Positions 1 through 64,000 of a DNA stretch of 64,000 nucleotides are shown piece by piece. The notes under the pieces are model-generated. The model was given only the letters and a program-made list of their open reading frames with translations, searched no databases and was not told the origin of the DNA. Where the stretch lies: positions 2,976,001 to 3,040,000 of the forward strand of contig NZ_CP014263.1 in assembly GCF_001988955.1 (NCBI RefSeq), read 5' to 3'. How positions within the stretch are numbered: the first letter of the stretch is position 1; every line of letters begins with the position of its first letter. Source of the stretch: Spirosoma montaniterrae (lineage in GTDB: Bacteria > Bacteroidota > Bacteroidia > Cytophagales > Spirosomataceae). Both the position numbers and the translations under genes were made by a program.

Positions 1-2472
1 CGCTTTATACACTTCAATCCAGCCCACACTAATCAGCGCGGCCAGACTACACCAGCCCAGAGCCAATGCCGACACGGGCGCGAATCCAAACAGCGTCCGC
101 ACGCCCGGCACGAGCAGCGTAATTAGCAGTAGGGCGAGCGTCAGGCCCAACAGCAGGGTCATGATTGGGTTGGGCATCCGTAGTGTCTGAAACACTGACT
201 GCGTGAACGACCGGTTTACCAGCGCGAGCAGGATATTGCCGACCACCAACGTGGTAAAAGTTAGCGTCCGAACAACGGTTACGGGTTCGCCCTGCTGCAT
301 TCTGGCGTAATACACACCCAGCACCGCTGCTGCCATAACCAGCCCCTGCACAACGCTCCGGCCCAGTTCGGCCCCTGCCAGAAACGCATCGGGCTGCGGT
401 CGGTCAGTAGCCTGGCGGGGCGGCTTTCGCATTTGTCCGGGTTCGGCGGGTTCGTTCTCGAAGGCAATAGAGCAGGTTGGCCCCATCACCAACTCCAGAA
501 AAATGACGTGGATCGGGCTGAACAGGTTGGCCCACTGCCAGTTGGCCAACAATGGCACTGCCACCGTCAGGATAATCGGGATATGGATGGAAACGATGTA
601 AGCAATCGCTTTTTTGAGGTTTTGATAAATCCGTCGCCCCTCGGCGATGGCCGCGACCATGCTGCTAAGATCGTCGTTGACCAGCACCAGCGATGCAGCT
701 TGTTTAGCCACTTCGGTGCCACGCTTGCCCATTGCCACGCCGATGTGCGCGGCTTTTAGGGCCGGGCCGTCGTTGACCCCGTCGCCGGTCATGGCTACGA
801 CCTCGCCGTTGGCTTTGAGCGCGTTCACGATCCGCAGTTTGGCCTCGGGGAACATCCGCGCAAATATCACTGTTTGCCCCGCCTGCTGCCGAAGCGTCGG
901 CTCGTCCATGCTCATTACTTGTTGACCCGTCAGCAACGTATCAGCATTGGGCAAGCCCACTTGCCGGGCAATAGCCTGCGCTGTTTCGGGGAAATCGCCG
1001 GTAATCATCTTAACCCGGATGCCCGCGTCGGCAAAGGCCTGCATTACGGCTTTGGCATTGGGTTTGGGCGGATTTTCAAGGGCAATCAGGCCCAAAAACG
1101 ACCAGATAAACCCATCCTGTTCTGCCGGAAACGTGGGCGACACGTATGTGCCGCTCGCTACGCCCAGCACCCGAAATCCGGCTACTGAGAGTTCTTTCGT
1201 CACGGCGCGAATCCGTTCAGCTACAGCCGGCTGGAGATGGCAAACGGCCAGAATATGCTCTACGGCACCTTTCCCGGCCACCACGACCTCTCCCGCTGGC
1301 GACTGCCGAACGTGAGTCATCATGGGGGGCATACCAGCCAGCGGATACTCATGAATCAGTGGGTATGTATCAGCGGGCATGGTGCCAAACGCGGCAACGA
1401 TTGCTTTTTCCATCGGGTCGAAGGGGTCGGTTTCGCTGGCCCAGCGGGCATAGGCCAGCACCGATTTGGCCGTGTCCGGCAACACGTCGGACAACGGTAT
1501 TAGCGTGTCGGTGGCTCCGTCGTAGAGCTGACTGACGCTCATGCCCTCCTGGGTAATAGTGCCGGTTTTATCGGTGCAGATCACGGTGGCCGAGCCGAGA
1601 CTTTCGACCGTCTGCGGTTGTTTGGTTAGTACCCCGGCTCGGCTCAGGCGGGCGGCTCCCAGAGCCATGAAACTGCTGAACGCTACCGGAATTTCTTCGG
1701 GCAGAATCGACATGGCCAGTGTCAGGCCAAAAAGCAGGGCCGTAACCCAATTGCCGGAACGGGCATAGTTGACCCCACAAACCAGCACGAAGGCAACAAA
1801 GCCAATCCACGCCATTCGGCCCACAAATTGCCCTATTTGGCGTTGCAGAGGTGTTTTTTCGGTCGGAATGGTGGCCAGGCTCTGCCCAATTCGGCCCAGT
1901 TGGGTCTGCCCACCAACCGCCGATACGCTGAACCAGGCATTGCCCGACATGGCGTTCGTTCCCGCCAGAAGCAGGTCGCCCGGCTTCTTCGCAACGGCCA
2001 TCGACTCGCCCGTCAGAGTAGCCTCATCTACAGAATAATCGCTGGCTTCTTCAATGACCCCATCGGCAGGTATGCGCTCGCCCTCGCTGACCAGCACGGC
2101 ATCACCAACCACCAACTCGTCGATAGCAATAGACACCTGCTGCCCGTTGCGCCGAACCTGTACGCGGGGTTGCGTTAGTTCACGGAGGGCGGTCAGGGCA
2201 CGATCACTACGAATCGACTGATAGATCGAAATGGCCGCGACCATCAATAACGCGGTGGCCAGCGTGATGGCTTCGGCAAACTGCCCCAAGCCGACATACA
2301 CCGTACAGGAAGCCAGCAACAGCAAAAACATGGGTTCCGTCGCCACGTCCTTCAGTGTTGCCAGCAAGCCCGAACGGGCTTTGGCAGGAAGCGTGTTGGC
2401 TCCGTGTTTAGCCCGCGAGGCAGCAACGGCTTCATCGGTCAGGCCCGGCATTAGCGAAGACTCTGGTAGCAT
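1..2472 (-). CDS. Cation-translocating P-type ATPase (3' end outside window)
   Basis: The gene runs off the left edge, so only the first 824 codons are visible. It reads from an ATG at 2472 (MLPESSLMPG...). In order there are an actuator domain with TGES (about residues 154-157), a membrane segment carrying PEEIP (258-262), the phosphorylation motif DKTGT (Asp301), a nucleotide-binding region with KGAVE where KGAPE is usual, and the hinge motif GDGVNDGPAL where GDGVNDAPAL is usual, followed by further membrane helices. It is an inner-membrane ion pump of the P2-like group. PEEIP replaces the PEGLP of classical Ca2+ pumps, so the ion cannot be assigned; Ca2+ or Mn2+ export is one possibility. 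There is no N-terminal CxxC metal-binding domain, which argues against a Cu/Zn pump. No neighbour helps to fix the substrate. Confidence 0.9.
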   Translation of the reverse strand, partial: MLPESSLMPGLTDEAVAASRAKHGANTLPAKARSGLLATLKDVATEPMFLLLLASCTVYVGLGQFAEAITLATALLMVAAISIYQSIRSDRALTALRELTQPRVQVRRNGQQVSIAIDELVVGDAVLVSEGERIPADGVIEEASDYSVDEATLTGESMAVAKKPGDLLLAGTNAMSGNAWFSVSAVGGQTQLGRIGQSLATIPTEKTPLQRQIGQFVGRMAWIGFVAFVLVCGVNYARSGNWVTALLFGLTLAMSILPEEIPVAFSSFMALGAARLSRAGVLTKQPQTVESLGSATVICTDKTGTITQEGMSVSQLYDGATDTLIPLSDVLPDTAKSVLAYARWASETDPFDPMEKAIVAAFGTMPADTYPLIHEYPLAGMPPMMTHVRQSPAGEVVVAGKGAVEHILAVCHLQPAVAERIRAVTKELSVAGFRVLGVASGTYVSPTFPAEQDGFIWSFLGLIALENPPKPNAKAVMQAFADAGIRVKMITGDFPETAQAIARQVGLPNADTLLTGQQVMSMDEPTLRQQAGQTVIFARMFPEAKLRIVNALKANGEVVAMTGDGVNDGPALKAAHIGVAMGKRGTEVAKQAASLVLVNDDLSSMVAAIAEGRRIYQNLKKAIAYIVSIHIPIILTVAVPLLANWQWANLFSPIHVIFLELVMGPTCSIAFENEPAEPGQMRKPPRQATDRPQPDAFLAGAELGRSVVQGLVMAAAVLGVYYARMQQGEPVTVVRTLTFTTLVVGNILLALVNRSFTQSVFQTLRMPNPIMTLLLGLTLALLLITLLVPGVRTLFGFAPVSALALGWCSLAALISVGWIEVYKA

Positions 2473-2593
2473 AGCCGTAAAGTACAAACTGCACTGTTTC
2501 AGGCGAACTGATTATAAACAGATCTGGGGCTGATTCTACTCAACGAGCATCAAATTGATTAGTGCTGGTACGCATCAGCTCCGATGAACTGGA

Positions 2594-5248
2594 TCAGTTG
2601 TTGCGCGACTGACCGAACTCCAGCCAGGCAACTTCCAGCCTGCGCCAGATACCGATCTCCCCCGCTATTGGCTTGTACACCACGTACAGATTGTGTACGC
2701 CAGCGGTAGGGTTTAACGAAGCTATGGGCATTTGCTGGTTAGGTGGCCCCGGCTGAACAGGCAACACGCCCACCAGTTGACCGGTTGGCGAGTCGAGCCG
2801 TAGTTCGAGTTGCCCTCTCAGGCCGGGGGAGGTAAGCCGGGCCGTGACAGATTGAATACCGCTTAGGTCTACTCCATTGAAGGCCAGCCATGCCCCCGGC
2901 TCGTTGTAGGCCATCACGGCTTCGGTAGCACTCAGATTGCGACTGGCAACGCCTTGGCTGGCACTGGCCTCCTGTGCTGCCACACGGGGCGAGCGCAGCA
3001 ACACCACGTCGCGTCCGGTCAAACCGCCCTTGTCGGTATATTCCGCCGTCAGCAGATACCGCCCCGACCCCTTCGCTACCGTCAGCGCACCCTGCGGAGC
3101 CACCGGGCTGGGGGCGTCTCTGAGCGATAAAATATAGCGCACCATCTCGCCTGCGTCGGCTTCGCTCAGTTGCGGGTGTGCCGACATAACGTGTTCACGG
3201 CCCCATACGCCCCCTCCGCCGTTGATGACTTTTCGGCCAAGCTGACTCACCACCGACGCATTTGTCGTGGCATCGTATCGGCGCGAGATGGCCTGCCAAC
3301 TGGGACCGACCGATTGTTTTTCCGGCGCGTGGCAGGCCCCGCAATCGCTCTGGGCCATCAGCATCTGTCCCCGGCTGCGTACTGTTCCTATGGCATCCAG
3401 ACCCGCAAAGTCGTAGCCGGTTGGCAGGTATTGCTGCGTTACCCGCACCGACCGGGACGAAATTGGTTTGCCTAATTGCCCGTCTTCGCGGTCGGTTACG
3501 TGCACCCGGTAGGGCAGCGGCCCCTCACCAAAATAAAACGACCGGTTGGGGGTCAGTCGAATGCTAACGCGGGGTGGCTCGTTGCCTACGCGCACCGTGA
3601 GTCGATTGGTAGCCGCACTACCCGACGGGTCCGTCACGGTTAGCCGAACGGTGTAGGTGCCCGGTTTGGTGAAGGTAAATGCCGGATTTTTACCCGTTGC
3701 CTGTAACGACTGGCCCGTAAACTGCCAGCGGTAGGTTAGCGAATCAGCCCCGTCATAGTCGAACGAGTCGCTGGCCGAGAACTGGACCCGCAGCGGGGCG
3801 GCACCTACCGTACGGCTGGCCGTTAGTTTGGCAATGGGGGTGCGGTTGCCTTCGGTGTACTCGATGCGGACCAGCCGGGCATCCGTGTTTTTAGCCCGCC
3901 AGTAGGCTCCGTATTCCAGCAAATACAAGGCACCCTCCGGCCCAAAGGTCATGTCGATGGGCTTGCTGAAGGTTTCGTTCGGCAGAAACGGTTCCAGCCG
4001 GGTCAGTTTCCCCACCGAATCGACACGGGCCGTGAAAATCCAGTTGCGCATCCAGTCGGCAATGAACCATGCTCCCTCGTAGTAGGCCGGGAATTGCCGG
4101 GCCGATGGGTTGCCCGGTGGGTAATATACTGGCCCGCCAATGGCATTTCGCCCGCCCGTTCCTAAGGCCGGAAACTCGGGCGACGCATCATACGGATACC
4201 AGATCAGGGCGGGCTGAACGGGCGGCAGGTTGCGCAGCCCCGTGTTGTTGGCCGACTCGTTGACGGGTGCCAGCGGGTCGTAGGCCGTTCCCGATTGTTT
4301 ACTGGCAAAATCGAAGCGGTGGTAGGGTTTGCTGTTGCCCACGAAGTAGGGCCAGCCGAAATTACCGGCTCGTGCGGCCCGGTTAAACTCATCGTGCCCA
4401 CGCGGGCCGCGCCCCAGGCTGTCGCGCCCGGCATCGGGACCTACTTCGCCCCAGTAGAGTACGCCGGTGCGCGGGTCGATGTCGATGCGGTACGGATTAC
4501 GGCAACCCATTACGTAGATTTCGGGTTTCGTGCCCGGCGTACCGGGTGGAAAAAGATTACCTTCAGGAATCGCGTAGGTACCGTTCGCCACGGGGCGGAT
4601 GCGCAGAATCTTACCCCGGAGGTCGGCGGGGTTGCCCGCCGAACGGCCCGCGTCGAAGTTTTGTCGGCCCGGTCGGTCGTCGGTGGGCGCGTAACCGTCC
4701 GACTCGAACGGATTGGTGTTATCGCCCGTGCTCAGGTAGAGGTTGCCGCGCCGGTCGAAGGCCAGCGAACCGCCCGAATGGCTCACGCCCTCGGCCACGA
4801 CCGGAATACGCAGCAAATCGCGCCGGGTCTGTTGCAGCAAACTATCGGGACCTATCACGAAGCGGGCCAGTACGTTATAGGCTGTATCGGCTACTACTTT
4901 AGGGTCGCCAAAGTAAAGATAGACGTAGCGGTTCTGGCTGAAGTTGGGGTCTAACGCCAGGCCCATCAGACCGTCTTCGCCCTTGAAGCGCACGGGCAGT
5001 TTGGCCAGTCGCTGCCGTTTGCCCACTGCCGGGTCGAAGCGGTTGACCCAGCCGGGCCGTTCGACGTAGTAAACAATGCCATCGGGAGCTACGGCTACTT
5101 CCATAGGTTCGTTGAGGTCATCGTCGAGCACAACCTTTGTAAACCGACTATCGGCGGGTTTGGTCGTCTGAGCGTAACTCCGCAGCGGAAAAAGCAGGCT
5201 GGTCAGAAGCCAGACCCGCCAGCCGGTACAAGCAATTTTATCAAGCAT
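2594..5248 (-). CDS. Secreted PQQ-type sugar dehydrogenase with PKD and cytochrome c domains
   Basis: An 884-residue exported protein with an N-terminal signal peptide ending near SYAQ. Residues about 30-470 match the glucose/sorbosone dehydrogenase beta-propeller family (for example EDGLMGLALDPNF and the conserved Gly/Asp-rich loops). A PKD-like domain follows (about 475-555, ending YTVRLTVTDPSG). Next is a single-haem cytochrome c domain with CGACH and a likely axial Met in the segment near HVMSAHP. The C-terminal 130 residues look like a beta-sandwich carbohydrate-binding module. The arrangement suggests periplasmic or surface oxidation of a sugar with electrons passed to the attached haem. 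It lies just downstream of SusD and SusC on the same strand (118 nt gap), so its substrate is probably the glycan that system imports. The actual sugar is unknown. Confidence 0.85.
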   Translation of the reverse strand: MLDKIACTGWRVWLLTSLLFPLRSYAQTTKPADSRFTKVVLDDDLNEPMEVAVAPDGIVYYVERPGWVNRFDPAVGKRQRLAKLPVRFKGEDGLMGLALDPNFSQNRYVYLYFGDPKVVADTAYNVLARFVIGPDSLLQQTRRDLLRIPVVAEGVSHSGGSLAFDRRGNLYLSTGDNTNPFESDGYAPTDDRPGRQNFDAGRSAGNPADLRGKILRIRPVANGTYAIPEGNLFPPGTPGTKPEIYVMGCRNPYRIDIDPRTGVLYWGEVGPDAGRDSLGRGPRGHDEFNRAARAGNFGWPYFVGNSKPYHRFDFASKQSGTAYDPLAPVNESANNTGLRNLPPVQPALIWYPYDASPEFPALGTGGRNAIGGPVYYPPGNPSARQFPAYYEGAWFIADWMRNWIFTARVDSVGKLTRLEPFLPNETFSKPIDMTFGPEGALYLLEYGAYWRAKNTDARLVRIEYTEGNRTPIAKLTASRTVGAAPLRVQFSASDSFDYDGADSLTYRWQFTGQSLQATGKNPAFTFTKPGTYTVRLTVTDPSGSAATNRLTVRVGNEPPRVSIRLTPNRSFYFGEGPLPYRVHVTDREDGQLGKPISSRSVRVTQQYLPTGYDFAGLDAIGTVRSRGQMLMAQSDCGACHAPEKQSVGPSWQAISRRYDATTNASVVSQLGRKVINGGGGVWGREHVMSAHPQLSEADAGEMVRYILSLRDAPSPVAPQGALTVAKGSGRYLLTAEYTDKGGLTGRDVVLLRSPRVAAQEASASQGVASRNLSATEAVMAYNEPGAWLAFNGVDLSGIQSVTARLTSPGLRGQLELRLDSPTGQLVGVLPVQPGPPNQQMPIASLNPTAGVHNLYVVYKPIAGEIGIWRRLEVAWLEFGQSRNN

Positions 5249-5366
5249 AATTCATTAATCAGCGTTCGCCAGGGGGCGTTCGCAGAGTTCACGTTGTAAG
5301 GCCGTTACATCGACGTTTTGTACAGGCGTTTTGTTTTCAAGAGAACAACCCCCGATTCTGGCCCGT

Positions 5367-6857
5367 TTAGTTCAAATTCGGATTCAAATCCTTCTCTGAC
5401 TGCGGAATTGGCAAGAACCGTTGATTATTGGTGACGGTAATACCCACTTTGGCCAGTTCAGAAACCAGCCGGTTCGTGCGCACGAGGTCGAACCAGCGGT
5501 CGCCTTCGAGGAACAATTCTCTGGCTCGTTCGGCGTAAAGCGAATCACGGAAAGCGGCCTGATTCAGCCCTGCTGTCAGGTTCGGCATCCGCGCCCGGTT
5601 CCGAACGCGGTTAATGGCTGCGTAAGCATCGGCGGTGGGGCCACCCGCTTCGTTGAGGGCTTCGGCCTGAATCAGCAGCACATCGGCCAGGCGCAAAATG
5701 GGCCAGTTGTTGGCCGAGTTGGCAAAGGGGGCGTTCTGGCCGGTCAGTTTATACTTCAGGGTGTAATAGTTGAGCGTGTCGGGCGCAGCCGTTCCGGCAG
5801 ATCCCCGGAACGGCGTGTAAGGAATGGTTCGCCCCTGATTGTTGACGATTGTGGGCGGAAAAATGGCGGTTCGGCGGTCATCCTGCGGGCTGAAGAGCCG
5901 GAAGCCCAGCGGAGGAACCGTATATCGACCAAGACCTTCCCGTCCGGCAATACCCTGTAGGATGACCCCACGCGGGGGTGTCCAGCGCATAATGAACGAC
6001 GGCACCGCAGCATCCTGATTGAATTGAATATCGAAAATAGTCTCGCCATTGGGAGCCGAATTGGCGGCATATTTATTGGCAAACAAAAACGCATCGTTGT
6101 AATTGGGCCACAACGCATACCGGCCCGAGTCCATCACTTTCTTGGCATATTCGGCAGCTTTGGCCCAGTTTCGGCGCGTCAGATAGACCTCAGCCAGCAG
6201 AGCGTTGGCGGCTCCCAGCGTAACCCGACCGTTGTCGGCACCCCCATAAATAAGCGGCAGGCCGGGGTTCTGCTGGGTTTCGCCGGCTGCATACTGCAAA
6301 TCAGCGATAATGGCTGCGTAGATGTCATCTTCAGTACTTTTTGGCGGCTGAATGTTGTTCAGTCCGGCAGTGGGTGTCAGAATCAATGGCACCGACCCCC
6401 ACAGCCGAACCAGATTGAAATACGTGAAAGCCCGCAGGAAACGAGCCTCGGCCTGTGTTCGGTTCTTAATCAGGGCTGACGCACCGGTTGCCGAAGGGAC
6501 ACTGGCAATAAGGGCGTTGGCGTTATTGACGGCGGTGTAGAACGTACTCCAGGCATTCAACAGGTTGCCGTCCAGGTCATTGAACGTAAATAAATCCCAA
6601 GGTTGCCAGGCAGCGGCATTGTCGCCCTGTGGCCCAAACTGCACCAGATCTGAGCGCAACTCATTGAAGGCGGGTATCCGCTCCTGATAATTCGAGGACA
6701 GTTGCCCGTAGACGGAGTTGACGGCTTCAATTAAATCCCGGTCTGTGTTATAAAACTGATTGCCAACAATCAGTGCGGTTGGTTTTTCTTCCAGAAATTC
6801 CCTACAGGCCGTTGTTGACACGAGCAGGAAAAGAAGTAGATACGTAGTGGCTTTCAT
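5367..6857 (-). CDS. SusD/RagB-family outer-membrane lipoprotein
   Basis: A 496-residue nutrient-binding lipoprotein that forms the lid of a SusC-type porin. The start chosen is the ATG at 6857 (MKATTYLLLF), because the signal peptide then begins properly and the lipobox STTAC places the lipidated Cys at residue 18; an ATG 15 nt upstream adds five residues. The SusD signature is visible: the region EKPTALIVGNQFY near the N-terminus, TPR-like helices (TQAEARFLRAFTYFNLVRLWG), and the C-terminal RARELFLEGDRWFDLVRTN followed by FLPIPQSEKDLNPNLN. It sits 33 nt downstream of the SusC gene, as usual for these pairs. The ligand cannot be read from the sequence. Confidence 0.95.
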   Translation of the reverse strand: MKATTYLLLFLLVSTTACREFLEEKPTALIVGNQFYNTDRDLIEAVNSVYGQLSSNYQERIPAFNELRSDLVQFGPQGDNAAAWQPWDLFTFNDLDGNLLNAWSTFYTAVNNANALIASVPSATGASALIKNRTQAEARFLRAFTYFNLVRLWGSVPLILTPTAGLNNIQPPKSTEDDIYAAIIADLQYAAGETQQNPGLPLIYGGADNGRVTLGAANALLAEVYLTRRNWAKAAEYAKKVMDSGRYALWPNYNDAFLFANKYAANSAPNGETIFDIQFNQDAAVPSFIMRWTPPRGVILQGIAGREGLGRYTVPPLGFRLFSPQDDRRTAIFPPTIVNNQGRTIPYTPFRGSAGTAAPDTLNYYTLKYKLTGQNAPFANSANNWPILRLADVLLIQAEALNEAGGPTADAYAAINRVRNRARMPNLTAGLNQAAFRDSLYAERARELFLEGDRWFDLVRTNRLVSELAKVGITVTNNQRFLPIPQSEKDLNPNLN

Positions 6858-6890
6858 GATGTTGTATTGCATATGAAGTGAATGACTGAA

Positions 6891-9800
6891 TCAGAAGGTG
6901 AGCGATATACCGCCCGTAATGACGCGGGGGTTCGGATAGGGGCCGTTGTCGATACCGCCGATGGTGCCTGCCCCGGCATTGGTAGCTCCGGCAGCGGTAT
7001 TGCTCGAACCGCTGATGCTCGTACCCACAATGTCGGGGTTGTAGCCGGTATAGTTGGTCCAGGTGAACAGGTTGTCGGCACTGACAAAAATCCGTGCCTG
7101 ATTTAATTTGACCACCCGGCTAACCGTCTGCGGAATCGTGTATGACAGGGTGATGTTTCTCAGCCGCATGTAATCTCCGCGTTCTACGAAGAAGTCATTT
7201 ACGTTGCTGCCGAAATTATTCCGGCTCCCTGCCTGAATGGCCCTGGGTATGTTGGTGTCGGTATTGGTGGGTGTCCAGCGGTCGGCGGCTTCGGCCAGAT
7301 TGTTAAACCGACCGTCGAGCGTGAGCAGGTTGGCGCGGGTTAGGTTGTAGATGACATTGCCACTAACGCCCTGAAAAAAGACGGCCAGATTAAAGCCTTT
7401 ATACGAAAACGTATTATTGACTCCGTAGAGCAGGGTTGGGTCGCGAACGCCCAGCACGGTACGGTCGTCGGGCGTAATGCGACCGTCGGCGTTGAGGTCT
7501 GCAAACCGCCGTTCGCCGGGCAGGGCACCGGGCTGAATCGACGTGTTGTCGTTCGTCTGGAAGAGACCATTGGTGCGGAAGCCAAAAAATGACCCCACAG
7601 CCACGCCTTCCTGAAGAATGATATTACCGGCAAAAGCACGCGCAACGGGTAGTTGTTCGATGCGGTTGCGGTTGCCCGAAATATTAAAGGAGGTGTTCCA
7701 GCGGAAAGCACCATCGAGGTTGTTGCTCGACACTTCGACCTCCCAGCCCCGGTTGCTGACCGACCCTAAGTTTTGCGTAACGGTGCCAAACCCGCTCGTG
7801 CGCGGAATGCTTCGGTCGAAAAGCAACGCATCGGTGCGTTTGTCGTAATAGTTGGCCGAAACCGTAAACCGTTCTTTCAGCAGGCCCACGTCGAGGCCAA
7901 TGTTGAACTGAGAGGTTTTCTCCCAACTGAGGTCAGGGTTGGCAATCTGACCCGGCTGACGCCCCACAAAGGCGGCATTGTTGAAAACCGTTGTAACCGA
8001 CGAAAGAATGGGCAGCGACCGGAACAGACCAATTTCCTGACTGCCCGTTTGCCCGTAGCCTACCCGCAACTTAAGGCTGCTGGCAACGTTGGTCAGTGGA
8101 GCAAAAAAATCTTCTTTCGAGACCACCCAGGCTGCCGATGCCGCCGGGAAGTAGCCAAACTTATTACCCGCCCCAAACCGCGAAGAGCCATCGGCCCGGA
8201 ACGAAGCAGTTAGCAGATATTTGTCCCGAAAGCTGTAATTGACCCGGCCCAGAAACGAGAGCATTTGCCATGAGTTATTGTTGGCAAACCGATTGAGCGA
8301 CACTAAATAATCGCCATCATACGAAAACGGACCGGTGTTATCGTTCAGCCCCTCGCCAGCCACCTGCAACCGGTCGAACACGTTTTTCTGCGCGGTTTGC
8401 CCAACCACAGCCGACAGCACGTGCCGGCCAAACGTGCGGTTGTAGCTGAGTGTGTTTTCGATAAGGGTGTTCAGGTTTGAGTTGACACTCCGGTCAGAAG
8501 AGCCGCCAGCCGCCCGGATGCCGCCGTTGGTGGGTTCGTAGTAGATGCCTTTGGCCGTGAGGTTGTCGACGCCGAGATTCAGGCGGTAGGTTAGCCCTTT
8601 GATGAACTCGATTTCCGTAAAGAAATTACCGAGTATGCGGTCGTCCGAACGCTGGTTCGTCACTAAGTCGGCAAAATACATGGGGCTGGGCAGGATAGAC
8701 GTGATTCCAGCCGCGTTTAGCCCGAGGTTCACGCCCGCGTTGAAGTTATCAATCGGATTGGCATTGTTCTGATAGATACCGTTGAGCGTCACGGGCTGGT
8801 TTGGCACCATACGTAAGGCATTGGTAATCAAACTGGACCCGCCATCACTGAAGCCCAACTCCGTATCGAACCGGGATACGTTCAGGTTAATGCCCGCCCG
8901 CACCCGACTGCTGATATTGTGGTCTAAGTTGAGTCGCACGGCATAGCGTTTAGCGGCAGTGCCTTTTACAATACCCTGCTGATCGAAGTAGTTGCCCGAC
9001 AGGGCGTAGCGGGTTTTCTCGGTTCCTCCACGCAGCGACAGTTGGTAGTTTTGCACGGCGGCTGAGCGGAAAAGCGCGTTCTGCCAGTCGGTGTTGTATT
9101 CGTTATTCAGGGCTGTTACGGGTGCCTGTGGATTGGGTACGCCATTGGCACCAAACGTATTGGCACGGGCTTCGGTGTTGAGGTTGTAAAACTGCTGGGC
9201 GTTGAGCACCGACAACCGGCGTTCGGTACTCTGGACTCCATACGACGCGTCGAAATTCACGACCGACGTACCGGCTTTGCCGCGTTTGGTTGTAATCAGC
9301 ACCACGCCATTGGCTCCCCGCGAGCCGTAGATAGCCGTTGCCGAAGCGTCTTTAAGAATTTCCATCGACTCAATGTCGTTGGGATTAATACTCGACAACG
9401 TATTGACCTGAGAGCCAGCATTACTACCCGAACCACGTACTGTAAACGACGCATTGGTATTGTTGTCGATATTCAGCGGAACGCCATCGACCACATACAG
9501 CGGCTCGGCTCCGCCATTGATGGAGTTGGTTCCCCGCACCCGTATCTGAAGCCCACCTCCCGGTGCGGCAGATGTCTGTGTTACCAACACACCGGCGGCC
9601 CGGCCCTGCAACATCTGATCGAGCGAGGTGGTAACGGCCCGGTTGACGTCGGCGACTTTAATTTGCGAAACGGCCCCGGTCAAATCACTTTTCCTGACCG
9701 TACCGTAGCCCACTACAACCACTTCGTTTAGCCCCCGCTCGTCGGCCTGAAGCGTAACGTTGACCCGACTGCGCCGGTTGATAGAGACCTCCTGCGTTTG

Positions 9801-10415
9801 GTAGCCGATGTACGAGAAAATCAGGATACCGTCGCCGGGGTCGGGAACACTCAGGCGGTAATTCCCGTTGGCGTCGGTGGCGGTTCCGGTTCCCGTACCT
9901 TTCAGCAGGATGTTAACGCCCGGAATGCCATTTTGGGCATCGTCGCTGGTTACGCGCCCGCTCACCACAAATTTGGGGGCTTCGACTACCGTTTTTTCCG
10001 CTGGTTCGGGTAAAGAAACTGCCGTTTGTGGATCGGCAAGGTCTGATACGGGCTTAACCGGCAGCGTTGGCTGAAGCACAAAAGTGGTGGGGCCAAGCTG
10101 TTTACACTGCCAGTTGAGCGGAGTCAGCAGCCGGGTCAGTGTAGCTTCAATACGACCCTCGAACGTATCGATTGAGGGCACCTCCACGGTTATTTTACGG
10201 GCTAAATTCGCCTGATAATTAAAGCGCACGTTATAGCGATTTTCAAGCGCGTCGAGCAATTTGGGCAGCGTGTAGGTCAGCGGTTTCTGACCAGTCTGCT
10301 GCTGAGCCGACCCGGCGTAGGCCCGAGCCAGTACCTGTGCCTGGGTGGGTAGTGCCAGCAGGAGCATCCCGATGACGAACACCCAGCCGAGCCGGATGGA
10401 TAGCGAAGACAACAT
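6891..10415 (-). CDS. SusC/RagA-family TonB-linked outer-membrane transporter
   Basis: A TonB-dependent importer of 1174 residues. After a signal peptide (ending TQAQV) comes an STN domain (about 45-115) that normally contacts the FecR-type anti-sigma factor. A carboxypeptidase-D-like domain follows (VSGRVTSDDAQNGIPGVNIL onward), then the plug domain (NEVVVVGYGTVRKSDLTGAV, and the SusC signature GANGVVLITTKRG), and a 22-strand-type barrel ending in the typical aromatic terminus SLTF. The STN domain and the sigma/FecR genes immediately upstream imply cell-surface signalling in which substrate binding induces the operon. SusC normally pairs with the SusD encoded next to it. Confidence 0.96.
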   Translation of the reverse strand: MLSSLSIRLGWVFVIGMLLLALPTQAQVLARAYAGSAQQQTGQKPLTYTLPKLLDALENRYNVRFNYQANLARKITVEVPSIDTFEGRIEATLTRLLTPLNWQCKQLGPTTFVLQPTLPVKPVSDLADPQTAVSLPEPAEKTVVEAPKFVVSGRVTSDDAQNGIPGVNILLKGTGTGTATDANGNYRLSVPDPGDGILIFSYIGYQTQEVSINRRSRVNVTLQADERGLNEVVVVGYGTVRKSDLTGAVSQIKVADVNRAVTTSLDQMLQGRAAGVLVTQTSAAPGGGLQIRVRGTNSINGGAEPLYVVDGVPLNIDNNTNASFTVRGSGSNAGSQVNTLSSINPNDIESMEILKDASATAIYGSRGANGVVLITTKRGKAGTSVVNFDASYGVQSTERRLSVLNAQQFYNLNTEARANTFGANGVPNPQAPVTALNNEYNTDWQNALFRSAAVQNYQLSLRGGTEKTRYALSGNYFDQQGIVKGTAAKRYAVRLNLDHNISSRVRAGINLNVSRFDTELGFSDGGSSLITNALRMVPNQPVTLNGIYQNNANPIDNFNAGVNLGLNAAGITSILPSPMYFADLVTNQRSDDRILGNFFTEIEFIKGLTYRLNLGVDNLTAKGIYYEPTNGGIRAAGGSSDRSVNSNLNTLIENTLSYNRTFGRHVLSAVVGQTAQKNVFDRLQVAGEGLNDNTGPFSYDGDYLVSLNRFANNNSWQMLSFLGRVNYSFRDKYLLTASFRADGSSRFGAGNKFGYFPAASAAWVVSKEDFFAPLTNVASSLKLRVGYGQTGSQEIGLFRSLPILSSVTTVFNNAAFVGRQPGQIANPDLSWEKTSQFNIGLDVGLLKERFTVSANYYDKRTDALLFDRSIPRTSGFGTVTQNLGSVSNRGWEVEVSSNNLDGAFRWNTSFNISGNRNRIEQLPVARAFAGNIILQEGVAVGSFFGFRTNGLFQTNDNTSIQPGALPGERRFADLNADGRITPDDRTVLGVRDPTLLYGVNNTFSYKGFNLAVFFQGVSGNVIYNLTRANLLTLDGRFNNLAEAADRWTPTNTDTNIPRAIQAGSRNNFGSNVNDFFVERGDYMRLRNITLSYTIPQTVSRVVKLNQARIFVSADNLFTWTNYTGYNPDIVGTSISGSSNTAAGATNAGAGTIGGIDNGPYPNPRVITGGISLTF

Positions 10416-10428
10416 AGAGTAGATGGGT

Positions 10429-11469
10429 TTATGGATTGTGAAGTGGTTTGCGGAGAATTAACTGATTGGCTTCCTGTACCACGTCGGCCCCAAACGTTTC
10501 GGCCAGAATGCGTGTCAGCAGCGTAGTGTCGGTAGTAGGCAGCTCGCCCGTATACGTAGTTTCTTTCCAACCCTGCCCATCGAACACAAGGGTCAGCCCG
10601 TATACCTCTTCAACGCGCTGACTGAGTTCCGACAGGGTTGCCGCCCGGAAGAGCAGCCGTCCGTTGCGCCACGCCGTCAGGCTGGGGTCGGCAGTAGGCA
10701 TAACCTGAATGGCGGGTCGATTGGCTGGTTGCTGAGCAGTCTGACCGGGTCGCAGTTCGAGCGTCCGGCTGGGTTCACGAGCCGACGAAAGACGTATCTT
10801 ACCTTCGTCGAGCGAAACGGTTGTTTTACTACGGAGCGTGTTGACGTTGAAGCGCGTACCCAGCACCTCAATGGTTAGTTCACGGGCATGAACCACAAAA
10901 TTGCGCCCCTTCGCGGGAGTTGGCCCCGGCTGTTTTGTTACTTCAAAATAGCCCTCGCCCGACAGCCAGACTTCGCGCTGTTGCCCAAACGACCAGCGGC
11001 CCGGCACCCGCAGACTGCTGTTGGCCGCCAGCGTAACCACAGTCTGATCGGCCAGCAGAATACGTCGCTGTTGCCCAAAGCCCGTTTGATACGTGTCACT
11101 GGCCCACCCATATTGATACCCCTGCCAGCCCAGCAGTCCCAGCAGCAGGCAGGCTGCTACGCGAAGCCAGGTTCGGCGATACAGCGGAATGATGCGTACC
11201 GGGGGCGCGTCGATCTGGGTTAGTACTGCCTGAAATCGTTCGTGAAGCTGATGGGGCGTCAGCGTTTGCCAGTCGGCTACCCGTAGTTGCCGGATTAGCA
11301 GCCGGGCGGTGTCGATGGTATCAGCTTTCTGAGGGAAAGCCAGCCGGAACGCCTGCCAGTAGGCTTCCTGCTCGGGCGTGCCCTGAAGCACCCAGTTCTG
11401 GACATCCTCGTCCATAACAAAGTCGAGCGGCTCGAAGGACAGGTAATGGTCAAACGGTTTTTCGGACAT
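10429..11469 (-). CDS. FecR-family anti-sigma factor
   Basis: An inner-membrane anti-sigma factor of 346 residues. The start used is the ATG at 11469 (MSEKPFDHYL); an extended reading frame upstream would run into the sigma factor gene. The N-terminal 90 residues are cytoplasmic, a single membrane helix spans about 100-120 (WLRVAACLLLGLLGW), and the periplasmic part carries the FecR domain (ILLADQTVVTLAANSSLRVP) and the C-terminal DUF4974-like domain (FRAATLSELSQRVEEVYGL). It should hold the adjacent ECF sigma factor until the SusC STN domain signals. It starts 98 nt after the sigma factor stop and ends 13 nt before the SusC start. Confidence 0.93.
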   Translation of the reverse strand: MSEKPFDHYLSFEPLDFVMDEDVQNWVLQGTPEQEAYWQAFRLAFPQKADTIDTARLLIRQLRVADWQTLTPHQLHERFQAVLTQIDAPPVRIIPLYRRTWLRVAACLLLGLLGWQGYQYGWASDTYQTGFGQQRRILLADQTVVTLAANSSLRVPGRWSFGQQREVWLSGEGYFEVTKQPGPTPAKGRNFVVHARELTIEVLGTRFNVNTLRSKTTVSLDEGKIRLSSAREPSRTLELRPGQTAQQPANRPAIQVMPTADPSLTAWRNGRLLFRAATLSELSQRVEEVYGLTLVFDGQGWKETTYTGELPTTDTTLLTRILAETFGADVVQEANQLILRKPLHNP

Positions 11470-11567
11470 AGTGTATAGCCTATATCCAACAATGACAGAC
11501 AGGGCACTCTTTGTAATAAGTGAATTGTGAAATTTTTTCTTAGAATAAGAGAAATGTATTAAGCGGT

Positions 11568-12149
11568 TTACTGGCTCGTCCACGCTACCTGCATCAGGGC
11601 CAGTAGTAGCCGCCAGTTGGCTGGAAATTGTTCGCGTATAGCTTTCAATGCCAGATAGACCTGATTGCGGGCGGCCTGGTAACTCAGGTTCATGACGGCG
11701 GCAATCTGAGGATAGTCGAGGTTATTAAAAAAGCGTAGGTAGAGTATTTCCCGTTGCCGGGGTGTCAGGGCATTAAGTGCCCGTTGCAGTGCCTGAGTCT
11801 GCTGCTGTTCATCTAACGAATCGATCCATTGCTGTTCAAAGGAAAACTCAGCGGTAAATGACAGCGTATCGTGTTCAATGTCGGTAAACAACGGTTCTCT
11901 CCGGTGTCGACTCAGTTGATTGCGCAGCGCACGCAGCAAATAAAACCGGATGGAGGTAGTGGGGCTGGTGGTGGCGCGGTATTGCCAGAGTTCTACGAAC
12001 AGATCCTGGATGGTATCTTCGACCAGTTCGGGCGGCAGGCCAAACCGACGCCCGTAGTTGAGCAATCCCTCATAATGGTCGAAGTAGATTTTGGCAAACG
12101 CCGAGCGGTCGCCTTGCCGGAATGCATTCCAGGTATCGGCTTCAGTCAT
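11568..12149 (-). CDS. ECF-type RNA polymerase sigma factor
   Basis: A 193-residue sigma-70 family factor of the Bacteroidota FecI/RpoE type. Region 2 is visible in the N-terminal half (FAKIYFDHYEGLLNYGRRFG, then VEDTIQDLFVELWQYR) and region 4 in the C-terminal half (LTPRQREILYLRFFNNLDYP, followed by an HTH ending in YQAARNQVYLALKAIRE). It is the first gene of the sigma-FecR-SusC-SusD-dehydrogenase string and most likely directs RNA polymerase to that operon and perhaps others. Confidence 0.94.
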   Translation of the reverse strand: MTEADTWNAFRQGDRSAFAKIYFDHYEGLLNYGRRFGLPPELVEDTIQDLFVELWQYRATTSPTTSIRFYLLRALRNQLSRHRREPLFTDIEHDTLSFTAEFSFEQQWIDSLDEQQQTQALQRALNALTPRQREILYLRFFNNLDYPQIAAVMNLSYQAARNQVYLALKAIREQFPANWRLLLALMQVAWTSQ

Positions 12150-12200
12150 ACAGGCATTCGTAAATATGACAAGCTGTTGAATCGAACGCTAAAGAAACAA

Positions 12201-12234
12201 AAAACCCCTGAATAACAGTGTATTCAGGGGTTTT
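12201..12234. terminator. Bidirectional intrinsic terminator
   Basis: A perfect inverted repeat: CCCCTGAATA (12205-12214) pairs with TATTCAGGGG (12221-12230) across a 6-nt loop, and A/T runs on the two sides extend the stem. Read on the minus strand it ends in a T-run, so it can terminate the tRNA-Glu transcript. Confidence 0.85.
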
Positions 12235-12260
12235 TGTACAACATCCGTTGTATATGTTAG

Positions 12261-12332
12261 TGACCGATACGGGAATCGAACCCGTGTTACCGCCGTGAAA
12301 GGGCGATGTCCTAACCGCTAGACGAATCGGCC
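12261..12332 (-). tRNA. tRNA-Glu (anticodon TTC)
   Basis: Read on the minus strand the 72-nt sequence folds as a tRNA. The acceptor arm GGCCGAT pairs with ATCGGTC (one G-U), the anticodon arm CCGCC/GGCGG encloses the loop CTTTCAC with anticodon TTC, and the T arm contains GGTTCGAATCC. The discriminator base is A. CCA is not encoded. A strong terminator lies 27 nt downstream. The stretch 12150-12517 holds only this tRNA and its terminator, plus a possible TATTTTTG -7 box at 12473-12480 for the next gene. Confidence 0.97.
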
Positions 12333-12517
12333 GTCTTGTAAAAAGACCCAACGTTTTGGCTTATGTGCCGCTGCGTTGGCGAATCGTGGTGCAAAAGTAG
12401 GGCAATAAACCGATAATGCAATAGGCTATCGTAAAATTTTTCTCAAAAAACGGTTCCTGTGCGTTTTCGTCCTATTTTTGAACACGTTAGCCTGTTCATT
12501 TTTTTTAACCCCTATAC

Positions 12518-15091
12518 ATGAAACAATTCGTACTGCTGGCGGGCCTTGCGGTCGCGTCGCTGTCGGCTGCTGCACAAACAGCCTCCCCCACCTCAACGAG
12601 CCTGACATCGCCCGCCCAATTTCTTGGCTATTCGGTTGGCGACCGGTTTACTCCCCATCATCGTGTGCTGGCCTATGCCGAACTGGTTGCCCGGCAGGCA
12701 CCTAACCGCGTTAAGCTGATTCCTTACGGCCAAACCCACGAAGGCCGACAACTGATGGTAGTAGCCGTGGCATCGGAAGCTAACATGGCCCGGCTGGAAG
12801 AAATCCGAACCAACAACCTCAAGCGTATCGGTATGATGGATGGTGCGCCCTCTGCCGCTACCCCAGCCATTGCCTGGCTGACCTACAACGTTCATGGCAA
12901 CGAAGCAGTTAGCACCGAAACGTTTCTCGATGTATTATATCAGTTGCTCGACACCAAAAATGGCAGCGGCCAATCGGCTGTTTCGCAAAAAATTCTAAAC
13001 AACACGGTCGTGATTCTCGACCCCGATGCCAATCCCGACGGGCACGACCGCTACGTGAACTGGTATAATCAGATGATGGGCCGGATGGCCGACCCTACGC
13101 CCGCAGCCCGCGAACACAACGAACCCTGGCCGGGCGGTCGCTACACCCACTATCTCTTCGACCCTAACCGCGACTGGGCCTGGCAAACGCAGGAAATCAC
13201 GCAGCAACGCATGGCCCTCTACCAGCAATGGATGCCGCACCTGCACGGCGATTTCCACGAAATGGGCGTTGAAAGTCCCTATTATTTTGCGCCTTCGGCT
13301 AAGCCGTACCACGAAGACATTACGAAGTTTCAGCGTGATTTCCAGCAGACTATCGGCCAATATTGCAGTCGGTATTTCGACCGTAACGGCTGGCTCTACT
13401 ACACCCGCGAACGCTTTGACCTGTTTTACCCCAGCTACGGCGACACCTACCCAACCTACAACGGAGCCATCGGCATGACCTACGAGCAGGGCGGCAGTGG
13501 CCGGGCCGGGCTGGCCGTCGAAAAAGCCGACGGCGACACCCTTACGCTCCGCCAACGCATCGATCACCACGTAGCAGCCAGTATAGCCACGCTCGAATCG
13601 GTGGCCGACCGTGCGCCCGATGTTGTAAAGGAGTTCGGCGCGTTTTTCGACAAAGCCCGCAACACGCCCGTTGGTGCTTACAAAAGCTATGTCATTAAAT
13701 CGAATGGCGACGCCGGACGGTTGAAAGCCTTGCAACAACTGCTTGACCGGAACAAGATCAGCTACGGCTACGCGGGCAAGGCGCAGACGGTAACGGGCGG
13801 CTTCAACTACCTCACGCAGCAAACCGACAAGAGTGTTTCGGTAGCTGCCGAAGACTTGGTTATCAGCGCGTATCAGCCAAAATCAACACTGTTGAAAATT
13901 CTGTTCGAGCCGAAATCGACACTCGAAGATTCAGCAACGTATGACATCACGGCCTGGTCGCTGCCCTACGCGTTTGGGTTGCAGACATATGGCTTCACAA
14001 CGCGCCTGAATCCGGCGAACAGCCAACCGCCAGTTGTAAGCACCAGCCAGTCGGTAACAGCAACCGGGCGGCCTTACGCGTACTTGGTGCGCTGGCAGTC
14101 GATGCCGGCAGTACAGACGCTGGCGGGGTTGCTGAAACAGAAAGTGAAAGTACGGGCGTCGGAGAAGACGTTTGAACTGGATGGCAAAACCTATCCGTCG
14201 GGTACGCTGATTATTCCCCGCGCTGGTAACGAACGCTTTGGCGACCGCTTCGACGCGCTCGTTCGGGCCGAGGCTACCCGCACTGGTGCTGAACTGACGC
14301 CGGTTTCGACAGGGTTCGTCACAAAAGGCTCTGACTTTGGTTCTGACTTCGTAACCAGCCTGAAAGCTCCGCGCGTGGGCGTTGTGATCGGCGACGGTGG
14401 CCTGCCTCCGGCGGCTGGCGAAGTCTGGCATTATTTCGATCAGGAACTCAACTACCCCATCTCGCTTTTTGATGGCAACGCACTCGGCAACGTGGAATGG
14501 AATAAATTGGACGTGTTGATTTTGCCGACAAATTACGCCTATAGCCGCATCCTGAACGACCGGGTGCTGACAGCCCTGAAAAGCTGGATTCAGGCGGGCG
14601 GCAAACTGATTGCGATGGAACGGGCGGCTGCCTTTCTGGCCGGTAAAGACGGATTCGACCTGAAAGAGAAGGAAGATAAAAACAAAGACAAAGATAAGAA
14701 ACCAACCCCCGTCGATTCGCTCAAACTCTACGGCGACCGTGAACGCACGGCCATTTCCGATGAAACGCCGGGCAGCATCTACCGCGTCAATATCGACACC
14801 ACACACCCGCTTGGCTTTGGCCTGACGGGGGGTTATTACACGCTGGTTCAGAATGCTTACAACTTCGATTTTCTGAAAGATGGCTGGAACGTAGGCTATC
14901 TGAAAGGCAACAATTATGTGGCTGGTTTTTCGGGCAAAAATGCCAAAGAGAAGCTTAAAAATACCCTGCTGATGGGCGTTCAGAGCTACGGGCGGGGCAG
15001 CGTGGTGTATTTAGCCGACAACCCGCTGTTTCGGGGATTCTGGTACAGCGGCAAACTGCTGTTCGGCAACGCCGTGTTTATGGTGAATTAA
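12518..15091 (+). CDS. Secreted M14-family zinc carboxypeptidase-like protein
   Basis: An 857-residue exported protein with a signal peptide ending ASLSAAAQ. The peptidase M14 domain occupies about residues 45-380. The zinc-binding HGNE motif is at NVHGNEAVSTE, a conserved PDANPDGHDRY segment follows, a second histidine lies in HGDFHEMG, and a candidate catalytic Glu lies in MTYEQGGSG. The remaining 450 residues contain a glutamine-amidotransferase-like fold of the kind seen in large Bacteroidota M14 proteins, with a lysine-rich insertion (EKEDKNKDKDKK). It probably trims peptides in the periplasm. It stands alone on its strand; an IS element follows its stop codon closely. Confidence 0.88.
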   Translation: MKQFVLLAGLAVASLSAAAQTASPTSTSLTSPAQFLGYSVGDRFTPHHRVLAYAELVARQAPNRVKLIPYGQTHEGRQLMVVAVASEANMARLEEIRTNNLKRIGMMDGAPSAATPAIAWLTYNVHGNEAVSTETFLDVLYQLLDTKNGSGQSAVSQKILNNTVVILDPDANPDGHDRYVNWYNQMMGRMADPTPAAREHNEPWPGGRYTHYLFDPNRDWAWQTQEITQQRMALYQQWMPHLHGDFHEMGVESPYYFAPSAKPYHEDITKFQRDFQQTIGQYCSRYFDRNGWLYYTRERFDLFYPSYGDTYPTYNGAIGMTYEQGGSGRAGLAVEKADGDTLTLRQRIDHHVAASIATLESVADRAPDVVKEFGAFFDKARNTPVGAYKSYVIKSNGDAGRLKALQQLLDRNKISYGYAGKAQTVTGGFNYLTQQTDKSVSVAAEDLVISAYQPKSTLLKILFEPKSTLEDSATYDITAWSLPYAFGLQTYGFTTRLNPANSQPPVVSTSQSVTATGRPYAYLVRWQSMPAVQTLAGLLKQKVKVRASEKTFELDGKTYPSGTLIIPRAGNERFGDRFDALVRAEATRTGAELTPVSTGFVTKGSDFGSDFVTSLKAPRVGVVIGDGGLPPAAGEVWHYFDQELNYPISLFDGNALGNVEWNKLDVLILPTNYAYSRILNDRVLTALKSWIQAGGKLIAMERAAAFLAGKDGFDLKEKEDKNKDKDKKPTPVDSLKLYGDRERTAISDETPGSIYRVNIDTTHPLGFGLTGGYYTLVQNAYNFDFLKDGWNVGYLKGNNYVAGFSGKNAKEKLKNTLLMGVQSYGRGSVVYLADNPLFRGFWYSGKLLFGNAVFMVN

Positions 15092-15149
15092 CGACCCAGA
15101 AATACAGGTTTCTAAAACATGAGTCATCCCGAATTTTAGGGACACTCTG

Positions 15150-15217
15150 AAAAAAGAACCTCCTTTCTTAGCTTTGAGCATCACCACAACGCCAAAGCCA
15201 GAAAGGAGGTCTTTTTT
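15150..15217 (+). promoter_or_regulatory. Hairpin that sequesters the transposase ribosome binding site
   Basis: ACCTCCTTTCT (15158-15168) pairs with AGAAAGGAGGT (15200-15210), an inner GCTTTG/CAAAGC stem extends it, and AAAAAAG/CTTTTTT extends it outward with one bulged base. The right arm contains a perfect Shine-Dalgarno sequence AGGAGG ending 8 nt before the ATG at 15218. The stem plus T-run also has the form of an intrinsic terminator. Either way, transcripts entering from outside the element would not give transposase, a known self-limiting device of insertion sequences. Confidence 0.75.
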
Positions 15218-16564
15218 ATGGCAACGCCATGCACACAAAATAACAATACGACGCGCGTAAAGTCAACCGCGAATGACTTTCTACAAGCCCGAATACAGCA
15301 CTATCTCCAACCCATTCAAGACCAGCTACTCCAGCAAATCGACAAGCGACTCGTAGCTACCTTTGCGACCTTGTTTAGCAGCATTCTGCTCTTTCGTAAC
15401 ACGAAGATGGGACTGCTACTGAGTGAGTTAGGAGGCTATATCGCTGGGCATGCCCACGCCCCGGCAGGTACCAAACGCCTAAGCAACCTCTTACGATGCG
15501 CCTATTGGGACGCTGCTGTTATCGAGGAGTTTTTCTGGGCCAAGACCCAACGACGCATTGCCCAACTGGCGACTATGGGCAAACGGCCTTTGCTGGTGTG
15601 GGATGATAGTCGCATCGAGAAGCCAGAAAGTTGGTTTGTCGAAGGACTTTGTTCAGTCGAAAGTAGCAAGGGGAAACGACTCACCAAGATCAAGAAAGGC
15701 TTCTACAAGCCCCCTTCAGCCCGCATCTGCGTGCCGGGCTTTCACTGGACGGGTGTATTACTGGCCGCGCTGGGCGAAACACCCAGTGTGTGCCAGATGA
15801 GTTGGTGGACGACGCGGGGCAAGCATAAAGAGGTGGGTACCAACATCATGTTCCGTCTGCTTAGGCAGTTACAGGCCCATCTGCCAGCTTCCGTGCTGCA
15901 TGTGCTGGATCGGGGCTATGCCAGTAGCTGGACGATTGAGTGGATGAGCCACTTCAAACAGGACTTTCTGGTGCGCTGGAAAAAGAATCACCTACTGACT
16001 CACGGCGAAAAAGGCACCAAACAGACCCATCTGCTGGCCCGTAGTTGTGCGCCCCAGAGCCGTAAGCTCCTGCGCGACAAGGAACGTAAGATTACCAAAC
16101 AGGTCAGTGTGGGTTGGCTGGCCGTTCGTCATGCGGAGCATGAGCTATTGCCTTTATGGTTGCTGGTGGTCCGGGATCGCAGGCATCAGCAACCGCCCAT
16201 GTACCTGCTCACATCCGTACCCGTCCGGGATGTGCATCAGGCTTGGCTACTGGTACACAGTTACATGCACCGTTGGCAGATTGAACAGGCTTTTCGAGCG
16301 GGCAAGGCCGAGTTCGGCCTGGAGTCGCCCCGGCTGTGGTTCTGGGAGAACCGGCTAAAGCTGTTGGGCATAGTCAGTTTAGTGTATGACTTTCTGTTAT
16401 CGCTGTTACGCCACTGGCCGGATTGGATACCCCTATTTTTGAAACGGTGGGTACCCCGAACAGGCAATCGGCACCGATGCTCGTCGGTGCCGATTTACAG
16501 ACTGCGGTTAGCCATCTCAAACGCTTTAATGGTGGCCTTCGCCCTCACTCAAAATTCGGGATGA
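15218..16564 (+). CDS. IS4-family DDE transposase
   Basis: The transposase has 448 residues. The catalytic residues can be read: a first Asp in LLVWDDSRIEK, a second Asp in LHVLDRGYASSW, and the Glu in the segment YMHRWQIEQAFRAGK. That last segment exactly fits the YREK signature of the IS4 family (Y, two residues, R, three, E, six, K). The frame is complete with an ATG start preceded by AGGAGG, so the element may still be active. The gene is oriented with its neighbours, but its ribosome binding site is locked in a hairpin. Confidence 0.93.
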   Translation: MATPCTQNNNTTRVKSTANDFLQARIQHYLQPIQDQLLQQIDKRLVATFATLFSSILLFRNTKMGLLLSELGGYIAGHAHAPAGTKRLSNLLRCAYWDAAVIEEFFWAKTQRRIAQLATMGKRPLLVWDDSRIEKPESWFVEGLCSVESSKGKRLTKIKKGFYKPPSARICVPGFHWTGVLLAALGETPSVCQMSWWTTRGKHKEVGTNIMFRLLRQLQAHLPASVLHVLDRGYASSWTIEWMSHFKQDFLVRWKKNHLLTHGEKGTKQTHLLARSCAPQSRKLLRDKERKITKQVSVGWLAVRHAEHELLPLWLLVVRDRRHQQPPMYLLTSVPVRDVHQAWLLVHSYMHRWQIEQAFRAGKAEFGLESPRLWFWENRLKLLGIVSLVYDFLLSLLRHWPDWIPLFLKRWVPRTGNRHRCSSVPIYRLRLAISNALMVAFALTQNSG

Positions 16565-16640
16565 CTCATGTTTTTACGTTTCGGCGGGGTAAATCAGAGA
16601 AGGCATTGTCTTCTTCTGCTAAGAATTTAACAAACTCAAT

Positions 16641-18848
16641 TTGGTGAAACCTTTCCTGTTTCTGCTCAACGCCCTCTTTCTGTCGGTGCCACTGCTGGCT
16701 CAGAAGAAAAATGAAGCTTATCAACTGCATATCAGCCGGGCTACATCGCCCATCGTACTGGATGGGTCTGTCGATGAATTGGCCTGGCAGACGGCTGAGG
16801 TAGCCGGTAATTTTTCGATGGTACTGCCAATGGATACCAGCCGGGCCAATGTGCGTACCGACGTTCGTATGGCCTACGACGATAACAACCTGTATCTGAG
16901 CGCAGTCTGTTACCACGGCAACGTGCCGGGGCCGTACATTGTTGAATCGCTCCGGCGCGACTGGAATTTCGGGCGCAACGACAACTTCATCTTTTTCATG
17001 GACACCTTCGACGACCAGACCAACGGTTTCACGTTCGGCACCAATGCCGCCGGGGCGCAGTGGGATGGTCTGCTCTACGAAGGGAGTAGAGCCAACCTGA
17101 GTTGGGATAACAAATGGACATCGGTGGTGCGCAACTACGCCGACCGATATGTACTCGAACTGGCAATTCCATTCAAAACCATTCGGTACAAACAGGGCAT
17201 AACGCGCTGGGGTATCAATTTCAGTAGGCAGGATTTGAAAACTACCGAAAAATCGGCCTGGGCACCCGTACCGCGTCAGTTTCCAACGGCCTCTCTGGCC
17301 TACACGGGCGTGCTGGTATGGGACGCCCCACCGCCATCGCCCGGCCCGAATATCTCGCTGATTCCATACCTGCTGACGGGCCTGACGCGCGATTATCAGA
17401 ACAGCGTTCCTACCAAAGGCCGGTTTGATGCGGGTTTAGACGCTAAAATTGCCGTTACGTCGTCGCTCAATTTAGACCTGACCGTTAATCCTGATTTTTC
17501 GCAGGTCGACGTTGATCAGCAGGTGACGAACCTCGACCGTTTTGAGCTGTTTTTCCCCGAACGGCGGCAGTTTTTTCTGGAAAATGGCGATCAGTTTACC
17601 AACTTCGGTTATACTAACATTCGCCCATTTTTCAGCCGCCGGATTGGGCTGGGCGGGGTTCCGATCCGGTTTGGGGCGCGGCTAAGCGGCAAACTCAACA
17701 AAGACTGGCGGTTAGGTGTGATGGACATGCAAACGGGCCGCGTAGATGAACAGGGTTTGCCTGCTCAGAACTTCGCGGTGCTGGCACTGCAACGGCGCGT
17801 ATTTGCCCGCTCGAACGTGGGCGTATTGTTCGTGAACAAACAATCGCTGAATTACAGGCCTGAGGCCAACAAACCAACCTATTCGCAATACAACCGAAAT
17901 CTCGGCTTCGAGTATAATCTGGCTTCATCGAATAACTTATGGTCGGGTAAAGCCCTGTATTTGAAGTCGTTTCAGCCGTTTATATCCGGCGAAGACGCTG
18001 TAGTGGCCGGTAATCTGCAATACAATAGCCGCCGGTGGGTGCTGGGTGGGCAACTCGAACGGGTCGGAAAAAACTACACCGCCGAAGCAGGTTATGTACC
18101 ACGCCGGGGCTACACGAAGGCACTGGCAACGGCGGGTTATACGTTCTTCCCGACGGGCGGTTCGGTACTGAGCCACGGCCCACTGGTTCAGAGTGTCCGG
18201 TTTTTCGACCCTGCCGGGCGGCAAAGTGATGCCGAGACGTTTCTGGCGTATCTGGTCACGTTTCGCAGCCGGGCCACGTTTCAGAGTTGGATAGCTACCG
18301 ACTACATTCGGCTGCTGGCCCCGTTCGACCCGACAAACACGGGCCGGGATAGACTCGAAACCGGTACAGAACACCGCTGGCGAGCCTGGGGGACCGAATT
18401 TCTGTCGAAACCGCAAAGCTTATTCACCTACGGTTTTTCGTCGCGCTACGGCGGTTACTATGCCGATGGCACCCGGCTGTTTCTGACCGGTACGCTTGGC
18501 TACCGATTTCAGCCCTACGTCAGTTTAGCCGCCAACATCAGCTACACCGACATTCGGCTGGGGCAGCCCTGGGGGCGTACCCGGTTCTGGCTGGTTGGCC
18601 CCCGCTTCGACCTGACCATGACCAACACGCTGTATCTGACCACGTTTGTGCAGTACAACGAGCAGCAAAAGAACATGAACGTGAATGCCCGCGTACAGTG
18701 GCGTTACAAACCTGCTTCCGACTTTTTTCTGGTTTTCACCGACAACTACCTGCCGAACTCAGCCCAGATTGGGCAGGACGTACCAGGGTTATTTTCGGTC
18801 AGAAACCGGGCGTTGGTCTTAAAGTGGACGTATTGGTGGAACGTTTGA
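16641..18848 (+). CDS. DUF5916-type protein with CBM9-like N-terminus and barrel-like C-terminus
   Basis: A 735-residue exported protein. The signal peptide (KPFLFLLNALFLSVPLLAQ) is followed by a CBM9-like beta-sandwich (PIVLDGSVDELAW to about residue 230) and a long beta-rich region with alternating aromatic strands ending WTYWWNV, as in the DUF5916 family of presumed outer-membrane barrels. Its biochemical role is unknown. No ATG is available: an in-frame stop lies at 16620-16622 and the only starts are TTG at 16641 or GTG at 16644. The IS4 element ends about 70 nt upstream, so the native promoter region may have been replaced or displaced by the insertion. Confidence 0.8.
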   Translation: MVKPFLFLLNALFLSVPLLAQKKNEAYQLHISRATSPIVLDGSVDELAWQTAEVAGNFSMVLPMDTSRANVRTDVRMAYDDNNLYLSAVCYHGNVPGPYIVESLRRDWNFGRNDNFIFFMDTFDDQTNGFTFGTNAAGAQWDGLLYEGSRANLSWDNKWTSVVRNYADRYVLELAIPFKTIRYKQGITRWGINFSRQDLKTTEKSAWAPVPRQFPTASLAYTGVLVWDAPPPSPGPNISLIPYLLTGLTRDYQNSVPTKGRFDAGLDAKIAVTSSLNLDLTVNPDFSQVDVDQQVTNLDRFELFFPERRQFFLENGDQFTNFGYTNIRPFFSRRIGLGGVPIRFGARLSGKLNKDWRLGVMDMQTGRVDEQGLPAQNFAVLALQRRVFARSNVGVLFVNKQSLNYRPEANKPTYSQYNRNLGFEYNLASSNNLWSGKALYLKSFQPFISGEDAVVAGNLQYNSRRWVLGGQLERVGKNYTAEAGYVPRRGYTKALATAGYTFFPTGGSVLSHGPLVQSVRFFDPAGRQSDAETFLAYLVTFRSRATFQSWIATDYIRLLAPFDPTNTGRDRLETGTEHRWRAWGTEFLSKPQSLFTYGFSSRYGGYYADGTRLFLTGTLGYRFQPYVSLAANISYTDIRLGQPWGRTRFWLVGPRFDLTMTNTLYLTTFVQYNEQQKNMNVNARVQWRYKPASDFFLVFTDNYLPNSAQIGQDVPGLFSVRNRALVLKWTYWWNV

Positions 18849-18944
18849 TAATCAGAACGTTGAACAAACGGTTTCGCGTGTAGTTAAATGACCATTCGCC
18901 GGGTGCGGTTGCCCACGGCACTACACGTTTTTTGCTCAACAATT

Positions 18945-19139
18945 ATGAAAGCTCTATTGCGTTTTTTACCGACGGCCATTGTCGCCCTATTTCTGACACT
19001 GTTTCTGACCAGTTGCGAACTCATCGGCGATATTTTCGCAGCCGGTGCTTACACGGGGATCATCGGCGTTATTATCGTTATCGCGGTTGTTATCTGGCTG
19101 GTTTCAAAATTATTCGGCGGAGGACGTCGGGGCATATAA
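18945..19139 (+). CDS. Small predicted lipoprotein/membrane protein
   Basis: A 64-residue protein. The start at 18945 (MKALLRFLPT) is chosen because it begins a proper signal sequence ending in the lipobox LTSC. A second hydrophobic helix (TGIIGVIIVIAVVIWLV) and a basic Gly-rich tail (GGGRRGI) follow. No function can be assigned. It ends just before the palindromic repeat at 19159. Confidence 0.6.
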   Translation: MKALLRFLPTAIVALFLTLFLTSCELIGDIFAAGAYTGIIGVIIVIAVVIWLVSKLFGGGRRGI

Positions 19140-19158
19140 TACGACATTGAATCAGGTA

Positions 19159-19266
19159 TGGCGTGTTGCTGACGCACGTGGAGACGCAAAGGGTTGCGTC
19201 TCTACAATTGGCCATCCAGTGTAGAGACGCAACCCTTTGCGTCTCCCTCGCGTCAGCAACACGCCA
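19159..19266. repeat. Long imperfect palindrome, MITE-like
   Basis: Outer arms of 17 bp (TGGCGTGTTGCTGACGC at 19159-19175 and its complement at 19250-19266) and inner arms of 26 bp (19180-19205 and 19221-19246) enclose a 15-nt loop. The inner arm itself contains the smaller palindrome GAGACGCAA-AGGG-TTGCGTCTC. It lies between two convergent genes (the small lipoprotein and dapA). It may be a non-autonomous mobile element or serve as a bidirectional terminator. Confidence 0.85.
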
Positions 19267-19317
19267 ATGCAACGTCAAATCGGTGTAAAGTCATCCAGAG
19301 GCATAGATACAAATAAA

Positions 19318-20214
19318 TCAGGCTACTAACTCCAGCAGGCCATCGCGTTGGAGAACGGTTTTCTGTTTTTCGCTCAACTCGTCGGAAGCTTTCATGAGTG
19401 GGAGCCGCACTTCGCCCGAAATCAGGCCCATCAGTTCCATTATATTCTTGACACCCACAGGATTACCTTCTTCATAGAGCAGCGGGTCGATACGCAGAAA
19501 GTGACCGAGTTGTCTCTGAGCAAAGGCAAAGTCGCCTTGCAAAGCCGCGTCGATCAAAGCTGAGAACTTAGCCGGGAAGGCGTTGGCAATTACCGACATC
19601 ACGCCCACGCCCCCGATGCTGATGATGGGCACAGCCTGCACGTCGTCGCCCGAAATCAGCAGAAAATCATCGGGTTTGTCGCGAGCGATTTCCATGCATT
19701 GCTCGATTACGCAGGAGGCTTCTTTCACCCCGATGATATTGGGGTGTTGAGCCAGCTCGCAGATTGTTTCGGCGGTCATGTTGATACCTGTCCGAAATGG
19801 AATGTTGTAAAGAATGACCGGCACCGGGCTTGCATCGGCCACTCGCGTAAAATGCTCAATAACACCGCGCTTACCGGGTTTATTGTAGTACGGGCAAACC
19901 GACAGAATAGCATCGACGCCGTTAAAATCGATGGCTTTCATACCCGAAACCACGTCTGCCGTAACGTTACCCCCAACCCCATATACGATGGGCAGGTTTT
20001 TCGGATTATTTTCTTTCAGGTATTGCAGCAGTTCCGCTTTCTCGGCCTTCGTCACGGTCGGCGATTCGCCCGTGGTGCCTTGCAGGACAATATACCGAAC
20101 GCCCCCTTCGGAGACGTGCCGGATCACGCGGCCAAAGCCGTCGAAATCAATGGAGTGGTCGGCGTTGAACGGGGTTACGATGGCAACGCCCACACCGTGA
20201 AACTGAGAATACAT
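19318..20214 (-). CDS. dapA: 4-hydroxy-tetrahydrodipicolinate synthase
   Basis: DapA condenses pyruvate with aspartate semialdehyde in the lysine/diaminopimelate pathway. The 298-residue length is typical. The class I aldolase features are present: GTTGE (46-50), the catalytic Tyr135 in LYNIPFRTG, and the Schiff-base Lys163 in GVKEAS. The start MYSQFHGVGVAIVTPF fits the family. It stands alone on the minus strand, upstream of the palindrome. Confidence 0.97.
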   Translation of the reverse strand: MYSQFHGVGVAIVTPFNADHSIDFDGFGRVIRHVSEGGVRYIVLQGTTGESPTVTKAEKAELLQYLKENNPKNLPIVYGVGGNVTADVVSGMKAIDFNGVDAILSVCPYYNKPGKRGVIEHFTRVADASPVPVILYNIPFRTGINMTAETICELAQHPNIIGVKEASCVIEQCMEIARDKPDDFLLISGDDVQAVPIISIGGVGVMSVIANAFPAKFSALIDAALQGDFAFAQRQLGHFLRIDPLLYEEGNPVGVKNIMELMGLISGEVRLPLMKASDELSEKQKTVLQRDGLLELVA

Positions 20215-20269
20215 GATGCCGCAAAAGTGATGTTATGACAAAGTTACGGGAAATGCCCCGTAAAGTGCG

Positions 20270-20908
20270 TTACGCCGTTACAGGTTCCTGCGAGAAATCG
20301 CGGGGCGTAAATCCTTTAGGCCGCAATAGGTCAAATACCTCATCGTGAATGGGGGCCGTGTAAAGCCCCGCCCGCGTGGCCTGTTGACGGACTTCTTCTG
20401 CCCCATCAACAAACGCGAGTATGCCATAAATCTTTTTGTGTCGATGCTCAGGAAAAAAGCGAACAAAGCGGTCGAGCATCTGGAGAATCTGTTCGATATC
20501 CCGTTCTTTCAGATGGCTTTTCACCTCGACCAACACCGCCGTATTCACGTCACCGTTTGCCAGGCCCAGCACGTCAATTTCCATTGTGTCGCCCCCGCGC
20601 TGCGTTTTGTAGCGCATGGCTACGTCGGTCATGCCAAACTTTCGGCGCAATACCCGCTCCATCGACGGAAACGCCATGCCCTCTGTGAATGAGCCGAATT
20701 TATTACCAATGTCGCCCACTATTTTAGCTACGCGATTTATTTCTTTATCCGTTTCACGCTTCGCTTGCTGGCGTTCACGGTGCTCTTGTTCACGTTGCTG
20801 TTCACGGTCGGCAATCATTTCGCGTTGTTTCTCGGTAATCTCGCGTTGTTTTTCGGTGATCTCCCGGAGGATGGCTCGAATTTCGTCTAAGCTGGTGTTA
20901 GCTTCCAT
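20270..20908 (-). CDS. DUF3782-like coiled-coil protein with a PD-(D/E)XK nuclease-like domain
   Basis: The protein has 212 residues. Residues about 5-65 form a charged coiled coil with an exact heptad repeat (REITEKQ twice) followed by a Gln/Glu/Arg-rich run. The C-terminal domain has the PD-(D/E)XK pattern: an acidic residue in MEIDVLGL and EVK in VLVEVKSH, about 17 residues later. This matches the DUF3782-type family of predicted nucleases, for which no role is established. Nothing near it suggests a system. It is the last gene before ligA on the same strand, 59 nt away. Confidence 0.7.
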   Translation of the reverse strand: MEANTSLDEIRAILREITEKQREITEKQREMIADREQQREQEHRERQQAKRETDKEINRVAKIVGDIGNKFGSFTEGMAFPSMERVLRRKFGMTDVAMRYKTQRGGDTMEIDVLGLANGDVNTAVLVEVKSHLKERDIEQILQMLDRFVRFFPEHRHKKIYGILAFVDGAEEVRQQATRAGLYTAPIHDEVFDLLRPKGFTPRDFSQEPVTA

Positions 20909-20967
20909 AGTTGGGTGGGCGTATGTATTCGCACAAAACTAACAAATTTGTTAATAGAATCCGTTCG

Positions 20968-23088
<2,121 letters not shown>

Positions 23089-23186
23089 TTATTACCGATT
23101 GACGATTCAAATTACAACCGGCAATATTGGTTTTGTTTCTTCATTCGGCCAAAAAAAAGTACTTTTACGAGTTAAATTATTTACGC

Positions 23187-23858
23187 ATGACCCCGCCAAT
23201 TATAGCTCCGTCGATTTTGGCCGCTGATTTCGCCAATTTGCAACGCGACGTGGAAATGGTGAACCGCAGCGAGGCCGACTGGTTTCATGTCGATGTGATG
23301 GATGGCATGTTTGTCCCGAATATTTCATTCGGTTTTCCGGTGCTGGAAGCCATCCGGCGGCATACGACGAAGCCACTCGACGTTCATCTGATGATTGTGC
23401 AGCCGGAGCGATACATTGCCGAATTTGCGGAGAAAGGAGCCGACCATATCACGGTTCATTACGAAGCCTGTACGCACCTGCACCGGGTGCTGACCCAGAT
23501 TCGGCAGGCCGGTTGCCAGGCGGGCGTGGCCCTGAACATGCAAACACCGGTAGACGTATTGGCCGATATTGCCGATGCCTTCGATCAGGTGCTGATTATG
23601 ACCATCAACCCCGGTTTCGGCGGTCAGAAACTGCTGCCGCTGTCTGTTCCGAAAGTTCGTAAACTGCGGCAGTTATTGCAGGGGGCGGGCAGTTCGGCCC
23701 TGATTGGGGTAGATGGCGGCATGGATCTATCGAACACAGCCACACTACTCGATGCCGGTGCCGATTATGTGGTGGCCGGTACGTCGGTGTTTGGGTCCGA
23801 CGACCCCATAGCGGCCATTCATCGCCTGAAAAGCAGTCGCCAGCCCACAATGGCCTGA
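23187..23858 (+). CDS. rpe: Ribulose-phosphate 3-epimerase
   Basis: Rpe interconverts ribulose 5-phosphate and xylulose 5-phosphate in the pentose phosphate pathway. It has 223 residues starting at the ATG at 23187 (MTPPIIAPSILAADF); a longer frame with 20 extra residues is discarded as it does not resemble the family. The TIM-barrel signatures are visible: the metal-binding HVDVMDGMFVPNISFG and DVHLMI, VLIMTINPGFGGQ, and the phosphate site VDGGMDLSNT and VVAGTSVFG. A TACTTTTA -7-like box lies at about 23160-23167. Confidence 0.97.
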   Translation: MTPPIIAPSILAADFANLQRDVEMVNRSEADWFHVDVMDGMFVPNISFGFPVLEAIRRHTTKPLDVHLMIVQPERYIAEFAEKGADHITVHYEACTHLHRVLTQIRQAGCQAGVALNMQTPVDVLADIADAFDQVLIMTINPGFGGQKLLPLSVPKVRKLRQLLQGAGSSALIGVDGGMDLSNTATLLDAGADYVVAGTSVFGSDDPIAAIHRLKSSRQPTMA

Positions 23859-23898
23859 TAGCTTCACACCAACCAGTATGAGACGACAAAACCAATCT

Positions 23899-25307
23899 AT
23901 GAAACATACGATTTTAGCTGTTGCTGTAGGTGTATTGCTCCTGACAGTCAGTGGCTGCAAGACGCGAACCTCCCAAACTGAAGCTTCGGCCTCTCCTGCC
24001 GACACAACATCTGCCACTCCCCCCCTGCCCCCGATTGGGCTAAAAACGCTACCATCTACGAGGTTAACGTGCGGCAGTTTTCGCCGGAGGGTTCGTTTAA
24101 AGCCGTTGAAAAACAGCTACCCCGTCTCAAAGAAATGGGCGTCGATATTATCTGGCTGATGCCAATTTATCCGATCAGCCAGAAAAACAAAAAAGGAACC
24201 CTTGGCAGCCCCTACGCCATCGCCAATTACAAAGCCGTTAATCCCGCTTACGGCACCCTCGCCGATTTCAAATCGCTCGTTAACCGTGCGCACGCGCTGG
24301 GGCTGCGCGTTGTGCTCGACTGGGTAGCGAACCACACCGGCTGGGACCACGTATGGGTACAGCAGCACCCCGATTGGTACACGCTCGTTGATGGTAAAAT
24401 GACGACGCCCCTCGACCCCAAAACCGGCAAACCTACCGACTGGACCGACGTGGCTGACCTGAACTACGCCAACCCCAACATGCGCAAAGGCATGATCGAC
24501 GCCATGCAATATTGGGTGAAAGAATGTGACGTCGATGGCTATCGGTGCGACGTGGCGGGGTTCGTGCCCAACGATTTCTGGGCGCAGCTTCGGCCTGAGT
24601 TAGACAAAATCAAGACCGTGTTCATGCTCTCGGAGTGGGAAGACGAGCCGGATCAGTTCAAGAGCTGTTTCAATATGAACTACGGCTGGGCCATGCACCA
24701 CGTTATGAAAGATATTGCCAAAGGCAATGCGCCCATTTCAAAAATCGACTCGTTGCGGGCGGCCAACAAGAGCCGTTTTCCGAAGTGGTATTATCAGATG
24801 TTGTTTACGCAGAACCACGACGAAAATACCTGGAATGGAACGCTGGCCGAATCATTCGGTCCGGCGGCTGATGCGTTCATTGTATTGAGCAGTACGCTGG
24901 AAGGTATGCCATTGGTTTACAACGGTATGGAGTCGAACCTGAACAAACGGTTGGCCTTTTTCGAGAAGGATACCATTGCCTGGGGAACCTACCCACGAGC
25001 CAACTTTTTTGAAGCGTTACTGACACTTAAACACCGCAATCACGCCCTCTGGAACGGGCTGGATGGTGGGCCGGTGGTCAAAATTCCGACCGACCGCGAC
25101 GATAAAGTATATGCCTTTCACCGGCAGCGCGATACGGATGCCGTAGCTGTACTCGTTAATTTAAGCAATCAGCCGCAGACAGTTCGGTTAGACGGCGACG
25201 GTTACGAAGGTAAATATACCGACGTGTTCAGCCACCAACCCGCCGAACTGAAACCCAATATGATTGTTACACTCCGCCCATGGGAGTATAGGGTATTGAC
25301 AAATTAA
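23899..25307 (+). pseudogene. GH13 alpha-amylase-family lipoprotein, frameshifted in a C-tract
   Basis: The gene starts at 23899 (MKHTILAVAVG) with a lipobox VSGC, but the frame shifts between the linker and the catalytic domain. In the C-tract at 24019-24025 there are seven C residues; one more C would give the linker TPPPAPDW and join the lipoprotein leader to the catalytic frame (YEVNVRQFSPEGSF...). As read, the upstream frame ends near 24159 after about 86 residues, and the catalytic frame (from about 24033 to 25307) has no leader. The GH13 motifs are otherwise intact: LDWVANHT, GYRCDVAG with the nucleophile Asp, SEWEDE with the acid Glu, and FTQNHDE. It may be a sequencing error, a phase-variable gene or a recent pseudogene. 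If functional it is an exported alpha-glucan hydrolase. Confidence 0.88.
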
Positions 25308-25436
25308 TAAGCAATATTGAATGCTGAATTTTGAATGTTGAATGTTGATTTGTAACTATGATATAGTGAAATTCCCTCGCTACACCCCACAAGCCAACAG
25401 TCGATAGTCGAAACTCAACATTCATTATTATCAAGT

Positions 25437-27473
25437 ATGCGTACAGGGCTTTATCTAACCTTAATCGGGCTGTTCATTCTAACCACTGCCGGATCGGCCC
25501 AGTCGATCCAATGGGCGAGTCGGGTGGTGGGTGTGTCGTCGGAGAAAAAGGGGGAGTCTACTGGCGATCAATACAAGGCATCGCAGGCATTGGGCAGGCC
25601 CAGTAAGGTGCCGCAGATGGGCGAGTCACCCTGCGCGTGGGCACCGTTTTATCCCGATGGAACGCAGGACGAATGGATTCAGGTTAGTTTTGCCAAACCC
25701 ATGCCCGCCCGGCAAATCGTCATTGCGGAGAACATAAATCCGGGTGCCATTGTGCGCGTTGTGGTTATTGACGAGAAAAAGCGGGAACATATTGTCTATC
25801 AGGGAACTGGTGCACAGCCCCGGCCCGACCCGCTACTACATATTTTCCCCCGCGATTCGGGTTACGTTTGCCACCAAATCAAGGTCTTTCTGAATGGAGC
25901 CACGCTGAGAGGCATCAATCAGATTGACGCTATTGGCATCTCAGAAGAAACTAAACCACTGACGGTCAGTATTAATGTATCGAAAGATACGCCTAAAGAA
26001 ATCGTCAAGGAAAATTTAGGCAAGGCCGTTAACTCGCCGGGGCAGGAAGTGGCCCCCGTGATTTCGCCCGATGGCCGCACACTTTATTTCACCCGAAACT
26101 ATAATAAAGCCAACATCGGTTCATCTGACCATCAGGACGTTTGGTATTCGTCGCTCGGTTCGGCTGCGGGCGGCAGTCCTGGCTGGAGTGAAGCCGTAAA
26201 TATTGGCGCGCCTATCAACACGCCGGGCGATAATGCCATCAGTGGCATGGCCCCCGACGGGCGCACGGCTTACCTGATCAATGTCTACCGACCCGATGGT
26301 GGGCTGACGTTCGGTATCTCAAAGTCGATTCGGACCAAAGCGGGCTGGTCGCAACCGGTTGAATGCAAAATCGCTAACAATTATAATCTGCACGAGCAGA
26401 ATCAGTTGGAGTTTTGCATCTCGCCCGATGGAACGGCTATCATTCTGGCCGTACAGCGAAAAGACACGCGCGGCAACCGTGATTTATACGTATCCCTTCA
26501 AAAACCAGACAAAACCTGGGCCGAACCCGTATCGCTGGGATCGGTGGTGAACTCCGCCGATTTTGAAAGCTCGCCGTTTTTAGCCGCCGATGGCCGCACA
26601 CTCTATTTTACGTCGGGCGGACATCCGGGTTTTGGCAACGGCGATATTTTTGTGGCGCGTCGGCTCGATGACTCATGGGGCAACTGGAGCGAACCCGAAA
26701 ACCTCGGCCCGGCCATTAATACGCCCGAATGGGACGGTTACTTCACCATTCCGGCTTCGGGCGATTACGCATACCTGAGTTCGCGGGCGGGGTCGATGGG
26801 CGAAGACGATATTTTCCGGCTCAAACTCTATCCCACCATCAAACCCGATCCGGTTGCCATTGTATCGGGGCAGGTGCTCGATGCACAAAGCAAAAAACCG
26901 GTTTCGTCGGAAGTCGTTTCAGGACTGTTCAACGATCACAAAGAAGTGGTCAAGGTCGACTACAGTCCCGAAACAGGTGAGTACAAAATGATTCTGCCCA
27001 CGCAGAAAACCTATAACCTCACCGCCCAGAAAGAAGGCTATTTCCCCACCACCGAAACCCTCGACCTGAGCAAAGACAAACGTTTCCGCGACATCCGGCG
27101 CAATCTGTATCTGACCAAAATAGAGCCGGGCCAGAAAATAACGATGCGCGAAGTGCTGTTTCAACAAAGTCAGGCCGCTCTGCTAACCGGGGCCAACGTT
27201 GAGCTGGACCGGCTGGTTACCATGATGAATCAACACCCGGCGATGGAGTTACTCATCGAAGGTCATACCGACAATCAGGGCGACTGGGAGCCGAATATGA
27301 AGCTGTCGGAAGATCGCGTTCGGGTGGTGAAAGAGTACCTGACCGGCAAAGGCATTGCCGCCAATCGGATTCAGACCAAAGCCTGGGGGCCGAGCAAGCC
27401 CATTGCGAGTAACGAGACCGAAGAGAAGCGCAAACAGAACCGGCGGGTAGAATTCACCATTCTGAAAATGTAA
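25437..27473 (+). CDS. OmpA-family protein with PD40/WD40-like propeller
   Basis: An exported protein of 678 residues with a signal peptide ending AGSAQS. Residues about 25-175 form a discoidin-like beta-sandwich domain. Five or so PD40-type propeller blades follow (SPDGRTLYFTRNY, APDGRTAYLINVY, AADGRTLYFTSGG), then a carboxypeptidase-like fold (VSGQVLDAQSKKPVSSEV) and a C-terminal OmpA peptidoglycan-binding domain (LIEGHTDNQGDWEPN, with the conserved RVRVVKEYL and RRVEFTI). It is probably anchored to the cell wall and faces the outer membrane. Proteins with this plan occur near type IX secretion components, but none is seen here. Confidence 0.88.
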   Translation: MRTGLYLTLIGLFILTTAGSAQSIQWASRVVGVSSEKKGESTGDQYKASQALGRPSKVPQMGESPCAWAPFYPDGTQDEWIQVSFAKPMPARQIVIAENINPGAIVRVVVIDEKKREHIVYQGTGAQPRPDPLLHIFPRDSGYVCHQIKVFLNGATLRGINQIDAIGISEETKPLTVSINVSKDTPKEIVKENLGKAVNSPGQEVAPVISPDGRTLYFTRNYNKANIGSSDHQDVWYSSLGSAAGGSPGWSEAVNIGAPINTPGDNAISGMAPDGRTAYLINVYRPDGGLTFGISKSIRTKAGWSQPVECKIANNYNLHEQNQLEFCISPDGTAIILAVQRKDTRGNRDLYVSLQKPDKTWAEPVSLGSVVNSADFESSPFLAADGRTLYFTSGGHPGFGNGDIFVARRLDDSWGNWSEPENLGPAINTPEWDGYFTIPASGDYAYLSSRAGSMGEDDIFRLKLYPTIKPDPVAIVSGQVLDAQSKKPVSSEVVSGLFNDHKEVVKVDYSPETGEYKMILPTQKTYNLTAQKEGYFPTTETLDLSKDKRFRDIRRNLYLTKIEPGQKITMREVLFQQSQAALLTGANVELDRLVTMMNQHPAMELLIEGHTDNQGDWEPNMKLSEDRVRVVKEYLTGKGIAANRIQTKAWGPSKPIASNETEEKRKQNRRVEFTILKM

Positions 27474-27503
27474 TGACCAGGATTTTGCCGTAGTTTTGCG
27501 GCA

Positions 27504-29294
27504 ATGTTTACCATATCCAACCGCACTGCACTACTTGGCTTAGGTGCTCTTCTGGCCTTATCGCTGGCCCTGCGTCTTTATCGCTTAGATACCTATGCCA
27601 TTTATTTCGATGAAAAATCGACGTTGCTTATTAGTCAGGGCGTTTGTCTGGAAGGTTTTAATCAGAAAGATGTTTTTGCCAAGCCGTACTTCACTCCGGC
27701 TGAGTTCTGGAAGCCGAAAACGGTTCACGATTTTATCGAAGCCAATATCCGGGGCGACATTGGCAACAGCCCCGCTTACTATGCCGTTCTGAAGGTTTGG
27801 TTAAACCTGTTTGGCCTGAGCGACGCGTCGCTGCGGATGCCATCGGTAATTTTCAGCGTGTTGATTGTGGCCCTGATCTTTGTTTTCGTCAGGCGGCATT
27901 TTCGTTTTCTGGGCGAGCAGCGGGTCAATACCTTAGCGTTAACCAGCGCGGCTATTGCTGCCGTGGAGCCGTTTTTCGTAGCCTACAGCCACATTGCCCG
28001 CAACTATTCGATGACGTTTTTCCTGACGTTGCTGGCAACGCACCTGTTTCTGCTTATCCTCGAGCGCATTACCGACTGTAGGCCCGTTGCGTGGTTATAT
28101 GTTGCTTATGGCATCACATTCGTTGCTTCGGTTTTATCTCATTATCTGACGGTTACGGTATTTCTTTGCCACGGTTTGTACGCGCTGCTGTATCTGCGCA
28201 ATGCCCGCGCCTGGGTAGCACTGGGCGCAACGGCTGTAATCGGGCTGGGGCTGGTATCGCTTTGGTTCATCTTCGGCGGAGGCAAATACACGTTCTTTAC
28301 GCTGAACTATCAGGCTAATTTCTACCGAAACATCGCGCTGACCAATCCGTATAATTCGGGCTTCGGTACAATCCTGCCCGCTACGATTCCGAATATTGCG
28401 GTGCGGGCTGTACCAATTTTCACGGATTTGTTCATGCCCACCAATGGGCTGGCGGGGGTATTGGCCGGGCTGCGTAACTCCCTGCTGGCACTGGGGCTCG
28501 GCACCGTTGCAACCGTTATCATTCACCTATACCGGCCCGTAACAAAACCACCGGTTTGGGTCTACGGAGCCGTTACATTAGTGTTATTGACGGGCGTGCT
28601 GATCTATACGGTGCTTCCGCTGCGGCTGCTGGTTTTGTCTGTGTCCGTACCGTTTGTGTATCTGATTGGCTGGTATATCACTACGCATGTTGGGGGCAGG
28701 CAGCAACGGCCCGTTGTGTTGTTGCTCTTGCTGGCTTTCGTTCCGACGCTGTTTCTGCTGTTCATGGCGTGGCGGTCGGGGCATACGTTCGGTATTACGC
28801 AGCGGTATTCCGGCTTCTCGTTTCCATACGTCTGTATGTTGGTGGCAATGGGTCTGCATCAGCTTACGCAACTTCGGTGGTGGTTTGCGGCCCCTATTAC
28901 GGCGGTGCTGTTGATACAGGCCGTTCATCTACTAACGCTGCTGGGCGACATCTACGCCGACCGTGCGCCCAAATACACCTACTTTGCCGAACCGCGCATC
29001 GCCAACCCGTACTGGTCCTCGGCTCAACAGATTAAAAAATTGTATGCCCCCGGCGATACGGTGCTGTATCCGAACAAGACACGGATTATTCATTCCGAAA
29101 AAATGGATCGGACCTACTCGCCGGTTTCGCTGCTCGATGCGCAATTAGTGAACGTGTACCTGCCTAAAGACGCGCAGTACGTGCAGCACATCGACGCCAA
29201 CGAACGCGACCGCATCATCTTAAAAAAGGGGGATACGGGCCAGAAAATTGTTATTTTTGACTTCAAAGGCCGGACGTACCGCTACGGCGAGTAA
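27504..29294 (+). CDS. Polytopic GT39-like (GT-C) glycosyltransferase
   Basis: A 596-residue integral membrane protein. The first loop carries the acidic pair expected of GT-C enzymes (YFDEKST, residues 30-36), followed by about ten hydrophobic segments and a soluble C-terminal part of about 110 residues. It resembles ArnT/PMT_2-type transferases, which take a sugar from a polyprenyl phosphate carrier and add it to a periplasmic acceptor. It opens a tightly packed plus-strand series (gaps of 21, 13, 15, 2 and 3 nt to the following genes). A TAGTTTTG -7-like box lies at 27491-27498, only 5 nt before the ATG. The acceptor is unknown. Confidence 0.8.
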   Translation: MFTISNRTALLGLGALLALSLALRLYRLDTYAIYFDEKSTLLISQGVCLEGFNQKDVFAKPYFTPAEFWKPKTVHDFIEANIRGDIGNSPAYYAVLKVWLNLFGLSDASLRMPSVIFSVLIVALIFVFVRRHFRFLGEQRVNTLALTSAAIAAVEPFFVAYSHIARNYSMTFFLTLLATHLFLLILERITDCRPVAWLYVAYGITFVASVLSHYLTVTVFLCHGLYALLYLRNARAWVALGATAVIGLGLVSLWFIFGGGKYTFFTLNYQANFYRNIALTNPYNSGFGTILPATIPNIAVRAVPIFTDLFMPTNGLAGVLAGLRNSLLALGLGTVATVIIHLYRPVTKPPVWVYGAVTLVLLTGVLIYTVLPLRLLVLSVSVPFVYLIGWYITTHVGGRQQRPVVLLLLLAFVPTLFLLFMAWRSGHTFGITQRYSGFSFPYVCMLVAMGLHQLTQLRWWFAAPITAVLLIQAVHLLTLLGDIYADRAPKYTYFAEPRIANPYWSSAQQIKKLYAPGDTVLYPNKTRIIHSEKMDRTYSPVSLLDAQLVNVYLPKDAQYVQHIDANERDRIILKKGDTGQKIVIFDFKGRTYRYGE

Positions 29295-29315
29295 GTACGA
29301 ACCGATCAACCGACT

Positions 29316-30128
29316 ATGACTTTGACAACCGAAGCAATTGATATAAAAGCTCTCTGCGGGCAGTTGCGGCTCAACATTCTGGGGCTGTACAATCAGGCAC
29401 ACGCGGGCCACATTGGCTGCTCGCTGAGTTGCATCGACCTGATGGTTGGTACACTCGTGCTGCGTAAACGGCCACAGGATACGTTTCTGCTCTCGAAAGG
29501 CCACGCGGCTGCGTCGCTCTATGCCTGCCTGAACCACCTCGGCGAAATTTCGGACGAGGTACTGGCAACGTACTACCAGAACGGCACTACCCTACCCGCC
29601 CACCCCGCCCCTAATCAGCACGCGGGCATTCCGTTTGCAACCGGTTCGCTCGGGCACGGGCTGCCCATTGGTACGGGCGTGGCACAGGCCAGCAAATTAC
29701 TTGGCGACGACGCGCGTGCATTCGTACTCATGTCTGACGGCGAAACCAACGAAGGCACTACCTGGGAAGCGGCCCATTTTGCCGTACAGCACGGGCTGGA
29801 TAATCTGATTGTACTGATCGACAAAAATGGATTACAGGGCTTCGGCAACACCACCGACGTGCTGGGCGACACCGCCGATGCCCGTACCTGGACTGCGATG
29901 GGCTTCGAAACCGTGGAGATTAACGGCCACGACGTAGAGCAGATTACAGCTACTATCGACGCGCTGACGATGGCACAAAACGGTAAACCTAAGGCAGTTA
30001 TCGCTCACACGGTAAAGGGCAAAGGCGTGTCGTACATGGAGAACCGGCTCGAATGGCATTACCTGCCCATGACGCCCGCTCAATACGAACAGGCCACCGC
30101 CGACGTGAAAGCGCGGTATTTTTCGTAG
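29316..30128 (+). CDS. Transketolase-like enzyme, N-terminal (pyrophosphate-binding) subunit
   Basis: This 270-residue protein is the thiamine-diphosphate pyrophosphate-binding half of a split transketolase. Visible motifs are LSKGHAAASLYA, the substrate-side GSLGHGLPIGTG, and MSDGETNEG with a metal-binding Asn about 28 residues later (DKNGLQGFG). Its partner half is encoded at 32161, with a sugar-modifying fusion gene in between. Split transketolases in glycan loci are thought to act on pentose- or hexose-derived substrates or to transfer two-carbon ketol units; the role here is inferred only from context. Confidence 0.93.
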   Translation: MTLTTEAIDIKALCGQLRLNILGLYNQAHAGHIGCSLSCIDLMVGTLVLRKRPQDTFLLSKGHAAASLYACLNHLGEISDEVLATYYQNGTTLPAHPAPNQHAGIPFATGSLGHGLPIGTGVAQASKLLGDDARAFVLMSDGETNEGTTWEAAHFAVQHGLDNLIVLIDKNGLQGFGNTTDVLGDTADARTWTAMGFETVEINGHDVEQITATIDALTMAQNGKPKAVIAHTVKGKGVSYMENRLEWHYLPMTPAQYEQATADVKARYFS

Positions 30129-30141
30129 GTTTGCCCCCTGA

Positions 30142-32145
30142 ATGAACCAGAACACCCCCGTTTTGCTATCCGCTAACATTGCCCGGCTCAACGGCCCCAT
30201 CGTCGTTTTTGGGGCCAGCGGCTTCATCGGTGCCAACCTGTTTGAGCAGCTTTTCCGCATTCGTCAGGACGTTTACGCCCTCACACACGACGCCACCAAA
30301 GCATGGCGGCTTAAGCTTTTGGATGTACCTGCCGAGAACATCGTTCACTGCGATATTCTGTCCGATGCATCGGTGAAAGACGTTTTTGGGAAGATAAAGC
30401 CCAAAACCATCTTCAACTTAGCCGCTTACGGTGCCTACAGCAAGCAGAAAAACGTTGGCCTTACCTACGAAACCAACGTACTCGGCACGGTCAATATTCT
30501 CGAAAACTGCACGCCCGACATGGTCTATATCCACGCAGGCAGCAGTTCGGAGTACGGTTTCAACTGTACGGCTCCAAAAGAAACCGACCGGGTTGAGCCC
30601 AACAGCCACTACGCTGTATCGAAAGTATCGGCAGCTTTCACGCTCGAATTCTACGCCCGTGTGCATGGACTGAAAACGCTCAACCTGCGGCTTTATTCCA
30701 TCTATGGCGGCTGGGAAGAACCCGACCGGCTCATTCCGCGTCTGGTTGAAGAAGCGCGTAGTGGCAAGTGGCCCCCGTTAGTATCGCCCGACATCAGCCG
30801 CGATTTTGTGTACGTCGATGATTGTATCGGCGCGTTTGTGCTGGCCGCACTGCGCGTAAACAAGGAAATCAGCGGACGCTCGTACAACATTGCAACCGGC
30901 CAGAAAACCACCATGCGTGAGTTGGTCGAGGTGGCCCGGCAAACGTTCTCGGTTCAGCCCGAGCCGGTTTGGGGCAGCATGGGCAACCGCGCCTGGGACT
31001 TGGCCGAGTGGTATGGCGACCCCACAGCCGCCGAAGCCGACCTCGGCTGGAAAGCCACCACAAGTTTAAGCGACGGCCTGCGCCAAACCGCCGACTGGCA
31101 GCTAAACCATAACTACACTGAGCGGGTATTGCCGGCTTTTCAGACGCCTACGCTCAACCCGGTAATCTCGCCCATTATTGCGTGTTACAAAGACGCTCAG
31201 GCCATTCCGTACATGTATGAACGGCTCGTAAAAACGTTCAACGAGATGAAAGTGCGGTACGAGATTATCTTCGTGAACGACAACTCGCCCGACAATACGG
31301 ATGAGGTGCTGGAAGAAATCTGCGCCAAAGACCCGAACGTTATGGCTATAAAGCACTCGCGGAATTTTGGATCGCAGTCGGCGTTTTTGAGCGGGATGGA
31401 AATCGCCACTGGCGATGCCGTAGTGCTGATGGACGGCGATTTGCAGGACCCACCCGAAATTATTCCGAAGTTTTATGAGAAGTGGCAACAGGGCTTCGAT
31501 GTAGCTTACGGCGTTCGGGTGCAGCGCGAAATGGCCCCGCACGTTCATTTTTTCTACAAGCAGTTTTACCGCCTGTTCCGGCGCACGGCCTACATTAACA
31601 TCCCGGTCGATGCGGGCGACTTTTCGATGATCGACCGGAAGGTCGTGCGCGAATTGGTCAACCTGCCCGAAACCGAGCAGTTTCTGCGCGGGCTGCGGGC
31701 GTGGGTTGGTTTCAAACAAACCGGCGTCGATTATGTGCGGCCCGAACGGATGTTTGGCGTATCGACCAACAACTGGACCAAGAACATCTGGTGGGCGAAG
31801 AAGGCGATTTTCTCGTTCAGCTTTGCCCCGCTGGAGTTAATGACCTACGCCGGTTTCGTGCTGACGGGACTGTCGTTTCTGGGAATTTTGTGGCAAATTG
31901 TGGCCCGTTTGCTCAATTTTGACCCAAACACGCCTTACGGCATTTCGACCGTTCTGGTATTGATTATGTTCTTCGGCGGAATTAACCTGTTAGGCATCTC
32001 GTTTTTAGGAGAGTACATCAGCAAAATTTTTGAGGAGACAAAAAAACGTCCGAAATTCATTCGGACAATGGTTCGTAAAGGGCAGCGCGTGTACCGCACA
32101 GCGGCTGAAATCAGTACGCTGGTTGAGCAACGACGGAGTAAGTAG
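30142..32145 (+). CDS. Fused NDP-sugar SDR epimerase/dehydratase and polyprenyl-phosphate GT2 glycosyltransferase
   Basis: Two enzymes are fused in one frame of 667 residues. Residues about 18-320 are an extended SDR with the NAD(P) motif GASGFIGANL, the active-site pair YAVSK, a Ser-rich AGSSSEYG and the C-terminal sugar-binding region. Residues about 335-560 are a GT-A glycosyltransferase of the DPM1/ArnC/GtrB type: NDNSPDNTDEV, the metal-binding DGDLQDPPE, and the YRLFRR and DAGDFSMID segments. Two membrane helices and a basic tail finish the protein (about 580-645). The fusion suggests that the SDR product is passed straight to a polyprenyl phosphate. The split transketolase subunits lie on either side and an ArnT-like transferase upstream could use the product. 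An alternative is that the SDR acts on a different substrate. Confidence 0.9.
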   Translation: MNQNTPVLLSANIARLNGPIVVFGASGFIGANLFEQLFRIRQDVYALTHDATKAWRLKLLDVPAENIVHCDILSDASVKDVFGKIKPKTIFNLAAYGAYSKQKNVGLTYETNVLGTVNILENCTPDMVYIHAGSSSEYGFNCTAPKETDRVEPNSHYAVSKVSAAFTLEFYARVHGLKTLNLRLYSIYGGWEEPDRLIPRLVEEARSGKWPPLVSPDISRDFVYVDDCIGAFVLAALRVNKEISGRSYNIATGQKTTMRELVEVARQTFSVQPEPVWGSMGNRAWDLAEWYGDPTAAEADLGWKATTSLSDGLRQTADWQLNHNYTERVLPAFQTPTLNPVISPIIACYKDAQAIPYMYERLVKTFNEMKVRYEIIFVNDNSPDNTDEVLEEICAKDPNVMAIKHSRNFGSQSAFLSGMEIATGDAVVLMDGDLQDPPEIIPKFYEKWQQGFDVAYGVRVQREMAPHVHFFYKQFYRLFRRTAYINIPVDAGDFSMIDRKVVRELVNLPETEQFLRGLRAWVGFKQTGVDYVRPERMFGVSTNNWTKNIWWAKKAIFSFSFAPLELMTYAGFVLTGLSFLGILWQIVARLLNFDPNTPYGISTVLVLIMFFGGINLLGISFLGEYISKIFEETKKRPKFIRTMVRKGQRVYRTAAEISTLVEQRRSK

Positions 32146-32160
32146 TTCATCTAATAAACT

Positions 32161-33069
32161 ATGCGAAACGAATTTTCTGCCGCTATCGAACGCATCGGGC
32201 GCGACGACGATAAAGTAGTTTTTATTACCGGCGATCTCGGCTACAATGCCCTTGAGAACGTACAGGCCGCACTGGGGCCGCGATTTATCAACGCGGGCGT
32301 GGCCGAGCAAAACATGGTTGGTGTGGCCGCTGGCATGGCCTATAAAGGATTCAAGGTGTTTTGCTACAGCATTGCGCCTTTTGCCGTGTACCGCTGTCTG
32401 GAGCAGTTTCGCAACGATGTTTGTCTGCATAAAATGCCGGTATTTCTGGTAGGTAACGGCGGTGGCTACGGCTACGGTATCATGGGCAGCACCCATCACG
32501 CTATCGAAGATTTAGCCTGCCTGAGCAGTCTGCAAAACGTGAATACCTATGTGCCGGCCTTTGCCGATGAAGTGGCTCCAATGCTCCAGCAGATTGTGAG
32601 CGAAGGTGGCCCCGCTTATCTGCGGCTCGGCGTTGGCCCCAAAACACCCGACGGAGCCGAAACCATTGGCACGTTTAAACACATTGTCCGGGCCGAACAG
32701 CCTATTGGAACAGTAGTATCCCTCGGCCCCGTAACAGCCAACGTGATGACCGCCTTGCAGGACGAACTACTCGTCGGGCAGTTCGATGTATACACCGCTA
32801 CGAACTTACCCCTCGACCTGCCCGCCGACCTGGCGCATCGCTGGGCTAAAAAGCCGTTGCTGGTAGTTGAAGAACACGTATCTATTGGTGGGTTAGCCCA
32901 GCAACTGTCAGTGAAACTGCTGGCCGACGGTGCCGCACCAAGCCACTTCGTCAGCTTGTCGGCACAGGGATACCCTAACGGATTGTATGGCGACCAAAAG
33001 TACCATCAGCAACTGTCGGGCCTCGACCCGGCTAACATTGCGCGACATTTAGCGTCGTTTACAAACTAA
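32161..33069 (+). CDS. Transketolase-like enzyme, C-terminal (pyrimidine-binding) subunit
   Basis: The partner half (302 residues) of the split transketolase encoded at 29316. The pyrimidine-binding domain begins VFITGDLGYNALENV. The Glu that activates thiamine is in NAGVAEQNMVGVAAGMA. The segment GGYGYGIMGSTHHAIEDLAC matches the transketolase/DXS substrate loop, and the C-terminal domain begins about residue 190. It follows the SDR-glycosyltransferase fusion by 15 nt and its stop codon is 2 nt before the next start, indicating one transcript. Confidence 0.93.
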   Translation: MRNEFSAAIERIGRDDDKVVFITGDLGYNALENVQAALGPRFINAGVAEQNMVGVAAGMAYKGFKVFCYSIAPFAVYRCLEQFRNDVCLHKMPVFLVGNGGGYGYGIMGSTHHAIEDLACLSSLQNVNTYVPAFADEVAPMLQQIVSEGGPAYLRLGVGPKTPDGAETIGTFKHIVRAEQPIGTVVSLGPVTANVMTALQDELLVGQFDVYTATNLPLDLPADLAHRWAKKPLLVVEEHVSIGGLAQQLSVKLLADGAAPSHFVSLSAQGYPNGLYGDQKYHQQLSGLDPANIARHLASFTN

Positions 33070-33071
33070 TT

Positions 33072-34862
33072 TTGCGCTTGATAACGTCTACTCATACCGC
33101 CCAAAGCCGCCCGGCATTGGCACCAACCCGTCGTTTCGGCTGGCTTCCGGCGGGGCTGCTGGTGCTGCTGCCCGTGCTGGTATTTTTCGGCGTATGGCAG
33201 TATTATGCCGTGAACGTACCCAAGTGGGATGACCATGCGTTGCGCGGCTTTTTGCACAATCTTTCCCTCGAAAGCACCTTCTCAGGCAAAATTTATCAAT
33301 TCTTCCAACAACATAACGAACACCGGATTGTGTTTGACCGGGTCGTTACATACCTCGACTACCGGGTATTCGGCACACTTAGCTACACGCACCTGATGCT
33401 GGTTGGCAACCTGAGTTTGGTGGGTTTGCTGATACTATTCGGGCAGATGCTGCGTCGGTCGGGTTCGGCTTTGTGGGATCAATCACTATGGTATGCGGCT
33501 CCGGTGGCGTTTTTGCTGTTCAATCTGTCGCATTGGGAAAACATGTTCTGGGGCATGGCTGCGTTGCAAAACTTCACGGTTGTGTTGTGGGTTTTATGGT
33601 CGTTGTATTTGCTGGCCTACACGAATCGGCTTTATGCCGCCATACTGCTGGCGACGCTGGCAACGCTAACGAGTGGTAACGGGTTGACAGTCTGGCCCAT
33701 TGGTCTTGTTTTATTGCTTCATCAGCACTTTTTCCCGAAAACCAGCCCACGCCCTGTTCCCCGAAAATCACTCTGGCTCTGGCTATTAGGTGGCGTTGTG
33801 GTTATGGGATTGTATTTTGTCGGCTACCAAAAACCCGACGGCAATCCGCCCGCTCGTGGCCCTGTCACCGACTTTCTGAAAGGATTTCTGGCCTTTACGG
33901 GTTCGGTGGCTGAAGCCATTCCGTTTCGGTCCGCTTTTCAGAACAGCCTGCTTCTGGGCGCGGTTATGACGCTTCTGACCGTAGGGCTGCTCGTCCTGAT
34001 TGCGCTGAAACAACTCCGGCGCGAACGGCTCACGGCGGCAGATTATTTCTTTGCAGGCAGTTCGGCGTTTCTGCTTGGCACGGCAATTGTCGTGGCTTGG
34101 TCGCGGGTGGGTTTTGGGCTGGATTTGCTGATTACCAGCCGCTACAAATTGTATTCCTGCACGCTGCTGGCATTGCTCTACGCCTACGTATGCCTCAACG
34201 TTAACCGCTCTGTTCGACCGTTTGTTGGCCTGGCGGGTTTGCTGGGTGGTGCTGCGCTGGCATGGCTGTCGTATCTGTCTTTTTTAGACGAAACCATTGG
34301 CCTGCGCCACTGGCTGCTCACGAATCAGCAGTTCAACTGGACATATACAACCAACCGCCCCGTTGCACGGGTTGACTCCGTTACGGCCCGCTATACCAAG
34401 CCCGCCCCGGCTTTTTATGACACCCTTTTGCCAACTATTTTTGGTCCGGCCTGGATTGGCCCGGCCCGGCCTGGACTGGCCTGGACTGGCCCGGCAGAAA
34501 CCACAAAGTCGATAGTCACGATCACGAAAACGGCTACCGGCTTTCAGATCGACAACGAATCGGCGGAGCCGCTGAGTTTACGCGACAAAGCCACGTTCAT
34601 CGTAGCGCGGTCAGCACAGCGAACCCATCTGTTTCCCGTTCGACAACAGCAGCACACGGCGTGGCAGGCACGATTCTGGCCGGGTTGGTTGTTTAAAAAC
34701 GGCTTCCGCACCACTATTTTTGCTACCGACCTCGACGCCGGCACCTATCAGCTTCTCTTGCTGACCGTATCGGGCGAACCCGGCAAAACGGTACTGGTCG
34801 ACACCCGACAAACTATTACGCTGGCAAAAAAAGCTGATCCGACGTTTAAACAAAACTGGTAA
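33072..34862 (+). CDS. Polytopic membrane protein, possible GT-C glycosyltransferase
   Basis: A protein of 596 residues with about ten membrane helices up to residue 415 and a soluble beta-rich C-terminus. The first large loop has PKWDDHALRG and HNEHRIVFDR, which recall the acidic/His loops of GT-C enzymes, but no family can be named. The start is a TTG at 33072; no ATG lies near, and a TTG at 33078 is also possible. Residues about 458-475 are a short degenerate repeat (GPAWIG, GPARPG, GLAWTG) encoded by GC-rich tandem DNA at 34443-34495. The gene lies inside the glycan operon, 2 nt after the transketolase subunit and 3 nt before the acyltransferase. Confidence 0.7.
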   Translation: MRLITSTHTAQSRPALAPTRRFGWLPAGLLVLLPVLVFFGVWQYYAVNVPKWDDHALRGFLHNLSLESTFSGKIYQFFQQHNEHRIVFDRVVTYLDYRVFGTLSYTHLMLVGNLSLVGLLILFGQMLRRSGSALWDQSLWYAAPVAFLLFNLSHWENMFWGMAALQNFTVVLWVLWSLYLLAYTNRLYAAILLATLATLTSGNGLTVWPIGLVLLLHQHFFPKTSPRPVPRKSLWLWLLGGVVVMGLYFVGYQKPDGNPPARGPVTDFLKGFLAFTGSVAEAIPFRSAFQNSLLLGAVMTLLTVGLLVLIALKQLRRERLTAADYFFAGSSAFLLGTAIVVAWSRVGFGLDLLITSRYKLYSCTLLALLYAYVCLNVNRSVRPFVGLAGLLGGAALAWLSYLSFLDETIGLRHWLLTNQQFNWTYTTNRPVARVDSVTARYTKPAPAFYDTLLPTIFGPAWIGPARPGLAWTGPAETTKSIVTITKTATGFQIDNESAEPLSLRDKATFIVARSAQRTHLFPVRQQQHTAWQARFWPGWLFKNGFRTTIFATDLDAGTYQLLLLTVSGEPGKTVLVDTRQTITLAKKADPTFKQNW

Positions 34863-34865
34863 GTT

Positions 34866-36035
34866 ATGCAATCGAGTGTTCCTCTCACGGCCCCGGCCCG
34901 CCCGGCTCTAAATCATCTACTCCAGTTGGATGGGATTCGGTTTGTGGCCGTTGGCTTAGTGCTATTCGACCACTGGATGGCCGAGCGGGGTCTCGAATTG
35001 CCGCTGGGTGCGCTGGGCGTTACTATTTTCTTCGTCCTCAGTGGCTTCCTGATAACGCGCATTCTGCTGTCGAGCAAAGACAAACTCAGTCATCAACCCA
35101 ACGGCGGCTTGGGCAAATACCTGAAAACGTTCTACATCCGCCGAACGCTGCGCATTTTTCCGATCTATTACATCACTCTGTTTGTACTGTATGTGGTCAA
35201 CGAGCCGCCCGTGCGCCGAACCATTGGCTGGCTGGCACTGTACGCTACCAACATTTACATGGCCTACTACACCACCTGGATGGGTACAGTCGATCATTTG
35301 TGGTCGCTGGCGGTGGAGGAGCAGGTATATTTATTTTTCCCGCTGCTGCTGTTTTTCGTGCCGCGCCGGTGGGTGCCGCTCACGGCCCTGCTTATGATTT
35401 TGGGCGCAGTTGCCATGCGATACGTGCTCTATCGCGCCCGAATGCCGTGGTTTATTGGCTACGTGACTATGCCCGCCTGTTTAGATTCGTTCGGGCTGGG
35501 GGCTATTATGGCCTACTGGTGGCTGTATCAGCGCGAACGTTTCGGGCGGGTGTTTCGACATTCGGTCTGGATTTGGGTTTTCATTGCGTTGTTTGCGCTG
35601 GTAATTTATTTAACAAAAATTTTACCGGCCATCCCCGACAGCACTGGTCTGCCCGGCCACCACAATATCATGTCTGACGTGTGGGAACGATTGGTGGCTT
35701 CACTGATTGGCTTCTTTCTAATTGGCCGGGCCGTTGTTGGCTTCACGAATCCTGCGATGAAATGGCTACTCGAAAACCCAGTCAGTCAGTATATGGGCCG
35801 TATCAGTTATGGCTTATACCTGTTTCATAACTTTGTTTTCAACGTATATCATACACCGCCAACGCATATTACGCTACGCATCTGGCGACGCGCTTCTGAT
35901 TTGTTACCGTTCCTGAACAGCAGCTATTTTTTCCAGTTTTCGTATTTTCTGACTCTGACCATTCTGTTGGCAACAGTATCGTGGTATTTGATTGAAAAAC
36001 CGATTAACAACCTGAAAGATCGGTACGCTTATTGA
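34866..36035 (+). CDS. Acyltransferase family 3 (OafA-like) membrane protein
   Basis: A 389-residue integral membrane acyltransferase of the OafA/NolL type. The N-terminal LDGIRFVAVGLVLFDHWM holds the conserved family motif with the catalytic-type His, and FFVLSGFLITRIL and FYIRRTLRIFPIYYI with the conserved Arg pair follow. SLAVEEQVYLFFPLLLFF is the other hallmark. About ten helices are visible. It should acetylate or otherwise acylate the glycan made by this locus. It closes the run of tightly spaced genes begun at 27504; the next gene has its own promoter-like box. Confidence 0.93.
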   Translation: MQSSVPLTAPARPALNHLLQLDGIRFVAVGLVLFDHWMAERGLELPLGALGVTIFFVLSGFLITRILLSSKDKLSHQPNGGLGKYLKTFYIRRTLRIFPIYYITLFVLYVVNEPPVRRTIGWLALYATNIYMAYYTTWMGTVDHLWSLAVEEQVYLFFPLLLFFVPRRWVPLTALLMILGAVAMRYVLYRARMPWFIGYVTMPACLDSFGLGAIMAYWWLYQRERFGRVFRHSVWIWVFIALFALVIYLTKILPAIPDSTGLPGHHNIMSDVWERLVASLIGFFLIGRAVVGFTNPAMKWLLENPVSQYMGRISYGLYLFHNFVFNVYHTPPTHITLRIWRRASDLLPFLNSSYFFQFSYFLTLTILLATVSWYLIEKPINNLKDRYAY

Positions 36036-36100
36036 GCAAGTAGGGTATTTCCGTTCGATAATCTACATACAGTTTCGGCAGTGAGGCCATAACAATTTCC

Positions 36101-36108
36101 TATATTTG
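36101..36108 (+). promoter_or_regulatory. Bacteroidota-type -7 box (TATATTTG)
   Basis: TATATTTG fits the TANNTTTG consensus and lies 74 nt upstream of the ATG of the GT2 gene at 36183, in a 147-nt intergenic gap after the acyltransferase gene. A clear -33 TTTG or TTG at the normal spacing is not seen. Confidence 0.5.
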
Positions 36109-36182
36109 CGGAGTTTATAGCATGTATAGTGAATGCTGTTCATTATACGCTGTTCAGTATTCATTCATTTAATGACCCCTGC

Positions 36183-36944
36183 ATGAGTCTCCTGCTGTCA
36201 ATTGTAATGCCGGCTTACAACGAAGAAGAAGTAATTGAAGTAGTTGTCAGGCAGTGGACCGATTTGCTGACCCGCCAGTTTCCGACCGAGAATACGCGCC
36301 TGATCGTAGTGAACGACGGTTCGCGCGATAATACCGGGGCCATTCTGGATCAAATCAAAGAAAAATACCCCAAACTGATTGTGGTGCATCAGCCCAACGG
36401 TGGGCATGGTAACGCCGTGGTCAATGGCTATCGGCAGGCCGTTGCGCTCGATTCGGAATACGTGTTCCAGACCGACAGCGACGATCAGTTTGTTACCGAC
36501 GATTTTGGTAAACTCTGGGCCAAACGCAACGAATCGCCGTTTATACTGGGCTACCGCGAAGAACGCTACGATGCACCCGCCCGGCTGGTGATTACCAAAA
36601 TTCTGCGGCTCAGTATTGCTTTCATCTACGGCACCTACATCAAAGACAGCAACATTCCATTCCGGCTAATTCGTGGCACGTTCCTGCGCCGGTTGCTGGA
36701 GCAGTTGCCCAATCCAACGCCATTCGCGCCGAATATTTTCTTGGCTGTAATGGCAAAAAAAGCTGGGAACGAAACATTCGATATTCCAATAACCCACAAA
36801 GAGCGTCAAACCGGCACCGTTTCGATTCTGAAATGGAAACTGCTGAAGGTTTGCATGCAAAGCTTTAAAGAATTGGCGCAGTTCCGCTTTGACCTGGGTG
36901 GCAAAGTAAAAGCACTCAAAAGACCGGAGCCTGTAGCGGCCTGA
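36183..36944 (+). CDS. GT2-family glycosyltransferase
   Basis: This soluble GT-A glycosyltransferase has 253 residues. The start at 36183 (MSLLLSIVMPAYNEEE) is preferred because the family begins with this strand; the GTG 54 nt upstream adds residues unlike the family. VVNDGSRDNTGAIL and the metal-binding region FQTDSDDQF are visible, followed by the acceptor loop and a basic C-terminus. No membrane helix follows, in contrast to the ArnC-like domain at 30142. It probably builds the same glycan. Confidence 0.9.
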   Translation: MSLLLSIVMPAYNEEEVIEVVVRQWTDLLTRQFPTENTRLIVVNDGSRDNTGAILDQIKEKYPKLIVVHQPNGGHGNAVVNGYRQAVALDSEYVFQTDSDDQFVTDDFGKLWAKRNESPFILGYREERYDAPARLVITKILRLSIAFIYGTYIKDSNIPFRLIRGTFLRRLLEQLPNPTPFAPNIFLAVMAKKAGNETFDIPITHKERQTGTVSILKWKLLKVCMQSFKELAQFRFDLGGKVKALKRPEPVAA

Positions 36945-36949
36945 AAAAG

Positions 36950-37048
36950 AGTTGTACGGTTATAAGGTTGTAGCGTTGTATAGTTGGCTCCGTCTGTGTT
37001 GCGTCTGTCAGCCGTTTTACAACTTTATAACCCGACAACCATACGACT
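36950..37048. repeat. Intergenic imperfect inverted repeat of GTTGTA/GTTATA words
   Basis: A 30-bp left arm (36950-36979) pairs with a right arm (37019-37048) at about 22 of 30 positions. Both arms are made of the words GTTGTA, GGTTATAA and GTTGT. It fills most of the gap between the GT2 gene and the flavoprotein gene, whose ATG is 16 nt beyond the right arm. It resembles the repeat at 38461-38557. Confidence 0.7.
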
Positions 37049-37064
37049 TGAATTTTCGCTCAAC

Positions 37065-38456
37065 ATGAATTATAAATACGTTATTATCGGATCAGGGCCT
37101 ACGGGTCTGGGAGCGGCTTACCGCCTGAAGGAGTTAGGCATTACTGACTTCATCGTTTTAGAAAAAGAAAACCGAATCGGTGGCCTGTCGAAAAGTTTTG
37201 TCGATGACAAAGGGTTTACGTGGGACGTAGGCGGTCATGTGCAGTTTTCGCACTACAAATACTTCGATGACCTGATGGTCAGGGCGTTGGGAGAAGATGG
37301 CTGGCTCAGTCACCAGCGCGAGTCGTGGGTTTGGATCGAAGGGCGGTTTGTACCGTATCCGTTTCAGAACAACATTAAGTATCTCTCGCCCGAAACTATG
37401 TGGAAATGCCTCGAAGGCATCATTCACAACTACAAGTTTCCGACTAACCAGAAACCGGCCAACTTCCGCGAGTGGATTCTGGCCACGTTTGGGTCGGGGC
37501 TGGCCGAAACGTTCATGTTCCCGTACAACTTCAAAGTCTGGGCCTATCCGCCCGAAGACATGAACGCCGTATGGGTAGGCGAACGAGTAGCAATCACTGA
37601 CCTTCAGCGGGTTACGAAGAATATTATCTTCAATCAGGACGATTTCTCGTGGGGGCCAAACAGCACGTTTAAGTTCCCGAAACAGGGCGGCACGGGTAGC
37701 ATCTGGGACGCCGTTGGCCGATTGGTTGGTCACGAATACATCAAACTCAACGCCAATGTTGAGCGGGTTATCGGACCGGAGAAAAAGATTATTCTGAGCA
37801 GCGGGGAAGAAATTCAGTACGAACACCTGATGAGTACGGTTCCGCTCGACATTTTCACCCGCAAGATAGAAGGGCTTGATTCGCAGGTGGTTGAATTGGC
37901 ACAGGGGCTAAAACACTCATCAACCAACGTGGTTGGCATTGGGCTGAAGGGCAAACCGAAAGAGAGCCTGAAAACCATGTGCTGGATGTACTTCCCGGAG
38001 TATAACAGCCCCTACTACCGCGTCACGGTTTTCTCGAATTACAGCCCCAACAACGTACCCGACATCAATCAGCACTGGTCGCTGATGACCGAAACGAGTG
38101 AGTCGTCGGCCAAACCGGTAAACCGCGAAACGCTGATTCAGGACACAATTCGCGCCCTGAAAGAAGATCAGTTGATTGAATCGGAAGAAGACGTAATTTC
38201 GACCTGGCATATGGCGTTCGATTACGGTTATCCAACGCCCTCGGTTGAACGCGACGGGATTCTGAAAGCTGTATTGCCCAAACTTGAACCGTTCGGTATT
38301 TACTCACGGGGCCGGTTTGGAGCCTGGAAATATGAAGTTAGCAATCAGGATCACTCGCTGATGCAGGGCGTTGAATGGGCCAACCGCGTTGCCGCTAACA
38401 TTCCTGAACTAACCCTCCCCTTCCCCGAAACCGCAAATGCGATGTGGGGAAAATGA
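37065..38456 (+). CDS. FAD/NAD(P)-binding amine-oxidase-like protein (UDP-galactopyranose mutase-like)
   Basis: A flavoprotein of 463 residues. The start at 37065 (MNYKYVIIGSGPTGLGAAYRL) gives an N-terminal dinucleotide motif GSGPTGLGAA; the longer frame starts inside the preceding repeat and is discarded. EKENRIGGLSKSF and WDVGGHVQFSHY match the amine-oxidase/UGM/protoporphyrinogen-oxidase fold, and the C-terminal FAD segment is FGAWKYEVSNQDHSLMQG. Enzymes of this group in polysaccharide loci rearrange or oxidise NDP-sugars, but the substrate here is unknown. Confidence 0.85.
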   Translation: MNYKYVIIGSGPTGLGAAYRLKELGITDFIVLEKENRIGGLSKSFVDDKGFTWDVGGHVQFSHYKYFDDLMVRALGEDGWLSHQRESWVWIEGRFVPYPFQNNIKYLSPETMWKCLEGIIHNYKFPTNQKPANFREWILATFGSGLAETFMFPYNFKVWAYPPEDMNAVWVGERVAITDLQRVTKNIIFNQDDFSWGPNSTFKFPKQGGTGSIWDAVGRLVGHEYIKLNANVERVIGPEKKIILSSGEEIQYEHLMSTVPLDIFTRKIEGLDSQVVELAQGLKHSSTNVVGIGLKGKPKESLKTMCWMYFPEYNSPYYRVTVFSNYSPNNVPDINQHWSLMTETSESSAKPVNRETLIQDTIRALKEDQLIESEEDVISTWHMAFDYGYPTPSVERDGILKAVLPKLEPFGIYSRGRFGAWKYEVSNQDHSLMQGVEWANRVAANIPELTLPFPETANAMWGK

Positions 38457-38460
38457 AAAA

Positions 38461-38557
38461 TAGTTGTAAAGTTGTAGGGTTGTAAAGTTGTACAGTTATT
38501 GGCCCAGCCAGCTAACGGAGCAACTTTACAACCCTATAACTTTACAACCCTATAACT
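38461..38557. repeat. Intergenic inverted repeat containing a 16-bp tandem duplication
   Basis: AAAGTTGTAGGGTTGTAAAG... (38468-38491) pairs with 38520-38543 at 22 of 24 positions. The right side also contains TTTACAACCCTATAAC twice in tandem (38526-38541 and 38542-38557). The whole 106-nt gap between the flavoprotein and the next gene is taken up by this structure, ending 5 nt before the next ATG. It shares words with 36950-37048. Confidence 0.8.
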
Positions 38558-38562
38558 ACAAA

Positions 38563-41280
38563 ATGAACCGACGTCTCTGGCTTTGGGTGATTGGCCTGGT
38601 CTTACTGGTGGGCGGATGGCTCGGCTACCAGTGGTTGCGCCCGGCATCTGACGAAGCCAGAGCGTTGGTGCCGCCGGGTGCCTTACTCATTCTGACCAGC
38701 GACCATTTGCAGGATACGGTTTCGGCGCAGGCGTTCCGATCAGCCATTTCGCTCCGGCAACTTCCGGTTTTCAACGAAGCCCGACAACGGCTCGACCGAT
38801 TTCTGTATACTACTGCCGACACATCCACCGTTTTGAGCTTCATTAAAGGCAAAAACGTACAGTATTCCCTGCATAACCTATCAAAAAACACGCTCGATTT
38901 TATCTTCTACATTCCCTTCGCCGAGCGCGACCGGGCTTTTCTTAATCGCCTGACAAACCCCGACCCACGCCAGTATCGGGTGCTGAACCACACATTTTCA
39001 GGCGAAAAAATATTTGATCTGGTTGCACGGGGAAATGAACCGGTTGGGTCGTTTATTCTGACCAATAACTATCTGATTGGCAGCGTTTCAGGAATTTTAG
39101 TAGAGAACGTAGCGCGGCACATGCACCAAACGCTACTTCTAAATCGTGAACGGCTCGGAGCTTCATTTGTGCGCAACGACGACGAGTTGGCAGGTGTATC
39201 GGTCCGCCCCAGCGTCATTCAATCGCTGTTTAGTAATGCGGGATCGCTGGTGCGGTTGTTTTTGCCCGAAGAATTGAATCTGCACTTTCGACCGTCGGCC
39301 TCGCCTTCGCACCTGATTGGGTATTCGATTGATAAGATTGGCGGTCGGCGCGACGTTGCTGTCCTCTTCGCCGGCCAATCACCACAACGCATCACGCACG
39401 CTAACCTGATTCCGCAAACGACGGCCACCCTCTATCACATCGGTATCAGCGACGCCGGGCGATTCGGCAAATCGCTGAGCCAGTTGTTAAGTTCAGCGTC
39501 CAGCGATTTTCTGCGTGACCGATTCAGTCAGATTGAATCGGCAACGGGGCCGCTTTATAACGCGCTGGGGTCCGATATTCTGCTCTGTCGGCTCGAATCG
39601 GCAACGGGTTCTGCCCGGCAGGTACTGATTCTGACCGCCCGCGACGGTAAGGAGTTAGCCAACGCTTACCAGCAGGTCGCTTACCGGGCTGGCGCGTCGG
39701 CACCGGCACCACTGAAAACATTTTTGGGCCATAAGACGCTGTTACTCAATGTTCCAGAGTTGCCCGCATCGCTGTTCAGCAGTTTATTTGCGGGTTTCCC
39801 GCAAAGCTGGATTACACAACATGGCTCCTCACTGATTATTGCTAATAGTGAAGAGGTTATGCAGGAATACCTGCAACAGGTACAGCGGAAGGCCGTTTGG
39901 TCTGCCGATGCGCGGCAGGCTGAATTACTGAACGAAACCCTGCGCCCGGCCAACTTCACGGCTTTTGTGCGGCTGAACCGGGCACAAACAACCGTGCCGC
40001 TCACCTGGCCTGCCGCCTGGCAAAATCTGCTCGACCAGCCCGACCCGCTAACAGGAACGCCCGCGCTGGCGAATCTCGAAAATATGGCCTATCAGGCCAG
40101 CTACGGCAACGAAAACATTCAATCGACGGTAGTACTGGGGCGCACCACACGCCGGGCCAGTCAGGCCGTATTGAACAAGGTCTTGTTGCAGAAAAGAACC
40201 GAGTTTAATGCTCCGCTGATTGCTGCGCCCGTGGTAGCAGGGAGTTTAAGCGACGGCACGGCTCAGTTTTATGCCCAGAATAACGCCGGGCAATTTGTGC
40301 TGGTGACACCCGAAGGCGATAAAATTGTACAGGATACGACCGATGGCCCTATTCGTAGTAATGCGCTGGCCGTTGACTTTTTAGACAATGGGCAGCTACA
40401 ATACCTGTTCATGACCGACCGGGCACTCTACATTGCCGACCCAGGTCGAAAACAAGTGCGTTTGCAGTCGATTCGGTTGCCCAAAGGAATAGATCCTTCT
40501 TATCTGGCCCGACCACGCGGTAGTCAACAACGAGCGATTGTAGCCCTGGTGGCACACGCCGACGGGCATATTTACGCCCTTGACCGGCAACGGCGGGCTT
40601 TTGTTCGGATGCTGACAGCTCCGCGAAAAGGCCCGTTGCTGCTACCGTTTCAGGTGATGGCAACGCCAGCAGGTATGGACGTTCTGGCGGTTCAGGCCGA
40701 TGGTACGCTCAATTATTGGAACGAAAACGGTAAGCAGAAACCCCTTTTTCCGAGTCGCATCGAACGACAAAACGAAGAACAAGTCGAAATTCGCTTCGCC
40801 GGTCCGGCTCTATTACCGCCCGGCAAACCATTTATTCAGACTATTACCGACGAAGGGGAGCTACTATCCATTAATACCAACGGTCTGATTGCCAAGCGAA
40901 CACAACTCTATCGCCCGGTTCAGAATGGCGAGTTCCGGCTGTTTCCCGATGAGGAGCAGACCAACTGGCTATTGCTCCGAAATACAGATACTGAAGTGGC
41001 CGTGCTGGACCAGCAGGGTCAACGGCGGTTTGAGGTACGGGCATTGCAATCGGGTCGCAACAACGTTCGGTATCACCGGCTCGGCGCGGGTGTCGAACTC
41101 ATCAGCGTCAAATCGGGCGGATACACTACCTTGTACGACCTGAACGGGCGCGTTGTTGGCGACCGGCCCATTCCGAGCGACTTTCCGGTGGCGGTGCAGT
41201 TCGACGAACGCACGAACGAATTATATGTACTAAGCGGAGCCAAACAAGCCGTGCAACTGTTTAGCATCCGACTTCGGTAG
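38563..41280 (+). CDS. Membrane-anchored protein with propeller-like C-terminal half, function unknown
   Basis: A 905-residue protein starting at 38563 (MNRRLWLWVIGLVLLVGGWL), which gives an N-terminal membrane anchor; the longer frame begins within the repeat upstream and is rejected. Residues about 35-560 are a mixed alpha/beta region (PPGALLILTSDHLQDTVS...) that may belong to the DUF3352 group, though this is uncertain. From about 580 there are short repeated beta units (NGQLQYLFMTDRALYIADP, ADGHIYALDRQRRAFVRM, AVLDQQGQRRFEV), as in WD40/PQQ propellers. It would sit in the periplasm. Its place between glycan genes and an SGNH protein suggests a structural or assembly role. Confidence 0.65.
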   Translation: MNRRLWLWVIGLVLLVGGWLGYQWLRPASDEARALVPPGALLILTSDHLQDTVSAQAFRSAISLRQLPVFNEARQRLDRFLYTTADTSTVLSFIKGKNVQYSLHNLSKNTLDFIFYIPFAERDRAFLNRLTNPDPRQYRVLNHTFSGEKIFDLVARGNEPVGSFILTNNYLIGSVSGILVENVARHMHQTLLLNRERLGASFVRNDDELAGVSVRPSVIQSLFSNAGSLVRLFLPEELNLHFRPSASPSHLIGYSIDKIGGRRDVAVLFAGQSPQRITHANLIPQTTATLYHIGISDAGRFGKSLSQLLSSASSDFLRDRFSQIESATGPLYNALGSDILLCRLESATGSARQVLILTARDGKELANAYQQVAYRAGASAPAPLKTFLGHKTLLLNVPELPASLFSSLFAGFPQSWITQHGSSLIIANSEEVMQEYLQQVQRKAVWSADARQAELLNETLRPANFTAFVRLNRAQTTVPLTWPAAWQNLLDQPDPLTGTPALANLENMAYQASYGNENIQSTVVLGRTTRRASQAVLNKVLLQKRTEFNAPLIAAPVVAGSLSDGTAQFYAQNNAGQFVLVTPEGDKIVQDTTDGPIRSNALAVDFLDNGQLQYLFMTDRALYIADPGRKQVRLQSIRLPKGIDPSYLARPRGSQQRAIVALVAHADGHIYALDRQRRAFVRMLTAPRKGPLLLPFQVMATPAGMDVLAVQADGTLNYWNENGKQKPLFPSRIERQNEEQVEIRFAGPALLPPGKPFIQTITDEGELLSINTNGLIAKRTQLYRPVQNGEFRLFPDEEQTNWLLLRNTDTEVAVLDQQGQRRFEVRALQSGRNNVRYHRLGAGVELISVKSGGYTTLYDLNGRVVGDRPIPSDFPVAVQFDERTNELYVLSGAKQAVQLFSIRLR

Positions 41281-41291
41281 TTTAATCAAAA

Positions 41292-42293
41292 ATGATGCGC
41301 TATTTACGCTACACTATCCTGTTAATTGCCAGCGTATTTTGGGCGGCTGGGCTGTCGGGTACGGTTTCGCACTGGCTCTATGAGCAGGGCGTTATTGCCG
41401 ACGATTATCGCTACGGCGACCTATACCGGCTGTCGGCTCTGCCGCAGTTCAAACAACCGCAGCCCACCTGCCCGGCCTCTAACCGCGCCAGCGATACAGC
41501 AGCAACGCACCTGTATCTGCTTGGCGATAGTTTCACCGAACCCGAGCGCATTAGCCGCAACGATTTCAGCGTCAGCCATTTTCAGCGGATAAAGTGGGAT
41601 TTTCCGCAGCGTGTGCAGTTAGACTCAACGCGACGAAACGTGCTGCTGATTGAGTCGGTGGAGCGGCACCTGCGCGAACACCTGTCGCGGCCCGTGCGTG
41701 AGGTGATGATTGAAACCGATACTACCCAAACGCCAACTGAGCCGTTGGCCTGGTATCAGCGTGTTTATCATGATTTTCACCGCGAAGACGTGGAAGAGCG
41801 GCTCGAATCGGCTCTGTTTAGTCAGGATTGGGCGTTCTGGTTCAAAGAAAAAAAAGCCAGCCTGACACAAGGCTGGTTCGACCGGGTTAGCACGGGCGTG
41901 AGCGTATCGCGCAACAGGCAAGCCATTTTCCTGCATTCCGATGCCGATTCATCCGTGATGCAGTCGTCGTTTTCGCCCCTTACCAACCGCGACGTCGATG
42001 CCGTTGTCGATAGCCTGAACGCCACCGCAGCTTACTACCGGCAAGCAGGGTTCGATGCCGTTTATCTGAGTATTATCCCCAACAAAATCAGCATCTTAGA
42101 GTCAGAGCGGGGTTCCTATAACCGCCTGATTGAGCGGGTTCAGCAACATCCGCGCTTACAGGTTCCGGTTGTTAACGTGTATGATGCCTACCGCCAAAAT
42201 CCCCAATCGTCGTACCTGAAAGGCGACACCCACTGGACCTGCGAGGGCCGGGCAACGTGGCTGGCATTAGTCAGACAAAAACTTGGCGTTTAA
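41292..42293 (+). CDS. SGNH-hydrolase/AlgX-AlgJ-like protein
   Basis: The protein has 333 residues with an N-terminal hydrophobic signal or anchor (YTILLIASVFWAAGLSG). The SGNH features are YLLGDSFTEP (catalytic-type Ser) near residue 76 and YLKGDTHWTCEG (Asp-x-His) near the C-terminus, the arrangement of AlgX/AlgJ polysaccharide O-acetyltransferases. With the membrane acyltransferase at 34866 it may acetylate the glycan in the periplasm. It starts 11 nt after the previous gene, so the two are probably co-transcribed. Its stop overlaps the stop of the convergent gene at 42290. Confidence 0.75.
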   Translation: MMRYLRYTILLIASVFWAAGLSGTVSHWLYEQGVIADDYRYGDLYRLSALPQFKQPQPTCPASNRASDTAATHLYLLGDSFTEPERISRNDFSVSHFQRIKWDFPQRVQLDSTRRNVLLIESVERHLREHLSRPVREVMIETDTTQTPTEPLAWYQRVYHDFHREDVEERLESALFSQDWAFWFKEKKASLTQGWFDRVSTGVSVSRNRQAIFLHSDADSSVMQSSFSPLTNRDVDAVVDSLNATAAYYRQAGFDAVYLSIIPNKISILESERGSYNRLIERVQQHPRLQVPVVNVYDAYRQNPQSSYLKGDTHWTCEGRATWLALVRQKLGV

Positions 42294-42685
42294 GCCGCCA
42301 GCACGGCCTGCGTTCGCATGTTTCGTACTACCTCGTCGCAGTTGGCGCAGGCAAGTTTCCCCTGCTGATGAAACCAGCGGCAGCGATCACGAATGGCACA
42401 GGCAACGAGCGGGACATCGGCCTTGCGGTTCATGGCTTCCACGATTTTACCGACCAAACCGCAACCCGTTCCTTCGCCGGTCCAGTGGCCGCAGCCGTTT
42501 TTAGCGCAGTTGCTGGCAAATCGAAACCGCTCCTCCGGGGCACGTCCGCGCCGGGCTGTTTCCACAAAGGTCTGGTCGATAACAATCGATTCATCGAGGT
42601 ATTCAATGTGGCCCGATTCATTCTGAATGCCGAAGAGTTCGGCACCGGGCTTAGCAATAGAACTGGGGCAGAGCAGCGAAGCCAT
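42290..42685 (-). CDS. Cys-rich small protein of unknown function
   Basis: A 131-residue protein with eight Cys at positions 6, 60, 65, 75, 96, 102, 113 and 116. The spacing CAKNGCGHW, GCGL, CAIRDRCRWFHQQG and ACANC suggests metal or iron-sulfur binding. No family is recognised with confidence. It has no signal peptide or membrane segment. It follows the proline-rich peptide gene at 42759 on the same strand, separated by a perfect hairpin, so it may be part of the peptide locus or simply flank it. Confidence 0.6.
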   Translation of the reverse strand: MASLLCPSSIAKPGAELFGIQNESGHIEYLDESIVIDQTFVETARRGRAPEERFRFASNCAKNGCGHWTGEGTGCGLVGKIVEAMNRKADVPLVACAIRDRCRWFHQQGKLACANCDEVVRNMRTQAVLAA

Positions 42686-42708
42686 ACGGATAGGTAGTTA
42701 ACGTGAGC

Positions 42709-42751
42709 GGTTTGACATTGGCAGTGTTTCATATCCTGCCAATGTCAAACC
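42709..42751 (-). terminator. Perfect 16-bp hairpin between the proline-rich peptide gene and the Cys-rich gene
   Basis: GGTTTGACATTGGCAG (42709-42724) is exactly complementary to CTGCCAATGTCAAACC (42736-42751), with an 11-nt loop. It lies just after the stop of the peptide gene. There is no T-run after the stem on either strand, so it may be an attenuator or an RNA-stabilising 3' end rather than a classical terminator. Confidence 0.6.
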
Positions 42752-42758
42752 TTGTGTG

Positions 42759-43010
42759 TTATTTGGTCAGCAAATCAGTTCCGGGGAATGGCTCACGGGG
42801 CGGCAGCATACCGGCAATGGGCGGAATCAGGATGGGCGTGGGCCATCGGCTGACCTCGAACGGTAACGATTTCCCTCCATCGATAGCAGCCTGTGCCTCG
42901 GCGGTTAGCTGGCCGTTTTCGTCGATTTGCGCCAGTGCTCTCATCAGTTCTTCGCGGCTGGCAGATTTACCCTTCAGGGCGTTGATTTTGTCGATAATAC
43001 GTTTTTCCAT
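42759..43010 (-). CDS. Double-glycine peptide with proline-rich core
   Basis: An 83-residue precursor candidate. The first 46 residues are a charged helical leader ending QLTAEAQAAIDGG; the Leu at -12 and GG at -2/-1 match a C39-type cleavage site, although Ala and Gln stand where Glu and Leu are usual. The 37-residue core is rich in Pro (SRWPTPILIPPIAG, MLPPREPFPG) and has no Cys. Its promoter (43052-43117) has the same architecture as the export operon. It should be cleaved and exported by the transporter at 45026. A role as a proline-rich antimicrobial or signal is inferred. Confidence 0.75.
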   Translation of the reverse strand: MEKRIIDKINALKGKSASREELMRALAQIDENGQLTAEAQAAIDGGKSLPFEVSRWPTPILIPPIAGMLPPREPFPGTDLLTK

Positions 43011-43051
43011 GACTACTAATAGATTGTGTTAGTTGTAAATTGATTTCGTAT

Positions 43052-43117
43052 CAAAATTCTGGCAATACGCTTCAAATAGCTATAACTAAGGGTTTTAGTG
43101 TAGTCAGTTGGGTTATA
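43052..43117 (-). promoter_or_regulatory. Promoter with paired direct repeats, copy for the 83-residue peptide
   Basis: On the minus strand a -7 box GAATTTTG (43052-43059) is preceded at fixed distance by two repeats. Read on the plus strand, GTTTTA is at 43092-43097 and GTTATA at 43112-43117, 20 bp apart. The -33 element is weak here (GTTATAGC at 43079-43086). The predicted transcript start is about 35 nt before the ATG at 43010. Four other copies in the locus have identical spacing. Confidence 0.65.
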
Positions 43118-43119
43118 GT

Positions 43120-43563
43120 TTATGCGTGGACACACACGATTTGCTCGTAAGCAGCACCCGCCAGCAGACGAACCCGCCGAATAAACTGCCCGGCCTCCGG
43201 TTGTTGCACGTCCACGCCCTCAAACACACCTTCTAAGAGCAGCATGGCCGATGGCGACAGCGTTTCTAACGAATGAATGTACCGGTTGGGGTCGTGTAAC
43301 AAACGAGCGCGAACCAGTAGATAACCCACTGCCCGAACCGGCCTGGTCAGCATCGATAGCAGCGTCAGCATATCGGTTAACGTAGCCGCGCCTGGCAGCA
43401 GCAACAAAGCCAGTCGGTCGCGCTCTTCGAGGAGTCGCCGGTAGTCGTGAGCCTGCCGACGGCGGTTTAAGGTATTCAATCGATTAGTGAGACTCTCCAC
43501 ACGGGGCCGGAGCCACGCCAGTTCAGCCTGAACCGGGGAGTTAAGCAAGTCGTTTGGTAGCAT
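43120..43563 (-). CDS. Hypothetical protein linked to the export operon
   Basis: A 147-residue protein starting 11 nt after the TolC gene stop, so probably co-transcribed with HlyD, ABC and TolC. It is Leu/Arg-rich and largely helical (RPRVESLTNRLNTLNRRRQ may form a coiled coil), with no signal peptide and no recognised domain. Context suggests an accessory or immunity role in the peptide system, but there is no direct evidence. Confidence 0.6.
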   Translation of the reverse strand: MLPNDLLNSPVQAELAWLRPRVESLTNRLNTLNRRRQAHDYRRLLEERDRLALLLLPGAATLTDMLTLLSMLTRPVRAVGYLLVRARLLHDPNRYIHSLETLSPSAMLLLEGVFEGVDVQQPEAGQFIRRVRLLAGAAYEQIVCVHA

Positions 43564-43574
43564 GACGTAACGAT

Positions 43575-45029
43575 TTACAGGGTTCCGTTTCGGTAAAATT
43601 CAGCTACTTTAGCCCGCAACAGGGTTTCGTAACGCGCCTGAATCAGGTTGACCGATGCGCGGTCGAGGTTGCTTTTGGCGAGGTTATAATCTACGGCGTT
43701 GAGCAGCCCCGCGTTGTATCGGGCTTCGGCAGCTTTGTACGACTGTTGTAGCACCGTTACCTGTTGGTCAAGTGCTACGTAGCGATCATACGCATTTTGC
43801 CAGGCCGTTACGGCCTGATCGACAGCCTGCCGCAACGTTCGCCGAACGTCTTCGCCCTGCGATTCGGCCAACTGCTGTTGCAAACGGGCATTTGTTGTCC
43901 GATAGCGCACCTGAAAACCATTCAGGATCGGTACGCGAACGCTAAAGCCAATGGCTTTGAACTGGTTGTTATCCAATTGCCGGAAATAATTGATTCGCTC
44001 CTGCGACGACACCGGCGACAGCATCCGCACCGGATACACCTGTTCGCCCACCGTAACGAAGGCCGACGTAGGCTGCTCTACCAATTCATTACCCATCATG
44101 ACCTGCCGGGCCGCACTCGAAAAAGCTGTTCCCCAGTTTGCCAGCAGCGACACGGTGGGGTAGGCCAATCCCCGGGCGATATCGACACCTTTCTGAGCCG
44201 CTTTTGTGCGCAAATCTGCTGCCAGCACGTCGGGCATGATGGAACGAGCCTGCTCATAGAGCATGTGTGCATTCACACTGGCGGGGTTGGCAAGCCGGGC
44301 GGTGTGCTGCGGATCGGTTTCTAAGCGGGCTACCGCGAGCAACGTACCCGATGGCAGGTTCAATGCCTGGAGCAGCGCGAGATGGGCCGTGTTCAGGTTC
44401 GTTTGTGCCTGCACCCGCTGCATGTCGTCGTTGGCTAACTGGCTACGGGCGTCATAGAGGTTGTAGGGCGATACCGTACCGGCTTTTACCAATTTCTCCA
44501 TTCGCTCAACCTGCGCCCGCGCCACACTCACCTGAACTTCACTGGCGGCCAGCATATCCTGCGCCGACAACACCTGCAAATACGCGAGCAGGGTATTGAG
44601 CGTCACGTTATTCCGCGTGGCGTCGGCATCGTGCTGACTGGCGCGGGCCAGCAGGTTTTGCTGATCAAGGGTATGTTTTAGCTGAAAACCATTGAATACC
44701 ACCCAGTTCAGGTTCAGGCCGGCGTTGTTGGTCGTAATCCGATTGTTAACAATACCGTTGGTAAACGGGTCAACGTTGCGACCAAAGTTCAGTGCCTGAT
44801 TCGATACGCCCAGCAGCGTTGGCAACTGGCTCCGGCGTGTTTGTTCTACCGAGTTATCGGCAATTTGTTTTTGCAGATCGGCCTGCCGAACCACCGGTTG
44901 ATTTTGCAACGCCAGCGTAATACACTGCTCCAGCGTGACGGTCATAGCCGCCGGAAATGTGGTTGATGATTGCGCTCGAACCAGCCCCGCCAGTCCCAGC
45001 GCAGCGATGCATAGAAACGTCGTTTTCAT
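43575..45029 (-). CDS. TolC-family outer-membrane efflux protein
   Basis: The outer-membrane channel of a type I secretion system, 484 residues from the ATG at 45029 (MKTTFLCIAALGLAGL), with a signal peptide ending LVRAQS. A longer upstream frame is rejected because it runs through the ABC transporter gene. The TolC repeats are visible (LTLEQCITLALQNQPVVRQA and, later, RTLRQAVDQAVTAWQNAYDR and YNAGLLNAVDYNLAKSNLD). The ATG overlaps the TGA of the transporter gene (ATGA), indicating translational coupling. It should form a channel with the HlyD adaptor and C39-ABC exporter. Confidence 0.95.
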   Translation of the reverse strand: MKTTFLCIAALGLAGLVRAQSSTTFPAAMTVTLEQCITLALQNQPVVRQADLQKQIADNSVEQTRRSQLPTLLGVSNQALNFGRNVDPFTNGIVNNRITTNNAGLNLNWVVFNGFQLKHTLDQQNLLARASQHDADATRNNVTLNTLLAYLQVLSAQDMLAASEVQVSVARAQVERMEKLVKAGTVSPYNLYDARSQLANDDMQRVQAQTNLNTAHLALLQALNLPSGTLLAVARLETDPQHTARLANPASVNAHMLYEQARSIMPDVLAADLRTKAAQKGVDIARGLAYPTVSLLANWGTAFSSAARQVMMGNELVEQPTSAFVTVGEQVYPVRMLSPVSSQERINYFRQLDNNQFKAIGFSVRVPILNGFQVRYRTTNARLQQQLAESQGEDVRRTLRQAVDQAVTAWQNAYDRYVALDQQVTVLQQSYKAAEARYNAGLLNAVDYNLAKSNLDRASVNLIQARYETLLRAKVAEFYRNGTL

Positions 45030-47290
45030 GCTGTTAGTTGGGTTTCGGTCGTGTTGACTGCGTGAGGGAGTATGTCGCCATTGGCACTGATTTGCAGCAG
45101 GTCGATGGGCGCAGCCGGAGCAAGCGGGTGAACCGCCGTAAGCGGCATCTGCGAAGCCCACAGCCGGAAGTAGGCTCCCTGTAGGGCCATGAGCGCGAAA
45201 TGAGCACCTTCTTCAATTACTTTGCCCTGATCGACTACCACAATTTTATCGGCGTTCATGACCGTACTAAGCCGGTGAGCAATCAGAATAACGGTTTTGT
45301 TCTGTTCGCGCAGATGCCGGATGGTTTCCTGTACGCACTGTTCCGAAATGGAATCGAGCGACGACGTAGCCTCGTCTAAGATCAGAATATCAGGGTTTTG
45401 GTACAACGCCCGCGCAATGGCAATCCGTTGCTTCTGGCCACCCGACAAACTGGCTCCGTTTTCGCCGAGGTACGTATGGAATCCGTTGGGCAGCTTTTCG
45501 ATAAACTCCGTGATGCCGAGCCGCTGGCAGATGGCCATAATCTGCTCCATATCAGGTTGATATACCCCTACGGCAATGTTATCGATGACATCACCGGCGA
45601 AGAGATCTATCTTCTGCGGCACTACGCTCACCCGTCGCCGGAGACTGTCGTTACTGATGTGCTTGATGTCGTAGTCGCCAATGTGAATGCTGCCATGTTG
45701 CAGCGGATAGAGGTTTTGTAGCAACGACAGCAGCGTTGATTTACCGGAGCCACTCTCGCCCACTACCGCTGTAATTTTACCCTTTGGCACGGTTAGGTTC
45801 AGGTGGTCGAACACCTGCGTGCGGCTTCCGTAGCGGAACGATACGCCGTTGAACCGGATGTCGCCAATCATGTCTGAGCGCAGTTCAATCTTATTCTCGG
45901 TCTGTTCGCGTTCGAGGTCCATGATTTCAAACAGGCGGTCGGCGGCAATGAGCGCGTCCTGCACGGTGCGGTTCATGCCAATCAATTCGCTGGCGGGACC
46001 GGTGAAATACCCAATCAGGGCGTAAAACGACATCAGTTCGCCCGGCGTAATCTGATTATCAATAACATAGCCCGCTCCTACCCACAGCAGAATAATCGTA
46101 AACAGGCGCGACACAATCTCCGTCGCGTTGCCCGACCAGATGGAGTTGCGGGCCGAGTTGAAAATCGTTCGCAGCAGTTTAACAAAGCGGGTTTCGGTTT
46201 TGATGTTGGCAAACGATTCCAGCCCAAACCGCTTAATCGTTCCTACGGCGTTGAGCGATTCGACCAATTGCGACTCCAGTTCGGCGGAATCTTCCATCAG
46301 AATCCGCTGGTATTTTTTGTTCAGCCGGTTCACGAGGTAATAGATAATCCCGTAGAACGGAATCACGGCCAGCATAATCAGAGCCAGTTTCCAGTCGTAG
46401 GTAAACATCATACCGAACGAAAACAGTACGATGAACACATTGACAACCAGCCCCGTAGCGGCATCGTTGATAAACGCCCGAATCTTCACGGCGTCGTTGA
46501 TGCGCGAGATGATTTCGCCCACGCGCATGGTGTCGAAAAACTGCTGCGGCAGTTTCATCAGGTGTTTGTAATACCCCAGAATCAGCCGGGCGTCGATCTG
46601 CTGCCCCGTTTTCAGCGCGAACATACTTTTGACCGTGCCGATAAACAGTTGCAAGAGCAGAATCAGAATCATCGTCACGCTGAGCAGGTTGAGCAGATTG
46701 CGGTTGCCCTCCACGATGACGTTATCCACGATTTTCTGCACGTAAATCGAAGTCGATAGCCCCAGCACGGTGTAAATGAGTGCCCCAAACAGGGCTTGCA
46801 GCATCACGCTCCGGTGCGGCAAAACTAATTGCCAGAACCGTTGCAGGGCAGATACCTTCTGATTTCCGGTCTGAAACTCGGCGTCGGGCAGCAGCAGAAT
46901 CAGTACGCCCGTCCAGATTTTCTGAAACTCTTCGTGGCTGTATTTCACGAACTTACCCGGCCCAGGGTCCATCACTACTACGTGCTTCGGCGTAACGTCG
47001 TAGATAACCACGAAGTGCTGCAACACGTCTTTTACGATAACATGGGCAATGGCCGGTTTTGGTATTTTGGTCAGACTCTCGAACGTGCCACGCACACCTT
47101 TGGCTTGAAAACCCAGCCGTTGGGCCGCTTCAATCATGCCCAGCACGTTGGTGCCTTTCTGGTCGGTGCTCGCCATTTGCCGGATGCGGGCAATGGGCAT
47201 CAGCAGTTTATAATGAGCCGCTATCGACGCTAAGCAGGCCGCTCCGCAGTCGGTTATATCGTGTTGCTTAACAATAGTTTTCTTCTTCAT
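45026..47290 (-). CDS. Peptidase-containing (C39) ABC transporter for double-glycine peptides
   Basis: This transporter of 754 residues cleaves leaders and exports the cores. The N-terminal C39 peptidase has the catalytic Cys15 in DITDCGAACL, His92 in LQHFVVIYDV and Asp108 in VVVMDPG. A six-helix membrane domain follows (about 165-440) and then the ATPase with Walker A GESGSGKST, the signature LSGGQKQR and Walker B ILILDEATSS. The protein is complete, which fits processing of the seven GG-leader peptides in this locus. The HlyD gene is 36 nt upstream and TolC overlaps its stop. Confidence 0.97.
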   Translation of the reverse strand: MKKKTIVKQHDITDCGAACLASIAAHYKLLMPIARIRQMASTDQKGTNVLGMIEAAQRLGFQAKGVRGTFESLTKIPKPAIAHVIVKDVLQHFVVIYDVTPKHVVVMDPGPGKFVKYSHEEFQKIWTGVLILLLPDAEFQTGNQKVSALQRFWQLVLPHRSVMLQALFGALIYTVLGLSTSIYVQKIVDNVIVEGNRNLLNLLSVTMILILLLQLFIGTVKSMFALKTGQQIDARLILGYYKHLMKLPQQFFDTMRVGEIISRINDAVKIRAFINDAATGLVVNVFIVLFSFGMMFTYDWKLALIMLAVIPFYGIIYYLVNRLNKKYQRILMEDSAELESQLVESLNAVGTIKRFGLESFANIKTETRFVKLLRTIFNSARNSIWSGNATEIVSRLFTIILLWVGAGYVIDNQITPGELMSFYALIGYFTGPASELIGMNRTVQDALIAADRLFEIMDLEREQTENKIELRSDMIGDIRFNGVSFRYGSRTQVFDHLNLTVPKGKITAVVGESGSGKSTLLSLLQNLYPLQHGSIHIGDYDIKHISNDSLRRRVSVVPQKIDLFAGDVIDNIAVGVYQPDMEQIMAICQRLGITEFIEKLPNGFHTYLGENGASLSGGQKQRIAIARALYQNPDILILDEATSSLDSISEQCVQETIRHLREQNKTVILIAHRLSTVMNADKIVVVDQGKVIEEGAHFALMALQGAYFRLWASQMPLTAVHPLAPAAPIDLLQISANGDILPHAVNTTETQLTA

Positions 47291-47326
47291 GGCTGATAAT
47301 AGGGCGATTGTATGGAGTTGGGTAGT

Positions 47327-48508
47327 TTATAACTTCTGGGCTACGACCGGCGTATTTTTCGGGTTGAGCCAGTCGTCGGCTTTGTCGTAGAGCAGGTCGA
47401 ACAGGCTGCGTTCGGTCACGACGAAGTTGGCCCGCAGCGTCATACCCTTTTTCAGGTTGCCTTTGTAGCCATTTTTAAGCGTCAGGAAATCGCGCTCCAG
47501 GCGGCATTTCACTTTGAAAACCGGCTGGTTATTCATCACCACGATGTCGTTCGATACGTCGGTGATTTTGGCGTGGGCCAGCCCCCACTGATTGTAGTCG
47601 AACGCATCGACCTGAATCCGGGCGGTCATGCCGGGGCGTAGCAGACCAATGTCTTTGGGCGATACGTAACATTCGACCAGCATGCTGGAATCGGGCGAAA
47701 TAACGCCCAGCACTTCGCCCGGCTGCACGTAACTCCCCGGATACCGCCCCGCCAGTTGGCTCACGGTGCCGTTGACGGGTGCTTTGATGGTATGCAGCGT
47801 CTGCTCATTGAGAATCTGCCGCTCCTGCGCCCGCAGTTCGTCGAGGGCTAATTGTTGCTGAGTCAGGTTGGCCTGCCAGTCGCTCACCTGCCGTTCAATC
47901 TGCGAGGCATACTGCGCCACTACGCTCTGATAGGCATATTCTTTGTCTTCAAATTCCTGCTTGGCAAGTACCTGATCCTGATACAGTTGCTGCGTTACGT
48001 CCAACTCACGTTTGCGTTTGGCCTGGGCCTGCGTGTTTTCGGTGAGCATAAACCGAAACTGCTCGTACTGCTGCCGAATCAGGGGCGATTGCAGATTCGC
48101 GACGTTAAGCAGAGCCTGCCGGTCGGCCCTGACGAGCCGTTCGAGGTCGCGGATGTTGAGGAGTTTTTCGGCCTGCTGCGACCGGTTGAGCCGGAGCCGG
48201 GTTTCGAGAACGGCGGTCTGCAGCCGAATCATGGGTTGCCCCCGCCGAACGGGCTGATTGTCGCGAACAAGAACCTGAGCTACCGTACCGGCCACCAGCG
48301 GGCGGATTTCGTTGCGCTCGGCCACCGGGCGGATGATGCCGGTACTTTGCACCGACACCTCAGTATAAATGAAAGGCAGTGAGAGCAGCGCGGCCACGAT
48401 AGCCAGGGCTACTGTGCTGTAGATGAGTTGCCCCCTCACCGTGACCTGGGGCAGGTAAGCCTCCGTCGTGTGGTCAATGACGGCGGGCGGATGGAGTTCG
48501 GTTTGCAT
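47327..48508 (-). CDS. HlyD-family periplasmic adaptor
   Basis: The protein has 393 residues. A single membrane helix (about 30-52, LIYSTVALAIVAALLSLPFI) is followed by a lipoyl-like half (RPLVAGTVAQVLVRDNQPVR), a long coiled-coil hairpin rich in Gln/Arg/Leu (about 115-235), the second lipoyl half (TIKAPVNGTVSQLAGRYPG) and a beta-barrel domain. It bridges the C39-ABC transporter to TolC. It is the first gene of the export operon, and its promoter (48548-48613) has the shared repeat architecture. Confidence 0.94.
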   Translation of the reverse strand: MQTELHPPAVIDHTTEAYLPQVTVRGQLIYSTVALAIVAALLSLPFIYTEVSVQSTGIIRPVAERNEIRPLVAGTVAQVLVRDNQPVRRGQPMIRLQTAVLETRLRLNRSQQAEKLLNIRDLERLVRADRQALLNVANLQSPLIRQQYEQFRFMLTENTQAQAKRKRELDVTQQLYQDQVLAKQEFEDKEYAYQSVVAQYASQIERQVSDWQANLTQQQLALDELRAQERQILNEQTLHTIKAPVNGTVSQLAGRYPGSYVQPGEVLGVISPDSSMLVECYVSPKDIGLLRPGMTARIQVDAFDYNQWGLAHAKITDVSNDIVVMNNQPVFKVKCRLERDFLTLKNGYKGNLKKGMTLRANFVVTERSLFDLLYDKADDWLNPKNTPVVAQKL

Positions 48509-48547
48509 CGTTTCTCTGACGTTTAGATAAGGCTTAAAATCTTATCT

Positions 48548-48613
48548 CAAAGGTCGGGCGATGCCGCAGCGAACTCAATAACAAGGCGTTGTACTTTATA
48601 ACCAGCCGGAATA
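48548..48613 (-). promoter_or_regulatory. Promoter with paired direct repeats, copy for the export operon
   Basis: On the minus strand a -7 box GACCTTTG (48548-48555) has a -33 element GTTATTGA (48575-48582) 19 nt upstream. On the plus strand the repeats GTTGTA (48588-48593) and GGAATA (48608-48613) are 20 bp apart; the second is degenerate. The predicted transcript starts about 33 nt before the ATG of the HlyD gene. Confidence 0.65.
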
Positions 48614-48641
48614 GCTTATGCCTGTAGTATGATCGACCCAT

Positions 48642-48681
48642 TAAAAAAGCATCTCCCGATCAGCAAGTGCTCGGGAGATGC
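48642..48681 (-). terminator. Intrinsic terminator after the two-peptide operon
   Basis: Read on the minus strand, GCATCTCCCGA and TCGGGAGATGC (48649-48659 and 48671-48681) form an 11-bp stem followed by TTTTTTAA. It lies 12 nt after the stop of the 48-residue gene and closes the transcript of the small peptide genes. Confidence 0.88.
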
Positions 48682-48692
48682 CACACGTTCAA

Positions 48693-48839
48693 TCAGTGAG
48701 TCACGTAATAAATAAACTCACCTACACTTTTACCGAACCTATAAATGAAGTATGCCGAAAGCAAGACGAGAACGAAAGCTACATATCTATTGTCCGACAG
48801 TTCTAACATACTCTTTATAGCCTTTTCTACCACGTTCAT
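48693..48839 (-). CDS. 48-residue membrane peptide, candidate immunity protein
   Basis: A small gene read from the ATG at 48839, which overlaps the TGA of the preceding peptide gene (ATGA), so translation should be coupled. The protein has one membrane helix (YVAFVLVLLSAYFIYRF) and no leader or GG site. Its C-terminus YRFGKSVGEFIYYVTH aligns with YEAGKYTGEVIYHLTH of the peptide encoded just upstream at 9 of 16 positions, including a GxxxG motif. That pattern suggests a decoy or helix-pairing immunity protein against the bacteriocin-like peptide; a leaderless peptide is another possibility. Confidence 0.72.
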   Translation of the reverse strand: MNVVEKAIKSMLELSDNRYVAFVLVLLSAYFIYRFGKSVGEFIYYVTH

Positions 48840-49030
48840 TTCTTGTGCGTGAGGTGATAGATAACTTCGCCGGTGTACTTTCCTGCCTCGTAGATGGCTA
48901 CAGCAGCAGCAGCAGCAGCTCCGATGGCTAAAAAGGGAACCAGAAAGCCGCCACCTTTGATAACAAGCATTTCATCGTCAGCTATAGCAACCACCTTGTA
49001 ATCGCCTGATGATAAGTTCATTGCTTCCAT
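48836..49030 (-). CDS. Double-glycine peptide, GxxxG type (second of a putative pair)
   Basis: A 64-residue precursor candidate starting at 49030 (MEAMNLSSGDY). The leader ends VVAIADDEMLVIKGG, with Ile at -12, Glu at -8, Met at -7 and GG at -2/-1. The core of about 37 residues starts GFLVPFLAIG, has an Ala-rich membrane stretch and a GKYTG (GxxxG) motif near the C-terminus, then a basic tail. It begins 5 nt after the 97-residue peptide gene, as in two-peptide class IIb bacteriocins, and is coupled to a possible immunity gene downstream. Confidence 0.82.
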   Translation of the reverse strand: MEAMNLSSGDYKVVAIADDEMLVIKGGGFLVPFLAIGAAAAAAVAIYEAGKYTGEVIYHLTHKK

Positions 49031-49035
49031 GATGA

Positions 49036-49329
49036 TTATTTCGCAGCCTGTTGATATCCTACATATACACCAGCTCCAAAAATACCGGCTGCTGCGGTTC
49101 CGGCAGCTATCCAACCAGCCGCTTTAGCAGTAATAACTACCCCGCCAATCACGAGGGGGAAAATACCACCATCAGTACCTTCCATTTCTTCGCCGTTCAG
49201 ACTAACCAAGCCAGCGTTCTCATTATCTACTAAGAAAGAATCGAGCGACAATACGTCGGCATTAGAAAATTGTGCGGTTAACATTGCTTTGTCTAATCTG
49301 TTTTTTTGAAAAAATTGATTCGTACTCAT
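49036..49329 (-). CDS. Double-glycine peptide, GxxxG type (first of a putative pair)
   Basis: A 97-residue precursor candidate. The long leader ends LVSLNGEEMEGTDGG (Leu at -12, Glu at -8, Met at -7). The 42-residue core begins IFPLVIGG and is made of Gly and Ala helices with GWIAAGTAAAG and the GxxxG motif GVYVG, ending YQQAAK. It has no Cys. The core resembles class IIb bacteriocin subunits, in which two GxxxG helices pair in the target membrane. It is followed 5 nt later by the second peptide gene and then by the candidate immunity gene. Confidence 0.82.
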   Translation of the reverse strand: MSTNQFFQKNRLDKAMLTAQFSNADVLSLDSFLVDNENAGLVSLNGEEMEGTDGGIFPLVIGGVVITAKAAGWIAAGTAAAGIFGAGVYVGYQQAAK

Positions 49330-49375
49330 CTACTAAAAGCTAATACTACGACTTCTCTAAAACGTTTAGCAGAAA

Positions 49376-49501
49376 CTATCGCTGCGAGAGAAGCAGACCT
49401 ACAATAACGCCCAGCAGGAACGGGTTGCCACCTTGTACTTGCTCCAGTTCGTTTGCGTTCAGTTCTACTACTTCAGCCTGATCAAAGTTGAAAGTTGCCA
49501 T
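49376..49501 (-). CDS. Short double-glycine peptide with hydrophobic core
   Basis: A 41-codon gene read from ATG at 49501 to TAG at 49376-49378, too short for routine ORF calling. It encodes MATFNFDQAE and a leader ending VVELNANELEQVQGG, an ideal match to the C39 leader pattern (Leu -12, Glu -8, Leu -7). The 16-residue core NPFLLGVIVGLLLSQR is a single hydrophobic segment with a terminal Arg. An A-rich stretch precedes the ATG, as is common in Bacteroidota. It is followed 46 nt later by the 97-residue peptide gene, so it may lead that operon. Confidence 0.85.
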   Translation of the reverse strand: MATFNFDQAEVVELNANELEQVQGGNPFLLGVIVGLLLSQR

Positions 49502-49748
49502 TGTTTTGTTTGTTTTAAGGTTTAAAATTTAAGTAAACACTTTGTAACACGCAGCACCTCGTCACTATCCGGAATGGACGATTTTGCTGCTATCATCATC
49601 AGGCGTTGCGCTGTGCTTAATCGGGGTTGCTAAACTTCAGTTATCGGCATTACAGTAGATGCCCGCCTGGTCGAGTTTAGAACCTGGCAAACACGTTGCC
49701 CGTCTGTACAGATGCTCTTTAAAACAGCCGCATATAGTTGCGACCCTG

Positions 49749-49883
49749 TCAGGCCTGAGGGCCTTTGTAGCGAAGCAGGTCGCTTACGGCATCGATGATG
49801 GCATCGACAATAGCGTCCACAATGCCTCCGCCCGCTACAGTTTGCATTTCTTCCTGACTTAGCTCTTGTTGTTCAGTATTCAT
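49749..49883 (-). CDS. Short double-glycine peptide with an IVDA-repeat amphipathic core
   Basis: A 44-codon gene from ATG 49883 to TGA 49749-49751, below usual length cut-offs. The leader ends QQELSQEEMQTVAGG (Leu -12, Glu -8, Met -7). The core begins with a third Gly and repeats the unit IVDA (GIVDAIVDAIIDAVSDLL), then ends RYKGPQA. The repeat places Ile/Val and Asp on opposite faces of a helix, as in short amphipathic antimicrobial peptides, though here the polar face is acidic. The gene lies 45 nt downstream of the lipoprotein gene. Confidence 0.85.
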   Translation of the reverse strand: MNTEQQELSQEEMQTVAGGGIVDAIVDAIIDAVSDLLRYKGPQA

Positions 49884-49928
49884 GGTTGTAGGTTCTTTTA
49901 TAGTAATTAGACAATACGCTTCTGACGC

Positions 49929-50159
49929 TTAACCGAGTACCTTACCTACTCGCAGATTAGTTTTGCGAACCCGGATTGGTAGAGTCGGGCTTATTTCCAG
50001 ATGGATGGAATCGCTTTCCGTTGGTCGAGTCTGGGGCGTTGTAGCCGAGACTTCCTTTTGCACAGAGCGGGCAGGCTGAACGGTTGTTTCCTCACGTTCG
50101 CAGGCACTCGCCAGTAATACCAGTCCAGCGAGACAACTCAATCGAATTAGCTTTTTCAT
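49929..50159 (-). CDS. Small lipoprotein, possible immunity lipoprotein
   Basis: A 76-residue protein with a clear lipoprotein signal (MKKLIRLSCLAGLVLLASAC, Cys at 20). The mature part is short, Thr/Ser/Pro-rich and ends in a basic segment (RVRKTNLRVGKVLG). No family is recognised. A CAAAGT-type -7 box is visible upstream on the plus strand at about 50180, but the direct repeats of the locus are not. Small lipoproteins often protect producers of membrane-active peptides; this role is inferred from position only. Confidence 0.65.
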   Translation of the reverse strand: MKKLIRLSCLAGLVLLASACEREETTVQPARSVQKEVSATTPQTRPTESDSIHLEISPTLPIRVRKTNLRVGKVLG

Positions 50160-50233
50160 GGTTTCGCTTTCTTACAGGTGACAAAGTCTCCTCAGTGACT
50201 CCGGCTATACGCCCCGTTCGGAGGAGTGGTTAA

Positions 50234-50425
50234 TCACTGCTTGTCGGGCGGAATGCTGAAGAATCTGTCTTCGCCAGCCGGTATGCGCTTGAGGCCAAGC
50301 AAAAAGAGCGACAGGCCCGTAAAGCATTGATAATAACCTCCCGTAATACGGTTGAGGGCGGTACCGTCTAATTCCTGAACACCAGGCACGGTCAGGGTGC
50401 GATTATTGTTTTCTATCTTTTTCAT
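50234..50425 (-). CDS. Double-glycine peptide with Cys/aromatic core
   Basis: A 63-residue precursor candidate whose leader ends VQELDGTALNRITGG (Leu at -12, Leu at -7, GG). The 33-residue core begins YYQCFTGLSLFLLGLKRIP and contains one Cys, one Thr and two Ser, so it is one of the few GG peptides here that could carry a thioether or disulfide. Its promoter at 50455-50520 has the shared direct-repeat architecture. Confidence 0.8.
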   Translation of the reverse strand: MKKIENNNRTLTVPGVQELDGTALNRITGGYYQCFTGLSLFLLGLKRIPAGEDRFFSIPPDKQ

Positions 50426-50454
50426 GGTCAGTAGTTTGCGTTTTTATTTCGTTA

Positions 50455-50520
50455 CAAAGTTTTGTGCTTTCTTCCGTTATTTCAACAACCTCTCGTTGTA
50501 GTTTATTCGATTAGGTTATA
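50455..50520 (-). promoter_or_regulatory. Promoter with paired direct repeats, copy for the 63-residue peptide
   Basis: On the minus strand a -7 box AAACTTTG (50455-50462) has a -33 element GTTGTTGA (50482-50489) 19 nt upstream. On the plus strand the repeats GTTGTA (50495-50500) and GTTATA (50515-50520) are 20 bp apart. The predicted transcript starts about 23 nt before the ATG at 50425. Confidence 0.75.
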
Positions 50521-50548
50521 ACGACTTTGTTTAGGTTTCAGCGAGAAG

Positions 50549-50578
50549 AACCCCCTCGTCTACTGGGGCGAGGGGGTT
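50549..50578 (-). terminator. Hairpin after the proline-rich peptide gene
   Basis: AACCCCCTCG (50549-50558) pairs with CGAGGGGGTT (50569-50578) across a 10-nt loop. It lies 145 nt after the stop of the 67-residue peptide gene, before the next promoter. It lacks a strong T-run. The remaining 50579-50722 sequence shows nothing recognisable. Confidence 0.6.
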
Positions 50579-50722
50579 GCTGTTCTCCGCCCTATCCACC
50601 TTTATCTTTACTTTGTATCACTTCCCGGCGCAACTACGGTGTGGCTAGCCGGTAATTGACTTATATGCCTTCTACAATCGCATATAGGTATGTTTTCTTT
50701 TGTACGTTACACGGCCCTTATA

Positions 50723-50926
50723 CTACGCCACGGGCGGATACAACTCAATAGGCAGGTTCACAATTGGGCCACCAATCGGGAACGGCAGCGGCATGGGTAA
50801 TGGCTTAGGAAAAACTGGGAACGGCAGCGGACGAATGCGCCCTACCAAAGAGCCACCTGATGTTTGTTGCAGTTCGTTCTGGCCTAATGCGGGCAGTTCG
50901 CTGCTGGTTGTGCGTTGGTTTTTCAT
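50723..50926 (-). CDS. Double-glycine peptide with proline-rich core
   Basis: A 67-residue precursor candidate. The leader ends LPALGQNELQQTSGG (Leu -12, Glu -8, Leu -7). The core of 42 residues is strikingly Pro-rich: SLVGRIRPLPFPVFPKPLP, then MPLPFPIGGPIV and a Pro-containing tail. It has about 14 Pro, two Arg and one Lys and no Cys. Such composition recalls insect and mammalian proline-rich antimicrobial peptides that act on ribosomes, but no homology is claimed. Its promoter (50955-51020) has the shared architecture. Confidence 0.82.
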   Translation of the reverse strand: MKNQRTTSSELPALGQNELQQTSGGSLVGRIRPLPFPVFPKPLPMPLPFPIGGPIVNLPIELYPPVA

Positions 50927-50954
50927 GAGGTTTGTTGTTGGTTGATTGATGATG

Positions 50955-51020
50955 CAAAGTTGTGAGCTAACTCGTTATGTATCAAAAACTTACCATTATA
51001 GTTTAGTCAAATAGGTTATA
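50955..51020 (-). promoter_or_regulatory. Promoter with paired direct repeats, copy for the 67-residue peptide
   Basis: On the minus strand a -7 box CAACTTTG (50955-50962) has a -33 element GTTTTTGA (50982-50989). On the plus strand the repeats ATTATA (50995-51000) and GTTATA (51015-51020) are 20 bp apart. The predicted transcript starts about 22 nt before the ATG at 50926. Confidence 0.75.
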
Positions 51021-51026
51021 AACCTC

Positions 51027-51206
51027 TCAGGCCGCTTCTTCGTAATAAGCAATAGGCTCATCAACCGGCAGTTCCATCTGCCCAAACAGATCACCCGCCG
51101 ACACAATCCAATTGTCATCGAACACACCGATTTCATCGGCCATTGAATCGATGTCATTGTTAATCCATACTTCAAATGAGAATTCGGAGTTGATGCGCGT
51201 TTTCAT
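51027..51206 (-). CDS. 59-residue acidic protein co-regulated with the peptides
   Basis: Read from ATG 51206 to TGA 51027-51029. The protein (MKTRINSEFSFEVWINNDID...) is strongly acidic, has no Cys and no GG cleavage site (VSAGDLFGQ is the nearest), and ends AYYEEAA. No family is recognised. It has its own promoter (51255-51320) with the shared architecture, which ties it to the system, and it lies just after the LanB terminator. It could be a leader-less precursor, a chaperone-like partner or an immunity factor. Confidence 0.65.
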   Translation of the reverse strand: MKTRINSEFSFEVWINNDIDSMADEIGVFDDNWIVSAGDLFGQMELPVDEPIAYYEEAA

Positions 51207-51254
51207 GAGTTTATCCGGTTTATGTTATCATTAATTAGCTTGTTTTTGTTGTGT

Positions 51255-51320
51255 CAAAGTTGGCAGGCTATTTATTGGTTCTCAACAACCTGACGTTATA
51301 TCGTAATCAGTGTGGGCATA
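51255..51320 (-). promoter_or_regulatory. Promoter with paired direct repeats, copy for the 59-residue protein
   Basis: On the minus strand a -7 box CAACTTTG (51255-51262) has a -33 element GTTGTTGA (51282-51289) 19 nt upstream. On the plus strand the repeats GTTATA (51295-51300) and GGCATA (51315-51320) are 20 bp apart. The predicted transcript starts about 42 nt before the ATG. Confidence 0.7.
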
Positions 51321-51345
51321 ACTTATTCGCCTGCCCAAACGGCAT

Positions 51346-51367
51346 AAAAAAACCGGCCTTAGCCGGT
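51346..51367 (-). terminator. Intrinsic terminator of the LanB gene
   Basis: On the minus strand ACCGGC-TAAG-GCCGGT forms a 6-bp stem followed by seven T residues, 8 nt after the LanB stop codon. Confidence 0.9.
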
Positions 51368-51374
51368 AGTATAG

Positions 51375-54300
51375 TTAGCTTTTCTTCGGTTGCAGCCGCG
51401 CCCGAACCGAGTCGTAATGTTTGGCTAAACAATGGTATAGCACCAATTCGTAAGCCCGCTGCTTGGACGGGAAAAGCCGGTTTATGAGCATGTGTACTAA
51501 GCTTTTGAGGATGTTCTGCCACGCTTCGCCCGGCCCTATGGCTTCGCCCAACTGCCGGAGCAGCGTAGCCTGCTGTTGCCGCCAGTCGTGTACGTCTTCA
51601 TCAACGCCAAACTGCTCCGACAACGCCTGAGCCAGTAGCGGTCGATAGGTACGGTATTTCTCATTCAGTTGCTGGCGCAGTTCAGAACGCCCGCCAAATT
51701 CCTGAAAAAAGCTTTCTTTAAGCTGCGTAATCATCGTTAGGCAGGCATCGACCGACAAGCCCGCATCGGTTAGCAATACGTCGATTTTGCGAACGGCGAA
51801 GGCAAAGCGCGTATTCTCATCGAACACGTCGCCGGTTTGGGTAAGAAACGCCAGCGTTGACAGACTATCGTGGTGAAACAGCGTTTCACAGCGGTCTATG
51901 TGTTCTGTGCCATACCGTTCCAGTTCGCGCTGATACGTATCGACCTGCACCCGATACACCACGCCAGCCTCAATGGATTGTTGCAAGGCCCGCTCGGTAG
52001 CCCGAACAACGTACTGATAAAACTCAAGGTGCGGGTTTCCCCGGAACCGCAGCCGCAGGTGCGGGTCGGTATCTTTATACCGGACAAAGAAAAAAGCCTG
52101 CACAATCTGCGTTTTCAGCAACTGTTGCACCACCGGATAAATGGCCTGAACCAGCAGCGCGTCAGACGTTTTTTCGCCAGTGTAAATCTTCAGATAAAAC
52201 CACTCGCTGCCAACCGAAAACTTACGCTGTGGCAACTGACCGCTGATTTGACTCAGGCCGGGCAGTGGTTTGGCCTGTGTGTTATAAAAGGGAAGAATCA
52301 ATTCATGCGTAAACCGTTCGCGCTGGTGCGACAGGGGGCAGTTGTCGGGTGAAGCTAAAAACTCGGTTAAACGAATCTCATCATGCTTTTTGATTTCGCC
52401 CGCCAGCAGGGCGAGCGAAGCCGGTACGTGCATGGAAATGCAAAGTTCATTGTCGCCCTGAGTCAGTAAAAATTGATCGGGCAAACCGGCTGCGGTCAAT
52501 TGTGCTACCAGCCGAAGCGGATTTTCGGGCGTAAGGTCCCGACATTTGAGTTGCCAGGTAGCCCGGCTCAGAATAATGTTGTGATACCGCACACGGGGCA
52601 AATACGTTTGCGTTCGCAACACACCCCAATTCCAGGCTACGTTCAGGTGAGCATCCTGCGATTGGAGGTCGCATAGAAACCTGTAAATTGGCAGGCCATG
52701 CGTAAAATTGTGGGCATTGGTCAGTCTTGGAATAACGCGCCGGTTCAGCCGTTTGGAGCGCAGAATCAGCGTATTGTTCCGAATCGACACCATCAGGTCA
52801 GCCAGAGAAATCTGGTAATCGGGCGATACTGACGATTGGCCCAGATACGGAATTTCGTACCGATGCAGTGCAGGACGGGACAGAATATTACCCACCCGAT
52901 CTTCGGGCAGATGAACAATCTCGGCAAAAATAACATCGGCGTGAAAAAGCTCCTTCTTCGCCACCGAAGCCCGCAAATGCTGCTCAAGCTGGGGTTCGCC
53001 TTCGCAGAACCGACTGAGCAGGCTCAGGCCCGACGGTCCGCGATAGGCCAGTAGATTGAACCGAAAGTCGCCGTTGTCGATGGCTTTCTCCGAAGCTGCC
53101 AGCAGGGTGCCAAATACGTAAAAACTGTAGGGCAACGGAGCCGACGTTCGCTGTTGTGAGCCGATGTAATTCAGGTCGTCTTCAGACAGTAGCACTTCGC
53201 GCTGCTGGGTTCTGAGGGCGTTGGCATATTTATCCATCACAAACGTTTGCCACCAGTCCCAGGTAGTTGTTTGAGTGACCTGTTCGCTGCTAAAGGTTAA
53301 GTCATCGATTAAGGGCGCGTAGCCAACGCCCAACGTTGAACCGGAGCCATAACCAACGCCAAACTCGCTGTCGAGGGCCAGTGCCAGCGGGACTTCCTCG
53401 TCTTCGTAGCGGTTATAGAATCGGTGCTTGAACTCGTCCAGATCAGGGCATCGATGGGGCTGATTCAGCACTAATAGTTTCTCCAGATTACGGTTTAGCT
53501 GCTGCATCATCCGCTCGCTCAGCCGCAACTTTGTCCCATTGAAAAACGCATCGACCTGTAAAACGTCGGTAGTTTGAGGAGTAATCTGGCGGTCGGTAAG
53601 CCATTGCCGGACATCGTGATACACCCGCTCGAAGTCGGTATCCTGGAGTATGGTTCGCAGTTGGCAAAGCTCACCTGCAACGGTTTGGGCAGTTGGCAGG
53701 GCTTCGAGCCGTGCTATCAATCCATCGAGCGCGTACAGGCCGGTTACGGCAGGCTCAATCGTAAAAACGAGCAGTTGACCCTCTATCAGTTGCTCTATAA
53801 AAGCAGCAGCTTCATCGGGCTGCGCATCCAGTTCGGTCAGCCGTTCGATTAGCTCCTGAATAGTAGCTCCGTTACGGGCTGCTTCCAGCACCGCCATCAG
53901 GTACGGGTTTTCTTCGACCGCGCTGATGAAATAATGCCGTTGCCCGTCATTGTCCTGTTGTTCAACATAGCGTAACGAAGAACCGACCGGATATACCGAC
54001 GAATTGGGAACCAGTTGGAGTTGGTTGCGTATGGCCTGCTGTTGCGTGAGCCATGTGCGAATCGCAAGCAGGTTGTCGATATCCAAACGCTGGTGCGTGT
54101 GAAGGGCTGCTATTCCGCCTGTTTGCAGTTGTGTTTGTGGCCCATAAGCGCCAACGGCACAGCCGGCAAACAGGCCATAGGGCGTTGGGCGGCTGCACAT
54201 CCGCACGAAATATTTATGCAGCGTGGTAAGCAGTTTATCGTGTTCGGGCAGCGTTTCGCCCAATAGCCACCGCTGCAAGCGTTCGTAGAGGGCAGGCGAA

Positions 54301-54455
54301 GCAGCTAATATAGCCCGTTGTGCGGCAGCGTTCTGGTAGTGCTGGCGCAGCAGGCCGTCGAGCGGCTCGGTGAGCAGACGTTCGTAGAAACGGTAAATGT
54401 GCTGTAGGGAAAAAACAGGCTGTCGTAGTACGAAAAAGTTGGCAGGATGGATCAT
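51375..54455 (-). CDS. Class I lanthipeptide dehydratase (LanB-type), full length
   Basis: LanB enzymes dehydrate Ser/Thr of a precursor using glutamyl-tRNA. This 1026-residue protein has both domains. The glutamylation part contains the signature RPTPYGLFAGC (near residue 92) and RLNRRVIPRLTNAHNFTHG (near residue 575). The C-terminal elimination (SpaB-C-like) domain starts about residue 730 and includes EWFYLKIYTGEKTSDAL and AFFFVRYKDTDPHLRLRFRG. Truncated relatives that add amino acids via tRNA lack this last part, so this is more like a true dehydratase. No LanC cyclase is encoded in the window. The adjacent 42-residue Thr-rich peptide is a candidate substrate. Confidence 0.95.
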   Translation of the reverse strand: MIHPANFFVLRQPVFSLQHIYRFYERLLTEPLDGLLRQHYQNAAAQRAILAASPALYERLQRWLLGETLPEHDKLLTTLHKYFVRMCSRPTPYGLFAGCAVGAYGPQTQLQTGGIAALHTHQRLDIDNLLAIRTWLTQQQAIRNQLQLVPNSSVYPVGSSLRYVEQQDNDGQRHYFISAVEENPYLMAVLEAARNGATIQELIERLTELDAQPDEAAAFIEQLIEGQLLVFTIEPAVTGLYALDGLIARLEALPTAQTVAGELCQLRTILQDTDFERVYHDVRQWLTDRQITPQTTDVLQVDAFFNGTKLRLSERMMQQLNRNLEKLLVLNQPHRCPDLDEFKHRFYNRYEDEEVPLALALDSEFGVGYGSGSTLGVGYAPLIDDLTFSSEQVTQTTTWDWWQTFVMDKYANALRTQQREVLLSEDDLNYIGSQQRTSAPLPYSFYVFGTLLAASEKAIDNGDFRFNLLAYRGPSGLSLLSRFCEGEPQLEQHLRASVAKKELFHADVIFAEIVHLPEDRVGNILSRPALHRYEIPYLGQSSVSPDYQISLADLMVSIRNNTLILRSKRLNRRVIPRLTNAHNFTHGLPIYRFLCDLQSQDAHLNVAWNWGVLRTQTYLPRVRYHNIILSRATWQLKCRDLTPENPLRLVAQLTAAGLPDQFLLTQGDNELCISMHVPASLALLAGEIKKHDEIRLTEFLASPDNCPLSHQRERFTHELILPFYNTQAKPLPGLSQISGQLPQRKFSVGSEWFYLKIYTGEKTSDALLVQAIYPVVQQLLKTQIVQAFFFVRYKDTDPHLRLRFRGNPHLEFYQYVVRATERALQQSIEAGVVYRVQVDTYQRELERYGTEHIDRCETLFHHDSLSTLAFLTQTGDVFDENTRFAFAVRKIDVLLTDAGLSVDACLTMITQLKESFFQEFGGRSELRQQLNEKYRTYRPLLAQALSEQFGVDEDVHDWRQQQATLLRQLGEAIGPGEAWQNILKSLVHMLINRLFPSKQRAYELVLYHCLAKHYDSVRARLQPKKS

Positions 54456-54635
54456 AGAAAGATAAAGCCAATTGCTATCATCTCCCTAAACTAACTGTGT
54501 ACCTGATTAATAGCGAATATTAAGCATTTATTTTTTACTAAATTATTATTGATGCATACCAATGCACTACTTGTTCAATAACCAACATATATAATTCTCT
54601 TTGTAGCCATAAAGTTACATCAGATTAGAACCTGG

Positions 54636-54995
54636 TCATCCTTTTTTGGCTATATATCGCTCCATTGTTTGCGCGAAGCGGTCGAATGAATAAGGTTCTG
54701 TCAGGAAATCGAAGGGGTTCAGATCCAGGTAGTCAAAAAGGTGCTGCGGATAAGGCGACGTTGCAATCACTACCGGGTGCCGACGCAATGCATCCAGAAA
54801 ATCGTCGGGTACGCTCGTATCGGGGTCGGGCAAGCGTAAGAAAACCAGTTCACAGTCAGCCGATTGCAGACAGGCAAGCATGTCATCGGTAAACGCACCG
54901 GCCTGACCGACGCCCAGCCAGCCGATGCGTTGTAGATAGTGGGCAAGCTGACTCCGGCTCGCCCTCGAATAATTAAGGGTGAGATAAGCTTGCAA
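54636..54995 (-). CDS. Degenerate CheY-like receiver domain protein
   Basis: A stand-alone receiver-like protein of 119 residues. The fold is readable (alternating strands and helices; ELVFLRLPDPDTS for strand 3, HPVVIATSPYP for strand 4, FDFLTEPYSFDRFAQTMERY for strand 5 and helix 5), and it resembles the receivers of LytTR regulators. The phospho-acceptor Asp of FLDIQMPD is Arg here (FLRLPDPD), the Lys of strand 5 is Glu (LTEPY), and the acidic pair at the N-terminus is absent. It therefore cannot work as a normal phosphorylated receiver and may act by binding a partner. It lies between the Thr-rich peptide and LanB genes. Confidence 0.72.
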   Translation of the reverse strand: MQAYLTLNYSRASRSQLAHYLQRIGWLGVGQAGAFTDDMLACLQSADCELVFLRLPDPDTSVPDDFLDALRRHPVVIATSPYPQHLFDYLDLNPFDFLTEPYSFDRFAQTMERYIAKKG

Positions 54996-55000
54996 GGTTG

Positions 55001-55129
55001 TTATACTATTGTGGCGATGGTCCAGGTCTTTCCGGTATTCTTCAGGCCAGCGTTAGCTGTTGTCAAACAAACGAGCCGTTCTTTTTTCAGTGTTAAGCGG
55101 GTGGCGTTGGCAGTAGTCAGCGTTTTCAT
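55001..55129 (-). CDS. 42-residue Thr-rich peptide, candidate lanthipeptide precursor
   Basis: A short gene from ATG 55129 to TAA 55001-55003. The product begins MKTLTTANATRLTLKKERLV and has eleven Thr and a single Cys (residue 21). The segment RLTLKKERLVCL resembles the LxLxKxxLxxL leader motif of Bacteroidota class I lanthipeptide precursors. LTTANA occurs twice (residues 4-9 and 22-27). The C-terminal part NTGKTWTIATIV could be the modified core. It has no GG site. It is 5 nt upstream of the degenerate receiver gene, which precedes LanB. The assignment is tentative. Confidence 0.6.
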   Translation of the reverse strand: MKTLTTANATRLTLKKERLVCLTTANAGLKNTGKTWTIATIV

Positions 55130-55292
55130 GACGAAAGTTTTGATATGGTTTTAGTATTGTTTTAGAGCCTTTGTCGGTATCGACAGGTCAAAGATAAATT
55201 CCCGATTTCAGCATAATCAACAACTTTAGACGTATTCACCCCTGCTTTTCGACTAATGACACTGTTTCTTCGACCAATGCGCCAATGAAAAA

Positions 55293-56375
55293 TCACTGAA
55301 GCTCAATCTGCAACCGGGCCGTATATGAATCAGAATCGGGCGTAAGGCTCAGTTCATACCTGCCCGCGTAGAGCGAATCCAGCCGCCGACGCACGTTCGA
55401 CAGTCCTACTCCCCCAGCCTTCTTACCTTTGTTTCTAATCAGCGACTCCGGTATTTGCCTGCTTATGAGGCTGTTTTCAACCTCGAACAGTAATACACCC
55501 GAGCCAATTTCGGCCCGCACCTGCACATAGGCTGGCTCGGCGGCTCCTTTGACGCCATGTTTAAAAGCATTTTCAACAAAGGCAATCAACAACAAAGGTG
55601 CAATAGTATATGGAGCCGGGTCGCCCTGCTGGTCGTACTCGATCAATACATCTTCATCGAGCAGCCGATTGCGTTCCAGACTGAGGTAATTCTGAATGTA
55701 AGCCAGCTCTTTTTCCAAATCGATGCGGGGCACGTTTGCTTCGTAGAGGTTATAGCGCATCAACTCCGACAACCGCAACACTAAATCGGCGGCCTGCTGA
55801 TCGGAATCGAAAACCCGGCCATAAACGCTGTTGAGCGTATTGAACAGAAAATGAGGATTAACCTGCGCTTTCAAAAAAGCCAGTTCCAGGTTCAGATTGT
55901 CGGTTCGTAACCGAATAATATCATTGACGACCCGCACGGTCAGAATGATTAACGCAAACGGAAAGCTATACATAAAACTCCATAAAGCTCCCAGCCAGTT
56001 GCTGGCAAATCCCAGCAAACCGGCGTCCAGAAACAATTTCCAGTCGCGCTCGATACGGGGGCCATCGTTAATTTGTTGCAGATACCAGAAGAGCAGATAA
56101 TTCGTCTCGTAGATAAGGGTATGGACAAAAAACAGCCAGGCAAGCCCTACCCCAAACCGATATTTGTAGATGTAGCGGGGAAAAACAAAATAGCCTAAGA
56201 AATAATAGATAGCTATTGTTTGCAGAACCAGCCCCACCGATATCCAATCCTCTACCTTTTTGTTGTCGTGAAAGAAAAAATCAACGAGAATAAGTCGCAT
56301 GATTAGCGCACATCCTATCCATAACACGATGTGCGTAGTCAGGCTCTTACGGTTTGCGGTTAACCAGTTTGCCAT
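55293..56375 (-). CDS. LytS-type sensor histidine kinase
   Basis: A 360-residue membrane histidine kinase. Four membrane helices occupy residues about 15-160. The His-kinase domain carries the phospho-acceptor motif AQVNPHFLFNTLNSVYG, and the ATPase part has LLLIAFVENAFKHGVKG (N box) and KAGGVGLSNVRRRLDSLY (G box). It should phosphorylate the LytTR regulator encoded at 56804, with the XRE gene between them on the other strand. Located at the start of the peptide locus, it is the likely sensor for peptide production. Confidence 0.93.
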   Translation of the reverse strand: MANWLTANRKSLTTHIVLWIGCALIMRLILVDFFFHDNKKVEDWISVGLVLQTIAIYYFLGYFVFPRYIYKYRFGVGLAWLFFVHTLIYETNYLLFWYLQQINDGPRIERDWKLFLDAGLLGFASNWLGALWSFMYSFPFALIILTVRVVNDIIRLRTDNLNLELAFLKAQVNPHFLFNTLNSVYGRVFDSDQQAADLVLRLSELMRYNLYEANVPRIDLEKELAYIQNYLSLERNRLLDEDVLIEYDQQGDPAPYTIAPLLLIAFVENAFKHGVKGAAEPAYVQVRAEIGSGVLLFEVENSLISRQIPESLIRNKGKKAGGVGLSNVRRRLDSLYAGRYELSLTPDSDSYTARLQIELQ

Positions 56376-56566
56376 TGTTAGTTTTTACAGTAACATAAAC
56401 GATGCGTGTGAACGGGAATGACTTTACATATCTCGTGCCAGTCGAAGCCTATTGTTTACTGGTCGAAAAAAACTGTGTATTGGTCGAAATTAGTTTTAAT
56501 GCATTCGTTGACCTTATTGTTTTGTAGCAACCAAACACGCAAACAACCGCAAAACCAACTTCCGTC

Positions 56567-56809
56567 ATGAACCCAATTGCTCTAAAAATCCGCAAGCTGC
56601 GCGAAATTCACGGCTACCCCCAGGAGTACGTTGCGTTTCAGTTGGGCGTTAGCCAGGCCGCTTACAGCAAAAAAGAAACAGGCCGCACCGAACTATCGCT
56701 GACGGTGTTGCAGCAGGTTTCGGCCCTGTACGGCATCAGTCTCATAGACCTCATCAACCTGAACGTACAAGACCTGATTGTGATGGCTGTTCGGCAACAG
56801 GTTTCATAA
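56567..56809 (+). CDS. XRE-family HTH regulator
   Basis: An 80-residue single-domain DNA-binding protein with the HTH_3 fold: IALKIRKLREIHGYPQEYVA, then FQLGVSQAAYSKKETGR and ELSLTVLQQVSALYGISLID. It faces away from the kinase gene and converges on the response regulator gene, overlapping its 3' end by 6 nt. Its targets are unknown; position suggests a role in control of the peptide locus. Confidence 0.9.
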   Translation: MNPIALKIRKLREIHGYPQEYVAFQLGVSQAAYSKKETGRTELSLTVLQQVSALYGISLIDLINLNVQDLIVMAVRQQVS

Positions 56810-57580
56810 CAGGTTCTTCCTCAGTTCTTCCATCACGGCATCGCGGTAGGTAACGCCAATTTGTACGCGTTTCTGCCCGTCGATGGTTTTAATCAGATTA
56901 CCGTCTATTTCTTTAATAGCCTGCCGACGCACAATGAACGACCGATGTACGCGCAAAAATTTGGAGGGGGGCAACATCTCCTCCAATCGGCTCATGGTCA
57001 TGTGCGTAATCAGGAGTTGATCGTTTAGTTGCAGCCGAACGTAGTCTTTCATACCCTCGGCGAACACAATATCGTCGGGCGCTACCCGTACTAATTTCTT
57101 ATCGGCTTTAATCAGGAAATACGGCACCCGCTCGCGTGGGTCGGCAAGTTCGTCGGATTGCGGGCGGGTAGCCGGGCGCGTCAGCACGGGCGCATTCGGG
57201 TCAGCAACAAAATTCAGCCGCTTCGCCACGCGGTTGATGGCTTCCAGAAATTTGTCGAAACCGGCAGGCTTGAGCAGGTAATGTGTTACGGCGTCGAAAT
57301 TATAGGTTTCGGCGGCAAACTCAGGCGAGGCCGTCACCATAATAACAGCCGGGTGCGGCAGGGGCAGCGAACGCAAAAATTCGACGCCTGACAAATACGG
57401 CATCTCCACGTCCAGAAACAGCACGTCTGGTTTGAGCTCCTGCACCTTGTCCAGCCCATCGAACGGATCGGTGCTTTTGCCGAGCAGCCGCAGATAAGGC
57501 ACCCGCTCAATGTACTTTGTCATGATGTGGTGAGCAGCCCCCTCATCATCAATCAAATAGCAGGTTAGTGTTTCGTTCAT
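56804..57580 (-). CDS. LytTR-family response regulator
   Basis: A 258-residue regulator. The receiver has the acidic pair in CYLIDDEGAAH, the phospho-acceptor Asp in DVLFLDVEMPYLSG and the Lys in HYLLKPAGFDKFLEAI. The C-terminal LytTR DNA-binding domain starts about residue 150 (VPYFLIKADKKLVRV, FAEGMKDYVRLQL, FLRVHRSFIVRR). LytTR domains bind pairs of direct repeats about two helical turns apart; five promoters of the peptide locus carry GTTATA-like repeats 20 bp apart, which makes this protein their likely activator (inference). Its partner is probably the kinase at 55293. Confidence 0.95.
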   Translation of the reverse strand: MNETLTCYLIDDEGAAHHIMTKYIERVPYLRLLGKSTDPFDGLDKVQELKPDVLFLDVEMPYLSGVEFLRSLPLPHPAVIMVTASPEFAAETYNFDAVTHYLLKPAGFDKFLEAINRVAKRLNFVADPNAPVLTRPATRPQSDELADPRERVPYFLIKADKKLVRVAPDDIVFAEGMKDYVRLQLNDQLLITHMTMSRLEEMLPPSKFLRVHRSFIVRRQAIKEIDGNLIKTIDGQKRVQIGVTYRDAVMEELRKNLL

Positions 57581-57592
57581 GATAAAAGAGCG

Positions 57593-57618
57593 AGAAACCC
57601 CGTGCCTTTAGGCCGGGG
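57593..57618 (-). terminator. Probable terminator of bshB1
   Basis: On the minus strand CCCCG-GCC and GGC-A-CGGGG form a stem with one bulge and a 4-nt loop, followed by TTTCTC. It lies just after the stop of the BshB1 gene and before the regulator gene. Confidence 0.5.
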
Positions 57619-57624
57619 AGGATG

Positions 57625-58344
57625 TCAAATCAACTGAAACAAGTCTTTCACACCCAGCATCCGCTTAGTGATGAAGCCTTCGCCAAACTCAACGCCAATG
57701 CGGTGGCCGTGTTCGCGGGTGCGGGCCTCCAGAAACTTCATAAACGGTTCGCCCGAAATATAACTCGCCGGTTCGGTACTGTTTGGGTTAAAAAACTGGC
57801 TTTGATAGGCTTTGATAGCCGCTAATTTGCCAGCCCAGTACGGCGACACGTCGACCACAAAATCGGGTTGCAGCGAACGATCCTGAATAAAATGGTAGAT
57901 GTAGGCTGGCCGGTGTGCTTCCTGCGGCTGACCATCTTTGCCCACTGTCTCAATCATGCGCAGGCCAGCATAAAAACACGCTTCAACGACCAACTGAGCG
58001 GCCCGCCCGTGGTCGGGATGGCGGTCGTCGGGGGCGTTGGTCAGCACGATCTGCGGACGATATTGGCGAATAATAGGAATCAGAGCCATCTGGTGTTCTT
58101 CGTCGTTACGGAAAAACCCGTCGCGGAAACCCATATTTTCGCGGGCTGCCAACTGCATCAGCCTTGCTCCCTCGGCAGCCTCCTGTAGCCGTATTTCGGG
58201 GGTTCCGCGTGTACCCAGTTCGCCCCGTGTCAGATCCACACCTGCAACGGTACGGCCCTGATTCACAAGTGAAAGCACCGTACCGGCGCAGGTCATTTCA
58301 ATATCGTCGGGGTGGGCCGCAATGGCTAAAACATCAACCTTCAT
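57625..58344 (-). CDS. bshB1: Bacillithiol biosynthesis deacetylase BshB1
   Basis: BshB1 removes the acetyl group from GlcNAc-malate in bacillithiol synthesis. The protein has 239 residues with the LmbE-type zinc motif AHPDDIE (His11, Asp13, Asp14) and the partner HPDHGRAA. The segments RGELGTRGTPEIRLQEAAEG and SYISGEPFMKFLEARTREHG are characteristic of BshB1 rather than of other LmbE deacetylases. It stands alone; other bsh genes are not in the window. Confidence 0.94.
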   Translation of the reverse strand: MKVDVLAIAAHPDDIEMTCAGTVLSLVNQGRTVAGVDLTRGELGTRGTPEIRLQEAAEGARLMQLAARENMGFRDGFFRNDEEHQMALIPIIRQYRPQIVLTNAPDDRHPDHGRAAQLVVEACFYAGLRMIETVGKDGQPQEAHRPAYIYHFIQDRSLQPDFVVDVSPYWAGKLAAIKAYQSQFFNPNSTEPASYISGEPFMKFLEARTREHGHRIGVEFGEGFITKRMLGVKDLFQLI

Positions 58345-58489
58345 GCTATAGTCTGTTCGTTGTGGTTTGTTTGGCCGGTAAAGTTACTGGCCGGTACTTA
58401 TCCATCAACCACAACTGCGTGTAGATAGTCCCAGTTTAGCCGAAATCTGTTATTTTGCGTTGATTCCGACCCCACTTCACCCCTACCAT

Positions 58490-59497
58490 ATGTCTTACAA
58501 AGCTCTTGCCCTCCAGCTAACTTGTCAAACCGTTAATCATTGTGAAACCCGCGACGAAGCCGAAACGCTGATGTTGCAAACTATTGAACGAATCGAAAAA
58601 CAGATTGCGGCCTCCATCAACTTCATCGGGCGCGACACCCTGCTGGTGGTTGTGCCGGAGTATTTCCTGACCGGCTTCCCGATGGGTGAAACCATTGAGC
58701 AATGGCGCGAAAAAGCCGCCCTCGAAATCGATGGGCGTATTTACGAAGCCTTGAGCGCGGTGGTGCAACGACAGCAGATTTACTTTTCAGGAAATGTCTA
58801 CGAACAGGACCCGTTTTTCCCTGAATTGTACTTTCAGACCAGCTTTATCATCGGCCCCAACGGCGATGTGCTGCTGCGCTACCGGCGGCTGAACTCGATG
58901 TTTGCGCCCACACCCCACGACGTTTGGGAGCTGTATCTCGACGCTTACGGCTACGATTCGCTGTTTCCGGTGGCAAAAACCAATATCGGTAATCTGGCCT
59001 GCATAGCGTCGGAAGAGATTCTATACCCCGAAGTAGCCCGGTGCCTGTCGATGCGCGGGGCCGAAGTGCTGCTGCATTCAACGTCGGAGACGGGTAGCCC
59101 GCTGCTAACGCAGAAAAACGTGGCCAAACTGGCGCGGGCCATTGAAAACATGGGTTATGTGGTATCGGCAAATTCGGCGGGCATGGCCGGTAGCCCGATT
59201 CCGTTTGGCTCAACCGATGCCGGGTCGAAAATCATTGATCCAAAGGGCATTGTGCTGGCCGAAGCTGGTTATGGCGAGAGCATGGTTGCCAATGCCGACA
59301 TCGATCTGGCCGCCCTGCGCGAGTTTCGGCAACGCCCGGCAATAGGCAACCTGCTGGCCCGCCAACGCACCGAACTCTACGCCCAGAGCTACGCCAGCAC
59401 GAGTATCTACCCGCCCGATACACTGCTGGGGCAAACAGCCGAACGCCAGCATTTTGTACGCACCCAACAGGAAGTGATTAAGAAACTGTATTCGTGA
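58490..59497 (+). CDS. Nitrilase-superfamily carbon-nitrogen hydrolase with altered triad
   Basis: The protein has 335 residues from the ATG at 58490 (MSYKALALQL). The nitrilase fold is clear: Glu57 in VVVPEYFLTGFP, the central motif LLRYRRLNSMFAP, and Cys171 in NIGNLACIASEEILYPE. The position usually held by the catalytic Lys (YRK) is Arg133, so activity may be altered or the Lys may come from elsewhere. The substrate, an amide or nitrile, is unknown. A TATTTTGC -7-like box is at 58451. The gene is followed by a long inverted repeat. Confidence 0.85.
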   Translation: MSYKALALQLTCQTVNHCETRDEAETLMLQTIERIEKQIAASINFIGRDTLLVVVPEYFLTGFPMGETIEQWREKAALEIDGRIYEALSAVVQRQQIYFSGNVYEQDPFFPELYFQTSFIIGPNGDVLLRYRRLNSMFAPTPHDVWELYLDAYGYDSLFPVAKTNIGNLACIASEEILYPEVARCLSMRGAEVLLHSTSETGSPLLTQKNVAKLARAIENMGYVVSANSAGMAGSPIPFGSTDAGSKIIDPKGIVLAEAGYGESMVANADIDLAALREFRQRPAIGNLLARQRTELYAQSYASTSIYPPDTLLGQTAERQHFVRTQQEVIKKLYS

Positions 59498-59501
59498 ACC
59501 A

Positions 59502-59629
59502 TCTGAACCAGGATTAGCCAGGATTGACAGGATTAAACAAGATGCTACGCTTTGCTCATTCGATTCTGTAAATAAGCGCAGCGTAAAATCCTGTTTAATC
59601 CTGCCAATCTTGGCTAATCCCGGTTCAGA
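59502..59629. repeat. Long inverted repeat of AGGATTnnC words
   Basis: A 42-bp left arm (59502-59543) pairs with a right arm (59588-59629) at 38 of 42 positions. The arm starts TCTGAACCAGGATTAGCC and is itself made of AGGATT units at about 9-10-bp spacing. It lies between the nitrilase stop (5 nt away) and the promoter of the next gene. Very similar AATCCTG-type repeats are known in several bacterial phyla; function unknown. Confidence 0.9.
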
Positions 59630-59639
59630 CGTATCTTTG
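59610..59639 (+). promoter_or_regulatory. Bacteroidota-type promoter upstream of the YrdC-like gene
   Basis: TTG at 59610-59612 and TATCTTTG at 59632-59639 are 19 nt apart, fitting the -33/-7 pattern (TTG, then TANNTTTG). The ATG follows at 59654. The -33 part lies inside the right arm of the inverted repeat, so the repeat has become part of the promoter. Confidence 0.6.
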
Positions 59640-59653
59640 CGGTTTCGTTTAGT

Positions 59654-60181
59654 ATGACTCCCATTCGTGACATTGCGCACCAGCTTCGGCAGGGGCAGCT
59701 CATTGCGCTGGCCGACGAAACTGGCTGGTCGGTAGCCGCCGATCCGGTCAGCGATACGGCTGTTGAGCGGCTGCTGTTGCTGCGTTCACTGTTGCCCCCC
59801 GGTCAGCAACCTACGGTCTTGATTCAGAACACCGATCAGTTGGGCATGTACGTTGCCAAACTGCCCGACGTAGCTTACGACCTGGTTGAGTTTGCCGAAA
59901 ATCCGCTTACCGTAGTTTACGATCAGGGTAAAAACCTGTCGGTAAAACTGCTCGATGAGCACATAACGGTAGCTGTCCGGCGGTCGCTCAACACCGACGT
60001 GCAGCGGCTGATTGGCAGTTTTGGTCGCGGATTATTGACCATTCCGCTCGAATCATTGTTATTACCACAGGTTGCTGCCGATGCCATCAGCGAACGTTTC
60101 GGTATGCTGCCTCCTATGCCTAAGCGGATGCGCATTATGCGGCTGGGCGTAAATGGCGAAGTTGGGTTTATCAGAAAATGA
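59654..60181 (+). CDS. Sua5/YciO/YrdC-like protein
   Basis: A 175-residue protein with the YrdC fold: LADETGWSVAADPVSDTAVE and PPGQQPTVLIQN match the N-terminal region, and VAVRRSLNTDVQRLIGSFG the centre. The family makes threonylcarbamoyl-AMP for tRNA t6A. The usual KR/SxN active-site pattern is only partly visible and the protein is shorter than full TsaC, so it may be a YciO-type relative. Its TGA overlaps the ATG of the CCA-adding enzyme gene (ATGA at 60178-60181); a shared operon of two tRNA-related genes makes sense. Confidence 0.78.
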   Translation: MTPIRDIAHQLRQGQLIALADETGWSVAADPVSDTAVERLLLLRSLLPPGQQPTVLIQNTDQLGMYVAKLPDVAYDLVEFAENPLTVVYDQGKNLSVKLLDEHITVAVRRSLNTDVQRLIGSFGRGLLTIPLESLLLPQVAADAISERFGMLPPMPKRMRIMRLGVNGEVGFIRK

Positions 60182-61638
60182 ATTTTAGCGAAATCTTACA
60201 TACACATTCGATTTTTGACACCATTGCCCGTGAGGCCGATGTGCTGGGCGTCGATGCCTACGTGATTGGTGGCTTTGTGCGCGATTTGGTGCTGAATCGG
60301 CCTTCAAAAGACATTGACGTAGTGTGCATTGGCAGCGGCATTGCGCTTGCCAACGCCGTAGGCCGTGCCTTGACTACCAACGTGGCCGTATTTGAAAATT
60401 TTGGCACGGCCATGCTGCGGGCCGGAACCTGGGAAGTCGAGTTTGTAGGTGCCCGCAAAGAATCGTACCGCAGCGATTCTCGCAAGCCGATTGTAGAAGA
60501 CGGTACGCGAGAAGACGATCAGAACCGGCGCGATTTCACCATCAATGCGATGGGCATTTCGCTCAGCAAAAAAACCTTCGGTGAATTGCTCGACCCGTTC
60601 GACGGCCTGAAAGACCTGAAACGCAAGATTATTCGCACCCCGCTTGGCCCCGACATTACGTTTTCTGATGACCCGCTGCGGATGATGCGGGCCATTCGGT
60701 TTGCGTCGCAGTTGAACTTCGACATTGAGCCGGATACGTTCGATGCCATCGTGCGCATGAATGACCGCATTGGTATCGTTTCGCGCGAACGCATCACCGA
60801 CGAGCTAAATAAGATTATTCTGTCGCCAACGCCTTCGTATGGATTTAAGTTACTCTATCACGCGGGTTTGCTGGAACGCATTTTCCCGGAATTAGTTGCG
60901 CTGAAGGGCGTAGAGACGATAGAAGGCAAAGGCCACAAGGATAACTTTTATCATACGTTGCAGGTCTTAGACAACGTAGCACACCGCAACCAGAAAGGCG
61001 AGTTGCCTGCTGAGCCGGAAAACTACGAGCTATGGCTACGCTGGTCGGCCCTGCTGCACGACATTGCCAAGCCTGCCACCAAACGTTTCGATGCCCGCGT
61101 TGGCTGGACCTTCCACGGCCACGAAGACCTGGGCGCACGTTGGGTGCCGGGCATTTTTCGCACCCAGAAGCTGCCTATGCATGAAAACATGCGCTTTGTG
61201 CAGAAACTCGTGCGGCTACACCTGCGGCCCATTGCTCTCACCAAAGAAACGATTACCGACTCGGCCCTGCGCCGGTTGCTGGTCGATGCAGGCAACGACC
61301 TCGACGGGCTGATGGCCCTATGCCGGGCCGATATTACCTCGAAGAATTACGAGAAAGTGCAGAAACACCTGCGTAATTTTGACAAAGTAGAGCGTAAACT
61401 GCACGACCTCGAAACACGCGACCAACTGCGTAATTTTCAGCCGGTTATTACAGGCGAGCTGATTATGGAGACCTTTGGCCTGCCGCCCTCGAAAGAAGTT
61501 GGTGAGTTAAAGACAATGGTGCGCGAAGCCATCCTGGACGGACTCGTATCAAACACAATGGAATCTGCCTATCCGTTCCTGCTCGAAGAGGGCCATAAAC
61601 GGGGCTTATTTGTTAAAACGATGAGTGATGAACGATGA
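60178..61638 (+). CDS. CCA tRNA nucleotidyltransferase with HD domain
   Basis: A 486-residue enzyme that adds or repairs the CCA end of tRNAs. The nucleotidyltransferase core has GGFVRDLVL and the metal-binding DIDVV, followed by RRDFTINAMGISL and the RNA-binding segment DDPLRMMRAIRFA. The HD domain includes LLHDIAKPATKRF and FHGHEDLGARW. The tRNA-Glu in this window lacks an encoded CCA, in line with need for this enzyme. The last codons (MSDER and stop) lie inside the inverted repeat at 61620-61682, so the C-terminus has been made from the repeat. Confidence 0.95.
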   Translation: MNFSEILHTHSIFDTIAREADVLGVDAYVIGGFVRDLVLNRPSKDIDVVCIGSGIALANAVGRALTTNVAVFENFGTAMLRAGTWEVEFVGARKESYRSDSRKPIVEDGTREDDQNRRDFTINAMGISLSKKTFGELLDPFDGLKDLKRKIIRTPLGPDITFSDDPLRMMRAIRFASQLNFDIEPDTFDAIVRMNDRIGIVSRERITDELNKIILSPTPSYGFKLLYHAGLLERIFPELVALKGVETIEGKGHKDNFYHTLQVLDNVAHRNQKGELPAEPENYELWLRWSALLHDIAKPATKRFDARVGWTFHGHEDLGARWVPGIFRTQKLPMHENMRFVQKLVRLHLRPIALTKETITDSALRRLLVDAGNDLDGLMALCRADITSKNYEKVQKHLRNFDKVERKLHDLETRDQLRNFQPVITGELIMETFGLPPSKEVGELKTMVREAILDGLVSNTMESAYPFLLEEGHKRGLFVKTMSDER

Positions 61639-61682
61639 GTGTTTGCGTCAGCCTACTCATCACTCATCGTTCATCACTCATC
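61620..61682. repeat. Perfect 22-bp inverted repeat overlapping a stop codon
   Basis: GATGAGTGATGAACGATGAG... (61620-61641) is exactly complementary to 61661-61682, with a 19-nt loop. The arm is built of GATGAGT/GATGAAC words. It includes the last five codons and stop of the CCA-adding enzyme gene and ends 14 nt before the next ATG. It may act as a terminator or RNA-stabilising structure. Confidence 0.9.
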
Positions 61683-61696
61683 ACTATAAAATACAC

Positions 61697-61903
61697 ATGG
61701 AAAACAATACCAACTTTCGCCGGTTCTTTGGCGCATCACTAACCATTCTCGGCATCATTGTCGTTTTATTTGCCCTGATCGCGTTCCTCTCCGACGGTAA
61801 GCCCGTAATGGGTCTGAGCGTGAACAAAGCCGAATCTGCCGCGCCGTTTATCGTGGGTATGATCTTTTTAGTGACAGGCGTGAATCTGGTACGCGAAGCA
61901 TGA
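61697..61903 (+). CDS. Small two-helix membrane protein
   Basis: A 68-residue protein starting at 61697 (MENNTNFRRF). Two hydrophobic helices are visible (ASLTILGIIVVLFALIAFL and APFIVGMIFLVTGVNLV) with a short polar link. The longer frame upstream is translated repeat and is rejected. The function is unknown. It converges on the M23 peptidase gene, 2 nt apart. Confidence 0.65.
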   Translation: MENNTNFRRFFGASLTILGIIVVLFALIAFLSDGKPVMGLSVNKAESAAPFIVGMIFLVTGVNLVREA

Positions 61904-61905
61904 GT

Positions 61906-62721
61906 TCACTTCGTTAATTTCGCCGTCAGTAGCCACTGGTAAGGGTTCATTGGCTTGGGCAGGCCATCGGGCTGAATTTGCAGATACATCAGATGCAGGT
62001 GCGTTGGTGAGCGGCTTTTGTAGGCGTTGAAGCCCGTGCGCCCTATTTCGGCGAGTTTTTGCCCGGCCTGTACCCATTGCCCCGGCGATACATAAATCCG
62101 GTTATTGTGGGCGTAATAAAACAGGCCGTGCATAACGGGGTCGTAAACCCAAATCCAGTTGCCGCCCCGGTACTCGGAGCCGGGTTGCCAGCCGGTTTCA
62201 ATGGCTAAAACAATACCGCCGGTCATTGCCAGAATATCGACCGGCTGGCCGTTGCGGTCATCTAAATTATCCTGATTGCGGTCAACGATAAAGATGTCCT
62301 GGGCTGGGTGGCTACCGCGTACTTTATAATCGAACAGATCGAAACCGATACCCCGGTAGCCTTCGCCGTGCGTACCGCCGATGGCCGTGGCCGTATAGCC
62401 CCGCAGTGGAAACGCAAAATACCGACCCGTTCGGCGCAGACTGTCGCGTTCGAGCGAATCTATGCGATACGGTCCGTTGTTACGAAAACCTTGTTGCAGA
62501 CCGCGCATAATACCGCTGAACTGCATCCGGGCCGAGTCGGGCGTAATATGCTGCTGGCGGATTTGCGTGTACAGCGTCTGAAACTGCTGACAGTAAGCAT
62601 AGAGTGTAGGCTCGTCGGAGTTGGTGATAACCACCTGCGATGATGCCGCGTTTAAGCCACCGACCAGAATAGCCCCCAGAATACCCACTGCCCGCATGAA
62701 TAAAGTTACGTAACGTTTCAC
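61906..62721 (-). CDS. M23-family (LytM) metallopeptidase
   Basis: A secreted peptidoglycan endopeptidase-like protein of 271 residues with a signal peptide (RAVGILGAILVGGLNAASSQ). The LytM domain fills the C-terminal half: HPAQDIFIVD holds the first His and Asp ligands and PTHLHLMYLQ the HxH pair. VYDPVMHGLFYYAHNNRIYV is the core segment. The zinc ligands appear complete, so it is likely active in wall remodelling. Confidence 0.9.
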   Translation of the reverse strand: MKRYVTLFMRAVGILGAILVGGLNAASSQVVITNSDEPTLYAYCQQFQTLYTQIRQQHITPDSARMQFSGIMRGLQQGFRNNGPYRIDSLERDSLRRTGRYFAFPLRGYTATAIGGTHGEGYRGIGFDLFDYKVRGSHPAQDIFIVDRNQDNLDDRNGQPVDILAMTGGIVLAIETGWQPGSEYRGGNWIWVYDPVMHGLFYYAHNNRIYVSPGQWVQAGQKLAEIGRTGFNAYKSRSPTHLHLMYLQIQPDGLPKPMNPYQWLLTAKLTK

Positions 62722-62764
62722 TCGTTCTGAATTGAGCGGGTAAAATTACGGAACGAACACCACT

Positions 62765-63454
62765 TCACGGACACACGATTTTATAAAACGTATAGCTGAC
62801 GGTAATGGCCGTGTAGGTATAGCTATCGCGCAGGGCCGGGTTACCCTGACCGAGTTTACTGGTTGTGACGCCGAAGGTGCGGTCGCCGAGACCATCCAGA
62901 TAATCGTTATTGGTAAAACGGGTGCCAAATTCCACGCCTACGCTCCACGGGCGTTTGATTTCGTACTTAATACCCACGCCAAGCGGAAAATTGACCATGC
63001 CCCGCGCCCGAATGGTGGCGTTGCGAAAGCTACATAGCCCTATTCCACCGAACACATAAGGCGACCAATTTTTAGCTTTGGGGGTTAGTTTATAACTGCG
63101 AAAATTGTATTCTACATCAACCGTAGCTTCGCTCAGGGTACTCCGAAACGAAAAATCGCGGGCCTGTTGAAACGGGTCGCGGCTGAAACGATCTTCGCCC
63201 TGAATCCAGCCAGCAGCTAAGCCCGCCCGAAACGACACCGAGCGGGTTGCATTGTACCGAAAAAACAGATTGGCCGCCGGGCTATACGAACGCGGATTCA
63301 GGAACGCTGAGACGTCGCCCTTATAGAGCATACCGCCCACTCCGCCCCCTACTTCTATTTTTTGTGCCTCCGTGCCAAGGCTGATAAAAAGCCCGGCCAC
63401 CAAAAGCCAGGCTTTATAAACATGTTGTAAGTACATAAGCAGGCAGTCTTTCAT
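62765..63454 (-). CDS. DUF6089-type outer-membrane beta-barrel protein
   Basis: A 229-residue exported protein; the signal peptide fits best with the ATG at 63436 (MYLQHVYKAWLLVAGLF), six codons downstream of the first ATG. The mature part has alternating strands (VGGMLYKGDVSAFLNPR, FFRYNATRSVSFRAGLAAGW, SPYVFGGIGLCSFRNA, FGTRFTNNDYLDGLG) and matches the DUF6089 family of small barrels. It follows a second DUF6089 gene by 6 nt. Confidence 0.85.
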   Translation of the reverse strand: MKDCLLMYLQHVYKAWLLVAGLFISLGTEAQKIEVGGGVGGMLYKGDVSAFLNPRSYSPAANLFFRYNATRSVSFRAGLAAGWIQGEDRFSRDPFQQARDFSFRSTLSEATVDVEYNFRSYKLTPKAKNWSPYVFGGIGLCSFRNATIRARGMVNFPLGVGIKYEIKRPWSVGVEFGTRFTNNDYLDGLGDRTFGVTTSKLGQGNPALRDSYTYTAITVSYTFYKIVCP

Positions 63455-63460
63455 CAGTGC

Positions 63461-64000
63461 CTACCTAATAGGTGGACATTTAATTTTACCCGGAATAACA
63501 TATTGAATTGAAATATTAGTCAGGATATAGCCGTCTCTCAGTATGCCGTCGGCACCGCGAACCGTTGTCTGAAACGGCGTTGGATCAGCCGTAAACAACT
63601 CCTGAGCTACCGTGTAGCGGTCGGTCGCATTCTTATAACGGGCCGCATTCCGTTCAAAACGCCGGTCAGACATAAGCACGCCCACGCCCTGTAAAGTAGC
63701 CGGGTCGGGATACGGGCTGCCACCTACGTCATCGAGGTAATCGGAGAATGAATACCGATAGCCAATTTCAAACCCAACGTTAAAATCATCGTTGATGCGA
63801 TACCGGGCACCAATCCCAACCGGAATCGCAATTGTTACCAGCGAATACGGTTTATCGCGTCCGGGTTGGCTTTGTCCTTCGGTATGGAGCGGTTGCAGCT
63901 TCACCCACTTCTGCGCTTCGTAATCGCCGTTGTTGGGTGGCGCGGGCGTCCGGGCTTCGGGGCTGTGCGCCACTAAGGCTACCCCCCCAAACAAATACGG
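63461..64000 (-). CDS. DUF6089-type outer-membrane protein (5' end outside window)
   Basis: The gene enters from the right edge, so the N-terminus is missing; the visible part begins PYLFGGVALVAHSPEART. The strands AIPVGIGARYRINDDFNVGF and EIGYRYSFSDYLDDVGG are the DUF6089 core. It is a tandem partner of the gene at 62765, 6 nt away. Both likely derive from a duplication. Confidence 0.85.
   Translation of the reverse strand, partial: PYLFGGVALVAHSPEARTPAPPNNGDYEAQKWVKLQPLHTEGQSQPGRDKPYSLVTIAIPVGIGARYRINDDFNVGFEIGYRYSFSDYLDDVGGSPYPDPATLQGVGVLMSDRRFERNAARYKNATDRYTVAQELFTADPTPFQTTVRGADGILRDGYILTNISIQYVIPGKIKCPPIR

Follow-up and report, generated by a model that had tools for sequence, protein, structure and literature searches.

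What is made by a locus in which one exporter stands beside seven short open reading frames? The question is raised by the genome of Spirosoma montaniterrae (GCF_001988955.1; 5.8 Mb). The window analyzed here, a stretch of 64,000 nt, covers contig positions 2,976,001 to 3,040,000 of NZ_CP014263.1, and the parts of the locus span 42290..57580 of it (Table 1). In this Gram-negative bacterium, the locus is likely to be a regulated class-II-type bacteriocin locus for several peptides, organized in a blp-like, plug-in manner. One exporter and one common DNA control element probably serve small antibacterial peptides whose repertoire varies between species. The wording class-II-type is preferred over membership of the curated bacteriocin families because none of the seven precursors reaches the cut-off of any curated bacteriocin family; the closest scores, those of P4, are 15.4 against 15.7 bits (TIGR01847), 16.8 against 21.5 (TIGR03949) and 16.1 against 27.1 (PF10439). 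The anatomy of the locus, its conservation, the operator and the common peptide blocks are read directly from the DNA.

Table 1. Features of the locus, in window coordinates.
Feature	Position	Strand	Evidence or remark
ORF131, Cys-rich, conserved	42290..42685	-	69 homologs; adjoins P1
P1, precursor	42759..43010	-	proline-rich core; leader longer and different
Operator upstream of P1	43068..43126	-	nhmmer E 4.3e-5; genome-wide E 1.1e-4
ORF147	43120..43563	-	33% match in L086; paralog adjoins ORF59 paralog in Sdp-type locus
TolC-type outer-membrane channel	43575..45029	-	PF02321
C39-peptidase ABC exporter	45026..47290	-	TIGR01193 550.2 bits, over cut-off 523.85; PF03412
HlyD-type periplasmic adaptor	47327..48508	-	PF13437
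Operator upstream of HlyD-ABC-TolC	48547..48624	-	nhmmer E 1.1e-7; genome-wide E 8.2e-6
ORF48, leaderless small protein	48693..48839	-	immunity candidate; overlaps P2 by 4 bases
P2, GG precursor	48836..49030	-	Gly/Ala-rich core; TIGR03949 12.6 bits, cut-off 21.5 not reached
P3, GG precursor	49036..49329	-	Gly/Ala-rich core; TIGR03949 16.4 bits, cut-off 21.5 not reached
P4, GG precursor	49376..49501	-	short hydrophobic core; leader type seen again in many loci
P5, GG precursor	49749..49883	-	IVDA-type core
Small lipoprotein-like protein	49929..50159	-	immunity candidate; conserved in arrays
P6, GG precursor	50234..50425	-	ORF and leader; sole window core with Cys
Operator upstream of P6	50455..50522	-	nhmmer E 1.9e-6; genome-wide E 7.0e-7
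P7, GG precursor	50723..50926	-	ORF and leader; proline-rich core
Operator upstream of P7	50955..51021	-	nhmmer E 4.5e-4; genome-wide E 3.9e-4
ORF59, 59 aa, conserved LanB companion	51027..51206	-	84 homologs at E<=1e-3
Operator/promoter upstream of ORF59	51254..51331	-	nhmmer E 1.2e-10; genome-wide E 3.6e-9
LanB-type dehydratase, full-length	51375..54455	-	PF04738 and PF14028; NisB alignment over both domains
ORF119, receiver-like	54636..54995	-	TTG start; alignment with LytTR receiver domain
LytS-type membrane histidine kinase	55293..56375	-	PF06580
Xre-family HTH regulator, small, 80 aa	56567..56809	+	PF01381
LytTR-type response regulator (REC and LytTR)	56804..57580	-	PF00072 and PF04397

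The sequence-only reading had proposed seven precursor genes, a C39-ABC/HlyD/TolC exporter, LanB, a LytS-type kinase and a LytTR protein. All seven short ORFs (P1 to P7) were found, each on the minus strand, and Pfam confirmed the larger proteins. The start of the TolC-type channel was set at the Met ahead of a signal-like stretch, the listed ORF extending to 45161. Two elements of the proposed leader pattern, GG at -2/-1 and a hydrophobic residue at -12, occur in all seven precursors; the other two are less strict, with L/M at -7 in six (P1 has Q) and E at -8 in five (P1 and P6 have A). Within 48601-51250 (2.65 kb, picked once the ORFs were already known), a fixed leader pattern was matched by six of the seven peptides, P1 lying outside the stretch and not matching, and 1000 dinucleotide shuffles of the same stretch gave a mean of 0.088 pattern ORFs and a maximum of 2. 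Over the whole window, 8 ORFs matched, two of them spurious in appearance; this count is within the range of 60 shuffles (mean 3.7, maximum 9), so it is the clustering that stands out and not the total.

The cores had been described as having nothing in common. This holds at the sequence level within one genome, but proline-rich cores occur twice (P1 and P7), as do Gly/Ala-rich ones (P2 and P3), and kin of P5 are found elsewhere. The core of P5 groups with cores from L039, L042, L043 and L057, and a peptide of L064 shares its ending YKGPQA (score 60, reached by 0 of 2000 shuffles), so that P5 relatives span five other loci. Relatives of P1 occur in L039, L045, L064, L083, L093 and L094. Over its full length P7 resembles another L064 peptide (score 102, 0 of 2000 shuffles), while the two cores alone are not convincingly alike (score 52, 96 of 2000). 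P6 has no relative among the ten arrays and forms a core group of its own.

Do relatives that keep the exporter also keep the short ORFs, on which the earlier claim had been made to depend? Arrays of 3 to 8 peptides were found in 10/10 loci, that of S. montaniterrae included, whose exporter ortholog is at least 86% identical. Together with the clustering, this supports the claim of a locus in which several double-glycine peptides go with one exporter. The comparison rests on other genomes, since the scan of genome contigs yielded 3 loci only. The ten arrays hold about 56 peptides, which fall into some 30 core groups when delimited by an ad hoc shuffle threshold with single linkage, which merged two peptide types better counted apart. 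Ten groups are common to more than one species and 20 are confined to one, P6 included, and some ORFs may thus be false. The peptide set lost one row, had one cleavage site corrected and gained five peptides by hand; a further peptide, L064_8669, was recognized after grouping. Residue counts cover 55 cores. Alignment A2 includes one sequence twice. Some peptides recur as two- or three-peptide blocks, such as a trio of neighbors in L039, L043 and L064. Exchangeable cassettes are a better description of these arrays than the "combinatorial" arsenal first suggested.

The arrays are joined by a shared operator. A model built from 11 other genomes found five sites at E<1e-3 in the S. montaniterrae genome, all within the locus. 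The operator stands in front of HlyD and of ORF59 in 10/10 exporter loci, the training data having included 8/10 of the ORF59 sites and 0 of the HlyD sites; in the genome-wide scans, about 150 candidates per genome were scored, out of 700-2800 at first look. The operator contains three direct repeats, in 20-bp steps with TATAAC-like sequences at columns 11, 31 and 51, ending at the -33 region, and its core is the palindrome AYAAC-N5-GTTRT. Consensus scans for sigma-70-type sites and for terminators did not exceed shuffles (12 vs 14.6 and 16 vs 18.2, respectively).

Which protein binds this operator? The regulatory side of the earlier claim named LytS and LytTR, but across genomes the operator tracks the small Xre gene, which that list lacked. 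An Xre protein of at least 74% identity is found in 16/28 genomes, the identical 16 with a strong operator (11 of which supplied training sequences), and the operator-positive Xre proteins form one clade in a midpoint-rooted tree. The Xre protein is thus the best candidate for the binder, as judged from these gene distributions. Alternatively, LytTR may be the activator bound at the operator, as in blp/agr-type systems, with Xre in another role. LytTR proteins bind direct repeats of this kind, so the 20-bp repeats would suit one, and LytTR is found in most operator-positive loci. However, operator-positive LytTR proteins fall into two separate groups of the midpoint-rooted tree, the operator core is also palindromic, and G006, G059 and G094 have operators at E 5e-19 or better with best LytTR matches of 49-51%; G011 likewise retains array and operator with a best LytTR only 52% identical. 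We consider this alternative rather unlikely; it bears on the regulator alone and can coexist with the bacteriocin reading. The receiver-like ORF119 lacks the phospho-acceptor Asp in all 17 aligned sequences and had no Pfam match.

The LanB-type dehydratase raises the question of its substrate. The companion of LanB, ORF59, has the motif W-x-[VI]-S-A-x-D-[LI]-F, with W33, S36, A37, D39 and F41 invariant in 84/84 homologs; there is no conserved Cys, and 78/84, the window copy included, lack Cys altogether. ORF59 adjoins LanB in 23/27 ORF59-bearing loci, in three gene orientations. An ORF59 paralog also lies in an Sdp-type toxin locus of the S. montaniterrae genome without an adjacent LanB, and such copies count against a strict pairing. 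In a cyclase-free pathway, LanB might dehydrate the invariant Ser of ORF59, and the resulting conserved dehydroalanine peptide would serve several unrelated toxin exporters (those of GG arrays, NHLP-type arrays and Sdp-type loci) as a shared signal or helper; this proposal is speculative and on balance unlikely.

Could LanB act on the double-glycine cores themselves? In a combinatorial lanthipeptide-like system, LanB would dehydrate their Ser/Thr, and a distant LanC, or dehydration alone, would complete the product. The prochlorosin system has one enzyme serving many substrates, and here a full-length LanB adjoins the array. LanC-type matches (PF05147) lie elsewhere in the genome, two at 3.53 Mb and one at 3.70 Mb, and 54/55 cores over the ten loci hold Ser, Thr or Cys (Cys in 21, two or more in 6). 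Against this, the window has no LanC and no Cys-rich LanA with a Ser/Thr and Cys core; Cys occurs in one of the seven window cores, ORF59 has none, and 34/55 cores lack it. Furthermore, 13 of 16 listed weaker exporter relatives were fetched, and these C39 loci had a likely GG peptide in 12/13 and a LanB match in 0/13 within the stretch fetched; conversely, L051-L053 and L055 carry LanB-ORF59 without a likely GG peptide. A lanthipeptide system was not adopted because of the missing LanC in the window and the single Cys in seven cores. This reading appears quite improbable, and LanB modification of the GG cores is not supported by these comparisons. An FNLD-like leader box, considered as a mark of P4-type LanB substrates, was dropped, since C39 loci that lack a LanB match have leaders of this style too.

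Two other readings concern the short ORFs as such. The GG peptides could be pheromones for the LytS/LytTR pair, which sits in the locus, and P6 has weak sub-cut-off BlpC/ComC-like matches. Yet many unrelated cores would face one sensor, relatives' arrays hold CPBP- and DUF3267-type membrane proteins, and the array and operator persist in G011 despite its distant LytTR; signals in place of toxins are very unlikely. That the ORFs are mostly spurious, with the exporter carrying other substrates, would suit the single-species core groups and the two chance matches to the leader pattern. The clustering, the leaders and ten core groups conserved across species, and operators directly ahead of several short ORFs make it extremely improbable.

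The favored bacteriocin reading calls for immunity genes. ORF48 is a candidate that resembles the P2 core: its C-terminal part scores 59 against that core, the best of 2000 shuffles being 44. No second ORF48-like pair was found in the other nine loci. The lipoprotein-like protein has a tblastn match in 8/9 other exporter loci and a similar ORF in the ninth, L040. Mimicry of a proline-rich peptide by the lipoprotein tail was rejected in five pairs, where shuffled peptides score equally. CPBP-, DUF3267- and VanZ-like genes often act in bacteriocin immunity, and among ten hand-picked ORFs of relatives' arrays, four Rce1-like (CPBP) and three DUF3267 proteins scored over cut-off and one VanZ-like protein below. 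ORF147 had no Pfam or NCBIfam match. Some records of ORF131 homologs carry the name 'nitrogen fixation protein'.

How does this locus compare with known systems? Pneumococcal blp loci combine GG leaders, a C39 exporter and common control. The blp (pneumocin) locus is described as holding several class-II-type peptides and immunity genes per operon, with strongly strain-variable gene content (PMC4860687). The Spirosoma locus, known from sequence, is similar in its GG leaders, C39 exporter, several class-II-type peptides, putative immunity genes and variable content. It differs in its Gram-negative host, HlyD/TolC and the LanB-ORF59 module, and its operator, though containing 20-bp repeats, tracks an Xre gene, with no dedicated pheromone recognized. 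Bacteroidetocins are GG-leader peptides of Bacteroidota exported by a peptidase-domain ABC transporter; they are described as having two or more Cys, and as accompanied by a gene for a TM protein and mostly by a thiol oxidoreductase, but by no obvious immunity gene (PMC6671954). The Spirosoma peptides likewise have GG leaders beside such an exporter, but there are several of them, and none of the seven window cores has two Cys. P2, P3 and P4 are weakly similar to the lactobin A/cerein 7B family (TIGR03949), every score being under the curated cut-off. LanB genes have been noted in Spirosoma linguale (PMC3091789). As in Bacteroidota class I lanthipeptide clusters, LanB here is full-length with both domains; unlike in those clusters, ORF59 stands in place of LanC and a Cys-rich LanA. 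Paralogs of ORF59 and ORF147 close an SdpABC toxin locus in the same genome, which differs in its toxin and exporter. The single parts of the Spirosoma locus are of known kinds; their arrangement, the control element and ORF59 appear to be new.

From these data we infer Xre binding, processing, export, absence of modification, killing and immunity. The small Xre regulator (LytTR being less likely) would control five transcription units via the common operator. The C39 domain would cut each precursor behind the double glycine, and the peptide would exit through HlyD and TolC, most likely unmodified. The peptides may work singly or in sets of two or three; their probable targets are the membranes or envelope proteins of related bacteria, and small membrane proteins and lipoproteins adjoining the peptide genes would provide immunity. 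Arrays would evolve as peptide-immunity cassettes are swapped into a conserved frame. LanB and ORF59 form a linked module, in which an operator copy precedes ORF59 and not LanB.

If this is true, Bacteroidota have a plug-in toxin arsenal of the blp type, and its readable control element links peptides whose shortness and variety defeat family models. With the operator, peptide toxins that lack annotation could be detected in the genomes of relatives, and ORF59 would offer a handle on the function of a LanB without a neighboring cyclase.

All seven short double-glycine (GG) precursor ORFs (P1 to P7) claimed by the sequence-only reading are present in the window, and the leader pattern claimed for them was recovered with GG in 7/7, a hydrophobic residue at -12 in 7/7, L/M at -7 in 6/7 and E at -8 in 5/7. 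Six matches to this pattern lie within 2.65 kb, against a mean of 0.088 and a maximum of 2 in 1000 shuffles; the count over the whole window (8) is inside the range given by shuffles. None of P1 to P7 scored over the cut-off of a curated model. The genome is a single contig of 5.80 Mb, of which the window represents 64 kb.

Genes of the locus in order of transcription, with two loci noted elsewhere
Feature	Position	Strand	Remark
LytTR		-	response regulator
Xre	window 56567..56809	+	80-aa HTH regulator, between LytTR and LytS
LytS		-	kinase
ORF119	window 54636-54995	-	receiver-like; conserved close to LytS and LanB
LanB		-	
ORF59		-	59-aa LanB companion
P7		-	
P6		-	
Lipoprotein-like ORF		-	
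P5		-	
P4		-	
P3		-	
P2		-	
ORF48		-	immunity candidate
HlyD		-	exporter
C39-ABC		-	exporter
TolC		-	exporter
ORF147		-	
P1		-	
ORF131	window 42290-42685	-	Cys-rich, adjoins P1; homologs in Spirosoma, Rudanella, Larkinella, Dyadobacter, others
SdpA/SdpB locus	L086:8587-14859 (G000:C1, ~3.69 Mb; this genome)		closed by Rce1-like gene, ORF59 paralog and ORF147 paralog
Lanthipeptide-like precursors	L060:2230-3778 (G006)		six in tandem, Cys-containing, beside LanB of more distant type

Of 59 genomes, counting this one, ten carry an exporter ortholog at 86% identity or more, this genome among the ten. The short ORFs had been expected to persist where relatives keep the exporter, and they do: 10/10 loci carry arrays, of 3 to 8 peptides each. 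The ten arrays comprise 55 peptides in the final list and one recognised later. Grouped by a shuffle-based threshold, the cores form 30 groups, 10 shared between species and 20 confined to a single one. Peptide blocks travel together between loci, with three adjacent peptides common to L039, L043 and L064, a two-peptide block common to L043 and L064, and one pair common to L042 and L046. Five other loci contain relatives of P5; P2, P3, P4, P6 and P7 had singleton cores in the core-group test of the ten arrays. Whole P7 matched an L064 peptide with a score of 102, reached by 0/2000 shuffles; the cores alone scored 52, an unconvincing value reached by 96/2000. A second HlyD start is present, truncated, in L042 (G030), and in L057 (G019) the matches to LanB and to the C39 exporter are both split over two frames, a frameshift or assembly error.

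Among sixteen weaker exporter matches, 13 were fetched (L065-L077, 60-72% identity). LanB was matched in 0/13 within the stretch fetched, and at least one likely GG peptide, judged by reading, occurs in 12/13. Six of these C39 loci (L066, L069, L070, L071, L075 and L076) hold one to three similar GG peptides each, of 72-89 aa with cores rich in Ser/Thr/Asn, as well as a divergent Xre gene and a similarly built promoter in which TTATAAC and GTTATCAG stand ahead of a CTTTGT box, all as read by eye.

ORF48 and P2 overlap by 4 bases, and the C-terminal part of ORF48 scored 59 against the P2 core, where 2000 shuffles reached at most 44; the other nine loci yielded no further pair of this kind. Ten ORFs hand-picked from relatives' arrays included four Rce1-like (CPBP) and three DUF3267 proteins; a further one was VanZ-like, with a score under the cut-off.

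Earlier work has predicted class II bacteriocins in Bacteroidota (PMC12648078) and tested bacteroidetocins (PMC6671954), and variation of gene content is already known in the blp locus (PMC4860687). LanB has been reported absent from Bacteroidales genomes, not from other Bacteroidetes orders (PMC10352776), and LanB genes were noted in S. linguale (PMC3091789). In the open-licence literature, no account of the array or the operator was found; ORF59 carries no name that could serve as a search term.

The predicted operator is a motif of 97 columns, 25 of them invariant, modelled on ORF59 upstream regions of eleven other genomes with the window left out. In the window, the model matched five places at E<1e-3, ahead of ORF59, HlyD, P6, P1 and P7; genome-wide the same five stood at E <=3.9e-4 and the next match at E 0.24. 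LanB, LytS, LytTR, P5, P4, P3 and P2 have no operator of their own. The fetched loci (943 kb, partly overlapping) gave 54 matches at E<0.05, three from re-fetched stretches, and L065-L077 gave none at that threshold. An operator precedes HlyD and ORF59 in 9/9 other exporter loci, eight of the nine ORF59 sites having been in the training data. Matches outside the locus were few in 28 genomes, with one each in G011, G013 and G076. A terminator-like hairpin lies 3' of LanB, in a hairpin scan that overall did not exceed shuffles; by reading, hairpins also lie 3' of P7 and of ORF48.

Xre at 74% identity or more is found in 16/28 genomes, and the same 16 carry operators at E <=3.6e-9. At 62-70% (8/28), the operator was found at ~1e-5 to 3e-6 in two, at 0.005 in one and not in five; the four genomes missing an Xre match at E<=1e-15 have no operator. 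Of these 16, eleven had supplied training sequences and another two nearly duplicate them, which leaves G000 (this genome), G059 and G094 as independent cases. The phylogenetic pattern is a stronger argument than co-occurrence for Xre as the operator's regulator: operator-positive Xre proteins form one clade and operator-positive LytTR proteins two separate groups, with the weak operators of L083 and L084 entered as negative. The alternative, regulation by LytTR, suits the 20-bp direct repeats of the operator, which also contains a palindrome, AYAAC-N5-GTTRT. LytTR above 52% identity was not found in G011, G006, G059 or G094. The LytTR DNA-binding domain shares 57-61% identity with that of the window in operator-positive L050, L081 and L082, and 57-63% in loci lacking the operator, for example L047, L049 and L051-L056. 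The receiver-like ORF119 lacks the phospho-acceptor Asp in 17/17 sequences.

LanB aligns with NisB across both domains (E 3.9e-43), its best solved-structure match is 9g04 (E 6.3e-63), and positions that we take to be essential look conserved in the alignment. Close LanB proteins among named genomes belong to Spirosoma utsteinense, S. oryzae and a Spirosomataceae bin. The 84 homologs of ORF59 at E<=1e-3 are all named only hypothetical or uncharacterized protein, with W33, S36, A37, D39 and F41 invariant; a single Cys occurs in 6/84 and two in 0/84. ORF59 was found in 26/200 genomes of the family searched, all 26 with LanB, and adjoins LanB in 23/27 ORF59 loci looked at, in the same direction in 20 (window included), divergently in L061 and convergently in L083 and L084, both of which give a partial match. 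Three genes separate the two in L049 and ~11 kb in G011; in L085 and L086 LanB was not found.

This genome holds a second copy of ORF59, at the end of a locus in which SdpA and SdpB score over cut-off and an SdpC-like ORF scores below it; a LanB-like gene in pieces lies ~14 kb away. The G024 copy stands in a locus resembling an Sdp-type one by appearance, without a family match. In L037, LanB-ORF59 lies beside an NHLP-leader precursor (TIGR03793 over cut-off, one ORF), and in L050, L081 and L082 beside NHLP-leader-type precursors, by resemblance. A TPR/guanylate-cyclase protein separates LanB-ORF59 from the NHLP-leader precursors in L037. On this evidence LanB probably does not serve the GG cores, and ORF59 would be either a substrate of LanB or a companion that goes with toxin loci in general.
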